A stretch of 64,000 nt of DNA from Amphibalanus amphitrite. Lineage: Eukaryota > Arthropoda > Thecostraca > Balanomorpha > Balanidae. Positions 1-64,000 of the stretch are shown here, piece by piece. Location: assembly GCF_019059575.1 (NCBI RefSeq), contig NW_024881966.1, positions 62,001-126,000 on the forward strand, given 5' to 3'. Position numbers and translations under genes: made by a program. The stretch's first letter is position 1. Each line of letters begins with the position of its first letter. The notes under the pieces were generated by a model. It saw only the letters and a program-made list of their open reading frames with translations. It ran no database searches and had not been told where the DNA came from.

Positions 1-1544
1 GCCCAGCTGTTCTCAAGATCTGGAAGCGCCCCCCGCACGTGCGCACGTGCAACCGCAACACATGAGAATGCATTGCCTGGTGGGTGCCTACCTCTATGCC
101 AAGTTTCAGCGAAATCGCCCCAGTAATTACCGAGTTATTGAAATAGGAACAAAATTGGCACCTCTTCTTTTTGCATTTTGCACGTGCAGTAGGGGTCACT
201 CACATAGATCAAGAGTATTCTACCTTTGGTAGAATGGATGCAGCTACCCTACAAAAATCACCGCAAGACAATCGCCTAAGCGACTGCTAACCCGCGATGG
301 GCTGGGGGGTAAATTTTACCCCCCTCGCGAATTTTTGCAATATCTCAAAAACGGCGGCGCGCAGCGCCGCCAAACTTTTAGTACCTTTTTCTACATCAAT
401 TTGACACGTTCCCTGAAAATTCGAGCGAAATCCTTCGGGTTTTTTTTAGAAAATGACGTTTTAGTGACGTCATGTTCGCCATTTTCGCCCCAAAAACGGC
501 AAAATTTCAAACGCCGCTAACACCTTCATTTTTAAGGGAATCAAGACGTACCAAAAAGGTTATACGTGATGCTACTTTGTCTATCAAATGGCGATCTCGG
601 TTTTTGAAAATTGTTGCTTTTTGCCTTTATTTAAAAAAAAAACTGATTTTATTCGGAAAAAATGATTATAAAATCCGAAATTTTGCGTATATAAAATACA
701 TACCAATTTTTGGAAGAATCGAATCAAAAATGTGGGAGTTATTCAAAATTTTATGACGTTACGACAAACAATTTTTTTTGAAAATGACTTTTTGGAAGTC
801 CTAGACCTTGTACGGAAACAAAAATAGCACCATTCGATTCGCCGTAAAAAAAAACTGCATCAGATAGACACCTTTTTAGGCCTTAACAGCCAACTTCAAA
901 ATTTGACCTCACTTGACCTGACCTTGACCTGACCTCGACCTGAAATTCATCCAGATGTGGTCCATATCACCTATTGAGTGTGCCTATTTAATTCTATGAA
1001 TAAAATGACCCATAAAACAAGTGTCGCACATGCCCTTTTCTATATTTTGTTTTTGGTGACCTGACCTGACCTGACTTGACCTTGACCTTGACCTCTGAAT
1101 GATATTGTATGCAAGGAATATTGTCTTGGTAGCCTAAGAACACGTTTTGGGCAATCAGTCTCAGTCCATGACTCCGTTCTTCGGCAGCTACGGTGCAAGG
1201 CCGATACTGTAGAAACTTGCAATTTGTACCCTTGACCTGTCTTTGACCTTGACCTCAAACTTTAAATTAAGAACATGTTTTTAGTTGTTCGTGATGAGAT
1301 CTTTCGATTGGCGTTTAAATTTTCCAAATCGGACCATTAGTTCGGGAGATAACAGGGGGGGGGGGGTAAAATTTACCCCCCAGCCCCGCGCGTTCGGCTG
1401 GAGACCCCAGCCCCTCGCGGGCTAAGATATGAGCCTCTCAAAATCACTACTTTTGCAAAACAGCTTGAACACCCTTGACTTTTCACGTGGCACGTGCCAC
1501 GACGGTTACTGAGATGTATCAAAAGTATGTAGTCAATTACGGGG
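1..1544 (+). repeat. CACGTG-rich repeat, partial copy, split by element T1
   Basis: Positions 1-286 and 1426-1544 match, in the same order, a second copy at about 16276-16697. Shared landmarks are a CACGTGCGCACGTGC block, a run describing GCATTGCCTGGTGGGT, and the block around CACGTGGCACGTGCC. T1 sits inside it with a CTAA duplication. The copy starts before the window and loses similarity near 1544, where a short GTAGACTAC repeat begins. No coding potential seen. Confidence 0.8.
291..1421 (+). mobile_element. TTAA element T1 (subfamily A), 1131 bp
   Basis: Flanked by CTAA at 287-290 and 1422-1425. The uninterrupted relative of the host repeat has a single CTGA at 16584-16587, so this is a true target duplication. 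The left (simple) end begins CCCGCG and has a G6 TAAATTTTA C6 hairpin near 310-332. The right (complex) end has G-run TAAAATTTA C-run, then two copies of a GGGGCTGG-type motif ending CGCGGG. The interior carries TGACCT repeats at about 900-1090 and 1230-1255. T9 is an inverted copy. Confidence 0.88.
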
Positions 1545-1599
1545 TAGACTACTTTTGTAGACTACGTAGACTACTAGGGTAGACTACGTAGGGGGTTTT

Positions 1600-2641
1600 C
1601 ATTAAACGATTAGGTATTTGACGATTCTAAAGCACCCAAAATTTTTGACCACAGGTCAATTTTCAAGGTCAGAGGTCAAGGTCAAAGGCAAAAATCGGCA
1701 CATGTGTAGTGATCTCAAAGTACCGGCAAAATTGGGTGTCAAACGAAAGACGAGAATCTGAGGATTCCAGAAAAGTGCTCAACATTAAAGTTCAAGGTCA
1801 AGGTCATGCTCAAAATTGACCTCAAACTTTGCACTTTTTCGTACATCTTGCGTGCTAACTACCAATATGTTTTGAAATGTTTTGAGGCTTATCAGGTCCC
1901 TATTTGTGGTTCATCTTACGATACAAGGCTACTCAAAGGTCAAGTTCACAGAAGAGTATCCTTGCTAGAGGCTATTTTACTGATTCAAGTTAGTAATAAT
2001 AAATAAGACAATGTTCCCATCCGGAGGCTCTAAATGAAGGCTTAGAGGAAAATAGATGCCAGGTTCGTGATCAGCGGGGCATGAATTTATCATAAGCGAC
2101 CTTTCATGTATCAAGGTCAACCAAAGGTCATTCAAGGTCACATGAGGTCAACATAAAACTTGACCAATTCCAAAAAAAAATATATATAATTCGATGCGGC
2201 TTGACAGGGCCAATGCGATGGTACCACTGCTGTAGCTCTAGGACCATTTTTGTCGAAGTTATTTGCGAAAAACTAAAACCACAGCTCGGGGTCGTTGACC
2301 TGACCTCTGACCTCAGATCACTAAAACTATTTTTATATTTTTATCCAGGTCAAACGCTTCACGACCGTGCTCGTAATTTGACTTTATTTTTAAAGCTCTA
2401 TTTTAAGCAGCTATTTGAAATTCGCGTCTGTGACGCCGAAGTTTGCCGTGCAGGGGTCTAGAAAAATCGACCCTGTGACGTCATCAATGAGGCTAGGTCC
2501 AATTTTTTACTTCAAAAGATGTCAAATTGATGGGAGAAAGGTACTGAAAGTTTCGCTCTCCTATCCCTAAGCGTTCGGGAGCTATCGCAAATATTCGCCA
2601 GGGGGGGGGGGCGAAAAACACCCCCCCCGGGTCCGCGAGGG
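1600..2641 (-). mobile_element. TTAA element T2, left end lost
   Basis: Only the right end is clear: a G11-C9 hairpin at about 2600-2628 followed by GCGAGGG and TTAA at 2642-2645. The interior has AGGTCA clusters at 1652-1690, 1790-1806 and 2110-2150. No TTAA-CCC start is seen on the left, so the boundary near 1600 is a guess from where AGGTCA density begins. It probably lost its complex end. Confidence 0.5.
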
Positions 2642-2719
2642 TTAATTTTGAGCTCACTGCATCTAGTTCGGCAAACATCCATCGAGCACGTCAGTGCCAT
2701 TGGCCCGACCGGCAAACTA

Positions 2720-2788
2720 TTCACTCATCTTATTCACTCTCATTCAACCCATTCTCATTCACATTTTCATTCACTCTCATTCACTTGT
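2720..2788. repeat. CATTCA/CATTCT-type microsatellite
   Basis: Degenerate tandem hexamer-like runs of TCACTCAT, TTCACTCTCA and CATTCACATT between T2 and T3. Non-coding. Confidence 0.7.
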
Positions 2789-3110
2789 CAATATCGTCCT
2801 TTTTGGGTCGGCCGTAAGCCAGACGACGCTTGACACCAGAATTTGAGACCTGAATTTGAGCCTAAGGACGGAGGAACTGAGCCATGGGGTCGAAAAATAC
2901 ACCGGTAATGCAGACATTTGCAGCCCGTTTGTGTTTGCCTTCAAGACTGCCGCTTCTCGCTTCCGTTTGAAAACGTAAAATGTAAAGGCAGTTTTCATCT
3001 GGAATACCTAGAATAAACCTAGTTTGAGTGGAATAAGGTCGCGTGACCATGTAAGGGAAAAACGAGTGTACATTTTGTCGTCCTTGCTCGGCATTGACAG
3101 CATCCTCCTG

Positions 3111-3178
3111 AGCCGAAATTGGCGCCCTCCTTACCCGAAATTGGCGCACTCCTGAGCCAAAATTGGCGCCCTCGCCAA
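3111..3178. repeat. Minisatellite with GCCGAAATTGGCGCCCTCC unit
   Basis: About three imperfect copies of a roughly 24-bp unit containing AAATTGGCGC. They lie just before CCCTGGCTGCGCCCCTG (about 3204-3221), which resembles one end of a hAT-type MITE. No matching opposite end was found upstream. Confidence 0.6.
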
Positions 3179-3286
3179 TTCTAGCCCCCTCCGAATTTTT
3201 TCCCTGGCTGCGCCCCTGGTTTTTGAAGCCACTATTGTCCACTTTCCCCTACATAACTTTGCGCATCGGGTACCAATGCATCTTAA

Positions 3287-4462
3287 CCCGCGCCCCACTG
3301 GGGGGGGGCTATTTATAGCCCCCCCTCCCGTTTTTCTGCAATAACTTCCAAACCGCTTGACGGATCGACGCCAAACTTTCAGTACCTTCGGCTGCATCAA
3401 TTTGACACCTTGTGTCAAAATTTGAACTTCGTAGCTACCATAGGTCGGCCGGAAATGACGTCAGAGTGACGTCATGTTCGGCCGATTTCGACGCAAAACA
3501 TTGAACCACGGCAATCGCTCCCAAGAGCTCAGTTTTTAAGCTAGATCCAATTTCTTTGCATGAATGGACTCAGAATTGACTGCGCTATCAAACTGCTATC
3601 TCGGATTTTCAAAATTTTGAAAATTTCGAAAATTTTATATAATAATATTCAAAATTTATATTTTTATATTTTTTCAAAAAGTTTTTGACTTTTCGAAAAA
3701 CCCGGAATATATGTGACAGAACGCATGATTATGACTAACTCTAGCAAGTTTTAGCTAAATATCTTCAAAAATGGCCAAGTTATACGCATTATTGCAAAAA
3801 ATTCACAATTATCAATTTTTCAAATCAATTTTTCAGTACGTATTTGACATCGTACACCAATATAAATGGCACCATCGTGTTCCTGAGCTCAAACTGCATC
3901 CAATAGACACCTTTTTTATTGAAAAATTTTAACTTCAAAATTTGACCTTTTTTGACCTGAAAGTGACCTGACCTAAGCTAAATTCGACTCAAAATGACCT
4001 CGAATGACACAGACGACATCAAATTCGAAATCTATGGCCTAAATGGACCATAAAACATGTGTCACGTGACCGACGCATGATATAATATTTTCGTGACCTG
4101 TGATGACCTGACCCTGACCTGAAAATCAAGGTACAAGTTTGGTACCCTCAATGTATCTAGAGCATCTGTTCACGAGTGTGGAAACCAAAAATGAGCCTGA
4201 TCTGACTTGTAAGACGGCGGCCAGAGCCCAAAATGTGAACAAGCCAAAGTGCTAATAATTTTTACTTTGACCTGACCTGTGACGTCATCGGTGACCTCGA
4301 GGTCAATGAAATTAGGTTTCGCTCGACAGTTTTTCCGGGGCTATCAGACGCCGTTTGAATTTTGGCGATCAGCCCAGTAGTTTCGGAGTTAGGAGGGGGG
4401 GGCTATGAATAGCCCCCCCACCCAGTAGGGCGTGTTATACACAGACCCCAGTGGGGCGCGGG
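3287..4462 (+). mobile_element. TTAA element T3 (subfamily B), 1176 bp
   Basis: Flanked by TTAA at 3283-3286 and 4463-4466. Simple left end CCCGCGCCCCACTG followed by G9 CTATTTATAG C7. Complex right end has G8 CTATGAATAG C7, then ACCCAGTAGGGCGTG and CCCCAGTGGGGCGCGGG. TGACCT clusters lie at 3945-3970, 4095-4120 and 4268-4300. T12 is the same element in inverse orientation. Confidence 0.9.
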
Positions 4463-4555
4463 TTAACAACTCTTTCATACCTACATAACATGTAAAACGT
4501 TCATTTGAGCAATTCACAGCGATGCTCTTTAGTCTTTGGTCTTTGAGCATGTGTA

Positions 4556-5511
4556 CAGGGTGTCCGGAAAGTCCTGGCGCTTTTCAACATTTTTAAAATA
4601 AATGCCTTTGGTCCATAGATACTCAACAATAGAACGAAACAATAACCAGGAACACCAAGCCACATCCTTCTGCTAAGTGCCCATTCATTGTAACCACCGT
4701 CTGTGCCGACGACGGACTCGACGCAAGGGCGGAAACGCCTGCGGGATTTGACGGTGCAGGACATTTCCTGTCCTCCCATGCTGTCATGATGCGAGTGTTC
4801 AGGGACTCCAGGCTGGGATGAGAGGTGGCCTAGAGCTTATTCTGCAAAACGCGTAGCATGCCTAAGTCGAGCGGGTTAAGGCTGTGATAATAAGGTGGCC
4901 TAATCTCATTTCACCTCGGTGATCTGGTCCGCCGAGCTCCTCTGTCAGTTTGGTTTGGACGGCAGCGGCGTTGTTGGAGGGCGCTCCGTGCTGTTGAAGT
5001 GCGACATAACCCTTAGGGCAAGTCGCCTTGATTGTCGTGTCCAGGAACCCCTCGTGGACCAGCCTATCAGTCATTTATTTGACCTTGACGAAGATGATGG
5101 AACATTTGTGTCCATCAGACCCAAGATTTTCTTCGATTGCCGCTGAAATGCTGCTTCAGTCTCAGCAGCTTTGGCATACCGTGGTTGTAGCTGAGTGAGA
5201 ATATTTTCTAAGACATTTCCGATCTGGAATGCACCTTTGCCTGCTCAACCGTTCGCCGGGAAACGCCGCATCGCGTTGCAACTCGCGCCTCGTTCAAGCC
5301 GCACCGGGCCCCCGCGCGCGGGCTCTCAGCGACAAGGCGCATCTTCGCCCATATACCTAGCACTGAAAACGGTTTCAAGGTCATATTTACGCGACCCCTA
5401 GCTGAGCGGTGAACGAGGGGTCATATCTGCGGTGATTGGTTGAAAGTCCAATAATCACAGCGCGCGTTAGACGACGTCCAAAAGAGGCGCCAGAACTTTC
5501 CGGACACCCTG
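4556..5511 (-). mobile_element. Mariner/Tc1-like DNA transposon, decayed
   Basis: Terminal inverted repeats CAGGGTGTCCGGAAAGT(C/T)CTGGCGC lie at 4556 and ending at 5511, and TA dinucleotides flank both ends (4554-4555, 5512-5513). The TA target and the D,D-transposase remnant inside fit the IS630/Tc1/mariner superfamily. At 956 bp it is shorter than the usual 1.2-1.3 kb of an autonomous copy. Confidence 0.85.
4740..5300 (-). pseudogene. Mariner-like transposase remnant
   Basis: On the minus strand several frames give recognisable pieces. A helix-turn-helix-like stretch TRCGVSRRTVEQAK lies at about 5225-5275. LQQHGAPSNNAAAVQ, the region around the second catalytic Asp of mariner transposases (normally QDGAP-H), lies at about 4950-5005. 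LRVLQNKL followed by ATSHPSLESLNTRI lies at about 4790-4850. The expected Asp before GAP reads as His, and there are stops and frameshifts between pieces. It is a dead transposase that would have cut and pasted the enclosing element. Confidence 0.75.
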
Positions 5512-5513
5512 TA

Positions 5514-5832
5514 TATAGCTCTTATTTTCAAAACCACCTATTGTGAAACCTCCCAGTAGTTGCGCACCCAGGATTTCATCAGGTGGGGGAGGGATATCGC
5601 CTTCAAAGTGTGATTTTCCACCCATTTTTCACCATCTGTCCATATTTCATACACTTCCTCCTGAGTGGGTCCCCTAAGGCTTTACCTGCTGCCACCTCAT
5701 AACAAACAAGCTATTGCTCTGGTTCCATTGTAACTTGCATTTGTTTTCTCCACGCCTTTAAGAAGGGTGTGCGAGATGGCGATTTTTATGAGTAAATCTT
5801 GTCATATATGTAATTTCTCGGTTTTTCCTTAG
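5514..5832. other. Intron or intergenic sequence, no feature
   Basis: Between the mariner-like element and the first host exon. I see no repeat or open frame here apart from the pyrimidine-rich tract that ends it (about 5814-5832). Confidence 0.5.
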
Positions 5833-5960
5833 ATGTTCGGACATCGATGATTTACGTACCGTGTCGCCCCGTGCCGCAGATGTACGAGAAGAAACTGACG
5901 GAGACGCGCAATAAGAAGGCGGAGGAAATCGCTGAGATAGAAACTAACTACGAGACCAAG
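5833..5960 (+). CDS. Host gene exon A, coiled-coil protein
   Basis: A strong acceptor (TTTCTCGGTTTTTCCTTAG) precedes 5833 and a donor AAG|GTTAGC follows 5960. One frame is open across the exon and reads ...IYVPCRPVPQMYEKKLTETR and then KKAEEIAEIETNYETK, which is charged and helix-forming. The exon ends in phase 0, matching exon B at 41914. A weaker acceptor before 5880 is possible. The window starts inside the gene, so upstream exons are missing. I do not recognise the family; many cytoskeletal or scaffold coiled-coil proteins look like this. Exon calls rest on splice borders, codon-like bias and phase agreement, without transcript evidence. Confidence 0.6.
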
Positions 5961-6190
5961 GTTAGCAATGTTCAGATTTTTTACTGGGAGTGAGTGCATT
6001 TTGCGAGACATCGATGATGAATAAGTGTGAAATATCACCGCAAACTAAGATAATCAGTTGGCCGTTTTTGTGGACTCTTTTGAGGCGTTATGAATGATAT
6101 GTCATCTTCTATGTCACTTTTCAAGCTTGCGCGCATGTACTCATTTGTGGATCCCGAAGAATGATTTGGGACGCTGTGGGGGTACTAATT

Positions 6191-6208
6191 AACTCCTCAA
6201 TATATATA
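6191..6208. repeat. 18-bp direct repeat, left copy
   Basis: AACTCCTCAATATATATA occurs here and again at 13645-13662, bracketing the block that holds the GACGTC repeats, the Penelope-like element and the long-TIR transposon. It may be the target duplication of an early insertion into which the rest later accumulated. Confidence 0.5.
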
Positions 6209-6409
6209 CCCAGTAAACATGCCGACGTCGGCCCAACGTCGGTTCAACCTCGGCCCGACATCGGCTGGACGTCGGATATGCCCGCATGTTCCGACGTCCA
6301 GCCGAAGTCCAGCCGACGTCGAGCCGACGTCGGGCCGAGATCGTCTGCCGAGGTTGACGAGATCGTTTGTCGTTGGACCGACGGGGCCGACGTCGGCATG
6401 TTTATTGGG
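6209..6409. mobile_element. GACGTC-palindrome MITE, full-length copy
   Basis: Begins CCCAGTAAACATGCCGACG and ends with its complement CGGCATGTTTATTGGG. The interior is a chain of CGACGTCGG, GGCCGACGT and CCAGCCGA motifs, nearly all self-complementary and CpG-rich. This is a foldback MITE with no coding capacity; apparent frames through it are artefacts of the repeat. Confidence 0.75.
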
Positions 6410-6454
6410 ACAACGCGCCAAAAATATCAACCGGCGGCGGGATTCGAGCCCCCC

Positions 6455-6480
6455 AGTCGCCGACGTCGGCATGTTTACTG
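6455..6480 (+). repeat. GACGTC MITE, terminal fragment
   Basis: Only the right end (CGCCGACGTCGGCATGTTTACTGG) is present. It follows a short copy of the tRNA-like T-arm sequence (about 6440-6452) that recurs at 6511-6525, so MITE end and tRNA-like piece are duplicated together. Confidence 0.65.
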
Positions 6481-6500
6481 GAACAACACGCCAAAAGAAT

Positions 6501-6574
6501 AAGCCGGCAATGGGATTCGAACCCCGTGTCATTCAAACGCGAGGTTAGTGCGCTAACCACTACACCACGCAGCC
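6501..6574 (-). pseudogene. tRNA-like sequence (SINE head or tRNA pseudogene)
   Basis: Read on the minus strand, 74 nt carry an A-box-like TGGTGTAGTGGTTAGCGC and a B box GGTTCGAATCC in tRNA spacing. The D stem can pair. The anticodon stem and the acceptor stem do not pair well, so this is not a working tRNA. A truncated second copy of its T-arm lies at about 6420-6452. Confidence 0.6.
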
Positions 6575-7202
6575 AGCTAACGAATTTGGTTTGTTTTGTT
6601 GGGTTATGCCCTTTCGGTCTGACAAGACCATTTCAGAGCCGGAAGGATCATAGGATGGAGACATTGGTCTTCTTGGCGAGCACCCTGTGGCCTGGGTCCA
6701 GTTCATATAGAGTCCCTGGTCCCATTGCTGTTACGTGACACTTATTGGAAAGGGCGACCCCACAATGGATTCATATAGCCACTCTCACACACCTGCACCA
6801 ACGTTTCCCAAAGAGTCCCTTTGATAAGTGGCACTTTGGCAAAGTGACACTTGCCGACTGGCCTTTCAACTGGGCCCGGCCCTGGTGAGTTGCCGGGGCT
6901 GAGCCTGACCAAAGGATAGGCCGAACCGGCCCCCGCCGAAGTTAGTTGGTAGCACTGCTGCTCCACGGCGTACATTTCCTACCAGCCCATAGGGTTTACA
7001 TGTTAAATGGCCTGTTTTCGGCGGGCAATATCTCTGTCAACCTTTGAAGGAATCAATGGTTCTTAGTCTCAAATGATAGATCGATGAATTTTCTTTCGAC
7101 AATTCCTCTACCATTTTTCACGAAACCCAGCCGATCTTCTACGGCGTACAGGGTAAAGATTTCTCTGCACGCCAGCACCCGCGATCCGCCTCTCCGATCG
7201 TC
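6575..7202. other. Non-coding intronic stretch
   Basis: No terminal repeats, splice sites or long frames that I can support. A GGGCCCGGCCC-rich patch sits near 6870-6950. Confidence 0.5.
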
Positions 7203-7283
7203 GGCGCGAGGTCCTCGGTAGCGCAGTCGGTATCGTATCGGGCTACGGATCCGAGGGTCTCGAGATCGGATCCTGGGAGCGCC
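7203..7283 (+). pseudogene. tRNA-Arg(ACG)-like sequence
   Basis: TAGCGCAGTCGG fits the A box. TCGGG-CTACGGA-TCCGA forms a five-pair anticodon arm with anticodon ACG after the invariant U. GATCGGATCC resembles a B box. GGCGC at 7203 can pair with GCGCC at 7279-7283. An extra 9-nt stretch between acceptor and D arms and a weak T stem argue for a tRNA-derived repeat or pseudogene rather than a functional gene. Confidence 0.5.
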
Positions 7284-7582
7284 GCGTGATTTTGGCTGGA
7301 ATTGAATGATGTAGATTCTTGAATGTTTGCATGATCAAATATTAATAGCTAATTGAATGTATCTGCCCACTAATCGGCCCCTAAAACCTGTTATTTAAGA
7401 AATCTAAGAAATGAATGTCACGTGCGCGTCACGACTGCCAACCATAAGCGCTACCACATTCTAGTTTGAACTAACTTTTTGCTAGTCCCAACCACATATA
7501 GTAGGTTTTCTAGTAGCTATACTAGAAATTCCTACCAAAGTTCGTCCTACCCTTCACTCAATATACCCTGGGCCGAACAGCC

Positions 7583-7710
7583 CCCAAGCACTCACCGCAC
7601 CCGGCTACGGGCGAGCTCGGCTTACGGGCAATCCCAAATGGGATAAAGTTTCCCGTCCAGTCCGGATCAGGGGGTTGCGGCGTGGAGGAAGATTTGAGTT
7701 TCCTGAGGAT
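7583..7710 (+). repeat. Dispersed repeat shared with 34367-34495
   Basis: CCCAAGCACTCACCGCACC, CGGCTACGGGCG, TCCAGTCCGGATCAGGGGG and GGCGTGGAGGAAGATT recur in order and orientation at 34367-34495 with about one change in six. I see no known RNA or protein in it. Confidence 0.6.
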
Positions 7711-7777
7711 ATTTTGAATACAGAAGCTCTTTATGAAACATGAAACATGTATTTTATATTATTTTAACGGTCAAAAC

Positions 7778-7999
7778 AGCGGCCGATGTCGGTCCGACGT
7801 CGGCCCGACGTCGGCTGGACCTCAGCAATTGATCTCGGTCCGACGTCGGCCCGACGTCGGCTGGACCTCGGCTGGACGTCGGAACATGCGGGCATATCCG
7901 ACATCCAGCCGACGTCGTGCCGAGGTTGGACCGACGTCGGCATGCCGATGCCGAGTTGCCGACGTCACCCCGACGTCGGCCGACGTCGGCATGTTTACT

Positions 8000-8001
<2 letters not shown>
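7778..8001. mobile_element. GACGTC-palindrome MITE, second copy
   Basis: Same CGACGTCGG, GGCTGGAC and CCAGCCGACGTCG chain as the first copy, ending CGGCATGTTTACTGG at 8001. The left CCAGTAAACATG terminus is missing. It abuts a TA microsatellite directly. Confidence 0.7.
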
Positions 8002-8057
<56 letters not shown>

Positions 8058-8074
8058 CCTATATATATAGGTGC

Positions 8075-8163
<89 letters not shown>

Positions 8164-8170
8164 TAGTCTA

Positions 8171-8216
<46 letters not shown>
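8002..8216. repeat. (TA)n microsatellite, interrupted
   Basis: Long TA tracts broken at 8055-8080 by two GTGCCCC/GGTGCCCC-like units around a TATATA core and at 8161-8173 by TTTTAGTCTAATG. Apparent reading frames of alternating Ile-Tyr are artefacts. Confidence 0.9.
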
Positions 8217-8220
<4 letters not shown>

Positions 8221-8372
8221 TGATTATTGAATGTGACAGCAGCTTCATTGTTGATTATCTTCCTTGATACACCTTCGATGTGTCGAACTAGCCGTTTGTT
8301 TTCGGGTGAGAATCTGCTTAGAATGGAAGCGAACCTCATAATTGTAAAGATTGTCGGTATCATACACTTCAT
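8217..8372 (-). pseudogene. Penelope-like element, N-terminal coding fragment (left arm)
   Basis: Minus-strand frame from an ATG at 8372 reads MKCMIPTIFTIM and then LVRHIEGVSRKI and VTFNNQC. The mirror copy at 9547 has the same peptide and goes on to LLNNLLPKYTN, which fits the start region of Penelope-like proteins. It is cut by the TA tract. Together with the endonuclease fragment it marks the head of a Penelope-like copy just downstream of a terminal-repeat region. Confidence 0.55.
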
Positions 8373-8392
8373 GGTTTTCTGTATTTTACATA

Positions 8393-8425
8393 TGTCGACG
8401 TTTCGTCATATCTAATGACATCAAG
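8393..8425 (-). ncRNA. Hammerhead-ribozyme-like core (left copy)
   Basis: Minus strand shows TTGATG, a TCAT/ATGA stem with a TAGAT loop, then CGAAACGTC. This parallels the CUGAUGA-stem II-GAAAC core that Penelope-like elements carry in their terminal repeats. The first core block is imperfect, so activity is doubtful. Confidence 0.5.
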
Positions 8426-8679
8426 ACTAAATACGTTGCATGACATTACAATTATAGGCAATCAAGTAACACCGGTCATGGTACACTTAATCATCATCAG
8501 TTAGATACAGGTAGCAAATTACAGTAAATCCCCAGGCCAATGCGAATATCGCGCAAGAAGAAAGGAGACAGAATACCTAAGCCGAAAAACAAAAAACAAA
8601 AACATAACGTGCTTACATTGAACACGAACTTCTAACACGTCACCTCGCAATTGACAGCCCTGTTATATGAACCACTAAA

Positions 8680-9060
8680 TCACCTGGCGCCTACTGGTGC
8701 TCCCTCATAGAGGGCCAAGGTGCCCCTCGCATTAACTTGTCGGTTAATGAGCGGGTCCCGATCACGAATGTAAACGGCTTCCAGGATGTGTAGCCGTCGA
8801 ACGTCTGAGCATTTGTCGAGGATGGAAGTGTTTTTGGTCATGTCCTGTCTGGTTAGTCTACGTCCGTGGTGAGTGTCACTGTGAGTTTTTGGGCCTCCAC
8901 TTTGCAAATGCATCGTAATGCGCCGACTAAGTGAGGTTGTGGTCAGTCCAATGTAATTACAGTTTGGTCGGAGCGCACAGTCTCCAAGAGTGCATTTGTA
9001 ACTGTATATTACGTTGGTCTGTTTCAAGAGGTCTGTTTCACGCGTCGGATTGTTTTTCAT
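8680..9060 (-). pseudogene. Penelope-like GIY-YIG endonuclease fragment
   Basis: 126 residues on the minus strand. VIYSYKCTLGDC (the GIY-equivalent strand with the following cysteine) and then CNYIGLTTTSLSRRI (YIG strand and helix) are typical of the C-terminal GIY-YIG nuclease that Penelope-like retroelements use to nick target DNA. HILEAVYIRDRDPLINRQ follows, containing the conserved Glu and the closing Asn-Arg. The stop at 8680 gives a natural C terminus. The reverse transcriptase that should precede it is missing: the sequence breaks just beyond 9060 at an inversion point. Confidence 0.8.
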
Positions 9061-9117
9061 CAGAAGTGATCGGGTGGTGGGATTTTGGTAGAAAATGGAT
9101 TTTGGATTTTGGTAGAC

Positions 9118-9233
9118 GGCTACACATCCTGGAAGCCGTTTACATTCGTGATCGGGACCCGCTCATTAACCGACAAGTTAATGCGAGGGGCACCTTGGCC
9201 CTCTATGAGGGAGCACCACTAGGCGCCAGGTGA
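9118..9233 (+). pseudogene. Penelope-like endonuclease C-terminal fragment (right arm)
   Basis: Plus-strand mirror of the left arm: LHILEAVYIRDRDPLINRQ to the same stop. With 9233-9732 it is the inverted repeat of 8217-8800. The inversion point is between about 9061 and 9117. Penelope-like insertions often carry such an inverted, 5'-truncated partner. Confidence 0.8.
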
Positions 9234-9490
9234 TTTAGTGGTTCATATAACAGGGCTGTCAATTGCGAGGTGACGTGTTAGAAGTTCGTGTTCAATGTAA
9301 GCACGTTATGTTTTTGTTTTTTGTTTTTCGGCTTAGGTATTCTGTCTCCTTTCTTCTTGCGCGATATTCGCATTGGCCTGGGGATTTACTGTAATTTGCT
9401 ACCTGTATCTAACTGATAATGATGATTAAGTGTACCATGACCGGTGTTACTTGATTGCCTATAATTGTAATGTCATGCAACGTATTTAGT

Positions 9491-9524
9491 CTTGATAATG
9501 TCATTAGATATGACGAAACGTCGA
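9491..9524 (+). ncRNA. Hammerhead-ribozyme-like core (right copy)
   Basis: TTGATAA, then GTCAT-loop-ATGAC, then GAAACGTCGAC. It is the mirror of the motif at 8393-8425 and lies between the endonuclease stop and the next Penelope-like start, which is where the element's terminal repeat should be. One core base is off consensus. Confidence 0.5.
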
Positions 9525-9546
9525 CATATGTAAAATACAGAAAACC

Positions 9547-9729
9547 ATGAAGTGTATGATACCGACAATCTTTACAATTATGAGTTTCGCTTCCATTCTA
9601 AGCAGATTCTCACCCGAAAACAAACGGCTAGTTCGACACATCGAAGGTGTATCAAGGAAGATAATCAACAATGAAGCTGCTGTCACATTCAATAATCAGT
9701 GTCTATTGAACAATCTGCTTCCAAAATAC

Positions 9730-9732
<3 letters not shown>
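9547..9732 (+). pseudogene. Penelope-like element, N-terminal coding fragment (right arm)
   Basis: Starts MKCMIPTIFTIMSF and continues through LVRHIEGVSRKI to LLPKYTN before running into the TA tract. Same peptide as the left arm but longer by about a dozen residues. No reverse transcriptase follows. Confidence 0.55.

Positions 9733-9764
<32 letters not shown>
9733..9764. repeat. (TA)n tract, insertion site of the long-TIR transposon
   Basis: Short TA run continued at 13588-13644 on the far side of the transposon, so the transposon landed inside one TA microsatellite. Confidence 0.85.
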
Positions 9765-9769
<5 letters not shown>

Positions 9770-10022
9770 CCTGTCAAAAAAAAAACAACTTTTCGATGGA
9801 CAAGCTCCCCTGGTGTTTTCCCATTGCTAGATGGCCCAATAGCTAGCACACCGAATTTCAGCCCTCTAGCTAAACCCTCGACCCTAGCGCAAGAGCGTCA
9901 AAGTTTTCCGGTGCGAAGTACACAGAGAAGGCCATTCTCCGGCGCGAGTCCTGCAGTTGTCGTGTCAGCAGCACTACGCATAAATGTAAAATAATGTGTG
10001 GTGAGATCCGTGTCATTGTCTG
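9765..10022 (+). repeat. Left terminal inverted repeat of the long-TIR transposon
   Basis: Complementary to 13329-13587. It is the 3' side relative to the transposase gene. Confidence 0.88.
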
Positions 10023-10401
10023 ACACATCGACACATCTTCGCTCGTAAACTCGGCACAGGTGGTCTAACCCGTCTGATTTGTATTGAATAATACATTACC
10101 TAGGAATGGTAATGACACAAAACAAAACGACAAACACGAAACAAGTAACAACTGGCAAATCATTATGTCACTTTTCCGAGGTAGGCAGCTTTATCCTACT
10201 TTAGATATAAGGTAACCAAAACACAGCGTCTGGTTTCCACTGCTGCTCGTATTTGGTACGAAAGACATATGTTGATGAAACGATAAAACAAATGCATTTC
10301 TCAACATACGATAAACAGCCTAAATCACATCTTTTCTGTCACATCACAGCCAATGAAAGACGCACAGCACTGATCAGTCACAGAATCACAGTCTCATGGC
10401 C

Positions 10402-12774
10402 TCAGACGGCGGCTGATAAGGTGGCTTTGCTGTAGTCTGGGTACCGCTGACGGTGCGCCTCCACAACCTGTAGCAGCTCCTGCAGCTCGAAGTCGGAGGT
10501 CGTGATGTGGCCGATGAAGTCACTAATGAGCTTTACTCCGCGCTCCGCAGTGTCGTTTGTGACCCGCAGGTGCAGGACGAATGTCGCCAGGCGATCAAAG
10601 TCCGGATCACCGTCCCACGGCAGCGGCTTTCGCAGAAATCCCGCGCTGATGCCGAGGACTCCGAACACTGTGCGGGATTCTGGTCCGATGAAGTCATCCA
10701 GTTCCAGTGCCTTCACTTGGCCGGCCTCGGTGGGCAGAGTCGGGAGATCGGGCTTGCCCATTCTGGTTGCGGTTGCCTGCTCCGTCGCATACTCGTGTAT
10801 GACGTCTGCCATCCGCCGTTTCGTTGGAGGATCCACCAGGGAGCTGACCAGCGCCAAGGTAACCAGCTCCTGCGTGAGGTACCAGGTGTGGCGACCGTAC
10901 ACCTCCATTGCCGCCTCCGCTACCTTAGGGTCCACCCTGCGGAGAACGTTGAGGTCCTGATACCTGCTGAGGTCGCTGACAGCGGCATCCGCAGCTGTTG
11001 TGCAGGTGAGCCACTCTTCGACGTAAAAGAGGCAGACAAACACAGCGAACCGCCGCAGCTTGTCGTGCATGTCCTTGGAGATGATGCCCAGCTCCAGTAG
11101 CTGATGTCGGAACAAGAACATCTTGATGTCGTAGATGACGTGGGCCATCCAGCGCGCCTTGTGGCAGGCACCCGGTTTCTTGAAGCGCACAGATGCAGCG
11201 CCGTTTGCCTCTGTCGAGTCACCGCCCAGAGCTATAACTGCAAGGGACGCAGACTCTTCGTAGTCCGCACGCAACTGCTTCTTCCCACGGATGCAGGCCA
11301 GCACTGTCAGCACCTTTGTCGCTTGTTGCTTCAAATCGTCTTCCTCTAGTTGCAGGGTCTCATACTGCGTTTTGTTCAGCTTCGACCAGACATTTTTAAA
11401 CACTTTGAACAGCTTTGTTTCAGGCGTTTGGTCCTTGCCGAACAGTAATACCCACACAGCCTTAGCGGACAGCTCTTGAATATGGTGTCGACAGGGCGTG
11501 TACAGCAGCTTCTTGGATAGCTTGGCCTCCAGCCTGATCGCTGCTCCCTTTTCCCAGCCAGTGTTAGATGCGGTCGTATCAAACGACATAGCGCGCACAC
11601 TGTCTTTGAACTTCCAGTCCTGGATGCACTGCAGGGCCTCGGATGCTTGCGATTCACCGGTTCCATCGCTGATCTTGCGCGCCGATAGAATCTTGCCTTG
11701 GTTGCACTGAAATGTGTTGCCTGACACCATGACGGCCAGCCGTTCGCCCTTACCATCTTTATCTTCTAACAGCTTACCGTCCCAATGTATGGTGGAGTCA
11801 ACAGGCGGTGAGAAGTCTTCTTTAATTCGTTTAGCCTGCTGGTTACGGTTGGCAGATCGCTGGCGCCGCACCGTTGATCGACTGAGCCGGAACTGTTGCA
11901 GGTCACCTCCACCGGACTGAATGGCAGCCGCCAGCAGATACGTTGCAGCGCCATCAGTGACCTTGTTCCGGTCTAGTGCACTGGACACTGCGGCGTCCGC
12001 GACTCTCTTGGGGAGATGCAGCGTGACACTGCTGCATCGCGACGGCCGACCTACGGGGGCGACGTAGTCAGCATCGTCTTCCACATCCTCTTCTGCCGCG
12101 CCCTCGTCTTGTGCCAGCCCTGCGTCCGTGGTGTCGGCTGCGTCAGCTGCACTTTTGGACAGCTGCGGTGCTACTGCTGGAGCTTCTCGCTTCCGCTTCC
12201 GGATGACCCTTGCTTTGTAGCTGGTGTCTTCGCAAGCCAGGTGCATCTTACGATCCTTGCGTTGGTCTCGCAGAAATTTCAGGTCCATTTGTTTATCCGC
12301 TTTATCCCTGAGCCGATCCTGCTGAATGTCCCGCACGGCGGTTTCGGTTGTCAGGTCACACAGTTTGTTGATGAATGTCTCGAATTGCCGCCTCTTCTTC
12401 CTCTCAATCGCAGAATCCCGGTTCCTGCTCTTCTTCAGCCCGGCCCACTGGTTGTGCAGCTTTATGATGACGTCTGTAGCTTTGTCGGGGCGGACAGTTG
12501 TAAGCGTTGCAGCAGCGTACAGAGCCAGCGCTTCATCGGAGACCTTGGACGCCAGCATCCTGATACTGACGACGCCTACCTCGATTTCCTCCAGGTAGAA
12601 GAGCCGTTGTAGACATTCTCTCCTGGTAGGCAGCTGGGTAGGGCGAAACGCCTCAATGGTTTTACCCACAAGCCATATGCTGGCTCTGCATCGGGATCGG
12701 CGTGCTGGATGAGCCTTCCCCGATCTCCTCGGGCTGGTAAACCCAGTTTCTCTGCCGCCTCGAGTGGTCGGCAT
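10402..12774 (-). CDS. Transposase-like protein of the long-TIR element
   Basis: The open frame extends up to an ATG at 12984 (860 codons). I prefer the ATG at 12774 (about 790 residues), because a pyrimidine-rich acceptor (TTTCTCTCGCTTTCAG) lies just upstream of it and the first 70 codons look non-coding. Residue numbers here use the 860-codon frame. A basic region (RKKRRQ near 195, RKRKRE near 262) and an acidic stretch (294-307) form the N-terminal half. The C-terminal half has an RNase H-like pattern: WDGK with Asp402, SFDTTASNTG with Asp469, then CRHHIQE (498-504), and NDTAERG with Glu814. D...D...C-x2-H...E recalls hAT-related transposases, but other invertebrate DDE families are possible. 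It is alone between the terminal repeats and shows no internal stop, so it may be active. Confidence 0.7.
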   Translation of the reverse strand: MPTTRGGRETGFTSPRRSGKAHPARRSRCRASIWLVGKTIEAFRPTQLPTRRECLQRLFYLEEIEVGVVSIRMLASKVSDEALALYAAATLTTVRPDKATDVIIKLHNQWAGLKKSRNRDSAIERKKRRQFETFINKLCDLTTETAVRDIQQDRLRDKADKQMDLKFLRDQRKDRKMHLACEDTSYKARVIRKRKREAPAVAPQLSKSAADAADTTDAGLAQDEGAAEEDVEDDADYVAPVGRPSRCSSVTLHLPKRVADAAVSSALDRNKVTDGAATYLLAAAIQSGGGDLQQFRLSRSTVRRQRSANRNQQAKRIKEDFSPPVDSTIHWDGKLLEDKDGKGERLAVMVSGNTFQCNQGKILSARKISDGTGESQASEALQCIQDWKFKDSVRAMSFDTTASNTGWEKGAAIRLEAKLSKKLLYTPCRHHIQELSAKAVWVLLFGKDQTPETKLFKVFKNVWSKLNKTQYETLQLEEDDLKQQATKVLTVLACIRGKKQLRADYEESASLAVIALGGDSTEANGAASVRFKKPGACHKARWMAHVIYDIKMFLFRHQLLELGIISKDMHDKLRRFAVFVCLFYVEEWLTCTTAADAAVSDLSRYQDLNVLRRVDPKVAEAAMEVYGRHTWYLTQELVTLALVSSLVDPPTKRRMADVIHEYATEQATATRMGKPDLPTLPTEAGQVKALELDDFIGPESRTVFGVLGISAGFLRKPLPWDGDPDFDRLATFVLHLRVTNDTAERGVKLISDFIGHITTSDFELQELLQVVEAHRQRYPDYSKATLSAAV

Positions 12775-13328
12775 GGCACGAACGAGTGGCCAGGAACAGT
12801 CTGAAAGCGAGAGAAATAAGATGGGTCCATTTCTATTACCGGTATACAAATGAATCCGAAATGTATCTACCAAAAATGAGCACGATTTAATTTGAAAGCG
12901 ACCATCAATTAAATTATCTATATTAGCTGCTGGGTTATTGCAGCTGTTTTGTGTGAAGATTTTCATGGGAACCCAGCATAGCACTAAACAGAAAGCAGCC
13001 CATATTTAAAAGTGAGATGTGGAAATGAAACGACTGAAAATGTCCACTATTCATGCGACAAAACAAATTAGTGCTTTTATCGTTTTTGGTGCATATTTTA
13101 TGCTGACGAGGCAACATTAAACAAACACACTAACCTCAGTTACGTAGCTGGTAGCGGTGCAGTAGAGTCGGTGGACGTGGCGCTGCGGTGCGGTCGGTGA
13201 CCGGGGGACAAGTGACCGCGCCGACCGGTCGCGGCTCCCAGGTCAGCGTGGTCACGTGACCCAACCCCTCCGGTAATATGGCGAAGGCGGCACAGGGGCG
13301 GCGCGGGGATATCGGGGGGGGGGGGGCG

Positions 13329-13582
13329 CAGACCATGACACGGATCTCACCACACATTATTTTACATTTATGCGTAGTGCTGCTGACACGACAACTGCAG
13401 GACTCACACCGGAGAATGACCTTCTCTGTGTACTTCGCACCGGAAAACTTTGACGCTCTTGCGCTAGGGTCGAAGGTTTAGCTAGAGGGCTGAAATTCGG
13501 TGTGCTAGCTATTGGGCCATCTAGCAATGGGAAAACACCAGGGGAGCTTGTCCATCGAAAAGTTGTTTTTTTTTTGGACAGG

Positions 13583-13587
<5 letters not shown>
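13329..13587 (-). repeat. Right terminal inverted repeat of the long-TIR transposon
   Basis: Mirror of 9765-10022. It lies upstream of the transposase gene, so the promoter is probably in or near it. The start region (13140-13330) is GC-rich. Confidence 0.88.
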
Positions 13588-13646
<59 letters not shown>

Positions 13647-13662
13647 CTCCTCAATATATATA
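13588..13662. repeat. (TA)n tract and right copy of the 18-bp direct repeat
   Basis: TA run 13588-13644 followed by AACTCCTCAATATATATA (13645-13662), matching 6191-6208. Confidence 0.75.
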
Positions 13663-14014
13663 TAACTTTTGATCCATTTTATGGCGTCGAAAGCAACTTT
13701 GAACCAGAAACTCAAAGAATTTTTGAGGACATTATCGGTAAATGTAAATTCTACTCAGTTGATGTCAATAGATCTAAACCTGATGATCTAATAATTCACC
13801 AATGGTCAGTTATACACCTGATTGTCAGATCCATCCTCAACAATGAAAAGTTCGACTCACTCACAACATTTCTACACACAACTGGTATCAAATGGGATGT
13901 AATCTGTATATCTGAAACCTGGCTCAATCGTGATACTGAAAAACTGCGCACAATGGCTGGTTACTCTGCCTTCTTTGAAAGCAGAGTAGGAAAGGCAGGT
14001 GGAGGAGTGGCCGC
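13663..14014 (+). pseudogene. LINE-1st copy, piece 1: ORF2 start and endonuclease N-terminus
   Basis: One frame reads DPFYGVESNFEPETQR, then LIVRSILNNEKFDSL, then WDVICISETWLN (the Glu of the apurinic-type endonuclease) and GKAGGGVA. This is the opening of ORF2 of a CR1/Jockey-like non-LTR retrotransposon. The piece is cut by T4 right after GGGVA. The copy continues at 15011, 15977, 16868, 22990, 26341, 27786, 28861, 36676 and 38999, all plus strand and in order. Confidence 0.8.
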
Positions 14015-14018
14015 TTAA

Positions 14019-15006
14019 CCCTATTCCTGGCGGGCTCCGCCGGGACAAGAAACTGGCGGGGGGGGGCCGATTCGGCCCCCCCTGAGATCTCGAGAACGAA
14101 GCAAGATAGCGACAAGCGGTAAACGGCATCGGATACGCACGGTCAAGATCTACAATTTTTACAAAGGTCATTTTCAAGTCAGGTCAAAGATGACGTCACA
14201 GGGGTCGAAAAAGTCAAAATGGCGGCGCTAGATATGGAGAGAGTTTTTCTCGAATAACTTTCGAATTAGTCAAGATAGGAACAAACTAAGGGTATCATCG
14301 TGATCCTCTCGTCAATCCGCATCGAATGATATATATGTTGACCTCGAAAGGTCAAGGTCAAAGGTTGACCTCAGGTCACGTGACCTCGAGGTCATCATGT
14401 ATATCATTCGATGCGTCTTGACGAGCTGAACACAATGAGACCATCCACGCGTCTGTATCTTGTTCCTGTACGGAGTTATTGGCCAAAAACCTTTGGTGAC
14501 CTTTGATGACGTCACATGACCTCACAGCTGCCCAACAGCAAAACAGACCTCAAGGTAGTGAAGGTTGATCGTATATGAAGTCATGTATGGTATATGGGGC
14601 CATTCCGACCCGTTTTAGTGGTAAAAACAGGGAGTTGATTTTTCCCCATTGACTTATAATGGGGAGGTCGCGAAACTGACCTGACCTTAGGTCACCGATA
14701 TCAAAATTCCGAGATATACAAATTGCACATACTGGTACCCTAACTAAAGCCTGAATAGAAGAAATTGATCGGTCAAAAACTCTAGCTCTGGCGTGATTGC
14801 AAACTTTTCTGAGGTAGGGTCACCAAACCGCCTCTGGTGACCTGACCTGAGGTCAGATCAACTCAAAATTTTCAGACATGTTGCGTAGAAGCCTTTTAGG
14901 AAAAGTCAGAAAATTTGAGCTTCCTAGCTCAACGCGTTTGGGAGAAAGAACCAAAAAAACCTCAGGGGGGGCTCCTGAGGCCCCCCCTTCCCCGCCAGGA
15001 ATAGGG
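14019..15006 (-). mobile_element. TTAA element T4 (subfamily C), 988 bp
   Basis: TTAA at 14015-14018 and 15007-15010. Complex left end CCCTATTCCTGGCGGGC, then G7 CCGATTCGG C7. Simple right end G7 CTCCTGAG-type hairpin, then CCAGGAATAGGG. The central palindrome (ATCGAATGATATA ... TATATCATTCGAT) at about 14318-14428 encloses an AGGTCA/TGACCT array with AGGTCACGTGACCT. It interrupts the LINE. T6 is its inverse copy. Confidence 0.9.
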
Positions 15007-15010
15007 TTAA

Positions 15011-15083
15011 GTGCGCAACGATCGAGTCAAATCTTGTGTGAAGTTACAAACAGAAGGTCTGAGAGGTACAGAATCATTATTTA
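15011..15083 (+). pseudogene. LINE-1st copy, piece 2
   Basis: Frame continues the endonuclease: VRNDRVKSCVKLQTEG then LRGTESLFI, directly following GGGVA of piece 1 once T4 is removed. Interrupted at 15084 by T5. Confidence 0.75.
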
Positions 15084-15087
15084 TTAA

Positions 15088-15972
15088 CCCTCGCATGTGT
15101 GCGGCGTTTGCCAGCTTCTAATGTGTAGGGGGGGGGTCGGTTGGACCCCCCCCTTGCCGTTTGGCCCCTGATCGAGCTAGAGCTTCGCGGAAAAAACGAG
15201 CGTGTTGCCCGTGACGAGAGGAAGCCGATGATACCCAATTTTAGGGTCCTAGGTCATTGGTTGACCTTCCAGGTCAGGTCAATGACCCAAAGTCGGGAAA
15301 ATCGGGACCTATTAGAAAGTCGTAAAGTGTGGCTGCTAAGGGGTTTTTCGGGGTGCTGATCACGATTATCGTGTTAGTTTTGATCACAGATGATGTCTTT
15401 AAGCATTTAGACCAGGTCGGGTCAGGTCAGGTCAACCAGTAGGGGTTGTGACGGGTATTCGTAGTACGTGTCAACCGCCTCTGACAGCTTCGTAACATGT
15501 TACAAAGGCACCAAAACTACTTCGTAAATGTTCAAATGGTTGCTAAATTCGAATTCAGCTCCAAAAACTAGCTTAGAAACATGTAAAACTCGAAAAAGTG
15601 AACCGAGGTCACGCGAGGTCACCAAAGGTCAATGGCCTGACCTGATCTTCAGGTGACCTTGACACCCATTCTAATGCATGGGAGCAACATCAAATCACAT
15701 GTTTGAACGTTTGAAACCACGAAAAGCTTGCAAACGCGCGGCATGCGAGCCGACATACGCGGAATCGCGATTCCGGCCAGACATGGTCTCGGAAAAGAGG
15801 TCACAGGTCAAAGGTCATTTAGGTCAGGGTCATGAAATTTTCAGGGTAGGTGTACAATTTATCAATAAGAGGGTACTGAAAGTTTCGTCGCGATCGGCCG
15901 CTTTTTACGCGAGTTATTCGCGAAAAACCATAGGGGGGGTCCATCCGACCCCCCCCCCTACACATGCGAGGG
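15088..15972 (-). mobile_element. TTAA element T5 (subfamily D), 885 bp
   Basis: TTAA at 15084-15087 and 15973-15976. Complex left end CCCTCGCATGTGTGCGG, then ATGTGTAG and G9 TCGGTTGGA C7. Simple right end G7 TCCATCCGA C9 and ACACATGCGAGGG. AGGTCA clusters at about 15250-15290, 15415-15435 and 15605-15660. T20 is the inverse copy. Confidence 0.9.
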
Positions 15973-15976
15973 TTAA

Positions 15977-16001
15977 ATGTGAACTACCTTGCTCTAAGGT
16001 A
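15977..16001 (+). pseudogene. LINE-1st copy, piece 3
   Basis: About 25 bp giving CELPCSKV, in line with piece 2. It is then broken by the CACGTG-rich repeat. Confidence 0.6.
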
Positions 16002-16867
16002 TTAACCAGTAAAACGCCTTTTAGGCGAAGAACGAGCGAGCAAGATAGTGAGCCCTGCACGTGCGGAAGGGCGAGAGGGTGCTTCCAACGGGCTTGTGCA
16101 AAGCACCCTTCTAACCGGTCGCTAGCGGTGTGCCAAATTTGAACGCAATCGGCCCAGCCGTTCCTGAGATCTGGAAGCGGCATTCTGCACGTGCGCACGT
16201 GCAAACGGGGTCCAAAATGACTTTTGCACGGCACCCTACTAACTGGTCCCCAACCGTGTACCAAATTTGAGCGCAATCGGCCCAGCCGTTCTCGAGATCT
16301 AGAAGCGCCCCCTGCACGTGCGCACGTGCAGTAGCAGTTAGCACCTTAACCGCAGCACATGGGAATGCATTGCCTGGTGGGTACCTACCTGTATGCCAAG
16401 TTTCAGCGAAATCGGCCCAGTAATTACCGACTTATTAAAATGGGAACAAACTTGACACCTCTTATTGTTGTATTTTGCACGTGCACTGGGGGTGACCCAC
16501 ATACATCGAGAGTATCCTATTTTGGGTAGAAGGGATGCTGCTACCCTACAAAAATTACCGCAAATCAATCGCCCAAGCGGCTGCTGAGATATGAGCCTCT
16601 CAAAATCACTACTTTTGCAAAACAGCTTGAACACCCTTGACTTTTCACGTGGCACGTGCCACGACGGTCACTGAGATGTATCAAAAGTAGTCAATTACGG
16701 GATAGAAGGGATGGGGCTACCCAACAAAAAAGACCGCAGGCCAATCGGTCCAGCGGTTGCTGAGATATAAGCCTCTCAAAAGCGTTACAGGCCGGGCCGG
16801 GCCGCTCATACTGAGATTTTTCCGTTATATTGAAAAGACTCACTTTGCTCGCTACGCTCGCTCGCTC
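16002..16867 (+). mobile_element. CACGTG-rich repeat, longer copy
   Basis: About 866 bp inserted in the LINE. The left end has ACGAGCGAGCAAGATAGTGAG (about 16030-16050). The right end has the complement of ACGAGCGAGC...GAGCAAAGTGAG (about 16837-16867), a likely terminal inverted repeat. Inside are about five degenerate units, each with AATCGGCCCAGCCGTTCTCG-like text, some followed by CACGTGCGCACGTGC. Its relative at 1-1544 carries T1. Exact ends and target duplication are not resolved (GTA is possible). Confidence 0.65.
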
Positions 16868-16956
16868 GTAATCATAGGAAATATTTATAGACCTCCAGGT
16901 GTATGTCAATCCGAGTTCATTGACTACATGGACACCATTTTAGAATCACTTACACG
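16868..16956 (+). pseudogene. LINE-1st copy, piece 4: endonuclease YRPP motif
   Basis: Reads VIIGNIYRPPGVCQSEF then IDYMDTILESLT. I-x-NIYRPP is the conserved endonuclease strand of these LINEs. The piece is broken by the BEL element, whose ACACG duplication starts at 16952. Confidence 0.85.
16952..16956. repeat. 5-bp target duplication of the BEL element, left
   Basis: ACACG here and at 22985-22989 directly flanks the two LTRs. Five base pairs is usual for BEL/Pao integration. Confidence 0.9.
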
Positions 16957-17177
16957 TGTGCGAGTTTCCCCCTAAATACTTTCATCGCCGAAAATTACCC
17001 CTAAGTGATTGCTGCCATTTTTATTTGGTAACCTGAGTTGAGGCCAGTGGCGCCACACGCAACAATACAGAGTCACCTGTGAGACGCCGTGCTGTTTGTG
17101 CGTACCGATGCTACCAGAGGGATACCGACCGTAGATTTAACCGATTTAACTACATTAACGTAACGTAACTTTCAACA
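16957..17177 (+). repeat. 5' LTR of BEL/Pao element, 221 bp
   Basis: Begins TGTGCGAGTTT and ends ACTTTCAACA (TG...CA). I could not find a difference from the 3' LTR at 22764-22984, which implies a recent insertion or recent gene conversion. Confidence 0.92.
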
Positions 17178-17179
17178 TC

Positions 17180-17197
17180 TGGTCCTCCGGGCCGGAT
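17180..17197 (+). promoter_or_regulatory. Primer binding site
   Basis: TGGTCCTCCGGGCCGGAT starts two bases after the 5' LTR with the TGG expected to pair with a tRNA CCA end. The tRNA identity was not determined. Confidence 0.65.
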
Positions 17198-17345
17198 GGC
17201 TTATCTTTTTCAGTGATTTTGATCTTGCTCTGTGCGGTGGTACACCGACAAGATTTGTTGATTGGTTTTCAAGATTGAGATCAAGATTGGTTTGCGGCGG
17301 GTCGCCGGATTTGCTTTATTTTTGTGTGCTTTCGGAGTGATTGTG

Positions 17346-20300
17346 ATGGAGGAGGCAAAGGCCTCTCGTGCAAGGCTGAGAGGTAAGGTCACCAAGTTAA
17401 CAAATGACCTAAGGGAGTACCGCCTGGGAAGTGACCTCGATCAAGACGACTTGGCATATAAAATTCATTTTCTCGGTAACATTGTTAAAGACCTTCAGTC
17501 TGTGCAGGTGTCTTTGGATAAGGAGGGTGTGCTGGACGAGACCAACCATGTGGAGCTGGCCTTGGAGGAGGTTTTCAAGAGTGAGCGTGTTCTCGGTCGT
17601 CTGGAGTCTAAGCCCCCAGGTCCAAGTCCAGCCGCTGCTGCAAGCCCTGAGGAGTTTGACCTGAAGTCGTCGTTGGTGGTGCGTCTGCCGACCTTTGAGG
17701 GTGATGTGCTACAGTGGCCCGAATTCTGGGAGCTGTTCAGGGTCGCCATCCACCTGAACCAGAGGTATGGAGCAGTACAAAAGTTTGTTCTGCTGAAATC
17801 TCACCTGGGGAGTTTACCCAAACGGGTAATTGAGGGGATCCCTCTGTCTGATGTTGGGTATCAACTTGCAGTGGATGCGCTGACCTGTCGCTTTGATAGA
17901 GAGGGTGTGAGGAGGGAGCTACTCATGAAACAGCTGCTAGACTTGCCGTGCTGTAAGACCGCTGACGTGCCTGCTATGCACCGCTTCCTCGACCAGCTGA
18001 CTGCTCGTGTCAGGGGCCTGGAGGCTCTTGGAGTGACTGCCAGCAGCTTCTCCAGTATCCTGCTGCCGGTTCTTCGAGAGAAGCTGCCGGACTCCTGGCG
18101 TCTGGAGTGGGCACGTCACCAGACTGCAGACTTCCGGGAGTTTCTCACCTTTCTCCAGCACGAGATGAGGGTGCGCGAGCAGGCTGCAGCAGCTCCAGTC
18201 CAGCCGACGGAACCACCCAGACCACCTGCTGGCTGGGGGGCGGTGAGTGGCCTGGCTGCCAACCGACAGCTGGGCTCCGCTCGTCCGCCAGGTCGCTATG
18301 CTCCCCGCTCTGCTGCCTGTGCTCGCGATGACTGGGTGTGTGTGGCATGTGGAGATGGTAGGCATGGGCTAGCGGCTTGCCAGATGTATCGAGGCATGAC
18401 TGTTGATGCCAGATGGGAGGCTGTGAAGGCTGCCAGTGTCTGTTTCCGCTGTCTGGGCCCCCACCTGGCCCGTGACTGTCGCAGTTCTAACTGCCTCACG
18501 TGTGGTGGACCGCACCATTCGAGCCTCCACAGGACCAGCGCCAACGATCTGCCGAGACGACCCCCTCAGCCTGGTCGAAACGAGAGCAGAGCACCTCCTG
18601 GCTTCTACGGACCACCGCCTGGTCGGAACAGCAGTCAACCGCCACCAGGGTTCCACGGACCACCTCAGCTGCCACCTGCAGAGCATCGCAACCACTTCAA
18701 CCAGCCGGTCTACTCAGCACCACTGCCTCCTGCTGCCGCCGGTCAGCATTCGCAGTCTCAAGGTCGGTATGCTCCTGTGTATCGCCAGGGTATGTCTACA
18801 CAGATAGCGCCGGATGCTCAGAACCAACCCGTAGCGCCAGATGCACAGAACCCACCCGTGGAGCCCGATGCCACCGCTTGCGCACCATATTCAGCTAGTG
18901 TGATGACTGCCGCGTCTGCCCCTGTGCCTTCTGGTTCGACTAACGCTTTGCCATGTGACTCATTGAGCTCTCCACCTGACCCCGCTAACGTCAGCGACGC
19001 GGCGTGCTACACCCAGACAGCGCTGGTGGAGGCGGCCGGGCCGCAGGGGACCTGCAGACTGCGCATCCTGCTCGACGGCGGCTCCGACTCCTCGTACATC
19101 CGGACGTCGGCGGCAGATGCACTCGGCCTGGCCTTGGTGGGGAGCGGAGTATTCGCCTGCATGGGCTTTCAAGAGCGCGGTGAGGAGCCCAGGACGTATG
19201 AAAAGGTGAGACTGGCCCTGAGGAGCCGGCACGGTGGGGAGGACCATGTGTTCGAGTTGTGGAAGACTGACAGGCTCTGTTCGCAACCCACGCCTGCCCG
19301 ACCGCCTACCGTAGTGTTTGAGCCCCACGTTCTGCTTGCTGATGACTTCCAGGGCGGGCCAGTGGATGTCTTGATTGGCGTAGACCAGATCTACAAGATT
19401 GTGTTGCATGACCAGATCTGTCTGTCTGACCGTCTGCGAGCTGTGGATACCGTGTTCGGTTACGTGATCCACGGCAGGGAGGAGCTCCCTGTCACGTCCA
19501 CCTCGGTGAGGTATGCGCTACGCTGCAGCCGCCGCCTGCCAGAGGAGGAAGCAGAGCAGCTCTGGCGTCTGGAGGCGATCGGCATCTCCGAAGATGAGGC
19601 GAGACCACAGGCCTACCCGACCTGGAGCCTCGAGGATCAGAGGTACGAGATGAGACTGCTGTGGACCTCCGGTGAACGCCCCGTCACTAACCTGTATTCA
19701 GCAACGGCGCGGACCAAGCGGATGGAGGCGCGGCTGACCTGCCCAGAGCGGAAAGAGTACGCCCGCCACCTGGCGGAACTGCAGAGAAACTGTGTCATCG
19801 AGGAGTCTCCGGCAGGCGACATAGACGGCTTCTACCTGCCGCACCGGGGCATCTGGCGGAATGGAAAACTGCGAGTAGTTTTTGACGGCTCAGCGAGAGA
19901 CCCAACCGGCCGCAGTCTCAACGACCTCCTGGAGACTGGCGGAAACCTGCTGCGCCGAGTTCCTGCGGTACTGCTCAACTTTCGACGGGGCGCGGTGGCA
20001 GCTCAGACGAACATCAGGTCGGCCTTCCACATGGTGTCCATCTCCGAACGGGACAGGAGGTACCTCCAGTTCCTGTGGGCTGACCAGCGTCTGAGGTTCA
20101 GACGTGTCCCCTTCGGCCTCAGCTGCTCCCCGTACCTTCTGCTGCAGACCCTGTCCAGTCATATCTGTCGGTATCGTTCGACTGACCCGTCCCTCTGCAA
20201 GATGCTGGAGGAGGGACTGTACATGGATGATATATGCCTATCATTCCCCAACAGGACTGAAGCGGAGAGAGGCATGGAGAGGACGGTGCAGATCTTCGGC

Positions 20301-22622
20301 GACGCTCGAATGGAACTGCACAAGCTGCGCATCACCGGTGACGACGCTGAGGACTCGAGCATTCTGGGACTGCGCTGGAGCACCAGGACGGACCGACTGG
20401 CGGTGTGCCTACCCACCCTGTCGGCCATCAGGACCAAGCGTGAGCTACTGTCCACCCTGGGTAAGCTGTTCGACCCTCTCGGTGTGCTGTCGCCCTGGCT
20501 TGTCGTTGGCAGAGCAGTCTTTCAGCGGACCTGGAAGGAGCAGCCGTCCGCGGGATGGGATGATGATCTGTCCCCTAACACGCTGGATGAGCTATCCACC
20601 TGGTGCAGAGATGCGTCTGACCGTGATGTGTGGTTCCCCCGCACTCTGTTAATCACCGATGACGTCACGTATCACGTGTTCTGTGATGCTTCGAAGCGTG
20701 CTTACTGCTGCGTCATCTACGCTGTGACCGATGGAGACTCTCGGCTAGTGATGGCGAAGTCTCGTTTGGCGCCCGTCACTCCTGCCCTCAGTGTGCCGAG
20801 ACTGGAGCTGATGGCAGCCCTGATCGGCTGCCGCCTGATGGAGTTTGTTCGCAGTTCTCTGAGCCTGGACGCACCGCGAGTGGTCTACTGGACTGATGCC
20901 AAGGATGTCCTCTACTGTATCAGCAGCAAGAGGGCGCTCAAGCTGTTCGTCCACAACCGAGTGAAGGCCATCACCGAGATGTCGAGCCCCGAGCAGTGGC
21001 GTCATGTCCGTGGGGAGGACAACCCAGCTGACATCGGAACCAGAGGTATGTCCCTCGCTGTCTTGGAGAAGTGTGATGTGTGGTGGAAGGGACCCGCGTT
21101 TCTGAGGGACTCTTCAAGCCCTGAGCTGCCGCTGTCGGCCGCGCCTGGTGAGCGGCAGCTATCACCAGAGGCCGCTGTGGAAAGCAAAAAGGAGAGACCT
21201 GTAGTCAGAGAGAGTCTGGTGACCCAGAGGAGTGAGCCGATGCCGTTCGACCTCACCGAGTGTTCCAGTCTCGCACAAGCGGTGAACCGACTGACCTGGA
21301 TACGTCGTTTTGTGTCCAACAGCCGCGCGCTGAAGGAGGACAGAGTGACCGGGCCGCTGAATCCAGAGGAGAGGCGGAGTAGCCTTCTCTTTCTGATCAG
21401 AGTGTCCCAGATATGTGTCTACCCCGATGAACTGAAGGCAGTACGTTCGGGTGAGCTGCTGCCTAGCGGGTCACCACTGACTAAACTCCGCCCGCAGCTC
21501 AGTGAGGAGGGAATCTTGCTGGCGACGCTGCGGACCGGCGAACGGCCAGTCCCGATCCTACCAGAAGAGGCGCGCATCACGACGCTGATCGTAGAAGAGG
21601 CTCACCGCCGGTGCTTCCACCAGGGGACTCGCGTGACACTGGCCCTGCTCACCGCAGAGTACGCGGTAAGGCGGCGGACCGTTCGCCGAGCTGTGGACTC
21701 ATGTCGCCGATGCCGTCGCTACCGATGTCTTCCCTACAGGTCGCCAGAGGGGGTGCTGCCGAGTTTTCGCGTGCAGCCGTCCCGACCGTTCGCCAAGGTG
21801 GGCGTCGACTATTTTGGGCCACTGTACGTGGACGGCAGCGCTAAAAAGGTATGGGTACTTCTCATCACCTGCGCCACCTCCCGTGCTGTCCACCTCGAGC
21901 TAGTTCACTCCCAGTCGACATCTGACCTCGTCCTGGCCCTGAGGCGGTTCTTTGCGCTTCGTGGGACACCTGCGCTCATCTACAGCGATAACGCGAGGAC
22001 CTTTCGCGCGCTGCTGGGTCAGCTCCCAAGGTGTGTCACCTGGCGGTTCATCCCTGAATCGGCCCCATGGTGGGGAGGCTTCTGGGAGCGCATGGTGGGT
22101 GTAACGAAGGCGGCTCTGCGTGCATCGTTGCACCTCTGTCATCTCTCCTTTGAACAGCTGTCTGTCGTTCTTTATGAGTTGGCATTCTTTATCAATCTGC
22201 GCCCCCTCACCCAGGGTGATGGGGAGGACCTGCTCACGCCAGCTCATCTGCTGTTCGGTGTGACCACAATCGATGGTGTTGTGTGCCCGACTCTGACGGA
22301 GTCCCCACTCAACAGAGCCTGGAGGCACCGCCGGAGGGTGTCTGACCAGCTGACTCGGCGGTGGAACTGCGAGTATCAGCGCGCGCTCCGCTGCTGGCAC
22401 CGGTCGCCGCGGGGGCAGCCGAACCGGACACCGAAGGTGGGAGACATCGTGCTCGTCCACAACGAGGGGCCGCGCGGACGGTGGCCTCTCGCACGCGTGA
22501 CCGAGCTCCTGGTCGGACCGGACGGCCAGACCCGCGCCGCGATCATTCAACTGCGCGGTCGCCGTACGCGCCGACCTCTCAGCCGGCTGTTTCGGCTGGA
22601 AGCGGCCCGTGAGGCGCCGTGA
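17346..22622 (+). CDS. BEL/Pao retrotransposon Gag-Pol polyprotein
   Basis: Uninterrupted frame; it opens at ATG 17262 (1786 codons, numbering used here), but the ATG at 17346 (residue 29) is the likelier start. Gag has a conserved LPTFEGDVLQWPEFWELF block near 145-165 and zinc knuckles at about 359-372, 394-406 and 411-420. The protease has LLDGGSDSS with Asp605, where D-S/T-G is usual. The reverse transcriptase has VPFGLSCSP and YMDD (987-990), but motif A reads QTNIRSAF with Asn917 where the catalytic Asp is expected. RNase H follows (Asp1142, PRLELMAA, YWTDA), then integrase with HHCC and Asp1516, Asp1576, Glu1609. No envelope domain seen. Coding GC is much higher than in the flanks. Confidence 0.93.
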   Translation: MEEAKASRARLRGKVTKLTNDLREYRLGSDLDQDDLAYKIHFLGNIVKDLQSVQVSLDKEGVLDETNHVELALEEVFKSERVLGRLESKPPGPSPAAAASPEEFDLKSSLVVRLPTFEGDVLQWPEFWELFRVAIHLNQRYGAVQKFVLLKSHLGSLPKRVIEGIPLSDVGYQLAVDALTCRFDREGVRRELLMKQLLDLPCCKTADVPAMHRFLDQLTARVRGLEALGVTASSFSSILLPVLREKLPDSWRLEWARHQTADFREFLTFLQHEMRVREQAAAAPVQPTEPPRPPAGWGAVSGLAANRQLGSARPPGRYAPRSAACARDDWVCVACGDGRHGLAACQMYRGMTVDARWEAVKAASVCFRCLGPHLARDCRSSNCLTCGGPHHSSLHRTSANDLPRRPPQPGRNESRAPPGFYGPPPGRNSSQPPPGFHGPPQLPPAEHRNHFNQPVYSAPLPPAAAGQHSQSQGRYAPVYRQGMSTQIAPDAQNQPVAPDAQNPPVEPDATACAPYSASVMTAASAPVPSGSTNALPCDSLSSPPDPANVSDAACYTQTALVEAAGPQGTCRLRILLDGGSDSSYIRTSAADALGLALVGSGVFACMGFQERGEEPRTYEKVRLALRSRHGGEDHVFELWKTDRLCSQPTPARPPTVVFEPHVLLADDFQGGPVDVLIGVDQIYKIVLHDQICLSDRLRAVDTVFGYVIHGREELPVTSTSVRYALRCSRRLPEEEAEQLWRLEAIGISEDEARPQAYPTWSLEDQRYEMRLLWTSGERPVTNLYSATARTKRMEARLTCPERKEYARHLAELQRNCVIEESPAGDIDGFYLPHRGIWRNGKLRVVFDGSARDPTGRSLNDLLETGGNLLRRVPAVLLNFRRGAVAAQTNIRSAFHMVSISERDRRYLQFLWADQRLRFRRVPFGLSCSPYLLLQTLSSHICRYRSTDPSLCKMLEEGLYMDDICLSFPNRTEAERGMERTVQIFGDARMELHKLRITGDDAEDSSILGLRWSTRTDRLAVCLPTLSAIRTKRELLSTLGKLFDPLGVLSPWLVVGRAVFQRTWKEQPSAGWDDDLSPNTLDELSTWCRDASDRDVWFPRTLLITDDVTYHVFCDASKRAYCCVIYAVTDGDSRLVMAKSRLAPVTPALSVPRLELMAALIGCRLMEFVRSSLSLDAPRVVYWTDAKDVLYCISSKRALKLFVHNRVKAITEMSSPEQWRHVRGEDNPADIGTRGMSLAVLEKCDVWWKGPAFLRDSSSPELPLSAAPGERQLSPEAAVESKKERPVVRESLVTQRSEPMPFDLTECSSLAQAVNRLTWIRRFVSNSRALKEDRVTGPLNPEERRSSLLFLIRVSQICVYPDELKAVRSGELLPSGSPLTKLRPQLSEEGILLATLRTGERPVPILPEEARITTLIVEEAHRRCFHQGTRVTLALLTAEYAVRRRTVRRAVDSCRRCRRYRCLPYRSPEGVLPSFRVQPSRPFAKVGVDYFGPLYVDGSAKKVWVLLITCATSRAVHLELVHSQSTSDLVLALRRFFALRGTPALIYSDNARTFRALLGQLPRCVTWRFIPESAPWWGGFWERMVGVTKAALRASLHLCHLSFEQLSVVLYELAFFINLRPLTQGDGEDLLTPAHLLFGVTTIDGVVCPTLTESPLNRAWRHRRRVSDQLTRRWNCEYQRALRCWHRSPRGQPNRTPKVGDIVLVHNEGPRGRWPLARVTELLVGPDGQTRAAIIQLRGRRTRRPLSRLFRLEAAREAP

Positions 22623-22750
22623 ACCTGACCCGGATCGGTGGTTAGTCTGGTGACACGGTTGCGACTGTCCCGGTGCGCGCGCGATGCGTTGTTGTGATTT
22701 GTTAAGTTGCTGTACCTGTTTTCTGTTCTTTCGAAATCTCGCCCCGATTT

Positions 22751-22763
22751 CGAGTGGGGAGTA
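22751..22763 (+). promoter_or_regulatory. Polypurine tract
   Basis: GAGTGGGGAGTA-like purine run immediately before the 3' LTR. It is the expected plus-strand primer site for the BEL element. Confidence 0.6.
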
Positions 22764-22984
22764 TGTGCGAGTTTCCCCCTAAATACTTTCATCGCCGAAA
22801 ATTACCCCTAAGTGATTGCTGCCATTTTTATTTGGTAACCTGAGTTGAGGCCAGTGGCGCCACACGCAACAATACAGAGTCACCTGTGAGACGCCGTGCT
22901 GTTTGTGCGTACCGATGCTACCAGAGGGATACCGACCGTAGATTTAACCGATTTAACTACATTAACGTAACGTAACTTTCAACA
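22764..22984 (+). repeat. 3' LTR of BEL/Pao element
   Basis: 221 bp, TGTGCGAG...TTCAACA, same as the 5' LTR as far as I can read. Followed by the ACACG duplication. Confidence 0.92.
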
Positions 22985-22989
22985 ACACG

Positions 22990-23324
22990 AGCTCAAACCA
23001 ATAGCTCATGCATAATTGCAGGTGATTTTAAATTCGACCTTTTTGACCTTGACAACGATGACTCTACCCGTGACTTTTTTAATCTCCTTACATCGTACGG
23101 ATTCCTCCCATCCATATGTAAGACAACAAGGTATGGAGAAAAAAAGTGGTCACTATTAGACAACATATATTGTAATAATATAGAAATTGTAAACAGCTCT
23201 GGAGTGATCAATGATGATCTGTCAGATCATTTTCCTGTGTTCCTCACGCTCAGCATCAAAAGCGTTGAGCGACAACTGCAAAGGGAAGAAATAAGATCTT
23301 TCGACTACAGGAAAATTGATGCCC
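22990..23324 (+). pseudogene. LINE-1st copy, piece 5: endonuclease C-terminus
   Basis: Once the BEL element and its ACACG duplicate are removed, the frame joins ESLT to AQTNSSCIIAGDFKFDLF, then RYGEKKWSLLDNIY, then DLSDHFPVFLTLS. GDF and the Asp-His near the end (SDHFPV) are the catalytic signature of the endonuclease. Cut at 23325 by three TTAA elements in a row. Confidence 0.85.
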
Positions 23325-23328
23325 TTAA

Positions 23329-24312
23329 CCCTATTCCTGGTGGGGGGGCCTCAGGAGCCCCCCCCCCTGAGGTTTTTTGGTTATTTCTCCCAAACGCGTT
23401 GAGCTAGGAAGCTCAAATTTTCTGACATTTCCTAAAAGGCTTCTACGCAACATGTCTGAAAATTTTGAGTTGATCTGACCTCAGGTCAGGTCACCAGAGG
23501 CGGTTTGGTGACCCTACCTCAGAAAAGTTTGCAATCACGCCAGAGCTAGAGTTTTTGACCGATCAATTTCTTCTCTTCAGGCTTTAGTTAGGGTACCAGT
23601 ATGTGCAATTTGTATATCTCGGAATTTTGATATCGGTGACCTAAGGTCAGGTCAGTTTCGCGACCTCCCCATTATAAGTCAACGGGGGAAAAATCAACTC
23701 CCTGTTTTTACCACTAAAACGGGTCGGAATGGCCCCATATACCATACATGACTTCATATACGATCAACCTTTACTACCTTGAGGTCTGTTTTGCTGTTGG
23801 GCAGCTGTGAGGTCATGTGACGTCATCAAAGGTCACCAAAGGTTTTTGGCCAATAACTCCGTACAAGAACAAGATACAGACGCGTGGATGGTCTCATTGT
23901 GTTCAGCTCGTCAAGACGCATCGAATGATATACATGATGACCTCGAGGTCACGTGACCTGAGGTCAACCTTTGACCTTGACCTTGCGAGGTCAACATATA
24001 TATCATTCGATGCGGATTGACGAGAGGATCACGATGATGCCCTTAGTTTGTTCCTATCTTGACTAATTCGAAAGTTATTCGAGAAAAACTCTCCATATCT
24101 AGCGCCGCCATTTTGACTTTTTCGACCCCTGTGACGTCATCTTTGACCTGACCTGAAAATGACCTAAGTAAAAATTGTAGATCTTGACCGTGCGTATCCG
24201 ATGCCGTTTACCGTTTGTCGCTATCTTGCTTCGTTCTCGAGATCTCAGGGGGGGGGCCGAATCGGCCCCCCCCGCCAGTTTCTTGTCCCGGCGGAGCCCG
24301 CCAGGAATAGGG
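23329..24312 (+). mobile_element. TTAA element T6 (subfamily C), 984 bp
   Basis: TTAA 23325-23328; the right TTAA 24313-24316 is shared with T7. Inverse copy of T4. Simple left end CCCTATTCCTGG, G-run CCTCAGGAGC-type C-run. Complex right end G9 CCGAATCGG C8. Contains CCCCATTATAAGTCAA near 23665 and the central palindrome at about 23918-24020. Confidence 0.9.
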
Positions 24313-24316
24313 TTAA

Positions 24317-25300
24317 CCCGTGCACCGACGGGGGGGGCGGATATCCGCCCCCCCCTGAGGTGTTTCGCAAATAGCGGGAAAACCGCGGCAAATTTGGTAT
24401 GACTATAACCTCATCAATTTTACACATGGTGTGCAAGTTTGAACCTCCTACCTTTAAAGGTCAGGTCACCAGGTCACTTTGAATGACCCAACCTCAAGTC
24501 ACTTTTTTGCAACTTTGTCACCGTGCCAGAGCTACAGTAGATGTCGGAGGCCTTTGAAAGTCGCAGGATATTATTAGGTCATTAGTAGCTACAATTTGTT
24601 TATCTCGGAATTTTGATATCGGTGACCTAAGGTCAGGTCAATTTCGCGACCTCCCCATTATAAGTCAATGGGGGAAAAATCAACTCCCTGTTTTTACCAC
24701 TAAAACGGGTTGGAATGGCCCCATATACCATACATGACTTCATATACGATCAACCTTCACTACCTTGAGGTCTGTTTTGCTGTTGGGCAGCTGTGAGGTC
24801 ATGTGACGTCATCAAAGGTCACCAAAGGTTTTTGGCCAATAACTCCGTACAGGAACAAGATACAGACGCGTGGATGGTCTCATTGTGTTCAGCTCGTCAA
24901 GACGCATCGAATGTTATACATGATGACCTCGAGGTCACGTAACCTGAGGTCAACCTTTGACCTTGACCTTTCGAGGTCAACATATATATCATTCGATGCG
25001 GATTGACGAGAGGATCACGATGATGCCCTTAGTTTGTTCCTATCTTGACTAATTCGAAAGTTATTCGAGAAAAACTCTCTCCATATCTAGCGCCGCCATT
25101 TTGACTTTTTCGACCCCTGTGACGTCATCTTTGACCTGACCTGAAAATGACCTAAGTAAAAATTGTAGATCTTGGCCGTGCGTATCCGATGCCGTTTACC
25201 GCTTGTCGCTATCTTGCTTCGTTCTCGAGATCTCAGGGGGGGCGGTCATCCGCCCCCCCCGTCGGTGCGAAGTTGGCGCAGACCCCCGTCGGTGCGCGGG
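24317..25300 (+). mobile_element. TTAA element T7 (subfamily E), 984 bp
   Basis: Begins CCCGTGCACCGACG then G7 CGGATATCCG C8. Ends with G7 CGGTCATCCG C8 and GTCGGTGCGCGGG. Shares single TTAAs with T6 and T8. Subfamilies C and E share much of the interior (central palindrome at about 24895-25010). T15 is the inverse copy and T22 a same-sense copy. Confidence 0.9.
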
Positions 25301-25304
25301 TTAA

Positions 25305-26336
25305 CCCTCGCCCTGGCAGGGGGGGTCGATGCGACCCCCCCCTAAGGTTTTTCGAAGATAGCGTAAAAACGGCGGCGCGCAGCGCCGCCAAATTTGACAC
25401 AGCCTATGGGGCAACCTTTTTACATATGACCTGACAATTTGAGGTCCGGGTGACCTTGGGTCAGGTCACCAGGTCAGAAAAACCGGTACAAGGTCATGGT
25501 CAAATTTCAATTTTCTTTTTGCACCTGTCCAACTCACAGTTTTTCACTGATTTCCTTCAAACTTTCAGGATGTGCTAAGTTCACCGAGTTGTATAACATA
25601 TAGTTCGGGTTTTTTGAGGTCACTGACCTGAGGTCAGTTACAGGTCATTACGTCGTAATGTTAAGCCTATGGGAAAATACTAAATTCGGAAAATACTGGA
25701 GATATCCACTTCGTTCTATCAATTTTGTGCTTCGAAACCCCAGTACTTAACAGCAGGTCACTTGGTGCTTCTTTGTTTGGTGTTCTTATCCATGGGTCAG
25801 GTCAAATAAGGTCAACTGAGGTCAAATGACGTTATTGCCAATAACTTGACACATAATGACGCTAGAGCTTAAAAAATGGTATCATTGTGTTCCTGGTGAT
25901 CAGCCGAATCGAATGATATACGATATGACGCAATTTGGTTAACTTGAACTTAATTTATTAATTTAAGTTTACTTAAAATTTACTAAAAACTTTAAGTACA
26001 CTTAAGCAAGCCAAAAAGTATATCAATCGACGCACCGTGACGTGCTGAGTTCACTGGTGCTTTTCTTTTTGCTCTATCTTAATTAGATCAAAAGTTATAA
26101 GCGAAAAACTTTTGACCTGTTTTTAGCGAATTTTTACATTTATACCTCCCAAAACCCCCCTAAATATTGACCTAGAGCAACCAAATTTGCAGAGGAGCGA
26201 GAACTCCAGAAGGCCCACCTACCTACCAAATTTGGTGTTTCTAGGTGCCATAGGAGCCAATCGCGAGGGGGGTCGCATCGACCCCCCCCCTCTCCTGCCA
26301 GGCCGTGTTATGAAAAATGCCCTGCCAGGGCGAGGG
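25305..26336 (+). mobile_element. TTAA element T8 (subfamily F), 1032 bp
   Basis: TTAA 25301-25304 (shared with T7) and 26337-26340. Simple left end CCCTCGCCCTGGCA then G7 TCGATGCGA C7. Complex right end has G6 TCGCATCGA C9, CCTGCCAGGCC and CCTGCCAGGGCGAGGG. An AT-rich centre (25920-26030) has ACTTAAA/TTTAAGT repeats. T10 is the inverse copy. Confidence 0.9.
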
Positions 26337-26340
26337 TTAA

Positions 26341-26602
26341 AACACACTTTCAAAATTCATTACATGGATTCACTAATGTAACAAACCCGAACACTGCCTG
26401 TGAAACTTTACTACAAGCATACACAACAGGAATAGATAGGTATAGCATTACCTATAGACCCTCTAGGAAAAATACACCAATTAAACCGTGGATCAGTCCA
26501 GGTATTTTAGCATCAATAAACCGAAAAATGTATTGTTTCTACAAAAGAACAAATATCCCAATCGAGAAAACATATTCACATATAACAATTACAGAAATGC
26601 CC
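26341..26602 (+). pseudogene. LINE-1st copy, piece 6: linker before reverse transcriptase
   Basis: Carries on the ORF2 linker: ACETLLQAYTTGIDRYS-like text, then KPWISPGILASINRKM (the PW-x-x-GIL motif typical of this region) and YNNYRNALN. Interrupted by T9. Confidence 0.75.
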
Positions 26603-26606
26603 TTAA

Positions 26607-27781
26607 CCCGCGCGGGGCTGGGGTCTCCAGCCGAACGCGCGGGGCTGGGGGGGGGGGTAAATTTTACCCCCCTGTTATCTCCCGAACTAATGGTCCGATT
26701 TGGAAAATTCAAACGCCAATCGAAAGATCTCATCACGAACAACTAAAAACATGTACTTAATTTTAAGTTTGAGGTCAAGTTCAAGGTCAGGTCAAGGGTA
26801 CAAATTGCAAGTTCCTACAGTATCGGCCTTGCACCGTAGTTGCCGAAGAATGGAGTCATGGACTGAGACTGATTGCCCAAAACGTGTTCTTATCCTACCA
26901 AGACAATATTCGTTATATACAATACCATTCAGAGGTCAAGGTCAAGGTCAGGTCAGGTCAGGTCAGGTCACCAAAAACAAAATATAGAAAAGGGCATGTG
27001 CGACACATGTTTTATGGGTCATTTTACTCATAGAATTCAATAGGCACACTCAATAAGTGATATGGACCACCTCTGGATGAATTTCAGGTCGAGGTCAGGT
27101 CAAGCTCAGGTCAAGTGAGGTCAAATTTTGAAGTTGGTTGCTAAGACCTAAAAAGCTGTGTATCTGATGCAGTTTTTCACGGCGAGTCGAATGGTGCTAT
27201 TTTTGTTTCCGTACGAGGTCTAGAACTTCCAAAAAAGTCATTTTTCAAAAATTTTGTGTTTCGTGACGTCATACAATTTTGAATAACTCCCACATTTTTG
27301 AACCGATTCTTCTAAAACTTGGTATGTAGGTACACATAGACCACTTCTCTGACATATATTCCGGTTTTTTGATACACTCAAAATTTTGGATTTTATAGCT
27401 ATTTTCCCAAAAAAGTCAGTTTTTTGGAAAAATTTGGGCCAAAATCCAAAATTTTCAAAAAACCGAGATAGCCATTTGATAGACAAAGTAGAATTACGTA
27501 TATCCTTTTTTGTTACCTCTTGATTCCTTTAAAAATGAAGATGTTAGCGGCGTTTGAACTTTTGCCGTTTTTGAGGCGAAAATGGCGAACATGACGTCAC
27601 TAAAACGTCAATTTCTCAAAAATTTTCCGACGGATATCGCTCAAATTTTCAGGGAACGTGTCAAATTGATGTACGAAAAGGTACTGAAAGTTTGGCGGCG
27701 CTGCGCGCCGCCGTTTTTGAGATATTGCAAAAATTCGCGAGGGGGGGTAAAATTTACCCCCCCCCCACAGCCCCGCGCGGG
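26607..27781 (-). mobile_element. TTAA element T9 (subfamily A), 1175 bp
   Basis: TTAA 26603-26606 and 27782-27785. Inverse copy of T1: complex left end CCCGCGCGGGGCTGGGG, then a second GCGCGGGGCTGGG and G-run TAAATTTTA C6. Simple right end G7 TAAAATTTA C-run. An AGGTCA direct-repeat run (five GGTCA in a row) at about 26936-26970. Confidence 0.9.
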
Positions 27782-27785
27782 TTAA

Positions 27786-27862
27786 TAATATTCTAAGGGA
27801 AGCAAAGAAAATGTACATCAAAAACGAATTAAAAAATGCAAACCATAAGAAAACGTGGGATA
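27786..27862 (+). pseudogene. LINE-1st copy, piece 7
   Basis: NILREAKKMYIKNELK then NANHKKTWDI, following YRNALN of piece 6 in the same frame. Cut by T10. Confidence 0.75.
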
Positions 27863-27866
27863 TCAA

Positions 27867-28856
27867 CCCTCGCCCTGGCAGGGCATTTTTCATAACACGG
27901 CCTGGCAGGGGGGGGGGGGGTCGATGCGACCCCCCCTCGCGATTGGATCCTATGGCACCTAGAAACACCAAATTTGGTAGGTAGGTGGGCCCCCCGGAGT
28001 TCTCGCCCCTGTGCAAATTTGGTTGCTCTAGGTCAATATTTAGGGGGGTTTTGGGGGGTATAAATGTAAAAATTTCGCTAAAAACAGGCCAAAAGTTTTT
28101 CGCTTATAATTTTTGATCTAATTAAGATAGAGCAAAAAGAAAAGCACCAGTGAACTCAGCACGTCAAGGCGCGTCGAATGATATGCTTTTTAGCTTGCTT
28201 AAGTGTACTTAAAGTTTTTCTTAAATTTTAAGTAAACTTAAATTAATAAATTAAGTTCAAGTTAACCAAATTGCATCATATTGCATATCATTTGATTCGG
28301 CTGATCACCAGGAACACAATGATACCATTTTTTAAGCTCTAGCGTCATTATGTGCCAAGTTATTGGCAAAAACGTCATTTGACCTCAGTTGACCTTATTT
28401 GACCTGACCCATGGATAAGTACACCAAACAAAGAACCACCAAGTGACCTGCTGTTAAGTACCGTGGTTTCAAAGCACAAAAGTGATAAAACGAAGCGGAT
28501 AACTCCAGTATTTTCCGAATTTAGTATTTTCCCATAGGCTTAACATTACGACGTAATGACCTCTAACTGACCTCAGGTCAGTGACCTCAAAAAAACCGGA
28601 CTATATGTTATACAACTCGGTGAACTTAGCACATCCTGAAAGTTTGAAGGAAATCAGTCGAAAACTGTGAGTTGGACAGGTGCAAAAAGAAAATTGAAAT
28701 ACGACCATGACCTTGTACCGGGTTTTCTGACCTGGTGACCTGACCCAAGGTCACCCGGACCTGAAATTTTCAGGTCATATGTAAAAAGGTTGCCCCATAG
28801 GCTGTGCCAAATTTGGAGGGGGGTCGCATCGACTCACCCCCCTGCCAGGGCGAGGG
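27867..28856 (-). mobile_element. TTAA element T10 (subfamily F), 990 bp
   Basis: TCAA at 27863-27866 and TTAA at 28857-28860, one base changed since insertion. Inverse copy of T8. Complex left end has CCTGGCAGGGC then GGCCTGGCAGGG and a G-run TCGATGCGA C7 hairpin. Simple right end G6 TCGCATCGA... and GCCAGGGCGAGGG. Confidence 0.88.
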
Positions 28857-28860
28857 TTAA

Positions 28861-29796
28861 GAAAGATAACGAAAGGTTCATCTGGCCACTCAGATTTGCC
28901 AAAATCCAATTCCATACCGCAGATGCGAATGTCGAAGGGCCTCAACAAATAGCTAATGGATTTAACACATTTTTTTCTAATGTTGGTAAGCAGTTAAGAA
29001 ATAAAATACATCGAAATGATGTAGATCCAACAAAATATATACCTGTATTTACAGGGAATAGCCTGGATTCCCTAGCACTCACTAATGAACAGGAAATTAC
29101 CATTATCGTAGACAATATGAATAAGGTCGGTGGAGGCCATGACAAGATAAATATTAGAATATTTAGAGCAACTTATGCCTCAATAATGCCAGAAGTCGTA
29201 CACTTCATGAACATCTGTCTGCAGGAAAGTACTTTTCCATAAACTTCTAAAATTTGCTATTGTTAAACCAATTTTCAAAGCAGGCAACAATCAGCATTTT
29301 AATAACTATAGACCGATATCCCTTTTACCGGTGATGTCCAAACAATTGGAAAAACTTCTACATACTCGTTTAACGATCATTTAGTTACAAATGGTAATCC
29401 ACAACAGTTTGGATTTAGGGTATGAGCACGTACATGCCAATATCACTCTTACAAGAAAAGACTATAAGTGCTCTTGAACTAAACCACATTGCATGTGGGC
29501 TTTATTTGGATATCCGAAAAGCCTTCGACACAGTGAACATAGATATTTTATTAAACAAAATCAAGTGTTATGGAATAAAAGATAAGGCGTACGATATGAT
29601 ATCATCGTATATGAACGAGCGAGCTCAATGTGTTCAGATAGACCAAAAAAGATCTAAAACAGTATCAATAGATATGGGAGTCCCGCAGGGATCTATCCTG
29701 GGACCGCTCCTGTTTATTTTATATATAAACGATTTTCCGAACATTAGCAAGGATTTTATTGCATATTTGTATGCATATGATACAGCAGTCTTCATG
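28861..29796 (+). pseudogene. LINE-1st copy, piece 8: reverse transcriptase core
   Basis: Two frames are needed. IANGFNTFFSNVGKQL near 28950-29000, then a stop at 29242. The reverse transcriptase resumes at about 29422 with LYLDIRKAFDTVNID (motif A), GVPQGSILGPLLFILYIND (motif B) and YAYDTAVF, where the catalytic box should read Y-A-D-D. Frameshift, stop and the lost Asp make it dead. It is interrupted at 29797 by a CACTG-ended transposon. Confidence 0.88.
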
Positions 29797-30129
29797 CACT
29801 GTAAAAAATATTGACTAGCCCCTCGTCAAATGATTCTCAACGCTAAATGTCGGGGGTACAGACTAGTTTTGCATCCTACTTTTGACACACGCTGCGAGCC
29901 CCTGGCTTGTTTTGTGTTCGTCAGATGACAGTTACCAGGTGTCGGTTAGTTTTTACCACGTCCCAAAAATAGCTGGAGTGTTTCTGCCTTGTTTTGGAAG
30001 CAGGTCCTCGTTAATGATGTGTATGATAACAAAGTACCTAGTAACAATAATAACGAAAAACAATGTCAAAACGAGGGCGGCTTGTTTAGTGACGATGCTC
30101 AAAAGAAGCATCGTCTTGTTCCTACTTAA

Positions 30130-31373
30130 CCCGCGCCCTGGTGGGGTCTGTTTATAACGCGACTGCTTATTATCTGTTATTATTATCTGTTATTTATCTG
30201 TTTATATGGTGGGGGGGGGCATTTTTTGCCCCCCCCCCTCGTATCTTCAAAACTACTGGACGGATCCGCAAAATTCAAACGGCGTTCGAAAGGCCTGTCA
30301 AATTTGTTGTGGGAAACCAAATTTCATTGACCTCGGGGTCACCGATGACGTCACAGGTCAGGTCAAAGATGACATGTTTCACCGTTCACGGGTCATCTAG
30401 GGAATGCGCTATAACACCGAAGAAAACGCATTTTGTCGAGAATCAGCGATAGGGCGTCAGTTGCCTAGTAGATATGTTGCTATTAGAGGTCACTGACAAA
30501 ACCAGGTCAGGTCACAGGTCAGGTCACCAAGGGTCACAGGTCAGGTCACATGAGCCCAACTTTACTAAGGTTGTGTGATGCATGTTTTATGGCCAATTTT
30601 TCATTTCCAACTCAATGGTGTTGGTTATAAGACTATCAGGTATGGCTTAGGTCACTTTCTGGTGAAGTTCAGGTCAAGGTCAGGTCAAGGTCAGGCCAAA
30701 AAAGGTCAAATTTTAAAGTTGATAATTTTGCATAAAATGGGTATCGTTTCGATGCAGCTCGTCACGGAGAGTCTAATGGTGGTCTTTGTTTTGCGCTACG
30801 GGGTCTAGAATTGCTAAAAATTGAGTTTGAAAATTTGACGTCATCAATTTTGAACAGTTTTTTTTTGCTGTAACTTCGCCAAAAAAAGAGGTATCAATCT
30901 CAAATTTGGTATGCGGATGGAAGGCGGTAAGGACTATCACATATAGTCCGGTTTTTGCGAATATCAAAAAACTTTTAGGATTTTTTGATGATAATATCCA
31001 AAAAAAAATATTTTTTTCATTTTTGGGGGTCAAAATCCAAAAATTTTAAAAATCCGAGACAATAGTTTTGTAGCCCTGTTAATTCTACAGCTTTTATGTC
31101 TTATCATTTTTCTGTATTTGCAAAGCTATAGGCCTGACAGCTCTTCCCGCGAAACCCTTTTTGGGTCGAAAACGGCAGAACATGACGTCACTCTGACGTC
31201 ATTTCCGGCCAACCTATCATAGCCTTTGGAAAAATTTTTGGTCACAACGTGTAAAATTGATGTCCGGGAGGGTACTGAAAGTTTGGTGACGATCGGCGCA
31301 GCGGTTCTGGAGATATATCGAAAAGTCTAGAGGGGGGGCAAGGAATAGCCCCCCCCCCCCACCAGGTCGCGGG
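30130..31373 (-). mobile_element. TTAA element T11 (subfamily I), 1244 bp
   Basis: TTAA 30126-30129 and 31374-31377. Complex left end CCCGCGCCCTGGTGGGG with a short TTATTATCTG repeat and a G10 ...TTTTTTGCC hairpin. Simple right end G7 ...C13 and ACCAGGTCGCGGG. AGGTCA arrays at 30340-30365, 30500-30550 and 30670-30710. The interior resembles T26 in the same orientation. Confidence 0.85.
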
Positions 31374-31482
31374 TTAACAAATGAAGCTCAAACTAGGTCA
31401 AAACTAACGTATTGCTCAACCCATAGTCAGATGACCAGCAGATCCTACGCCGCCCAATCCAGTCATCGAATTTGCCAGCGAA

Positions 31483-31533
31483 TTCGTTTGAAGACCATCA
31501 TATTATTAAATATCGGTGGTCTTCAAACGAAAT
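31483..31533. repeat. Short inverted repeat (hairpin)
   Basis: TTCGTTTGAAGACCATC (from 31484) is mirrored by GGTGGTCTTCAAACGAA with a 15-nt AT-rich loop. It lies in the CACTG element between T11 and T12. Confidence 0.7.
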
Positions 31534-31693
31534 CCCTTACCAGTTTGATGACGAATTCATCCGGCCCATTCCAAAAACGCTCAAGATAAAATGAAAGTGT
31601 ATTTCTGAAATAATGTGCTTTCTTGCAATGCACCTTTCGTATATCAAGCGAACCTTTCACTTCCAGCGCCCGTTTACCCCATTTACGCCCTCC

Positions 31694-31709
31694 GTTGCGT
31701 TTTCGCAAC
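31694..31709. repeat. GTTGCG-N4-CGCAAC motif, copy 1
   Basis: GTTGCGTTTTCGCAAC. Further copies at 33237, 33279, 35129 and 35170 differ only in the four middle bases; four of the five lie in two opposed pairs. Confidence 0.75.
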
Positions 31710-31927
31710 GCAAGCAAGCGTCGACGTGATCGAAGCTTGAGAAGTGTGTAAAAGAGACTAACCGATGAGACAAGTTTCAGCGTGTGTAGCATGGTTGTGC
31801 GCATGATACTACGCAGTTACAAGTCTGTGCGGCCGGTAAGTTACTGTCTAGAGCTCCCAGAGGAAAGTCGGAAGGTTTTGTGAGTGATGACGTCACGAAA
31901 ACCAAAATAAGTAGGCTAAGTGCTTAA

Positions 31928-33105
31928 CCCGCGCCCCACTGGGGTCTGCGTGTAACACGCCCTACTGGGGGGGGGGGGGCTATTCATAGCCCCCCCCCTC
32001 CTAACTCCGAAACTACTGGGCCGATCGTCAAAATTCAAACGGTGTCTGATAGCCCCGGAAAAACTGTCGAGCGAAACCTAATTTCATTGACCTTGAGGTC
32101 ACCGATGACGTCACAGGTCAGGTCAAAGTAAAAATTATTAGCATTTTGCTTGTTCGCGTTTTGGGCTCTGGCCGCCGTCTTACAAGTCAGATCAGGCTCA
32201 TTTTTGGTTCACACACTCGTAAACAGATGCTCTAGATACCCTGAGGGTACCAAACTTGTACTTTGATTTTCAGGTCAAGGTCAGGTCATCACAGGTCACG
32301 AAAATATTATATCATGCGTCGGTCACGTGACACATGTTTTATGGTCCATTTAGGCCAAAAATTTCGAATTTGATGTCGTCTGTGTCATTCGAGGTCATTT
32401 TGAGTCGAATGTAGCTTAGGTCAGGTCACTTTTAGGTCAAAAAAGGTCAAATTTTGAAGTTATAATTTTTCAACAGAAAAGTTGTCTATTGGATGCAGTT
32501 GGAGCTCAGGAACACGATGGTGCTATTTATATTGGTGTACGATGTCAAATACGTGCTGAAAAATTGATTTGAAAAATTTATAATTGTGAATTTTTTGCAA
32601 TAATGCGTATAACTTGGCCATTTTTGAAGATATTTAGCTAAAACTTGCTAGAGTTAGTCATAATAACGCGTTCTATCACATATATTCCGGTTTTTTCGAA
32701 AAGTCAAAAATGTTTTGAAAAAAATGTAAAAATGAAAATTTTGAATTTTATTATATAAAATTTTCGATGTTTTCAAAATTTCCAAAATCTGAGATAGCAG
32801 TTTGATAGCGCAGTCTATTCTGAGTCCTCTCATGCAAAGAACTTGGATCTAGCTTAAAAACTGAGCCCTTGGGAGCGATTGCCGTGGTTCAATGTTTTGC
32901 GTCGAAATCGGCCGAACATGACGTCACTCTGACGTCATTTCCGGCCGACCTATGGTAGCTAAGAAGTTCAAATTTTAACACAAGATGTCAAATTGATGCA
33001 GCCGAAGGTACTGAAAGTTTAGCGTCGATACGTCAAGCGGTTTGGAAGTTATTGCAGAAAAACGGGAGGGGGGGCTATAAATAGCCCCCCCCAGTGGGGC
33101 GCGGG
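31928..33105 (-). mobile_element. TTAA element T12 (subfamily B), 1178 bp
   Basis: TTAA 31924-31927 and 33106-33109. Inverse copy of T3: complex left end CCCGCGCCCCACTGGGG, then CGCCCTACTGGGG and G-run CTATTCATAG C9. Simple right end G7 CTATAAATAG C8 and AGTGGGGCGCGGG. Inserted in the CACTG element. Confidence 0.9.
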
Positions 33106-33236
33106 TTAATAATATCGTAATGAAAATTGTGTAAACATATTCTGCAGAGTCCCTACAATACCGTAGATATGCATTTTGTTAAGAAATAATGCTACAAAAA
33201 GGGTTTGTGACTATTTTCAAATATGACTACGGTCGC

Positions 33237-33294
33237 GTTGCGGGAACGCAACGAAGGGCACATCGGAAAGACAGCGGTGTTGCGAAAACGCAAC
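33237..33294. repeat. GTTGCG-N4-CGCAAC motifs, copies 2 and 3
   Basis: GTTGCGGGAACGCAAC at 33237 and GTTGCGAAAACGCAAC at 33279, each followed by GA(A/T)GGGCACAT. They oppose the pair at 35129-35185, where GTGCCC precedes the motif. Confidence 0.75.
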
Positions 33295-33365
33295 GATGGG
33301 CACATTGGCAGGGTAGCGGAAGTATGAATATCAACAGTAGACTTCACTCGTGATACGCTGTGGGT

Positions 33366-33425
33366 TCTCTCTTTCTCTCCCCCATCTTCCTCCCTCTCCT
33401 CCTCGTTCCCCAACTCTCTCCCCCC

Positions 33426-33461
<36 letters not shown>

Positions 33462-33478
33462 TTCTTTCTCTCTCTCAT
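33366..33478. repeat. CT-rich microsatellite
   Basis: Pyrimidine tract of CT, CTTT and CCCT units. Apparent arginine/glutamate-rich frames on the other strand are artefacts. Confidence 0.9.
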
Positions 33479-34366
33479 TTTGTAGCCATGAGGCTGTAGC
33501 GGCGGAACATCTTCAATTAAGGGGGGGGGGAGCACTGCTGACTTTTGGTCCCATTCTTTCCATTTCCATTTCCATGCAACGCCTATCGGGATAATGTTAA
33601 AATGGCAAAATCAAGGGGGCACGGTGCCCCGGTGCCCCCTCCCCTGCTCCGCCGCCTCATGCCATGAGGGACGTATATAGGTATGTTTAGTGCAAGGTGC
33701 GTTCGCACGTAAAATGTTGCGACACATCTCATATTTGCTGGCTCAAACAGCCACAAACACTCCTTTCTTTTTCTCTCGCAGATTTTCGGCCTCGGGCTGT
33801 TCGTTCACTAAGCAATGTGTTCCCATGCATCTGAAAATCGCATGGTAGGAAAAGGACCCATGCATCAAACGGTCGGCGATGCTAACGGAGCTGAGAGATA
33901 ATTAGGTCCTTTGGAAATTGGATCTACTATGTACATTGTGCATAAATAATGAATAACGGGGATGTATTCTGGTATCAGGCGACAGATAGGCATCGCCATT
34001 CTCTGGATAGAATCTGCTGACTACCAGCATTTACGTTAGAAAAGATAACTGAGGGTCGGCAAATAGTGGGATAGGCCCCCTCTGAGGGTAGCTGAGCCCT
34101 TCGGCAGGGGTAATGAGGGCGGACCCATGGGAAAATAATAATTTTTAGGATTCATAACTCGCATAGATTCATAAGCTGCTTGATGTGGAGTATACGCCTG
34201 TTTTCTTACTTTGATAGGCTTTTTATCTAATCAGACCATTTTTAGAGCTAGCAGGATTATTGGAATTAGAGGAGACATTTGTCTGACCGGACACGGTCAA
34301 TCGTAGACTGGAGACTGAGCCCAGCCAGTGGGCAGCCGCCACCCATGACCCACCCCCTTCCCCCCT
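33479..34366. other. Interior of the CACTG element, no feature
   Basis: Non-coding as far as I can see. A GGGGGCAC...GTGCCCC palindromic patch lies at about 33614-33640. No transposase motifs. Confidence 0.5.
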
Positions 34367-34495
34367 CCCAAGCACTCACTGCACCCGGCTACAGGCGCGC
34401 TCCTATGTGAGCTGCCCGATTGCGATATACGTTGCCGGTCCAGCCCGGAACAGGGGGATGAGGCGTGGAGGAGGATTCAACTATCCTGAAGATGG
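34367..34495 (+). repeat. Dispersed repeat shared with 7583-7710
   Basis: CCCAAGCACTCACTGCACC, CGGCTACAGGCG, TCCAGCCCGGAACAGGGGG and GGCGTGGAGGAGGATT. Same orientation as the copy at 7583. Confidence 0.6.
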
Positions 34496-35128
34496 AAAGG
34501 ACGGATTGACGTCGAATCACCATTCTGTCCTGGCATTGTCTCGAGAAAGAGGTTACACGTGAAGGTCGCTGAGAGTGGGGCCATGAAAATTTTGGATTAG
34601 GTGTAAACATGATAAACTGGGAGTCGATTTGTTGTGATGCGCTACGCCTTACGCGGGTAATTTGTTAGAGCCGGATCGGTCTTTTTTCTTTTTGCTGAGA
34701 ATGGGTACGACTCTAGGAGGGTGGTTAAAAATGATTGCGGATATACGCGCATACGAGAGGCACTGGTTTACTCCCAATCCTCCGTTTAATTGTATTCAGT
34801 GTGCACTGTGCAGGGTCTGATAGGTGGAGGTAATGGATCTGTCTAGCTTCCAAAAAGAAAGCATCACCCTGGATACGTGTCGACCACAACTTTAAATGAA
34901 CAGCAATGGACAACGTAAATGGTTGATAATGACCGTGTTGCCATCTCCCCGTTCGCGAATCATGAAGTTATGCTTCCTCACTGAGGCTCTTAGGCGGGTT
35001 ATAGAGCATGACGGATGTGGGTTCCGCATTTTCAAGCAATAGTTGTCAACAGTTGATTGATGTTTTGTCAAAATATATTAGCATATACGGCAGTTCAGTG
35101 TACTTTATGTCCGTCTGATGTGCCCGTC

Positions 35129-35185
35129 GTTGCGTTTTCGCAACGCTGATGGCGCCCGGTGTGCCCTTCGTTGCGATTTCGCAAC
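35129..35185. repeat. GTTGCG-N4-CGCAAC motifs, copies 4 and 5
   Basis: GTTGCGTTTTCGCAAC at 35129 and GTTGCGATTTCGCAAC at 35170, each preceded by GTGCCC(G/T)TC. They are mirror images of the 33237/33279 pair. Confidence 0.75.
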
Positions 35186-35399
35186 GCATGTTTTTTACGT
35201 TTTTCTCGAGAAACTTTTGCTGCAGGCAAAAAATATTTTCGATTCCATACAAGGCCCTGGTAGGAGCATAACATATTTTGATTTCGTCGATTTTCATGAT
35301 GGTCAATATTCCTGGGCATAAATGGGTTACAGTTATCAATCGAATCAGAAGCATGCACATACCTATCGATAGATCTGAACCTAAGAACACAGAAGACAT

Positions 35400-35745
35400 T
35401 TTGTAGAGTACCTGCCTGAGCCTATGCAGTGGAGCCCGTGAGCCGCCCAACCGCAGCTGCCTCATGAACTTGATGATAGGTCTGAACCTCAGATTGGCCA
35501 GAGCTTGGCCGTCAATAACCAGCTTATTTATATCCACAGTTGTAGTGACTTAGGGTTTGGAATTTGCCAAACCTAAGTTTTGATTACCAAGAGAAGTTTT
35601 GTACTTCTTGCACTTGCCTTTTCTTCATAACTTTGGCGGAAATCGTCGTAGTGAAACTTAAGTGTTCCGTTAGCTGTCGGTTCTTGAGAGAGTTGGCCAG
35701 GCCGGACACCGGGGGCGGCTCCACAACTTTCGAAAAATTAAACCT
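35400..35745 (-). pseudogene. Exon-like coding fragments of unknown origin
   Basis: On the minus strand two stretches look protein-coding. VEPPPVSGLANSLKNRQLTE to VQEVQNFS lies at about 35590-35728. DINKLVIDGQALANLRFRP to APLHRLRQ lies at about 35412-35537 and is followed by a GTACTC donor-like site. They are in different frames with about 40 bp between, too short for a normal intron, and I cannot join them cleanly. They could be a decayed transposase or a captured host gene piece. I recognise neither. Confidence 0.35.
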
Positions 35746-35795
35746 AAGTCCTATTGCACTGCATGGAGAGCAATTCATTTAAAATCGCTCTTGTT

Positions 35796-35814
35796 CCCCC
35801 CCCCCCCCCCCCCC
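35796..35814. repeat. Poly-C run
   Basis: About 19 C in a row. No partner G-run nearby, so it is not a TTAA-element hairpin. Confidence 0.8.
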
Positions 35815-36675
35815 TCGACAACTTTGCAAACGTCTCTGCGCGATTTGGTTGAGAATAATGGCTTATGGCAAGTTATTGAATCAGAACGTCGATCACTGCA
35901 TGTCATATATCGGCAAGCCATTCTTCATAACTAGACACTGCACAAATGGAAACGATACAGGTTTGCCCAGTGATAAACACTCGCACTGCACAGACGCGCG
36001 CACCCCCGACCGAACGCGGCACGGCACAGCGCAACTGGCGCCGGGAAGCCGGGAACGCATTAAGTGAAGGATTCACAGGTGCGCAACTTTATTGCGAACA
36101 ATAAAAACCTACCGCAAACGATTGAAAAAAAAAGTTTTAGGGCAATCGGAAATACAAATGCATTGCCTTATAGAAATAAAATTGTCATTCACCTTCCAAA
36201 TAACCCAACAATTTATTTGCCGTAAAAAGTGTCTGGAAATGGAAAGTTGCAAACATGATTCAGCAAGTAGGGAAACGCGGCAGCTACCTGGCGAATAATC
36301 TCAGGCTGGTTTAGTGACGAGTGCATTGCTACGGCTTGTTCCTCACCCTTCACAGATTACTATGACAAAACTACCCCTAGTATTTTGATCATCCTGAGGC
36401 TGGCTTTCACCTAATAATTTGATGAGGGTCTTCCTCGTTTCGGATTGAGGCGAAAACAAACGTCAAACAACCTTGATAGTTAATTCAGCACTTCAAAACA
36501 AAGATACACCTAGGGTATCATTACAATACCGGATCATAACGATCTGGATAGTTCTCAGCCTGTAAGCTAACTAAGCGGTAACTAGTCAAGTGGTAGGTAC
36601 CGGAAGCATTGACAACCTGGTGACTGTTTCGAGACCCTTGTTTTGACACATAGCTCGTCAATATTTTTTACAGTG

Positions 36676-37810
36676 TGGAGTGTGAAAATGAAGCAGATTT
36701 ACAAAGTTCCATCGATGCCATTATGCCCAAGATATCCGAATGGTTTTCTGCAAACCAGCTATCAGTTAACACAGATAAAACCTTGTACCAAATATATTCA
36801 AACAAGAAAAACAGACAGGATGTAATGCTGAAACTAGGAGGTGTCGAAATTCAAAGGACTGGAACTGTTAAATACCTTGGAATGTTTATTGATGAAGATA
36901 TGAAGTGGAACACACACATTAACAAGCTATGTACCGTGCTGTGTAGAAATGCTGGTATGATTACCAAAGTAAAATATTTTCTAAGCAGTGACTATTTGTT
37001 ACTGCTTTACAATGCTTTGTTCTTATCATATGTCAATTACTGTTGCTTTATTTATAGTAATACATACTCATCAAGCTTGTCAAAAATTGAAAAACTCCAA
37101 AAACGTGTTATAAGAGTTATAGATGGTCAGCCGAAGATGGCACATGCTGATCCAATTTTCAAAAAACTTAAGCTTCTCAAGATAAAAGACATTGGAAATC
37201 AGCAGATGCTACTCATCTTGCATAGAAAAATATGCAACAATCTACCAGATGGAATAGATCGGATGTTCAGATTTCATCCCATCGGCAGAAGCAATCGCTC
37301 TGCTAGACATTTTGAGGAAATATTTACTTACAAAAAGTATAAAACGCAAACAATAGCATGGACTGGACCTAGAGTTTGGAATGAAATTATAACCACCCTG
37401 TTTCCTCAAATTCAACATGTACCTCCTTCCAAACATACATTAAAAAGAATTGTAAAAGAGCGTTTAATTAATAAATACTGAGTATTGATAAACGCATTAC
37501 TCACAGGCGATGTTTTCGACTTCTCATCCTATACCTACGCTACCATGCCTATGGTAATTAATATGTATATTTGCCTAGATACGTATACAAGTGTCTATAA
37601 TGTATGTAGTATGTATATGTATAATTGCATGTGCATGTATTTGTACGTAAGTGTGAATGTTTATGATCTTAGGTGCGTACCTACACTGATTAGGTACGCC
37701 CTGTGCAGTGTACATTGTGACAATTGACAAGTGTGACATAAGTACACACAAGTGTGTAATGAGTAAGTGTATGACCTTCTGTTCATGCCTACACTTGTGC
37801 ATAATGGCAT
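36676..37810 (+). pseudogene. LINE-1st copy, piece 9: reverse transcriptase thumb and C-terminus, start of 3' UTR
   Basis: Open to the stop at 37481. ECENEADLQSSIDAIMPKIS, then WFSANQLSVNTDKT and VKYLGMFIDEDMKWNTHI (the K-YLG-x-x-D hallmark after the catalytic box), ending LKRIVKERLINKY. It joins TAVF of piece 8 once the CACTG element is removed. 37482-37810 is 3' UTR with GTGTGTAA/ACACACAAGTG motifs. T13 is inserted at 37811. Confidence 0.88.
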
Positions 37811-37814
37811 TTAA

Positions 37815-38994
37815 CCCGCGCCGGGCCGGGGGGGTGTTTGAACACCCCCCCCCCCCTGTGGTTTTTCGCAGATATCTCAAAAACGGCGGCGCGGAGCGCC
37901 GCCGTTTTTGGCACACCTCTTTGTGCATCTTTTCCGCACATGTTGTGAAAATTTCAGACCCAGGTCACCTTAGGTCAGGTCACCAGGTCACGCTAAGTGA
38001 CCTCACCTCAGAAAAAATAAGAATGCTCGTCATAGCTACACCGATTGATTGATTGCCTTGAAACTTTCAGCGATTGATAAGAGCAACAATATCTATAAAA
38101 TGTATATCTCGGAATTTTGATATCGGTGACCTAAGGTCAGGTCAATTTTGCGACCTCTCCATTATAAGTTAATGGGAGAAAATTGAAAAGCGTCTGTTTT
38201 GCACGAACGTTATTCTAGACACTCTCAAACATCGAGATGTAGGTGAAATGGACACACTGAACCGGAAAATGGCAACTGTGACCCCTCGTTATGTCCCCGA
38301 GGTCATCTCAGGTCACGAACAGAATCTAACAGTTTTTCGCTAATAACTTCTGATAGAGACGTGCTAGAGCGCTGAAAACGCCTTAGATGTGTTCGGCTCG
38401 ACGTTGCGGATCGACTGATATGCAACATGACCTTTTCCGGTCAGGTCATGACCTTGACCTGAGGTCAAATTTTCAAGTTGACCTTTCAAGGTCAAATTAT
38501 AGTTCATTCGACGCGACTCGACGAGAGGAACACGATGGTGGCAAAAGTAATGTCATGACTCTTTTGAGTCAAAAGTTATTACCGAAAAAACGTTTTTCGT
38601 AAAAACGGCTATTTTTGAAGTTTTTGCCCCCTGGAGGCTAAACCGTTGACCTGAGGTCAAATCTGAGAACATTACTCAGAAAGGTCTGTAAAAGGGCTAT
38701 CGAATGCGCTTTTCCGCGGCGCTGTAGCTCTATCGGTTCCCGAGATAGCCGTTGGCAGTTTCCAAAATGTTGAAATAGTGGACATTTGACCTTTGGTGAC
38801 CTCTGGTGACCTGACCTTTGACCTGACCCAAAAAATGACCGATGTGTTTTCGTCCTTATTTTGGACGTTCTTTCGATTGCCGCTTACCGCGTGTCGCTAC
38901 GTGGCCCAGGAGCCGAGTTAGTAGGGGGGGGGGGGTGTTCAGACACCCCCCCCCCGGCCCGGCGCGGAATCTCAGAGCACCGGCCCGGCGCGGG
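37815..38994 (+). mobile_element. TTAA element T13 (subfamily G), 1180 bp
   Basis: TTAA 37811-37814 and 38995-38998. Simple left end CCCGCGCCGGGCCG then G7 TGTTTGAACA C13. Complex right end G-run TGTTCAGACA C9, GGCCCGGCGCGG and a second CGGCCCGGCGCGGG. Near the left end, GGCGGCGCGGAGCGCCGCC is a second hairpin. Central palindrome at about 38398-38535. Confidence 0.9.
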
Positions 38995-38998
38995 TTAA

Positions 38999-39757
38999 TT
39001 ATGTTGAACTAAGTACACACAAGTGTGTAAGAGAATGAGAATGGACTTTGTTGCACACCTACACTGTTGGGTGTGCATCATGGCATTTTATCATGTTTGA
39101 ATTGAGTACACACAAGTGTGTAAAGAATATGTGCCTAAACTAGGGCGCATACCTACATTGGCTGGGTTGCATGATATCATTTATTTGTGTAAATGAGTGT
39201 GTAAGTGTGATGTGTGCATGATACTGTAATATGCCACCCCATCTGTTTGGCGGCCTGGGACCTTGGAGCGCCCGACAACAAGCCTCGCTTCGTTGGGTGC
39301 TCTGGGAGTCCGGGCTACCTTGCTGCTGACATGTGCTGAATTTGACCAGAGTTTGATGATGACTTGGCTATGACTGTGGATCCCCCTCTAACTAACCTGC
39401 CCCAGTGGACTTTGACACTTTCCCCGGCGTGTGTGGGTGTTTTGAGTGTGATGGATGTGTAAGTGTGCTGATAAATTGGGGGCTTTCAGTAGTGAGCAGT
39501 CACGACTGATTGCAGTGTTGACTACTTTGCTTCTTTTTTGTTCCTCTAATTCGTATGGCTTTCTCCCTTCTGCTTTTTTATGTTACATTTCATTTCCTAG
39601 CAGGGAGTGCCGCGACTTGCAATTTTAAGTTATTATGGTGTTAACGTAAGGTTCTGTGTGTCGCTGGGATAGAGGGAGGGGGCACTCCTGGTCACCTGAT
39701 AATGGGTGGCGGCATAGAAAAAAATATAAAATAAAGAAGTTATTAGATTTCGCTTCC
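38999..39757 (+). pseudogene. LINE-1st copy, piece 10: 3' UTR
   Basis: Continues the 3' UTR broken by T13. TACACACAAGTGTGTAA occurs at about 37742, 39012 and 39106 in roughly 95-bp spaced units with GGCATTTTAT. Downstream 39230-39757 is non-repetitive and ends in an A-rich AAATATAAAATAAAGAAG that may be the LINE tail. T14 is inserted at 39758. Confidence 0.6.
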
Positions 39758-39761
39758 TTAA

Positions 39762-40674
39762 CCCTCGCCCGTAAACGGTGTTTTGCCACCTTCGCCCATG
39801 CAGGGGGGGGGGTTGGTGCGACCCCCCCTGGCGTTTGAAAACGGAGCGTCGTAGAGCTTAGCGGAAAAAAAAGGATTGCTCTCAACGAGATCTCGCGATT
39901 GGTGGTATATTTTTTGGTCCTAGGTCAATATTTGACCTACTTATGACCGGTCAATAGTCAAATTTTCGGAAAAAATCTAACTTTTTCAGATTTCCGCGCC
40001 GATTGCGGCAAAACGGTAAGAGATATCGACTTGAAACCTTCACTATCGTGATCCTTGATCAATTGTCTATCGTTTGGTGTGTATTTCGATGTCATAACTC
40101 TAAAAATGATGCGTTGGGAGCATCGGAAGTCTGCAAGGTCATTTGTGCATTGGGTCACGTCAGGCGTGTGACGTCACTGACCTGACCCTGACCCAAAATG
40201 AACTACAAGAAACAACTGACGATGCCTGAAATGGATAGCAAATTCGAATTCAGGGCATCAAAATACCCCGAAAAGGCATACAAGTGCAAGAAGTCATGAC
40301 AGGTCAACCGAGGTCACTGACCTGACCTTGACCTTTAGTAACCTTGAAAAGGTCAACGGACATGTGCCAATGTCAAATCAGCCAGTTATGATTATAAAAC
40401 AATCCATCAGTGTGTCAGGTCAGTCGGCATTTATACCATTGTGAAGCAATCTCCAATTTAGCGTAAATCTGGCCGGAGGATGTTCCCTTTATGACGTCAT
40501 AACTCCGTGACCTGACATGACCTTGACAAAAAAAAATACCAAAAGTTGCGCAAAGGATGCCCCAAAGGGTACTGAAAATTTGAGCAGGCTATCTGAAACG
40601 GTTCGGCGTGTAGCTAGGAAAAACCTCAGGGGGGGGGGGGTGCACCAACCCCCCCCCCCCTACATGGGCGAGGG
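39762..40674 (-). mobile_element. TTAA element T14 (subfamily J), 913 bp
   Basis: TTAA 39758-39761 and 40675-40678. Complex left end CCCTCGCCCGTAAACGG, CGCCCATGCA and G9 TTGGTGCGA C7. Simple right end G-run TGCACCAA C12 and ACATGGGCGAGGG. No second copy of this subfamily in the window. Confidence 0.88.
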
Positions 40675-40732
40675 TTAATTCTTAATGTCAAGCTGAAAAC
40701 ACTTATATTTAGGATTGCTTATTGCTCTTTAT

Positions 40733-41740
40733 CCCGCGCACCGACTGAAGTCTGCGCCAACTTCGCACCGACGGGGGGGGGGGCGGATGACCGCCCCCCC
40801 CCCTGAGATCTCGAGAACGAAGCAAGATAGCGACAAGCGGTAAACAGCATCGGATACGCACGGACAAGGTCTACAATTTTTACACAAGTCATTTTCAGGT
40901 CAGGTCAAAGATGACGTCACAGGGGTCGAAAAAGTCAAAATGGCGGCGCTAGATATGGAGAGAGTTTTTCTTGAATAACTTTCAAATTAGTCAAGATAGG
41001 AACAAACTAAGGGCATCATCGTGATCCTCTCGCCAATCCGCATCGAATGATATATATGTTGACCTCGAAAGGTCAAGGTCAAAGGTTGACCTTAGGTCAC
41101 GTGACCTCGAGGTCATCATGTATATCATTCGATGCGTCTTGACGAGCTGAACACAATGAGACCATCCGCGCGGCTGTATCGTGTTTCTGTACGGAGTTAT
41201 TGGCAAAAAACCGCTGGTGACCTTTGATGACGTCACATGACCTTACAGCTGCCCAACAGCAAAACAGACCTCAAGGTAGTGAAGGTTGATCGTATATGAA
41301 GTCATGTAGGTATGGTATATGGGGCCATTCCGACCCGTTTTAGTGGTAAAAACAGGGAGTTGATTTTTCCCCCATTGACTTATAATGGGGAGGTCGCGAA
41401 ATTGACCTGACCTTAGGTCACCGACATCAAAATTCCGAGATATACAAATTGTAGCTACTAATGACCTAATAACATCCTGCGACTTTCAAAGGCCTCCGAC
41501 ATCTACTGTAGCTCTGGCACGGTGACAAAGTTGCAAAAAAGTGACTTGAGGTTGGGTCATTCAAAGTGACCTGGTGACCTGACCTTAAAAGTTAGGAGGT
41601 TCAAACTTGCACACCATGTGTAAAATTGATAAGAGAATAGTCGTACCAAATTTCGCGGCGCTACGCGCCGCGGTTTTCCCGCTATCCGCGAAAAACCTCA
41701 GGGGGGGGGGCAGATATCCGCCCCCCCGTCGGTGCGCGGG
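40733..41740 (-). mobile_element. TTAA element T15 (subfamily E), 1008 bp, in a TTAT site
   Basis: Matched TTAT at 40729-40732 and 41741-41744. Complex left end CCCGCGCACCGAC, TCGCACCGAC and G-run CGGATGACCG C-run. Simple right end G10 CAGATATCCG C7 and GTCGGTGCGCGGG. Inverse of T7 and T22. Confidence 0.9.
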
Positions 41741-41744
41741 TTAT

Positions 41745-41913
41745 ATGTGAGGGAAATTGGAAAATCGAGTGAATTTTGGGTGCTGAGGAAGAGACGAATG
41801 CCCCAATGCCACTCCCTGATTGGATCAGTCAGCTGCACGTCTGAGACCTCTCAACCTGTGTTCGCGCCCAATCTGGCCATCACCTTCCGCCCTGACTGCT
41901 CCATGCGAACCAG
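41745..41913 (+). other. Intron end upstream of exon B
   Basis: Unique sequence with a pyrimidine-rich GCCCTGACTGCTCC stretch and CAG at 41911-41913. Confidence 0.5.
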
Positions 41914-42060
41914 TTAGAGGAACTGCGCGTCACCAATTCGTCCACGGAGGCCAAGCTGCGCGAGACCGAGGCGCGCAATGAAGACCTCATAAGCGAAACC
42001 AACGACCTGAAGCAAACCAACGCCTCACTGATGGAGCGCTTGCACGAACTGGAGCGCACA
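41914..42060 (+). CDS. Host gene exon B, coiled-coil protein
   Basis: 147 bp, 49 codons, entering and leaving in phase 0. Acceptor ...GAACCAG before 41914 and donor ACA|GTGAGT after 42060. Reads LEELRVTNSSTEAKLRETEA, then RNEDLISETNDLKQ, then LMERLHELERT, with leucines and isoleucines at heptad spacing. Phase 0 entry fits exon A's phase 0 exit, so the two can be consecutive across a 36-kb intron filled with transposons. GC and codon use differ from the AT-rich LINE. Family not recognised. Confidence 0.72.
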
Positions 42061-42195
42061 GTGAGTTATCTACCACTCAGTCACCGCCCCCTGTCAGCAG
42101 GGCCTACATGTTGTGTGGTCATAGCGTAATAAATAACCATAGCCATAGTTTTATTTATTACGCTATTTATTACATTATAACTTACCTTCCATTAG

Positions 42196-43376
42196 CCTTC
42201 GCCCTGGTGGGGGGGGGGGGCCATTTTGGCCCCCCCTGTGGTTTTTCAGCGATAACTCAGAAACCACTTGAGTTAGCGCCCTGAAACTTTGTATAGCTGT
42301 TTCTTCAACATTTTTACATCATGTCCTTTTTTGGGGGGTTCGGGTCAGGTCAGGTCAGGTCACAAGGTCACCAAAACTGACACCACCTCTAAAAAAGTTC
42401 AAAGCTCTCTCAAAGGCACAGCTTTTATCCGATCGATGTAAAATTTACAGTACTTGAAGATGTCACCCAGCTCTACAAAATGGCTATCTCGGATTTTTTA
42501 TAAATGTGACCTAAGGTCAGGTCAGGTCATCGCTGCTCCCCATTATAAGTCAATGGGAGAATCGAAAAGTAGTTGTTTTTCAGCTAAATCGGGCGTGATT
42601 GTTCCTATATTTCGTTATTGAAGTGTCTTGGGTCAGCAAATCACAGCCCATGTGAAACCATTTGCTTGTGACCTCGCTGAGGTCACGCTAGGTCATCTCC
42701 CTGGTCACCAGAGGTCACCAGCGGTTTTTCTGCACTTACTTGTTATTGAATAGAGATAGAGACTCCGTTCGACGTTTATCGTGTTTGTCTCGTCAATGCG
42801 GATCGAATGATATGCAGCATGACCTATTTCGGTAAGGTCATGACCTTGACCTGAGGTCAAATTTTCAAAATGACCTTTCGAGGTCAAACTATATATCATT
42901 CGACGCGTCTCGACGAGCCAAGCACGATGGTGCATGAATCGTTTCTCTATTTTCTCGTGAATGCATGCTATAGTTAAAAACATTTTCAACGAAATTTGCC
43001 AAGTTGACCTTGCATGACCTCTGTAGGCCAAACCGTTGAGCTGAGGTCAAATCTGACGAACCTTGGCGAAAGAGCTTGAAAAGAGCTATCGATTGCTTTT
43101 TCCGCGGCTCTCTAGCTCTTCTAGTTTCCGAGCTACAGCGGAATATGTCCGGCAACACCGAAAACACTGAAATTTGACCTATGATGACCTCTAGCGACCT
43201 CAATATTGACCTTAGCGAAAAAATGACCGAAATACTTTCGAACGTACTTGTTATGGGCTTTCGTTTGCTTTTTTCCGCGTCTTCCTAGCCCTCTTCGTTT
43301 TCGAGTTAGACGGGGGGGTCATTTTGGCCCCCCCCCACCAGGGCGAAGGTGGCTCAGACCCACACCAGGGCGCGGG
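42196..43376 (+). mobile_element. TTAA element T16 (subfamily H), 1181 bp, in a TTAG site
   Basis: Matched TTAG at 42192-42195 and 43377-43380. Simple left end CCTTCGCCCTGGTG then G-run CCATTTTGGCC. Complex right end G7 TCATTTTGGCC, ACCAGGGCGAAGG and ACACCAGGGCGCGGG. GGTCAGGTCAGGTCAGGTCA at about 42344. T21 is the inverse copy. It sits in the intron between exons B and C. Confidence 0.9.
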
Positions 43377-43380
43377 TTAG

Positions 43381-43754
43381 TATAGATATCACGATATAGG
43401 TATAGCGATTTGACAACTTGCTCACTGCTCATTAAACTGATTTTTTGCATGCGCTAAGTCAAATGCACTGTTTTAGCAGTTATATGAACTCAATTATGTA
43501 AAAATGTGCCAATTCACAATTGATCTTAATTGTCTGATGTAAGTATCATATTGCCGTACTCTGCGAACGGTTGGTCACTCAATTATACGTGCTTTGCTTA
43601 CCTGCCTGACTGTTACTGACCTTATCTGAGATCTGACTGATCTCTAAACCGTGGCATATGAACTCACTTTAAAGTTCACCTTATCATTGACCTTCCGCTG
43701 ACCTGCCCATATGGGCTGTTTTGAGACGACTTATGACCTGACATTTGCCGGCAG
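43381..43754 (+). other. Intron sequence between T16 and exon C
   Basis: No repeat that I recognise. Ends in TGACATTTGCCGGCAG, a weak-tract acceptor. Confidence 0.5.
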
Positions 43755-43849
43755 CTGGTTCACGAGCGGTCGTCGAGCAAGGACAAAGACGAGGTGATCA
43801 AGCGTCAGCAGGAGGAGATGCAGCAGCAAAAGGAGAAGCACCGGGAAGG
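43755..43849 (+). CDS. Host gene exon C, coiled-coil protein
   Basis: 95 bp starting in phase 0 after ...CCGGCAG and ending before GTGAGT (GGGAAGG|GTGAGT). Reads LVHERSSSKDKDEVIKRQQE then EMQQQKEKHRE, highly charged and helical. Entry phase agrees with exon B. No further exon could be supported between here and the window end. Confidence 0.68.
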
Positions 43850-44243
43850 GTGAGTGCCGACTGCAGGCGCCGAAAATGGGTTATGAGCTTGTGCCCTGGG
43901 GGATTGGCTCTGACTAATTCCCCTCTTGATACGGGGTCTCGCAGGCCTTTCCAACGAAATCATGCCACTTAGGTACCCTATGCATCTGTAAAATATTGAT
44001 GCAGCAGGTGATATGAAATCAGCCCTCGCCGAACCTGTCAGTTGTCTACATACGCCTGGCCGAGGGGGAGGATGGGAACCCCTCGGCGTTCGCTTCTTGT
44101 TGAGCTGGATCCTCGCAAAAAAGTAGCGTGTGCGCTGTCACGAGTCGCAGTGATATGCGTTACGGTCCACCGGCGGACATGGGAACACTAGCGCCAGTGC
44201 GCCTGCATGGCGGAGGTTATCAGAACTGACGGTAGCCGTGCTA
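43850..44243. other. Intron sequence, no feature
   Basis: Nothing I can name. The exon C donor opens it. Confidence 0.5.
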
Positions 44244-44566
44244 AAGGCCGCCCCACACTGGACATCGAATGCGGGTTGCGAGTCTGCGGGTTTTGGGTTT
44301 GCGGGTGTAGTTCTCATTCATCACCATTCTCTTATGGTCACTACATGAATGCAGTGAAGCCGATACACATTCAGAAAATTACATATTGTATCAATAACAG
44401 CACATCAAACCAACAACCGACTTCAACAAAATACACCAAAACTTGCAAACCTCGCAGCGAGGAAAATCGAAAATTTGCTCAAAATCAAACTTTGGAATGC
44501 AATACGAAGTGGCTCGCATGTTCAAAACTTGCAGACTCGCTTGTTAGATGGTAATGTGGGTCGCTT
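44244..44566. mobile_element. Small MITE with AAGGCCGCCCCACACT end
   Basis: Left end AAGGCCGCCCCACACTGG and GCGAGTCTGCGGGTTTT (about 44278). Right end AAAACTTGCAGACTCGC (about 44524-44540) and GTAATGTGGGTCGCTT, a decayed mirror. T17 is inserted at its right tip. Confidence 0.55.
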
Positions 44567-44568
44567 AA

Positions 44569-45745
44569 CCCGCGCCCGGCTGGGGGTCCTGGATTTCCAC
44601 GCCCTGCTGGGGGGGGGGTGTCTGAACACCCCCCTTCTAACTCGGCTCCTGGGCCACGTAGCGATACGCGGAAGGCGGCGTTCGAAAGAGCGTCAAAAAT
44701 AATAACGAAATCAGATCGGTCAATTTTTTGGTCAGGTCAAAGGTCAGGTCACCAGAGGTCATTGAAGGCAAAATTTTGCCGATTTCCAGGTCGAATGTCG
44801 ACAATTTTCAAGAAGTCAACGCATAACTCGGGAACCAATAGAGCTACAGCGCCGCGGAAAAGCGCATTCGATAGCCCTATTAACGCTCTTTCTGTGTAAT
44901 TCTCTCAGATTTGACCTAACGTCAACGGTTTTGCCTGCAGGGTGGAAAAACTGCAAAAATAGCCGATTTTTTAAAACAGTTTTTCTGCAATAACTTTTGA
45001 CCCAAGCCTTGTACGAGCTTACTTTTACCGGCATCGCGTTCCTCTCGTCAAGACGCATCGAATGAACTATAACTTGACCTTGAAAGGTCAACTTGAAAAT
45101 TTGACCTCAGGTCAAGGTCATGACCTGACCGGAAAGGGTCATGTTGTATATCAGTCGATCCGTATCGTCAAGCTGAACACACCTAAGGCGTTTTCATCGC
45201 TCTAGCATGCCTCTATCAAAAGTTATTTGCCAAAAACTGTTAGATACCATTCGTGGCCTAAGATGACCTCAGGGGCATAAACAGGGGATCACAGACACCA
45301 TTTTCATGTTCAGTGTGTCTAAACCACTTGTAATTCAGTGTTTGGAAGTGTTTATAATGTCATTTGTCCAAAAGAGGCGCATTTCAATTTTCTCCCATTG
45401 ACTTATAATGGGTAGGTCACAAAATTGACCTGACCTTAGGTCATCGATATCAAAATTCTGAGATATACATTTTGTACATGCTATTGCTCTTAGCAATCGC
45501 TAAAACTTTCAAAGCGATCGGTCACTCGGTGTAGCTATGGCAGACATTGAAACTTTTTATGAGGTGAGGTCACTTCAAGTGACCTGGTGACCTGACCTTG
45601 AATGACCTTGGTCTGAAATTTTCACAACATGTGCAGAATTGATGTATGATAAGGTGTACCAAAAACGGAGCGCCGCCGTTTTTGAGATATTTGCGAAAAA
45701 CCACAAGGGGGGGGTGTTCAAGCATCCCCCCCAGCAGGGCGCGGG
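44569..45745 (-). mobile_element. TTAA element T17 (subfamily G), 1177 bp
   Basis: TTAA 44565-44568 on the left. The right site now reads TTTT (45746-45749). Complex left end CCCGCGCCCGGCTGGGGG, CACGCCCTGCTG and G9 TGTCTGAACA C6. Simple right end G8 TGTTCAAGCA C7 and AGCAGGGCGCGGG. Inverse relative of T13 and close to each arm of T24. Confidence 0.85.
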
Positions 45746-45798
45746 TTTTCCCATACCTGCTACATTGCATGATTAAATCGAGACATCCAGGCATTTAA

Positions 45799-47003
45799 CC
45801 CGCGCACCGACGCACAGTGGGCGATCCGGCCGGTGTGGCCTCGCGAAACCTATCGGCATTAATAACATCAATGTTTTTGAAGCTAGAACCACAATATTTA
45901 GGAGCAACCTTCTTGAATATCCAATGAGCATGTGTTTTAAATAAGGACTATCTCTTATAGAATTTGTGCTCTGTGGCGAGCTTGCAATTCGCCTAATTGC
46001 TGCTCGAACAACGCATGAATACTTTTGAGGGTAGGTCGAAATTTATGACGGTATGAGCTGGGTAGGACGTTGAAATGGTGTGTACCTCCGTAGAAAATTG
46101 CTTCTAAACCATTTTTTTATTCAAACGATTATGCCCTACCAATTTACACATATCATGAAACAGCGTAAATCTCGCCCGGCAAGGCCCCATTTCATAACGT
46201 GACCCAATCAGCGGGTTTGTTTTTTGGTAAATAAGTTAGCAAAAAATGGCCGCAGAACCACGATTTTGACATCGTCGATTTCGCCTTGCTCAGGCGCGTC
46301 GAATGGTATACTTTTGTTCAGGTGAGGCCACCGTAAGGTCAACCTGACCTTGACCTCGAGTAAAGGTCAGGTCAGAGGTCTTCAAATCACGAAGTTGGTC
46401 GAAGGAGGTCATATCGCATATCATTCGATTCGGCAGGTCTTCCGGAGTCCATTGGTGACCTTGTCGACTCTCTAGCTCAACTTGATCGGGAGTTATTGAC
46501 GAAAAACTCGTATGACCCTAGTGACGTCATAAATGACGTCATGCAAGGTCAACAATGCAAAAATGCAGCATCAGATCTTGCAAGGAGTGCATGAAGTAAC
46601 GATTCCATTAACTTGAGACAATTGAATACCATTCCTGGCGCCAAAATAACAGTTTTCATATTTCCCCATTGACTTATAGGTGAGGTCACGTGACCAACCT
46701 CACTTTATGTGACATTTAGGAAAAATATGAGATATACAAGTTGTAAGACCTCTGAAGGACAATAAGTCCTGCAAGTCTCACCTCCCTGTGAAAGTTACTC
46801 TGTCACTGAGAGCGTTGGAAGGTTGCGACATCTGATGATCGTGCAGAGGTTCATGTATGACGTCATAGGTCAGTGACCTGACCTGACTTGAAAGTGCAGT
46901 TGGTGTCACAAGATCCAGCGTGCATCAAAGGTCAGGTATGCCAGGTTGCAGCTCTCTATTGCCTGGGTGTTTTGAGCTATCGCGAAAACACCATTTGGGG
47001 CAT
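45799..47003. mobile_element. TTAA element T18, old and eroded
   Basis: TTAA 45795-45798 and CCCGCGCACCGACG are intact, but no G-run hairpin follows. The interior keeps family marks: GCGTCGAATGGTATAC near 46293, AGGTCA/TGACCT at 46320-46385, ATCATTCGATTCGG near 46413 and CCCCATTGACTTATAG near 46664. The right end is uncertain. Confidence 0.5.
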
Positions 47004-47807
47004 TAACCACTTGTGCTCAAGTGCACCAAGCCACAGCCAACCCTTAAAAGAAAAAAGTGTCTGGATGCCAGAGCTGCAAGTGGCTGCAAATTTTCACTGG
47101 CTCCCCTGATAGATAGTGTCTTAGTGCATGCGATACAGCAATATTTTCAGTTCATCCTCGTAAAACTTTTTTTGCTGGGCTTGTTAACCCGCGAGTTGCT
47201 GGTTGGGGGGCGTTAAACGCCCCCACTTTTTTCGCCGGGCCATAGCATAAAAACGGCGCGCCGCAGGCGCACCAAATTTTGGGTACCTGTAGGGAATCGA
47301 TTGAAGTTCATTCTGGCAAAGCTTCAAAAAAATCGGTCGGAACATTTTTGAGATATCGAGGTTTTAGTGACGTCATGATTTCTGACTTTTCGACCAAAAA
47401 CGGCATATGTTCAAAAAATCATATAAAATCACAAAATAGACATACAGACATGCCGTAAACGCCATTAGACTGCCAATACCATGAACAATCAAATGGCTAT
47501 CTTCGATTACACTATGCAACAAAAAATGAAACATTTTCTGTTCCTGGAAAGCGACCGAATTTTTCTTATTCATTGGGTCCTATTATATTCGAAATGGGCA
47601 TTAGTTTTGATCCGAAAATGTTTTTCCGGTTTTCAGAGACGATTTTCGATTTTTGGCACCGAAATTCGGTTTTTGGCCCACCGTGTCCGATGTAATTGAG
47701 TAATCGACTCGCCGTAACTTTCATCGCCTTTCCTATGCCACAAGCTTTCGAATGATATCTGGTTTTGCATATTTACGTGCAAAAACAACGTCATAAATCT
47801 ATGTTAA

Positions 47808-48697
47808 CCCTCGCATGTGTAGGGGGGGGGGGTCTGATGGACCCCCCCCCATGGTTTTTCGCAAATAACTCACGTAAAAAGCGGCCGATCGCAACGAAAC
47901 TTTCAGTACCCTCGCATTAATCAATTTTACACCTACCCTGAAAATTTCATGACCCTGACCCAAATGACCTTTGACCTGTGACCTCTTTTCCGAGACCATG
48001 TTTGGCCGGAATCGCGATTTCGCGTATGTCGGCTCGCACTAGCCGCGTGTTTGCAAGCTTTTCGTGGTTTCAAACGTTCAAACATGTGATTTGATGTTAC
48101 TCCCGTGTGTGTCAAGGTCACCTGAAGGTCAGGTCAGGTCATTGACCTTTGGTGACCTCGGGTGACCTCGGGTCACTTTTTCGAGTTTTACATGTTTCTA
48201 GGCTTGTTTTTGGAGCTGAATTCGAATTTAGCAACCATTTGAACATTTACGAAGTAGTTTTGGTGACTTCGTAACATGTTACGAAGCTGTCAGAGGCGGT
48301 TGACACGTACTACGAATACCCGTCACGACGCCTACTGGTTGACCTGACCTGACCTGACCCGACCTGGTCTAAATGCTTCAAGACATCATCTGTGATCAAA
48401 ACTAACACGATATTCGTGATCAGCACCCCGAAAAACCCCTTAGCAGCCACACTTTACGACTTTCTAACAGGTCCCGATTTTCCCGACTTTGGGTCATTGA
48501 CCTGACCTGGAAGGTCAACCAATGACCTAGGACCTTAAAATTGGGTATCATCGGCTTCCTCTCGTCACGGGCAACACGCTCGTTTTTTCCGCGAAGCTCT
48601 AGCTCGATCAGGGGCCAAACGGCAAGGGGGGGGGGTCCAACCGACCCCCCCCCCCCCTACACATTAGAAGCTGGCAAACGGCGCACACATGCGAGGG
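47808..48697 (+). mobile_element. TTAA element T20 (subfamily D), 890 bp
   Basis: TTAA 47804-47807 and 48698-48701. Inverse copy of T5. The opposite arm of T19's inverted repeat has the unfilled site with a single TTAA at 52124-52127. Simple left end CCCTCGCATGTGTA and G10 TCTGATGGA C9. Complex right end ends ACACATGCGAGGG. Confidence 0.92.
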
Positions 48698-49093
48698 TTA
48701 AAGTAAGAAAATGTTGAAATTTTGTAAAAATTTGACATTTTTTTCGATTTCATTTTAAAATAGAGGAAAAACTAAAGACCCTATCCAAATTCTGAGCCCA
48801 GTTCCTTGAAGAGCATTCAATTTCCGTTCGGAAGGTACCTTTTTAGTGCATTTTATCGGATTCCTGTGGCGTCCAGATTGAGTTAACCTAAACACATATC
48901 CTATGTCATATCACATAGCATTAACCTGATAACGTATGTTAACGCCATAGGATCAACGAGGGGTCAACTGAGGTCATGTTGTTGACCCCTTGTGACCTCG
49001 GGCCAAACGCAGGAACTTACTTTTGAGCAGTCCTGTCGCTCAGAATCTTGATCTGTACCTCCATTTGTTAGAATGATTCTTCATGCACTGAAC

Positions 49094-51891
49094 CAGGGTT
49101 GTATACGATTCAATCAATAGCAATCAATTCAATCACGAAAAATTTGGGAAACCAATCAAATCAATCAAGTCAGAGCAGTTTTCGGGAATTGATTCAATCG
49201 ACTCAAACGCGACAATGAAAGGAATCAATCAACTCAATCAAACGACTCAAATCAAGACATACATTAGGTTTTTTGCCCCACCAACTTGGAAAAGTGTCCA
49301 TAGCAGTCTGGTGTACCTACCAACCTACATACCTACAGAAGAAACATAAAAATATTGTCATTTAAAATTATAAATTGCCCTACCATTCAAAGTTTCTATG
49401 TAATAAGGAAGGATAGCTAGCGATGGACAGGTGGATCATGATATCGAGGTTCAATGGGTAGAATTGGAGCAGAATTTTCATTAATGGGTGCAAAATAACC
49501 CAGTAGTTGACTCGCCCCTGAACCCAAATCACCACCTTTCACCTTAAAGTTGTCAATTTAATTTTGGCCATATTCCAACTCCATTTACACTAAATATCAG
49601 ATATTGCAGCTGAAAGTTGGCTGCTCGGATTTTGGCAGTGTTCGTGATTTGGCCATTTGCCCTACACCATGTCTATTTTAATGGATAATATGCATCAATA
49701 ACATATTAACCATAGGGAAATAGAAATAAATATATTACCTGCATGTGACGGTTTCGGTTAGACAGAGACTGACCAGAGACTGACGGGCAGCCTGAAATAT
49801 CTTTCCACACATTTGCATTTGAGACGTGGGATGGGGCTAAGCTTTTATAAATCCTTATTCTACGTCTTTTGATTTTTTGGTAAGATGACGTCATTGATAA
49901 TCATGTAGTATGGTAGATCATCATAAAATAAATCGGTTGTACAACACCAATTTCGTTTTAATTATTATTTCATTTGAAATAAAACCACTTAATAATATTC
50001 GGTAAAATATTTCAAGGAAAATGAAATATATTAAATATATTATGCTTAGGCTCTCAGGAGAAAAGGATCAACAAACATTCTGCTGCAAATTAAACAATGC
50101 AGCAAATTTAGCGAGACGAAAACGGCGCTTTTGTTTCAGTTATTTTTGTAGGGGTTTCAGATATTCATAGAGTTCAGTGGGTTGTTTCTGAGGAGATGTG
50201 GAGATGTGAATTGTTAATTAACCCGCGCCCTGGTGTGGGTCTGAGCCACCTTCGCCCTGGTGGGGGGGGGGGGCCAAAATGACCCCCCCGTCTAACTCGA
50301 AAACGAAGAGGGCTAGGAAGACGCGGAAAAAAGCAAACGAAAGCCCATAACAAGTACGTTCGAAAGTATTTCGGTCATTTTTTCGCTAAGGTCAATATTG
50401 AGGTCGCTAGAGGTCATCATAGGTCAAATTTCAGTGTTTTCGGTGTTGCCGGACATATTCCGCTGTAGCTCGGAAACTAGAAGAGCTAGAGAGCCGCGGA
50501 AAAAAGCAATCGATAGCTCTTTTCAAGCTCTTTCGCCAAAGTTCGTCAGATTTGACCTCAGCTCAACGGTTTGGCCTACAGAGGTCATGCAAGGTCAACT
50601 TGGCAAATTTCGTTGAAAATGTTTTTAACTATAGCATGCATTCACGAGAAAATAGAGAAACGATTCATGCACCATCGTGCTTGGCTCGTCGAGACGCGTC
50701 GAATGATATATAGTTTGACCTCGAAAGGTCATTTTGAAAATTTGACCTCAGGTCAAGGTCATGACCTTACCGAAATAGGTCATGCTGCATATCATTCGAT
50801 CCGCATTGACGAGACAAACACGATAAACGTCGAACGGAGTCTCTATCTCTATTCAATAACAAGTAAGTGCAGAAAAACCGCTGGTGACCTCTGGTGACCA
50901 GGGAGATGACCTAGCGTGACCTCAGCGAGGTCACAAGCAAATGGTTTCACATGGGCTGTGATTTGCTGACCCAAGACACTTCAATAACGAAATATAGGAA
51001 CAATCACGCCCGATTTAGCTGAAAAACAACTACTTTTCGATTCTCCCATTGACTTATAATGGGGAGCAGCGATGACCTGACCTGACCTTAGGTCACATTT
51101 ATAAAAAATCCGAGATAGCCATTTTGTAGAGCTGGGTGACATCTTCAAGTACTGTAAATTTTACATCGATCGGATAAAAGCTGTGTCTTTGAGAGAGCTT
51201 TGAACTTTTTTAGAGGTGGTGTCAGTTTTGGTGACCTTGTGACCTGACCTGACCTGACCCGAACCCCCCAAAAAAGGACATGATGTAAAAATGTTGAATA
51301 AACAGCTATACAAAGTTTCAGGGCGCTAACTCAAGTGGTTTCTGAGTTATCGCTAAAAAACCACAGGGGGGGGCCAAAATGCCCCCCCCCCCACCAGGGC
51401 GAAGGTTAATCACACTTTATTAGTATATAGGGCCTTGCACTTTATCATCTGGATTAAAAAAAACGTTTCCTGCTGAGTGCAGAAAGGTAGGTAGGTGCAT
51501 CGCCAGGTTCTATCACCAGGATTGGAGCAGTTATTGCAGTTGAAAGTCAATGTTGGCTGTTTATGCTTAGGCCCTGTTCTTTATTTGGCCATCTACCCCA
51601 TATTGCAGTTATGATGACAAGCAGTTTTCAGTGTAGTTTTGTGATCTTTGATGTCATCAATTGGTGTCATTATTTTTCGTCAACTAAAACTTATTTGAAC
51701 TTTCCATTCAATCGACTCAATCATACGAGTCACTCTAATTTTCGGGAATCAAATCAGTCAACCAGTCGCTGAAGTCAAACGAGTCAGTCAACCAGTCATC
51801 TCGAAAAGTCAATCGACTCAATCCAATCAACTCAAAATATGCGTTGAATCAAATCAATCAATTCAATCGACTTGATTGGTATACAACCCTG
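49094..51891. mobile_element. hAT-type non-autonomous element
   Basis: Ends CAGGGTTGTATAC and GTATACAACCCTG, flanked by identical 8-bp duplications CACTGAAC (49086-49093, 51892-51899), which is the hAT hallmark. Both subterminal regions (49103-49255 and 51705-51880) are filled with CAATCAA, TCAATCGACTCAA and related short repeats, likely transposase sites. 2798 bp with T21, or about 1.6 kb without it. No transposase frame. Confidence 0.92.
50222..51405 (-). mobile_element. TTAA element T21 (subfamily H), 1184 bp
   Basis: TTAA 50218-50221 and 51406-51409. Inverse copy of T16, with almost the same text over its whole length. Complex left end CCCGCGCCCTGGTGTGGG, TTCGCCCTGGTG and G-run CCAAAATGA C7. 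Simple right end G8 CCAAAATG C12 and ACCAGGGCGAAGG. It sits inside the hAT element, which is inside T19. Confidence 0.92.
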
Positions 51892-53015
51892 CACTGAACA
51901 CATATTGTCATGGAAATGGCTGCGGGCCCGTTTTTCAAGTGACTCAATCTGGACGCCACAGTAAAGCTATAAAATGCACTAAAATAGCACCTTCCGAACG
52001 GAAATTGAATGCTCTTCAAGGAACTGGGCTCAGAATTTGGATAGGGCCTTTAGTTTTTTCTCTATTTTGAAATGAAATCGAAAAAAATGTCAAATTTTTA
52101 CAAAATTTCAATATTTTCTTAATTTAACATAGATTTATGACGTTATTTTTACACGCAAATATGCAAAACCGGATATCATTCGAAAGCTTGTGGCATAGGA
52201 AGGGCGATGAAAGTTACCGCGAGTCGATTACTCAATTACACCGGACACAGTGGGCCAAAAACCGAATTTCGGGGCCAAAAATCGAAAATCGTCTCTGAAA
52301 ACCGGAAAAGCATTTTCAGATCAAAACAAATGCCCATTTCGGTTATAATGGGACCCAATGAGTCCAAAAAAATCGGTCGTTACTCAGGAACAAAATGACT
52401 GTTGCATAGTGTTATTGATTATCGTTCCGTATTTTCCGAAATCTTGAACTGAATCTTGGCAATTTCTCGTGACTACTTCACGACCATGATACATGCATTT
52501 CTTAAATTGAACTTTTTCAGCCAAACACGTACACATATGATAAAATGAATGTCACCATCGTGTTCTACGCCCCAAATTACCCATAAAACATGTGTCACAG
52601 GCTGCGAATATCAGTTTTGATTTTCGAGGATATGTGCCTACCGGGTTGACCTGACCTTGACCCTGACCTATGCTTGACTGACCCCTACATGGAGCTGACA
52701 CTCTTGTAGGCCTTATATGATGGATTGTGCACCGTTTTGACGGAGTTTATGACGAGAGGCGCCCATTGCGAAGTCCTGAAGTCCATGCTACTGAAAGCCC
52801 GATTTCAGGTGTTTGACCTGACCTTGACCCGACCTGTGACCTCGAAATTCAGCTTTAAAGTACTCATCTGAAGCGTCTCGTCGCGTTCTTTCGTTTGCCG
52901 CCTAGTGCGTTTCGCTGCGCCTATTGGTTCTCAAGTTATCGGCTGGGGGCGTTTAACGCCCCCCCCCCCCCAGCAAACGGTGGGTGGCGAAATACCCCAG
53001 CAACTGCCGGGTTAA

Positions 53016-53416
53016 TTCAGTGAACGTAATGTTTAGTGGTAGAAAAAATATAAAAAGTTAACCTAATGATAAGACATTTTGAACTGATTTTGTCTACTTG
53101 CTTTCTATGGCGGAATTGCCTAAACATCTAAATTTCACTTTCCATGCAAAATGGATGCTCAACACCTAGCAATTTCATTGTTCCGCAAAATATTCAAAGA
53201 GCGTAAAAATCGGCTGTGATTATCCCCCTTATGAAGTGTTACGGAACGCTGTCTTTAACGATACTTCTGTCTACGAAAAAAATGTCTCCTGATCCATGCA
53301 AATGCACTAAACGTAATCTTTGATGCATTTTCTGTCGACTAGTATGCGTTATTTTCCAATTTTCGGAAAAAAAGTGTCTTTGAGGTTTCGCAAGGCTAGA
53401 CCGGCCCGATCGCCTA
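53016..53416. other. Intergenic or intronic spacer, no feature
   Basis: AT-rich unique sequence between T19 and T22. Confidence 0.5.
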
Positions 53417-54409
53417 CCGTGCGACGGGGGGGGGGGCGGATATCCGCCCCCCTGAGGTTTTTCGCGGATAGCGGGAAAACCGCAGCGCGTAGCGCCGCGA
53501 AATTTAGTACGACTATTCTCTCATCAATTTCGCACATGGTGTGCAAGTTTGAACCTCCTAGCTTTCAAGGTCAGGTCACCAGGTCACTTTGAATGACCCA
53601 ACCTCAAGTCACTTTTTGCAACTTTGTCACCGTGCCAGAGCTACAGTAGATGTCGGAGGCCTTTGAAAATCGCAGGATGTTATAAGGTCATTAGTATCTA
53701 CAATTTGTTTATCTCGGAATTTTGATGTCGGTGACCTAAGGTCAAGTCAATTTCGCGACCTCATAAGTCAATGGGGGAAAAATAAACTCCCTGTTTTCAC
53801 CACTAAAACGGGTCGGAATAGCCCCATATACCACACATGACTTCATATACGATCAACCTTCATTATCTTGAGGTCTGTTTTGCTGTTGGACAGCTGTAAG
53901 GTCATGTGACGTCATCAAAGGTTACCAGCGGTTGTTTGCCAATAACTCTGTACAGGAACAAGATACAGCCGCGTGGATGGTCTCATTGTGTTCAGCTCGT
54001 CAACACGCATCGAATGATATACATGATGACCTCGAGGTCACGTGACCTGAGGTCAGCCTTTGACCTTGACCTTTCGAGGTCAACATATATATCAATCGAT
54101 GCGGATTGACGAGAGGATCACGATGATGCCCTTAGTTTGTTCCTATCTTGACTAATTCGAAAGTTATTCGAGAAAAACTCTCTCCATATCTTGCGCCGCC
54201 GTTTTGACTTTTTCGACCCCTGTGACGTCATCTTTGACCTGACCTGAAAATGACCTTTGTAAAAATTGTAGATCTTGTCCGTGCGTATCCGATGCCGTTT
54301 ACCGCTTGTCGCTATCTTGCTTCGTTCTCGAGATCTTAGGAGGGGCGGTTATCTGCCCCCTCCCGTGGGTGCTAAGTTGGCGCAGACCCCCGTCGCGTCG
54401 GTGCGCGGG
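53417..54409 (+). mobile_element. TTAA element T22 (subfamily E), left tip eroded
   Basis: Left terminus is degraded (CCGTGCGACG then G-run CGGATATCCG C6). Right end GGCGGTTATCTGCC, then GTCGGTGCGCGGG and TTAA at 54410-54413. Otherwise co-linear with T7. Central palindrome at about 53997-54115. Confidence 0.82.
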
Positions 54410-54470
54410 TTAAACGGCACGTGCACTGTACCACACTTTTCAAAGTTTAATGCAATGCTTTAATATTACA

Positions 54471-54518
54471 AGCCGTGTGGTTCAAGGGGTGTGGTTAAAC
54501 ACGTTGAACCACACGGCT
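54471..54518. repeat. Perfect 15-bp-arm hairpin
   Basis: AGCCGTGTGGTTCAA (54471-54485) is mirrored exactly at 54504-54518, with a GGTGTGGTTAAACAC-type loop that can itself fold. Possibly a tiny foldback repeat. Confidence 0.75.
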
Positions 54519-54588
54519 GCTGACGTCACTATATCATATTATAGTTGTGAGCTTTTTGGCAGGTATGGGAAATACTTTCCAGCCCTAA

Positions 54589-54703
54589 GGCCGGGAATTC
54601 AATTAATGTCACCTCGCTTTTTTTAGCAAATTCACCTCGGGCCTAACGGCCCTCGGAGTTTTCGCTAAAAAAACTCGGTGACATTTATTGAATCATCCCG
54701 GCC
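54589..54703. mobile_element. Small foldback MITE, about 115 bp
   Basis: GGCCGGGAATTCAATTAATG and TCACCTCGCTTTTTTTAGC at the left are mirrored by GCTAAAAAAACTCGGTGAC and CAATTTATTG-like text ending TCATCCCGGCC. The middle GGGCCTAACGGCCCTCGG also folds. Non-coding. Confidence 0.75.
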
Positions 54704-54722
54704 CCGGACAGGAATATATTAA

Positions 54723-55939
54723 CCCGCGACCGCCTGGGGGGGGGGGGGGGTCGGATCCGAACCCCTCCGTTTTTCTTGAATAACTTATGAACCGCTTACG
54801 CTATCGACTTGAAACTTGGCATACCTTCTCCCCTATCAATTTGACGTCTCCTGTGCAATTTTTAAGAAAAAATTTCCAATTTTTTTAGATATATCGATTT
54901 TAGTGACGTAACTACATGGCGTTTTCAGTCAAAAAGTGGTAAATGTTTAAAAAATCGCCGAAATTCAGGGTTTAAAGAAAATTGCAAATTAAGGACATGA
55001 ACAGACGCAGCTTAACAAGTTCTTTAAAATGGCTATCTCGGATTTTCCATAAAATGCGATTTTTACCCCTAAAAATTCAAAAAACTATATTTTTTGGAAA
55101 ACAGCTTATAAAATCCAAAATTTTGAGAATTTCCAAAAAACCGGCAAATATGTTATAGAGCTCTAGTAGAACATAAGATGTTCCAAATTTCAACTTTCTA
55201 TCTTGATTTTTGACCCCCAAATTGTAAAAAATAGCTCTAACATGCATAGGGCATGGTGACGTCATAAGCATTTTCGTGATTTAGAGGCACTTCTGAACAT
55301 CGCATGTGAAAACAAATGGCACCACTAGATTCCTGGGGCAAAGCTCGTCTAGAAAAGTGCATTTTTATGTCAAAAATAAAAAGTTGAAAAATTGACCTTT
55401 TTCTTAGCCCTCGTTTAGTTATGTATGGTATAAACGATTTTTTTATGCTTTCAATGCACACTTATCACCAGCACAGTGACTTGGGGTCACATATAAGTTA
55501 TAACCATTAACATCGGATTCGGCGTGAAAAATAAGCCATAAAACATGTGTCGCACGCCCATGTAGCAGAAAGTGAAAACCGTGATCTTTCGTGACCTGAC
55601 CTGACCTTGACCTGTACTTAGTATGACCCCTATACGCACATGGTACCTTCACTAGGTCTTTGAGGTCATTTTTGGTGAGTTTAGAGCAGCAGCTGTCGAT
55701 TCCGCTGTCCGTAAGCCTAATCATGCAAAGCCCCAGAATTTGACCTTTGACCTGTCCTTTACCAGAAAGTTGACCTCAATCTTAAAATCTTAAGAGTGCT
55801 TTGGAAGGTCTCGTAGAGACCTTTCGAACGCCGCCTCGCGGGGCTCCATGCGACCATTGGTTTTCGAGATAACAGGGGTGGTTCGGATCCGACCCCCCCA
55901 GGCTGTCGTGGGTACGGAAATAGCCCAGGCGGTGCCGGG
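54723..55939 (+). mobile_element. TTAA element T23 (subfamily L), 1217 bp
   Basis: TTAA 54719-54722; the right TTAA 55940-55943 is shared with T24. Simple left end CCCGCGACCGCCTG and G14 TCGGATCCGA. Complex right end GGTTCGGATCCGACC and AGGCGGTGCCGGG. It has fewer AGGTCA motifs than the other subfamilies. Confidence 0.88.
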
Positions 55940-55943
55940 TTAA

Positions 55944-58215
55944 CCCGCGCCCCGCTGGGGGTCCTGGATTTCCACGCCCTGCTGGGTGCGGGGGGTGTTT
56001 GAACACCCCCCTTCTAACTCGGCTCCTGGGCCACGTAGCGATACGCGGAAGGCGGCGTTCGAAAGAGCGCCAAAAATAATGACGAAATCACTCCATCCAC
56101 TTTTTAGGTCAGGTCAAAGGTCAGGTCACCAGAGGTCACCAAAGGTAAAATGTTGGCTATTTCAACATTTTGGAAACTGCCAACGGGTAACTCGGGAACC
56201 GATAGAGCTACAGCGCCGCGGAAAAACGCATTCGATAAGGTCTTTTAACGCTCTTTTGCAAAATATCCTCAAATTTGGCCTCAGTTCAATGGGTTTGCCT
56301 GCAGGGGGCAAAAATTGCCAAAATAACCATTTTTTTTTCGGAAAAAGTTTTTTCTGCAATAATTATTGACCCAAGCCTTGCACGAGCTTACTTTTACCGG
56401 CATCGTGTTTCTCTCGTGAAAACGCATGGAATGAACTAAAATTTGACCTTGAAAGGTCAACTTAAAAATTTGACTTCAGGTCAAGGTCATGACCTGACCG
56501 GAAAGGGTCATATTGCATATCGATCGATCCGTATCGTCGTGCTGAACACATCTAAGGCGTTTTCATCGCTTTGGCATGCCCCTATCAAAAGTTATTTGCG
56601 AAAAACTGTTGGATACCATTCGTGACCTGAGATGACCTCAGGGCCATAAACAGGAATCACGGACAACATTTTCATGTTCAGTGTGTCTAAGTCACTTGTA
56701 ATTCGGTGTTTGGGATTGTTTATAATGGCCTTCGTCCAAAAGAGGCGCATTTCAGTTTTCTCCCATTGACTTATTATAATGAGGAGGTCGCAAAATTGAC
56801 CTGACCTTAGGTTATCGATATCAAAATTATGTGATAACAATTTTGTACATGCTACTGCTCTTAGCAATCGCTGAAAGTTTGAAAGCGATCGGTCACTCGG
56901 TGTAGCTATGGCAGACATTGAAACTTTTTATGAGGTGAGGTCACTTCAAGTAACCTGGTGACCTGACCTTGAATGACCTTAGTCTCAAATTTTCACAACA
57001 TGTGTATAATTGATATATGATAAGGTGTGCCAAAAACCACATGGGGGGTGTTTCAACACCCCCCCCCCCCTTGTGGTTTTTCGCGAATATCTCAAAAACG
57101 GCGGCGCGGAGCGCCACTGTTTTTGGTGCACCTTATCATACATCAATTCTACACATGTTGTGAGAATTTCAGACCAAGGTCATTCAAGGTCAGGTCACCA
57201 GGTCACTTTAAGTGACCTCACCTCATAAAAAGTTTCAATGTCTGTCATAGCTACACCGAGTGACCGATCGCTTTGAAACTTTTAGCGATTGCTAAAAGCA
57301 ATAGCATGTACAAAATGTATATCTTAGAATTTTGATATCGATGACCTAAGGTCAGGTCAATTTTGCGACCTCCCCATTATAAGTCAATGGGAGAAAATTG
57401 AAATGCGCCTCTTTTGGACGAAAGACATTATAAACACTCCCAAACACCGAAATACAAGTGGTTTAGACACACTGAACATGAAAATGGTGTCCGTGACCCT
57501 TGTTTATGCCCTGAGGTCATCTTAGGTCACGAATGGTATCTAACAGTTTTTCGCAAATAACTTTTGATAGAGGCATGCTAGAGCGATGAAAACGCATTAG
57601 ATGTGTTCAGCTCGACGATACGGATCGACTGATATGCAACATGACCCTTTCCGGTCAGGTCGTGACCTTGACCTGAGGTCAAATTTTCAAGTTGACCTTT
57701 CAAGGTCAAAATATAGCTCATCGATGCGTCTTGACGAGAGGAACACGATGCCGGTGAAAGTAAGCTAGTACAAGGCTTGGGTCAAAAGTTATTGCAGAAA
57801 AAACTGTTTCCGAAAAATCGGCTATTTTTGCAGTTTTTGCCCCCTGCAGGCAAAACCGTTGACGTTAGGTCAAACCTGAGAGAATTACTCAGAAAGGGCG
57901 TTAATAGGGCTATCAAATGCGCTTTTCCGCGGCGCTGTAGCTCTATTGGTTCCCGAGTTATGTGTTGGCTTCTTGGAAATTTTCGACATTCGACCTGGAA
58001 ATCGGCGAAATTTTGCCTTCAATGACCTCTGGTGACCTGACCTTTGACCTGACCAAAAAATTGAACGAAGTGATTTTATCATTATTTTTGACGCTCTTTC
58101 GAACGCCGCCTTCCGCGTATCGCTACGCGGCCCAGGAGACGAGTTACAAGGGGGGTGTTCAAACACCCCCCCAGGGCGTGGGCGTGGAAATCCAGGACTC
58201 CCAGCCGGGCGCGGG
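55944..58215. mobile_element. TTAA element T24 (subfamily G), head-to-head dimer of 2.27 kb
   Basis: The whole element is an inverted repeat. 55944-57043 and about 57060-58215 are complementary, with complex ends outward and a single shared simple-end hairpin (G6 TGTTTCAACA C-run, 57043-57070) in the middle. A short stretch next to the centre is missing in the left arm. TTAA 55940-55943 and 58216-58219. Confidence 0.9.
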
Positions 58216-58224
58216 TTAATATAT

Positions 58225-59427
58225 CCTTCGCCCCAGTGTGTGTGTGGGGGGGGGCATATGTTACCACCCTGTCGCGTTGTTTGCGTGTGAATAAAAAACC
58301 GCGGCCGCGCCGCTTAGGATAGCTTTTTGGTACATCAATTTTGGACAATGTGTGAAATTTTGGACACCAGGTCATGTCAGGTCAGGTCACCAGGTCAAGT
58401 TAACTGACCAAGCCTAAAAAAGTTTGCAATCCTCTCCAGCCTGCAGTGTTTGTCAGAAACGTTTGAAACTTAGTGGATTGCATGATGGTGTGGGCGCCTC
58501 TATTTTTTTTTTATCTCGATTTTTTGTATCCGTGACCTAAGGTCAGGCCAGTGGCGTGACCTTACCATTATAAGTCAATGGAGAAAAATGAAAATGCCTC
58601 TAGATCCGTGTGTACGCATAGGAGCAGTCCAAATATTTCAGAATCTTAATGATTTGAACCACCCGTGACGACCATGGTGTCTTTTTTGCTGATAGCCTCT
58701 AGAAATGTCATAGAAAGGTAGAAAAGGTCGAGGTCATTTGAGGCTACAAACAGATTTTTGCCAATAACTCTCGATTGGAAAGAGATAGGACGCTGGGGAT
58801 GGCCTCATTGTGTTTGTCTTGTTGAGACGCATCGAATGATATGCAACATGACCTTTCCGGTCAGGTCATGACCTTGACCTGAGGTCAAATTTTTAAGTTG
58901 ACCTTTCAAGGTCAAATTATAGTTTATTCGACGCGTCTCGGCGAGAGAAACACGATTCTGGCAATAGAAATGTCTTGTTTTTTTGTTTTTTTTTGTTAGT
59001 CAAAAGTTATTGTCGAAAAACACTTTTCGTAAAAAACAGCTATTATTGGAGTTTTTGCCCTCTGGAGGCTAAACCGTTGACCTGAGATCAATTTTGATGA
59101 TGACCTTATCAAAAGAAGAGCTCAAGAGCTATCGATTGCTTTTCCATGCGTTTCTCTAACTATCATAGTTCCTGAGATAAATGCATGTTTTCTGAAAATA
59201 TGATGACATTTGGCAAATTATGACCTTTGATGACCTCCAGTGACCCCAATTTTGCTCTAAGATGAAAATTGACCGAAATACTTTCAAACGTACGCATTGA
59301 GAGCTATCGACTGCTTTTTACCGCGTTTTTCTAGCCCTCTTAGTTTTTTAGTTAGAGGTGAGTGGTAACATATGCCCCCCCCCCCCCCCACTAGGGCGAA
59401 GTTGGCTGAGACCGCCACTGCACTATG
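58225..59427 (+). mobile_element. TTAA element T25 (H-like), target sites eroded
   Basis: Left end CCTTCGCCCC, a GTGTGTGT run and G9 CATATGTTACC. Right end GGTAACATATG C15, ACTAGGGCGAAG and GAGACCGCCACTGCAC, a decayed complex end. The interior has CCATTATAAGTCAATGG near 58565 and the central palindrome at about 58824-58940. No matching 4-bp duplication. Confidence 0.78.
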
Positions 59428-60446
59428 TTTTAACTCAGGACAAAAACTGGCCAGGGCTCGTAACTAAGAAACTATATGAGATACAAACGTGTTTTTGGGC
59501 TCAAACGAAACGTTGGTGACTAACGATCATTTAGAGTGCAAAATGTGTCTGACCAGATGCTTATGTACTTGTTTATGACGTCACAAGTGTCACGAAATAT
59601 ATAAAAATATTGTCATGTTCTAGCTATGAATGCACGCACATTTAGGTATCTGTAAATTTAGAGTAATCGCAAGTCTGAGCAAGGCTCATCGACGAGGCAA
59701 GTCAAGTTTGAGGACATGACCTTGTTAATTAGCGTTGATGATCCCAGGTGACCTTGAATGCTCTTATAGGTATAGGACTTATTCATATAGGACCTACAAT
59801 CTTTATATTTATTTCAAAAACATTTTTAAACGTATATTTTTAAATCAACTTGATGTTAACCCGGTCTCCACTTAAGTAAGTCCAGAGTCTTGTATGTTTT
59901 ACGTCACATGACTCACGAGCGGATCCAGCTAATCCGTTTGGAGAGGGCAAAAGTTTCCGACCCATTCGGTGACCCCGACCCACCGCCGCGCCGGTGACTT
60001 TACAACGCTTCACTACGTCTGCAATATGCATGCGTGCAGCTCAGGGAGTTCCATCTGTTATCAGCATACCGACCTAAATAATGAGCAGCGAGCGGTCAGC
60101 TCCATTCCATAGAATGGCTGTGACGGAAAGACCTGCTTTTCGTCCAGATAGGCATCGACGCCGTATTATAGGTATTTATCATCACCAAAAGCTTTGGGAG
60201 CGGCAAAAGGATAGTTTTTCCCACACGATTCAGCTATGGGGAGGGCAAATACCCACTATGCCCTTCACTGGATCCTCCAATGCATGTCGTGAAATGGTAG
60301 AATGTATCCTAAAACTTCTTACCAATTCCTACTGTATGGCAGGGTATATTGAATTAGGTGGTGCGTTATGTACCATGCAATGTGCACGTAAAAGCACTTC
60401 ATTGCCATACTAACTGACGCTTACTGCAACAAACGGATACTTTTTC
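59428..60446. other. Unique spacer, no supported gene
   Basis: About 1 kb with one 110-codon plus-strand frame (60081-60413) that has no recognisable domain, splice context or repeats. I do not call it a gene. Confidence 0.5.
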
Positions 60447-60450
60447 TTAA

Positions 60451-61635
60451 CCCGCGCCCCGTTGGGCTCTGCCGAGCAACGCGCCCCATTGGGGGGGGGG
60501 CATTTTGCCCCCCCCCCCCTAAGATCTCGAGAACCACGCAACCTAGCGACAAGAGGAAAACGGTGTTGGATAGCCCTATCAGGGAACTACCTTGTGACCC
60601 AATTTTTTGATCTAGGTCAAACCGATGACGTCACAGGTCAGGTCAAAGGTCCAATTTTCACCGTTTATAGGCATTTCAAGAAATGCGTTGTAAAATCGAG
60701 TAAAATGCATTTCATTGAAAATCATCGATGGGGAAATGTTCTTCAAACACATATTTTGCTATTTGAGGTCACTGATACCAGGTCAGGTCACAGAGGTCAG
60801 GTCACTGGGGGGTCACAATATGAAAGTGTCGTGTGATACATGTTTTATGGTCCATTTCACATGACAAATGCGATGATGTGGGTCAGGCAGCCTTTGGGGC
60901 CAGCCTAGGTCACGTTTTGGTCAAGGTCAAGGTCAGGTCAAGGTCAGGTCAAGGTCAGGTCAAATTAGGTCAAATTTCAAAGTTGATATTTTTGCATAAA
61001 ATGGGTATCGAATCGATGCAGCTCGTCACGGGGAGTTCAATGGTGGTCTTTGTTTTGCCGTACGTGGTCTAGAATTGCTAAAAATTGAGTTCAAAAATTT
61101 GACGTCATCATTTTTGAACATTTTTTTTACTATAACTTGGCCAAAAAACGAGATATCGATCTGAAATTTGGTATGTATATAGAAGAGCGTAGGGACTATC
61201 ACATATATTCCGGTATTTTCGAAATTCGGAAAAAAATTTGGATTTTTTTTTTAAGTTTTTCTAAAAAAATCAATTTTTTGAATTTTTTGGGGTCAAAAAC
61301 CCAAAATTTTGAAAATCCGAGATAGCAGTTTTGTAGCGCCGCTTTTTGCCTACTAGACCATATAAAGAACTTTAGAATTGCTTGATAACTGTAGATTTGG
61401 TGAGCGTTTCAAGATTGCATGTTTTTTGCTCATTTTTGTTCGAACATGACCTCAGTTTGACCTCAATAACTCCTGACCTAAGGTGACCTAAGACTTGAAA
61501 TTTTGTGTGAAGGTGTCAAATTGATGCCCGGGAAGGTACTGAAAATTTGGCGGCGCTGCGCGCCGCCGTTTTCTTGCTATTCAGGAAAAACCACAGGGGG
61601 GGGGGGCCAAAATGCCCCCCCCAACGGGGCGAGGG
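60451..61635 (-). mobile_element. TTAA element T26 (subfamily I), 1185 bp
   Basis: TTAA 60447-60450 and 61636-61639. Complex left end CCCGCGCCCCGTTGGGC, GCGCCCCATTG and G9 CATTTTG C13. Simple right end G10 CCAAAATG C8 and AACGGGGCGAGGG. GGTCAAGGTCAGGTCAAGGT array at about 60920-60965. Interior similar to T11, same orientation. Confidence 0.88.
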
Positions 61636-61639
61636 TTAA

Positions 61640-62789
61640 AGGTGGACAGCACTAATGATACCATACCACCTACATTGAACGTATAAATACTGACTGAAGA
61701 GGCCGATGATAACCCTGCCGAACGCAAACAGGTGATGGACGATCAAAAGCCGATCATCGTGATCAGCGATGCGTGCTGTGGCATGTCTCATACAGTCACC
61801 TTTCAGTTCACAGTCCCATCGCAAACTGGGCAGTGGGCACTAGAGGTGTCAATTTCAGAAATTTCTTGTCCGATGTCCGTCCAATGTCCAAAATCCTAGC
61901 TCACTTTTGTCCGAAAAATGTCCAAGGCATGGATTTGTCCGAAAACTGTCCGAAAGCTGGATATGGAAAGAGAGGATGGGGGAACTGATCTATATTAGGT
62001 ATATGTTATCATGCACCACATGATAACTAGATAACAGATATCCGCCATCTGGTTTTGAGAGCAAAATATTGCCAACTAAAAATGTTGAAGCAATATCATA
62101 TGGAGTAGGGAATGGGCATTTGGGCAAAAGGCCTAATCTGATATACATACAACACAAACACAGCATATTGAGACAAGCCTATTCTGCTTCAAAATGTGCT
62201 ACAGCCTACAACTGAAGCTGAGTAAGCAGCAATAATGCAAAACATTGCCTTATCCCTCAAACTTGCATTTTCAAATATTGACTTTTTGCCGCATCCCTTT
62301 GACACTAAGCCACTTAATGATGAATTAATGCAGCAATAATGCAAGAAGCTAGTCACTTACAATAATGCATTCTTCATCTTATATCACACTGGCTGACATG
62401 TAAAGTAGAACACTTATTGCAAAAGCAAAGTAGTTCAAGTTCATGTAAGAAGAAACTGCTCTTCACTGAGCCACACATCTCTGAATATCGAAACAAAATA
62501 GGCGATCACAAAAATAAAAATACTTGCAAATTCACTGAAATTCACAAGCAAAAAGAAGTTGTAATCCTTGGTAGAATGGAAAACACATTTCATGCTACCA
62601 TTCTCGGTAGAATGGAACATGGTATCCGGCTTTGAGTCGATGATGTAAAAGTAAATCAATAATATGACGTCAAGATCAGATAATTTGTCCTATTGAAGTG
62701 CATTAACCATAAGTTGTTTAATTCTGGTTCAATATGCATTGCAAAATATTATAGTTTTTGAAAAAAATTGAAAATTATTCAATTGTTAA
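61640..62789. other. Unique AT-rich spacer
   Basis: Contains a cluster of GTCCGAA/TGTCCAA words at 61868-61960 and several AATAATGCA words at 62232-62370. No gene or element end can be supported. Confidence 0.5.
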
Positions 62790-63053
62790 GCAGACTGACT
62801 GTATTTATTATCATAAACTGAGGTTATTGTGAGGGTCGAGACTGACTGTATTATTATCATGAGGGTCGGTGTCGGGAGTTCGTGGGGATCGGACGTGTCG
62901 CATCGAGCTCCTGCCCTGTCCCTTCGTCAGCTGTTGCTGTGACTCAGCTGTTGACGAGAACTCCAACGGTCGCTTTTCAAATTTTCCAAAGCAAATTTTC
63001 TTTATCGGTCTACACAGTTAATGGTCTCTGGTGAATTTAAATGAGAATTTGAA
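62790..63053 (+). mobile_element. Second LINE, probable 5' UTR
   Basis: GACTGACTGTATT...ATTATCAT and GAGGGTCG occur twice (about 62793-62840 and 62839-62867), then a GC-rich leader runs to the ORF1 start. 5' end not precisely placed. Confidence 0.5.
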
Positions 63054-64000
63054 ATGCCTCTCGAACATTCACCGGTGTTACCGCGTCGACCTTCTGCATC
63101 TCTTCGAGACGACAAATCGGAGCAGAATCGCGCGCCAGATTCGTCACGAAACCTGATCCCCGACGCGGGGAACGACGCCACGGACTTCGCAAGTGGTGGA
63201 GACGGGCGAGACGGGGAAGGTACAGAAAAACGTGCAGGTATGGATCAGGCCACCAGCAAACCAGTCGGTAAGCTTGATGAAAGCATTTACAAGTTATTTG
63301 GCCAGGAATCAGTTAGTTCCCTCTCTCGCTCATCCAGCGATACTGGCAGCGAGGGGGCTGTGTGTAAAGGGGGCCCTAACAAAGTTTGTGGTAACCCAGT
63401 CAAGGACGGTGAAACAGGAGTCCAATGCGACAGGTGCCATGATTGGTTTCACGGTGCCTGCCAGGGAATACAGAAGGCAGCACTTAGGGCCCTTGAGAGA
63501 TTTGACACTCTTGCATGGCTGTGCTCAAAGTGTAAGTCGGACCTGAAAAGTAGGAAGGATCGTCCCCCAATGTTGGCTGCCCTTGAAAGTAAGATCGGAC
63601 AGCTTGAAAAGATGATTATCAGGCACATGGAAGCGGTCGACAGCTCAGTCCAGGTTCAGGAGCAAACCATGAAGGAACATGCTCACCAGGTGGAAAAGTC
63701 CCTGCAGGAGTATGCAAAAAAGGCCAAAGAACAAGTCAAAGTTGTCGAACAGTCAGTCATGCAACACAAAGCTTCGTACGCTGACACTGTTAAGGGCACA
63801 TGTAGCGAGATTGCGAATGTGGTGAAATCTCAGCTAGCCATGCTCCCCAAAGCAAATGAGGTTAGTGACAGGAAAAATGTGCAGGAGCTGTCAAAGGTGC
63901 TGGATGACCACTTGGACAAGGAGCGACGCAAAGCAAATGTTGTAATACACAATCTCCCTGAACAGGACGGCAGCACAGTGGGCGAAAGGTCGGCTAAAGA
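63054..64000 (+). CDS. Second LINE, ORF1 protein with PHD finger (partial)
   Basis: Open from ATG 63054 to the window end (315 codons). An unstructured, Ser/Asp-rich N-terminus is followed by a PHD-type zinc finger at about 104-160: C104, C112, C125, C128, H133, C136, C157, C160, with VQCDRCHDWFHGACQG and AWLCSKC. A long coiled coil (about 173-265) includes LESKIGQLEKMII and EYAKKAKEQVKVVEQ. At the end RRKANVVIHNLPEQ opens the RNA-binding domain found in many LINE ORF1 proteins. ORF1p binds the element RNA and chaperones it; PHD fingers occur in ORF1 of CR1/L2-type LINEs. No stop or shift is seen, so this copy may be young. First cysteine spacing (C-x7-C) is wider than the usual C-x2-C. Confidence 0.85.
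   Translation, partial: MPLEHSPVLPRRPSASLRDDKSEQNRAPDSSRNLIPDAGNDATDFASGGDGRDGEGTEKRAGMDQATSKPVGKLDESIYKLFGQESVSSLSRSSSDTGSEGAVCKGGPNKVCGNPVKDGETGVQCDRCHDWFHGACQGIQKAALRALERFDTLAWLCSKCKSDLKSRKDRPPMLAALESKIGQLEKMIIRHMEAVDSSVQVQEQTMKEHAHQVEKSLQEYAKKAKEQVKVVEQSVMQHKASYADTVKGTCSEIANVVKSQLAMLPKANEVSDRKNVQELSKVLDDHLDKERRKANVVIHNLPEQDGSTVGERSAK

Follow-up and report, generated by a model that had tools for sequence, protein, structure and literature searches.

Candidate piggyBac-type MITEs with co-varying asymmetric ends and an AGGTCA-rich interior in the barnacle Amphibalanus amphitrite

The ends of T. ni piggyBac, LE35 and RE63, are described as consisting of a tip and a palindromic internal repeat, the right end also containing an insertion and a segment that is duplicated (PMC7351741; PMC11707139). 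LE35 and RE63 differ by 28 bp, the axis of the left palindrome lies near bp 25, and the structure paper terms the asymmetry of the piggyBac ends puzzling and enigmatic (PMC7351741). The piggyBat transposase of Myotis lucifugus is described as a tetramer whose inner dimer takes no part in catalysis and brings the ends into synapsis (PMC11707139; PMC13405395). Like the elements analyzed here, piggyBat belongs to the piggyBac superfamily, uses TTAA and has asymmetric ends, but according to these descriptions its left end carries three imperfect palindromes and its right end none, and its Cys-rich domain has another fold. The CMITEs of Acropora corals likewise form piggyBac MITE families with TTAA targets and CCC tips. 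Their tips vary from family to family but share a conserved interior, which its discoverers propose contributes to transposition (PMC2872659). CMITEs differ from the barnacle elements in their length of about 100 bp and their single conserved 75-base interior, and the accessible text of that report describes neither AGGTCA arrays nor terminal hairpins (PMC2872659).

We analyzed a window of 64,000 nucleotides of A. amphitrite DNA (contig NW_024881966.1, positions 62,001 to 126,000) that is densely occupied by gene-less elements. TTAA insertion, CCC tips, similar ends around transposase genes and a common spacing rule lead us to read these, with a probability of roughly 0.93 and judging from sequence, as non-autonomous piggyBac MITEs that are mobilised in trans by T. 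ni-type transposases encoded elsewhere in the genome. The window contained 25 such elements (Table 1), with both ends present in 22, while the remaining three comprised one copy split by a later insertion, one truncated copy and one with decayed tips. Bodies mostly measured 0.9-1.2 kb. The 24 element intervals covered 25,886 bp (40.4%), and simple addition of two decayed copies raised this to about 28 kb; the original prediction of 26 copies and about 30 kb was thus slightly high in count and near the mark in extent. The 4-bp target duplication it had described was borne out by identical flanks in 20 of the 22 two-ended elements (17 TTAA/TTAA and one each of CTAA, TTAT and TTAG), the exceptions being E10 and E17, although this statistic carries a selection effect because the initial scan, which yielded 17 of the 22, demanded equal flanks and CCC tips. 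Among the five two-ended elements added via their hairpins, three had equal flanks. The CC(C/T) tips characteristic of piggyBac, in part a selection criterion as well, were also present in these five elements and at both ends of the transposase-bearing C1173 element, whose limits were set by copy comparison and which is flanked by TTAA/TTAA. Adjoining elements had a single TTAA in common at 24313-24316, 25301-25304 and 55940-55943.

Table 1. Candidate piggyBac MITEs in the window. Strand + denotes the order simple end to complex end; flanks are the 4-bp sequences to the left/right.
Element	Type	Position	Strand	Flanks	Remarks
E1	MITE	291..1421	+	CTAA/CTAA	palindrome TAAATTTTA at each end
E2	truncated copy	1640..2641	-		one simple end, on the right side, TTAA at 2642-2645; left limit uncertain (about 1640)
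E3	MITE	3287..4462	+	TTAA/TTAA	
E4	MITE	14019..15006	-	TTAA/TTAA	
E5	MITE	15088..15972	-	TTAA/TTAA	related to both ends of the L033 element
E6	MITE	23329..24312	+	TTAA/TTAA	right TTAA common with E7
E7	MITE	24317..25300	+	TTAA/TTAA	both TTAA common with neighbours
E8	MITE	25305..26336	+	TTAA/TTAA	
E9	MITE	26607..27781	-	TTAA/TTAA	
E10	MITE	27867..28856	-	TCAA/TTAA	
E11	MITE	30130..31373	-	TTAA/TTAA	microsatellite extends the complex end (centre at 95, not about 56)
E12	MITE	31928..33105	-	TTAA/TTAA	
E13	MITE	37815..38994	+	TTAA/TTAA	palindrome centres 25.5/54.5
E14	MITE	39762..40674	-	TTAA/TTAA	over 244 bp its right end has 89% identity with the autonomous C44/C1173 element
E15	MITE	40733..41740	-	TTAT/TTAT	
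E16	MITE	42196..43376	+	TTAG/TTAG	aligns with L046 at 99.4% identity for 680 bp, starting at the complex tip
E17	MITE	44569..45745	-	TTAA/TTTT	
E18/E22	severed MITE tip	45799..45812	+		separated from the rest by a 7.6-kb insertion
E18/E22	remainder of severed MITE	53422..54409	+		TTAA at 54410
E19	MITE with large nested insertion	47188..53011	+	TTAA/TTAA	about 920 bp at other loci
E20	MITE inside E19	47808..48697	+	TTAA/TTAA	E5 relative
E21	MITE inside E19	50222..51405	-	TTAA/TTAA	aligns with L046 at 99.3% identity for 683 bp, starting at the complex tip
E23	MITE	54723..55939	+	TTAA/TTAA	right TTAA common with E24
E24	head-to-head dimer	55944..58215	.	TTAA/TTAA	two complex ends; halves 89.4% identical, joined at one common left-end hairpin (57043-57070)
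E26	decayed copy	58225..59428 (right limit about)	+		palindrome CATATGTTACCAC at each end; target duplication not recognisable
E25	MITE	60451..61635	-	TTAA/TTAA	

The presence of one simple and one complex end with hairpins near both, as originally described, was measured in 30 elements. The palindrome centre lay 28.2 ± 2.3 bp from the tip at the simple end and 55.7 ± 2.7 bp at the complex end, with a median difference of 28 (range 19-34), in a set that omits E24 (symmetric) as well as E11 and E13 (centre at 70 or more by the finder used), derives from a list that did not contain E17 or any split or decayed copy, and excludes six low-grade end pairs judged spurious. E13 was centred differently by the two finders, one placing its palindromes at 25.5/54.5 and the other mis-centring at 80. 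A second copy of the tip was found at a best offset of 26-28 in 30/30 complex ends, with at least 8/12 bases matching in 29, compared to 21% of random sequences reaching 8/12 at any one offset between 15 and 39. Exceptions to the spacing rule were E11, which has also lost the inner tip copy (own match 3/8), the dimer E24 and E23 (difference 19). An intermediate-spacing pattern had 610 forward matches in the same genome; among the matches listed these were mostly simple ends in which the G-run is very long, so that the pattern has no bearing on the spacing rule.

This layout, with a TTAA target, a left palindromic repeat near bp 25, a right palindrome about 28 bp further in and a duplicated tip segment at the right end, is that described for T. 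ni piggyBac. The barnacle elements differ in that their palindromes are embedded in long G/C runs, with a centre varying by subfamily, in their tips (CCCGCG, CCCTCG and CCCTAT) and in non-coding parts that are dense in AGGTCA. Palindromes in long G/C runs are not a known trait of the T. ni repeat. At least twelve sequence subfamilies had been described at the outset, and 17 clusters at 90% identity were obtained from 32 elements of the window and other loci; global identity over all pairs had a median of 0.76 versus 0.74 for shuffled sequence, while local homology persists. Across 21 representatives the element's own tip matched its inner copy at 6.5/8 positions, compared to 3.8 after permutation and a maximum of 5.0 in 10,000 permutations. 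Left and right palindromes agreed at 9.5/11 positions inside one element versus 5.4 between elements, with E4 and E6 having unlike palindromes. Tips and palindromes thus co-vary across subfamilies at nearly constant spacing, as expected for an inner transposase dimer on the right end, even though the fixed spacing partly reflects descent because the subfamilies are of common ancestry.

A PF13843 profile search of the same 807-Mb genome gave 116 matches, all of which were scored, among 232 candidates. Two copies of one transposase-bearing family, C44 and C1173, were 99.1% identical across 3635 bp, with similarity ending at TTAA and a complex end; the other side of the C44, C42 and C1173 copies consisted of TTAA and a simple end, with flanks differing among the three. 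Complete members of this family measure 3967 and 3969 bp (3.97 kb). The 6.6-kb L033 element (1529-8096 of its locus, TTAA/TTAG, centres 61 and 32) carries its gene between both ends, while the L046 gene is accompanied by one end, which matches E16 and E21 from the complex tip (Table 1) in a comparison covering that end. MITEs related to transposase elements by internal deletion were represented by L030, E5 and E20, which match both L033 ends, and by E16 and E21, which match L046 from the single end. The check suggested at the outset, a search for a transposase gene bordered by such tips and hairpins, therefore succeeded, on both sides for C44/C1173 and L033 and on one side for L046. Several other candidates were discarded as sources. 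The 860-aa frame at 10402-12984 of the window, without Pfam match, belongs to another transposon with long inverted repeats near 9768 and 13590; the candidate ends at 13 of 20 larger transposase loci were of other kinds, mostly with CCCATTA tips, and were rejected because they lack hairpins; and the two ends at L043 are those of an 868-bp MITE adjoining the gene.

The proteins of the C44/C1173, L033 and L046 elements all match PF13843, and their best PDB match, the better of two matching sequences, was T. ni piggyBac (6x67/6x68; E 8.9e-79, 1.2e-56 and 3.8e-73), with alignments extending to residues 587-593 of 594. piggyBat was a weaker match (E 1.1e-30 at best). As in T. ni piggyBac, the transposase combines a catalytic domain with a C-terminal Cys-rich domain, whose Cys pattern was present in three of the five copies looked at (L033, L039 and L046), while the reading frames of L036 and L038 depart from it. 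In a tree of 29 frames the hairpin-end copies L033, L036, L038 and L039 formed one branch (support 100/98) with L046 next to it; long branches, that of L046 among them, are flagged in this tree, and its L034 row is in the wrong frame. These matches bear on whether the elements belong to another superfamily that merely resembles piggyBac. The Kolobok and Sola3 superfamilies also use TTAA, so that TTAA by itself cannot tell them apart. Kolobok MITEs with TTAA are known from Xenopus (PMC6004289). Since the transposases accompanied by these ends match both the PF13843 profile and T. ni piggyBac, and the ends obey piggyBac spacing, such an origin is hardly credible. The expectation of piggyBac-like mobilisation thereby gains backing from the transposase genes, whereas the accompanying claim that no described family has this architecture falls, the LE35/RE63 anatomy being already published; the match to a described architecture that the original prediction had named as its refutation largely exists for the architecture, while the sequences and the AGGTCA interior were not found described in the literature searched.

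On the model of the structures solved for T. ni piggyBac, the transposase core would hold the segment at the tip, and the G-run/palindrome/C-run would be a putative site of a Cys-rich-domain dimer. The complex end would correspond to the right end, its extra tip copy and shifted palindrome serving as the dock for a further, inner dimer of transposase by which the synapse is made. We propose that tip and palindrome copies in one element change together because a single transposase must read them all, and that the constancy of the step, about 27 bp, reflects its role in phasing the two dimers. The hairpins might instead be the active feature, with single-strand hairpins or cruciforms driving replicative or hairpin-primed copying and TTAA being incidental. 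The G-run/C-run arms did fold as single strands in five of six left ends (z -3.6, -1.8, -4.9, -1.5 and -2.5; the sixth, at z +0.4, folded no better than shuffles), and E24 is an inverted dimer joined at a single hairpin. However, TTAA insertion, equal flanks, the same ends around genes for cut-and-paste piggyBac transposases and palindromes placed where the T. ni Cys-rich-domain sites are make this very improbable.

The interior of the elements was, as predicted, dense in AGGTCA/TGACCT, with 400 occurrences versus 11.7 expected under a first-order Markov model (34-fold) and 15.5 per kb inside elements versus 1.9 outside. Many of the outside matches sit in decayed copies. A literature search reaching few subscription journals found no description of an AGGTCA-rich piggyBac MITE or of these sequences. 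In 11 close, non-overlapping pairs picked from 496 possible (32 elements), AGGTCA positions differed at 20/2055 (1.0%) versus 928/15177 (6.1%) elsewhere, at non-CpG positions and with each hexamer counted from both sequences. The difference was below background in 11/11 pairs, and a circular-shift null gave 5.5 ± 0.9% with a minimum of 2.8% among 5000. Under the strictest matched permutations AGGTCA had a weak lead within subfamilies (364/396 versus 24/29 kept) and a clearer one between close subfamilies (184/235 versus 8/21), while the E14/E16 pair kept 10/35 hexamers versus 4/121 permuted ones. The motif is therefore kept unusually mutation-free, as if the elements need it, and the earlier suggestion that structure and not sequence is selected holds for the ends but not for AGGTCA, whose sequence itself is kept.

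Slippage of a GGTCA pentamer, combined with either a cold spot for mutation or the exchange of sequence among copies, could produce this pattern with no selection. It would suit the 76 neighbouring hexamer pairs that overlap as AGGTCAGGTCA (5-bp step) and the rank of AGGTCA as only fourth of 80 hexamers by conservation, with GATGAC, CATGAC and CTGTGA (30-41 occurrences each) kept equally or better. Yet away from gaps isolated hexamers (2/267 differing) were as conserved as clustered ones (15/1578) compared to the rest (755/13933), and the motif was dense in window elements of every subfamily (at least 7.4 per kb in full-length elements, excluding the split E19); two transposase-bearing elements also had it at high density in their non-coding flanks but scarcely in their genes. 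We regard an unselected origin as a serious possibility that falls short of an even chance. With less certainty than for the ends, we take the arrays to be a cis-acting need for spreading, for example as putative host-factor sites; the factor may be a nuclear receptor, or another of that kind active in the germ line, and might for instance open the element chromatin and so give the transposase access. That a host transcription factor is built into the MITE life cycle in this way, with the arrays as a cis requirement under continuous selection, is a tentative and rather doubtful proposal. Half-sites of the AGGTCA kind function in enhancers, and the host might keep the sites since inserted copies serve as such. 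Alu is a retroposon with defined half-site pairs, whereas the barnacle elements are DNA transposons with arrays. It resembles them as a mobile family spreading AGGTCA-like half-sites, Alu elements having been reported to spread DR2 retinoic acid response elements (PMC1785376). Against maintenance by the host, the constraint was observed in 11/11 pairs located without regard to genes, and host selection across so many copies seems unlikely, so that we consider this reading improbable.

While the end layout was already known from T. ni piggyBac, the AGGTCA interior and the co-varying ends go further. This one genome contains at least a dozen variants of tip and palindrome, yet the inner tip copy and the step of about 27 bp persist, a pattern that offers comparative support for the two-dimer synapse, and the genome supplies ready pairs of transposases and ends for asking which residues read which bases. 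If the proposed cis requirement is true, a gene-less DNA transposon constraining one transcription-factor-like motif would represent selection on a MITE interior, a question raised earlier for the coral CMITEs (PMC2872659), and some 50,000 copies (a rough figure) would have spread hundreds of thousands of half-sites across the barnacle genome.

The original prediction of a family of palindrome-capped, AGGTCA-rich elements was borne out, with 25 elements of this kind in the window (C469:62001-126000 in an assembly of 807.55 Mb), 22 of them two-ended and three split, truncated or decayed; 24 element intervals covered 25,886 bp. The window has the look of animal DNA and also contains a BEL/Pao retrotransposon. 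Equal 4-bp flanks were present at 20 of the 22 two-ended elements and were TTAA in 17, 17 of the 22 having come from a scan that demanded equal flanks; among the other five, which were added via their hairpins, three were equally flanked. At three places in the window a single TTAA was common to adjoining elements. The CTAA, TTAT and TTAG flanks (see the table) suggest rare insertion into variants of TTAA, and rare piggyBac duplications including CTAA and TTAG are described in PMC10813416.

Spacing within the ends was determined for 30 elements, 18 from the window and 12 from fetched loci. Simple ends had the centre of the G-run/palindrome/C-run at 28.2 ± 2.3 bp from the tip and complex ends at 55.7 ± 2.7 bp (n = 30 each), with a median difference of 28 bp (range 19-34). 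A second copy of the tip segment was found in the complex end at a best offset of 26-28 bp in all 30 elements, and at least 8 of its 12 bases were alike in 29. The MITE copies E11, via a microsatellite, and E24, with complex ends on both sides, depart from this spacing rule. The ends of the Trichoplusia ni piggyBac measure 35 and 63 bp, the left one containing an internal repeat of 19 bp that resembles a palindrome and is centred near bp 25, while the right one carries an insertion and a duplicated segment such that bp 34-63 approximately repeat bp 7-35 of the left end, an arrangement termed puzzling and for which a second, inner transposase dimer was proposed (PMC7351741). A palindrome at both piggyBac ends in asymmetric arrangement is likewise described (PMC11707139). 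The architecture thus cannot stand as undescribed, as had been claimed, and the simple end corresponds to a piggyBac-type left end and the complex end to a right end of this type.

E24 consists of two head-to-head copies with 89.4% identical halves that have one left-end hairpin in common. Neither copy retains its left tip; the dimer is bounded on each side by a right end, with TTAA next to it. A right/right pair of the T. ni element was excised but not integrated by the native enzyme, integration being obtained with a hyperactive one (PMC7351741), and a symmetrised piggyBat is described as inactive. The dimer may reflect a tolerance of two right ends in this lineage, or it may have formed in situ through a strand switch at its hairpin.

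A search for the piggyBac transposase family in the same genome yielded 116 scored matches among 232 candidates. One family carried the hairpin ends. Its copies at C44 and C1173 were 99.1% identical across 3635 bp, and this identity stopped at TTAA and a complex end about 1 kb beyond the catalytic domain. On the opposite side these two copies and a third, C42, which was seen at its simple-end side only, stopped at a simple end and TTAA with different flanks in each; the full lengths of two copies in this family were 3967 and 3969 bp. At locus L033, hairpin ends lay on both sides of the gene, 6568 bp apart, with another MITE inside. At L046, a CCCGCG complex end was followed by a 659-aa frame, and 680 bp of this locus were 99.3-99.4% identical to the window copies E21 and E16; L046 was seen at its complex-end side only, which leaves a residual possibility that the complex end and the transposase frame are chance neighbours. 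The guess of a piggyBac origin therefore held, with transposase genes framed by the same hairpin ends on two sides in C44/C1173 and L033 and on one side in L046. PF13843 and a Cys-rich pattern were present in all three proteins, whose PDB matches were better to T. ni piggyBac than to piggyBat. Four labelled hairpin-end copies grouped together with support of 100/98, and L046 was the next to join; the tree includes one wrong frame (L034) and was flagged by its program for long branches. Copies L036 and L038 are probably not active, because the reading frame departs from the Cys-rich domain. At 13 of the 20 larger transposase loci the candidate ends were of other kinds, unlike the hairpin ends.

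With at most two mismatches, the complete family's right-end tip occurred 2039 times and its reversed control 0 times. Loci selected for piggyBac genes contained eleven complete elements in 182 kb, which suggests a genome total of the order of 50,000, a rough figure; element density in the window was far higher than in these loci. Our literature search found no description of this lineage, of natural variation in which the piggyBac spacing rule is preserved, or of constrained AGGTCA content.

Among the other features of the window, the 860-aa frame had no match in a Pfam search and 24 homologues with up to 59% identity, and looks like a transposase. The ends of the transposon inserted in an element tip resemble the Transib/RAG type, their heptamer being identical to that of the RSS.

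Elements with non-canonical equal flanks and other features of the window
Position	Strand	Feature	Details
291-1421		Element, CTAA flanks	Same 4-mer on both sides
40733-41740		Element, TTAT flanks	Same 4-mer on both sides
42196-43376		Element, TTAG flanks	Same 4-mer on both sides
about 4557-5517		~1-kb element, mariner-like by eye	Ends CAGGGTGTCCGGAAAGTCCTGGCGC and near complement
6222-7882		Minisatellites	CCGACGTCGGC-type
6386-6525		Repeat unit near these minisatellites	Contains tRNA T-arm-like GGGATTCGAACCCC
8213-9706		Nearly perfect inverted repeat	Arms ~0.6 kb, 99-100% complementary; adjoins TA microsatellite
10402-12984	-	860-aa open frame	Within transposon bearing long inverted repeats (near 9768, 13590) in TA microsatellites
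17262-22622	+	BEL/Pao retrotransposon frame	1786 aa, unbroken; matches to Peptidase_A17, RVT_1 and rve
45813-53421		DNA transposon inserted in element tip	Inverted ends CACAGTGGGCGATC.../...GATCGCCTACCGTG; 5-bp duplication CGACG; contains nested E19-E21
47510-52411		Insertion in E19	Outer parts resemble mutual inverted copies (by eye); E20 and E21 inside

The tips vary by subfamily (e.g. CACCGACG, CCCTGGTG and AGTTGCTG). Joint change of the three tip sites and the two palindromes would be expected if all of them were read by a single transposase. Across 21 representatives the inner tip copy in the right end matched the element's own tip at 6.5 of 8 positions, compared with 3.8 after permutation and a maximum of 5.0 among 10,000 permutations; in E11 the inner copy did not track its own tip (3/8). 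Similarly, left and right palindromes agreed at 9.5 of 11 positions within one element and at 5.4 of 11 between elements, the latter value also counting relatives from the same subfamily, while in E4 and E6 the left palindrome was unlike the right one. This co-variation favours a functional inner site in the right end but is no proof of it, because sequence exchange between the ends could likewise keep the copies of tip and palindrome alike.

AGGTCA/TGACCT occurred 400 times in the elements compared with 11.7 expected. In two transposase-bearing copies its density was 10.6 and 6.3 per kb in the non-coding flanks and 0.5 and 0 per kb in the genes. Eleven chosen pairs of related elements were compared, each read both ways, with the terminal 80 bp left out and CpG disregarded. 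Differences affected 20 of 2055 positions in AGGTCA hexamers and 928 of 15177 in the remainder, and the lowest difference when the hexamer map was shifted around each element in 5000 trials was 2.8%. Away from gaps, 2 of 267 positions differed in isolated hexamers, 15 of 1578 in clustered ones and 755 of 13933 in the remainder. AGGTCA was kept in 598 of 691 cases, compared with 1952 of 2711 for all its CpG-free permutations. Pointing the other way, it ranked 4th in conservation among 80 hexamers, and against the strictest permutations its lead was small within subfamilies (364/396 vs 24/29), and the counts between close subfamilies were 184/235 vs 8/21. Many nuclear receptors have AGGTCA as their half-site. 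Alu elements reportedly contain such half-sites (PMC1785376). Since no coding content was found in the MITEs, constraint on AGGTCA would need to operate at the level of the DNA, most simply via success in moving.
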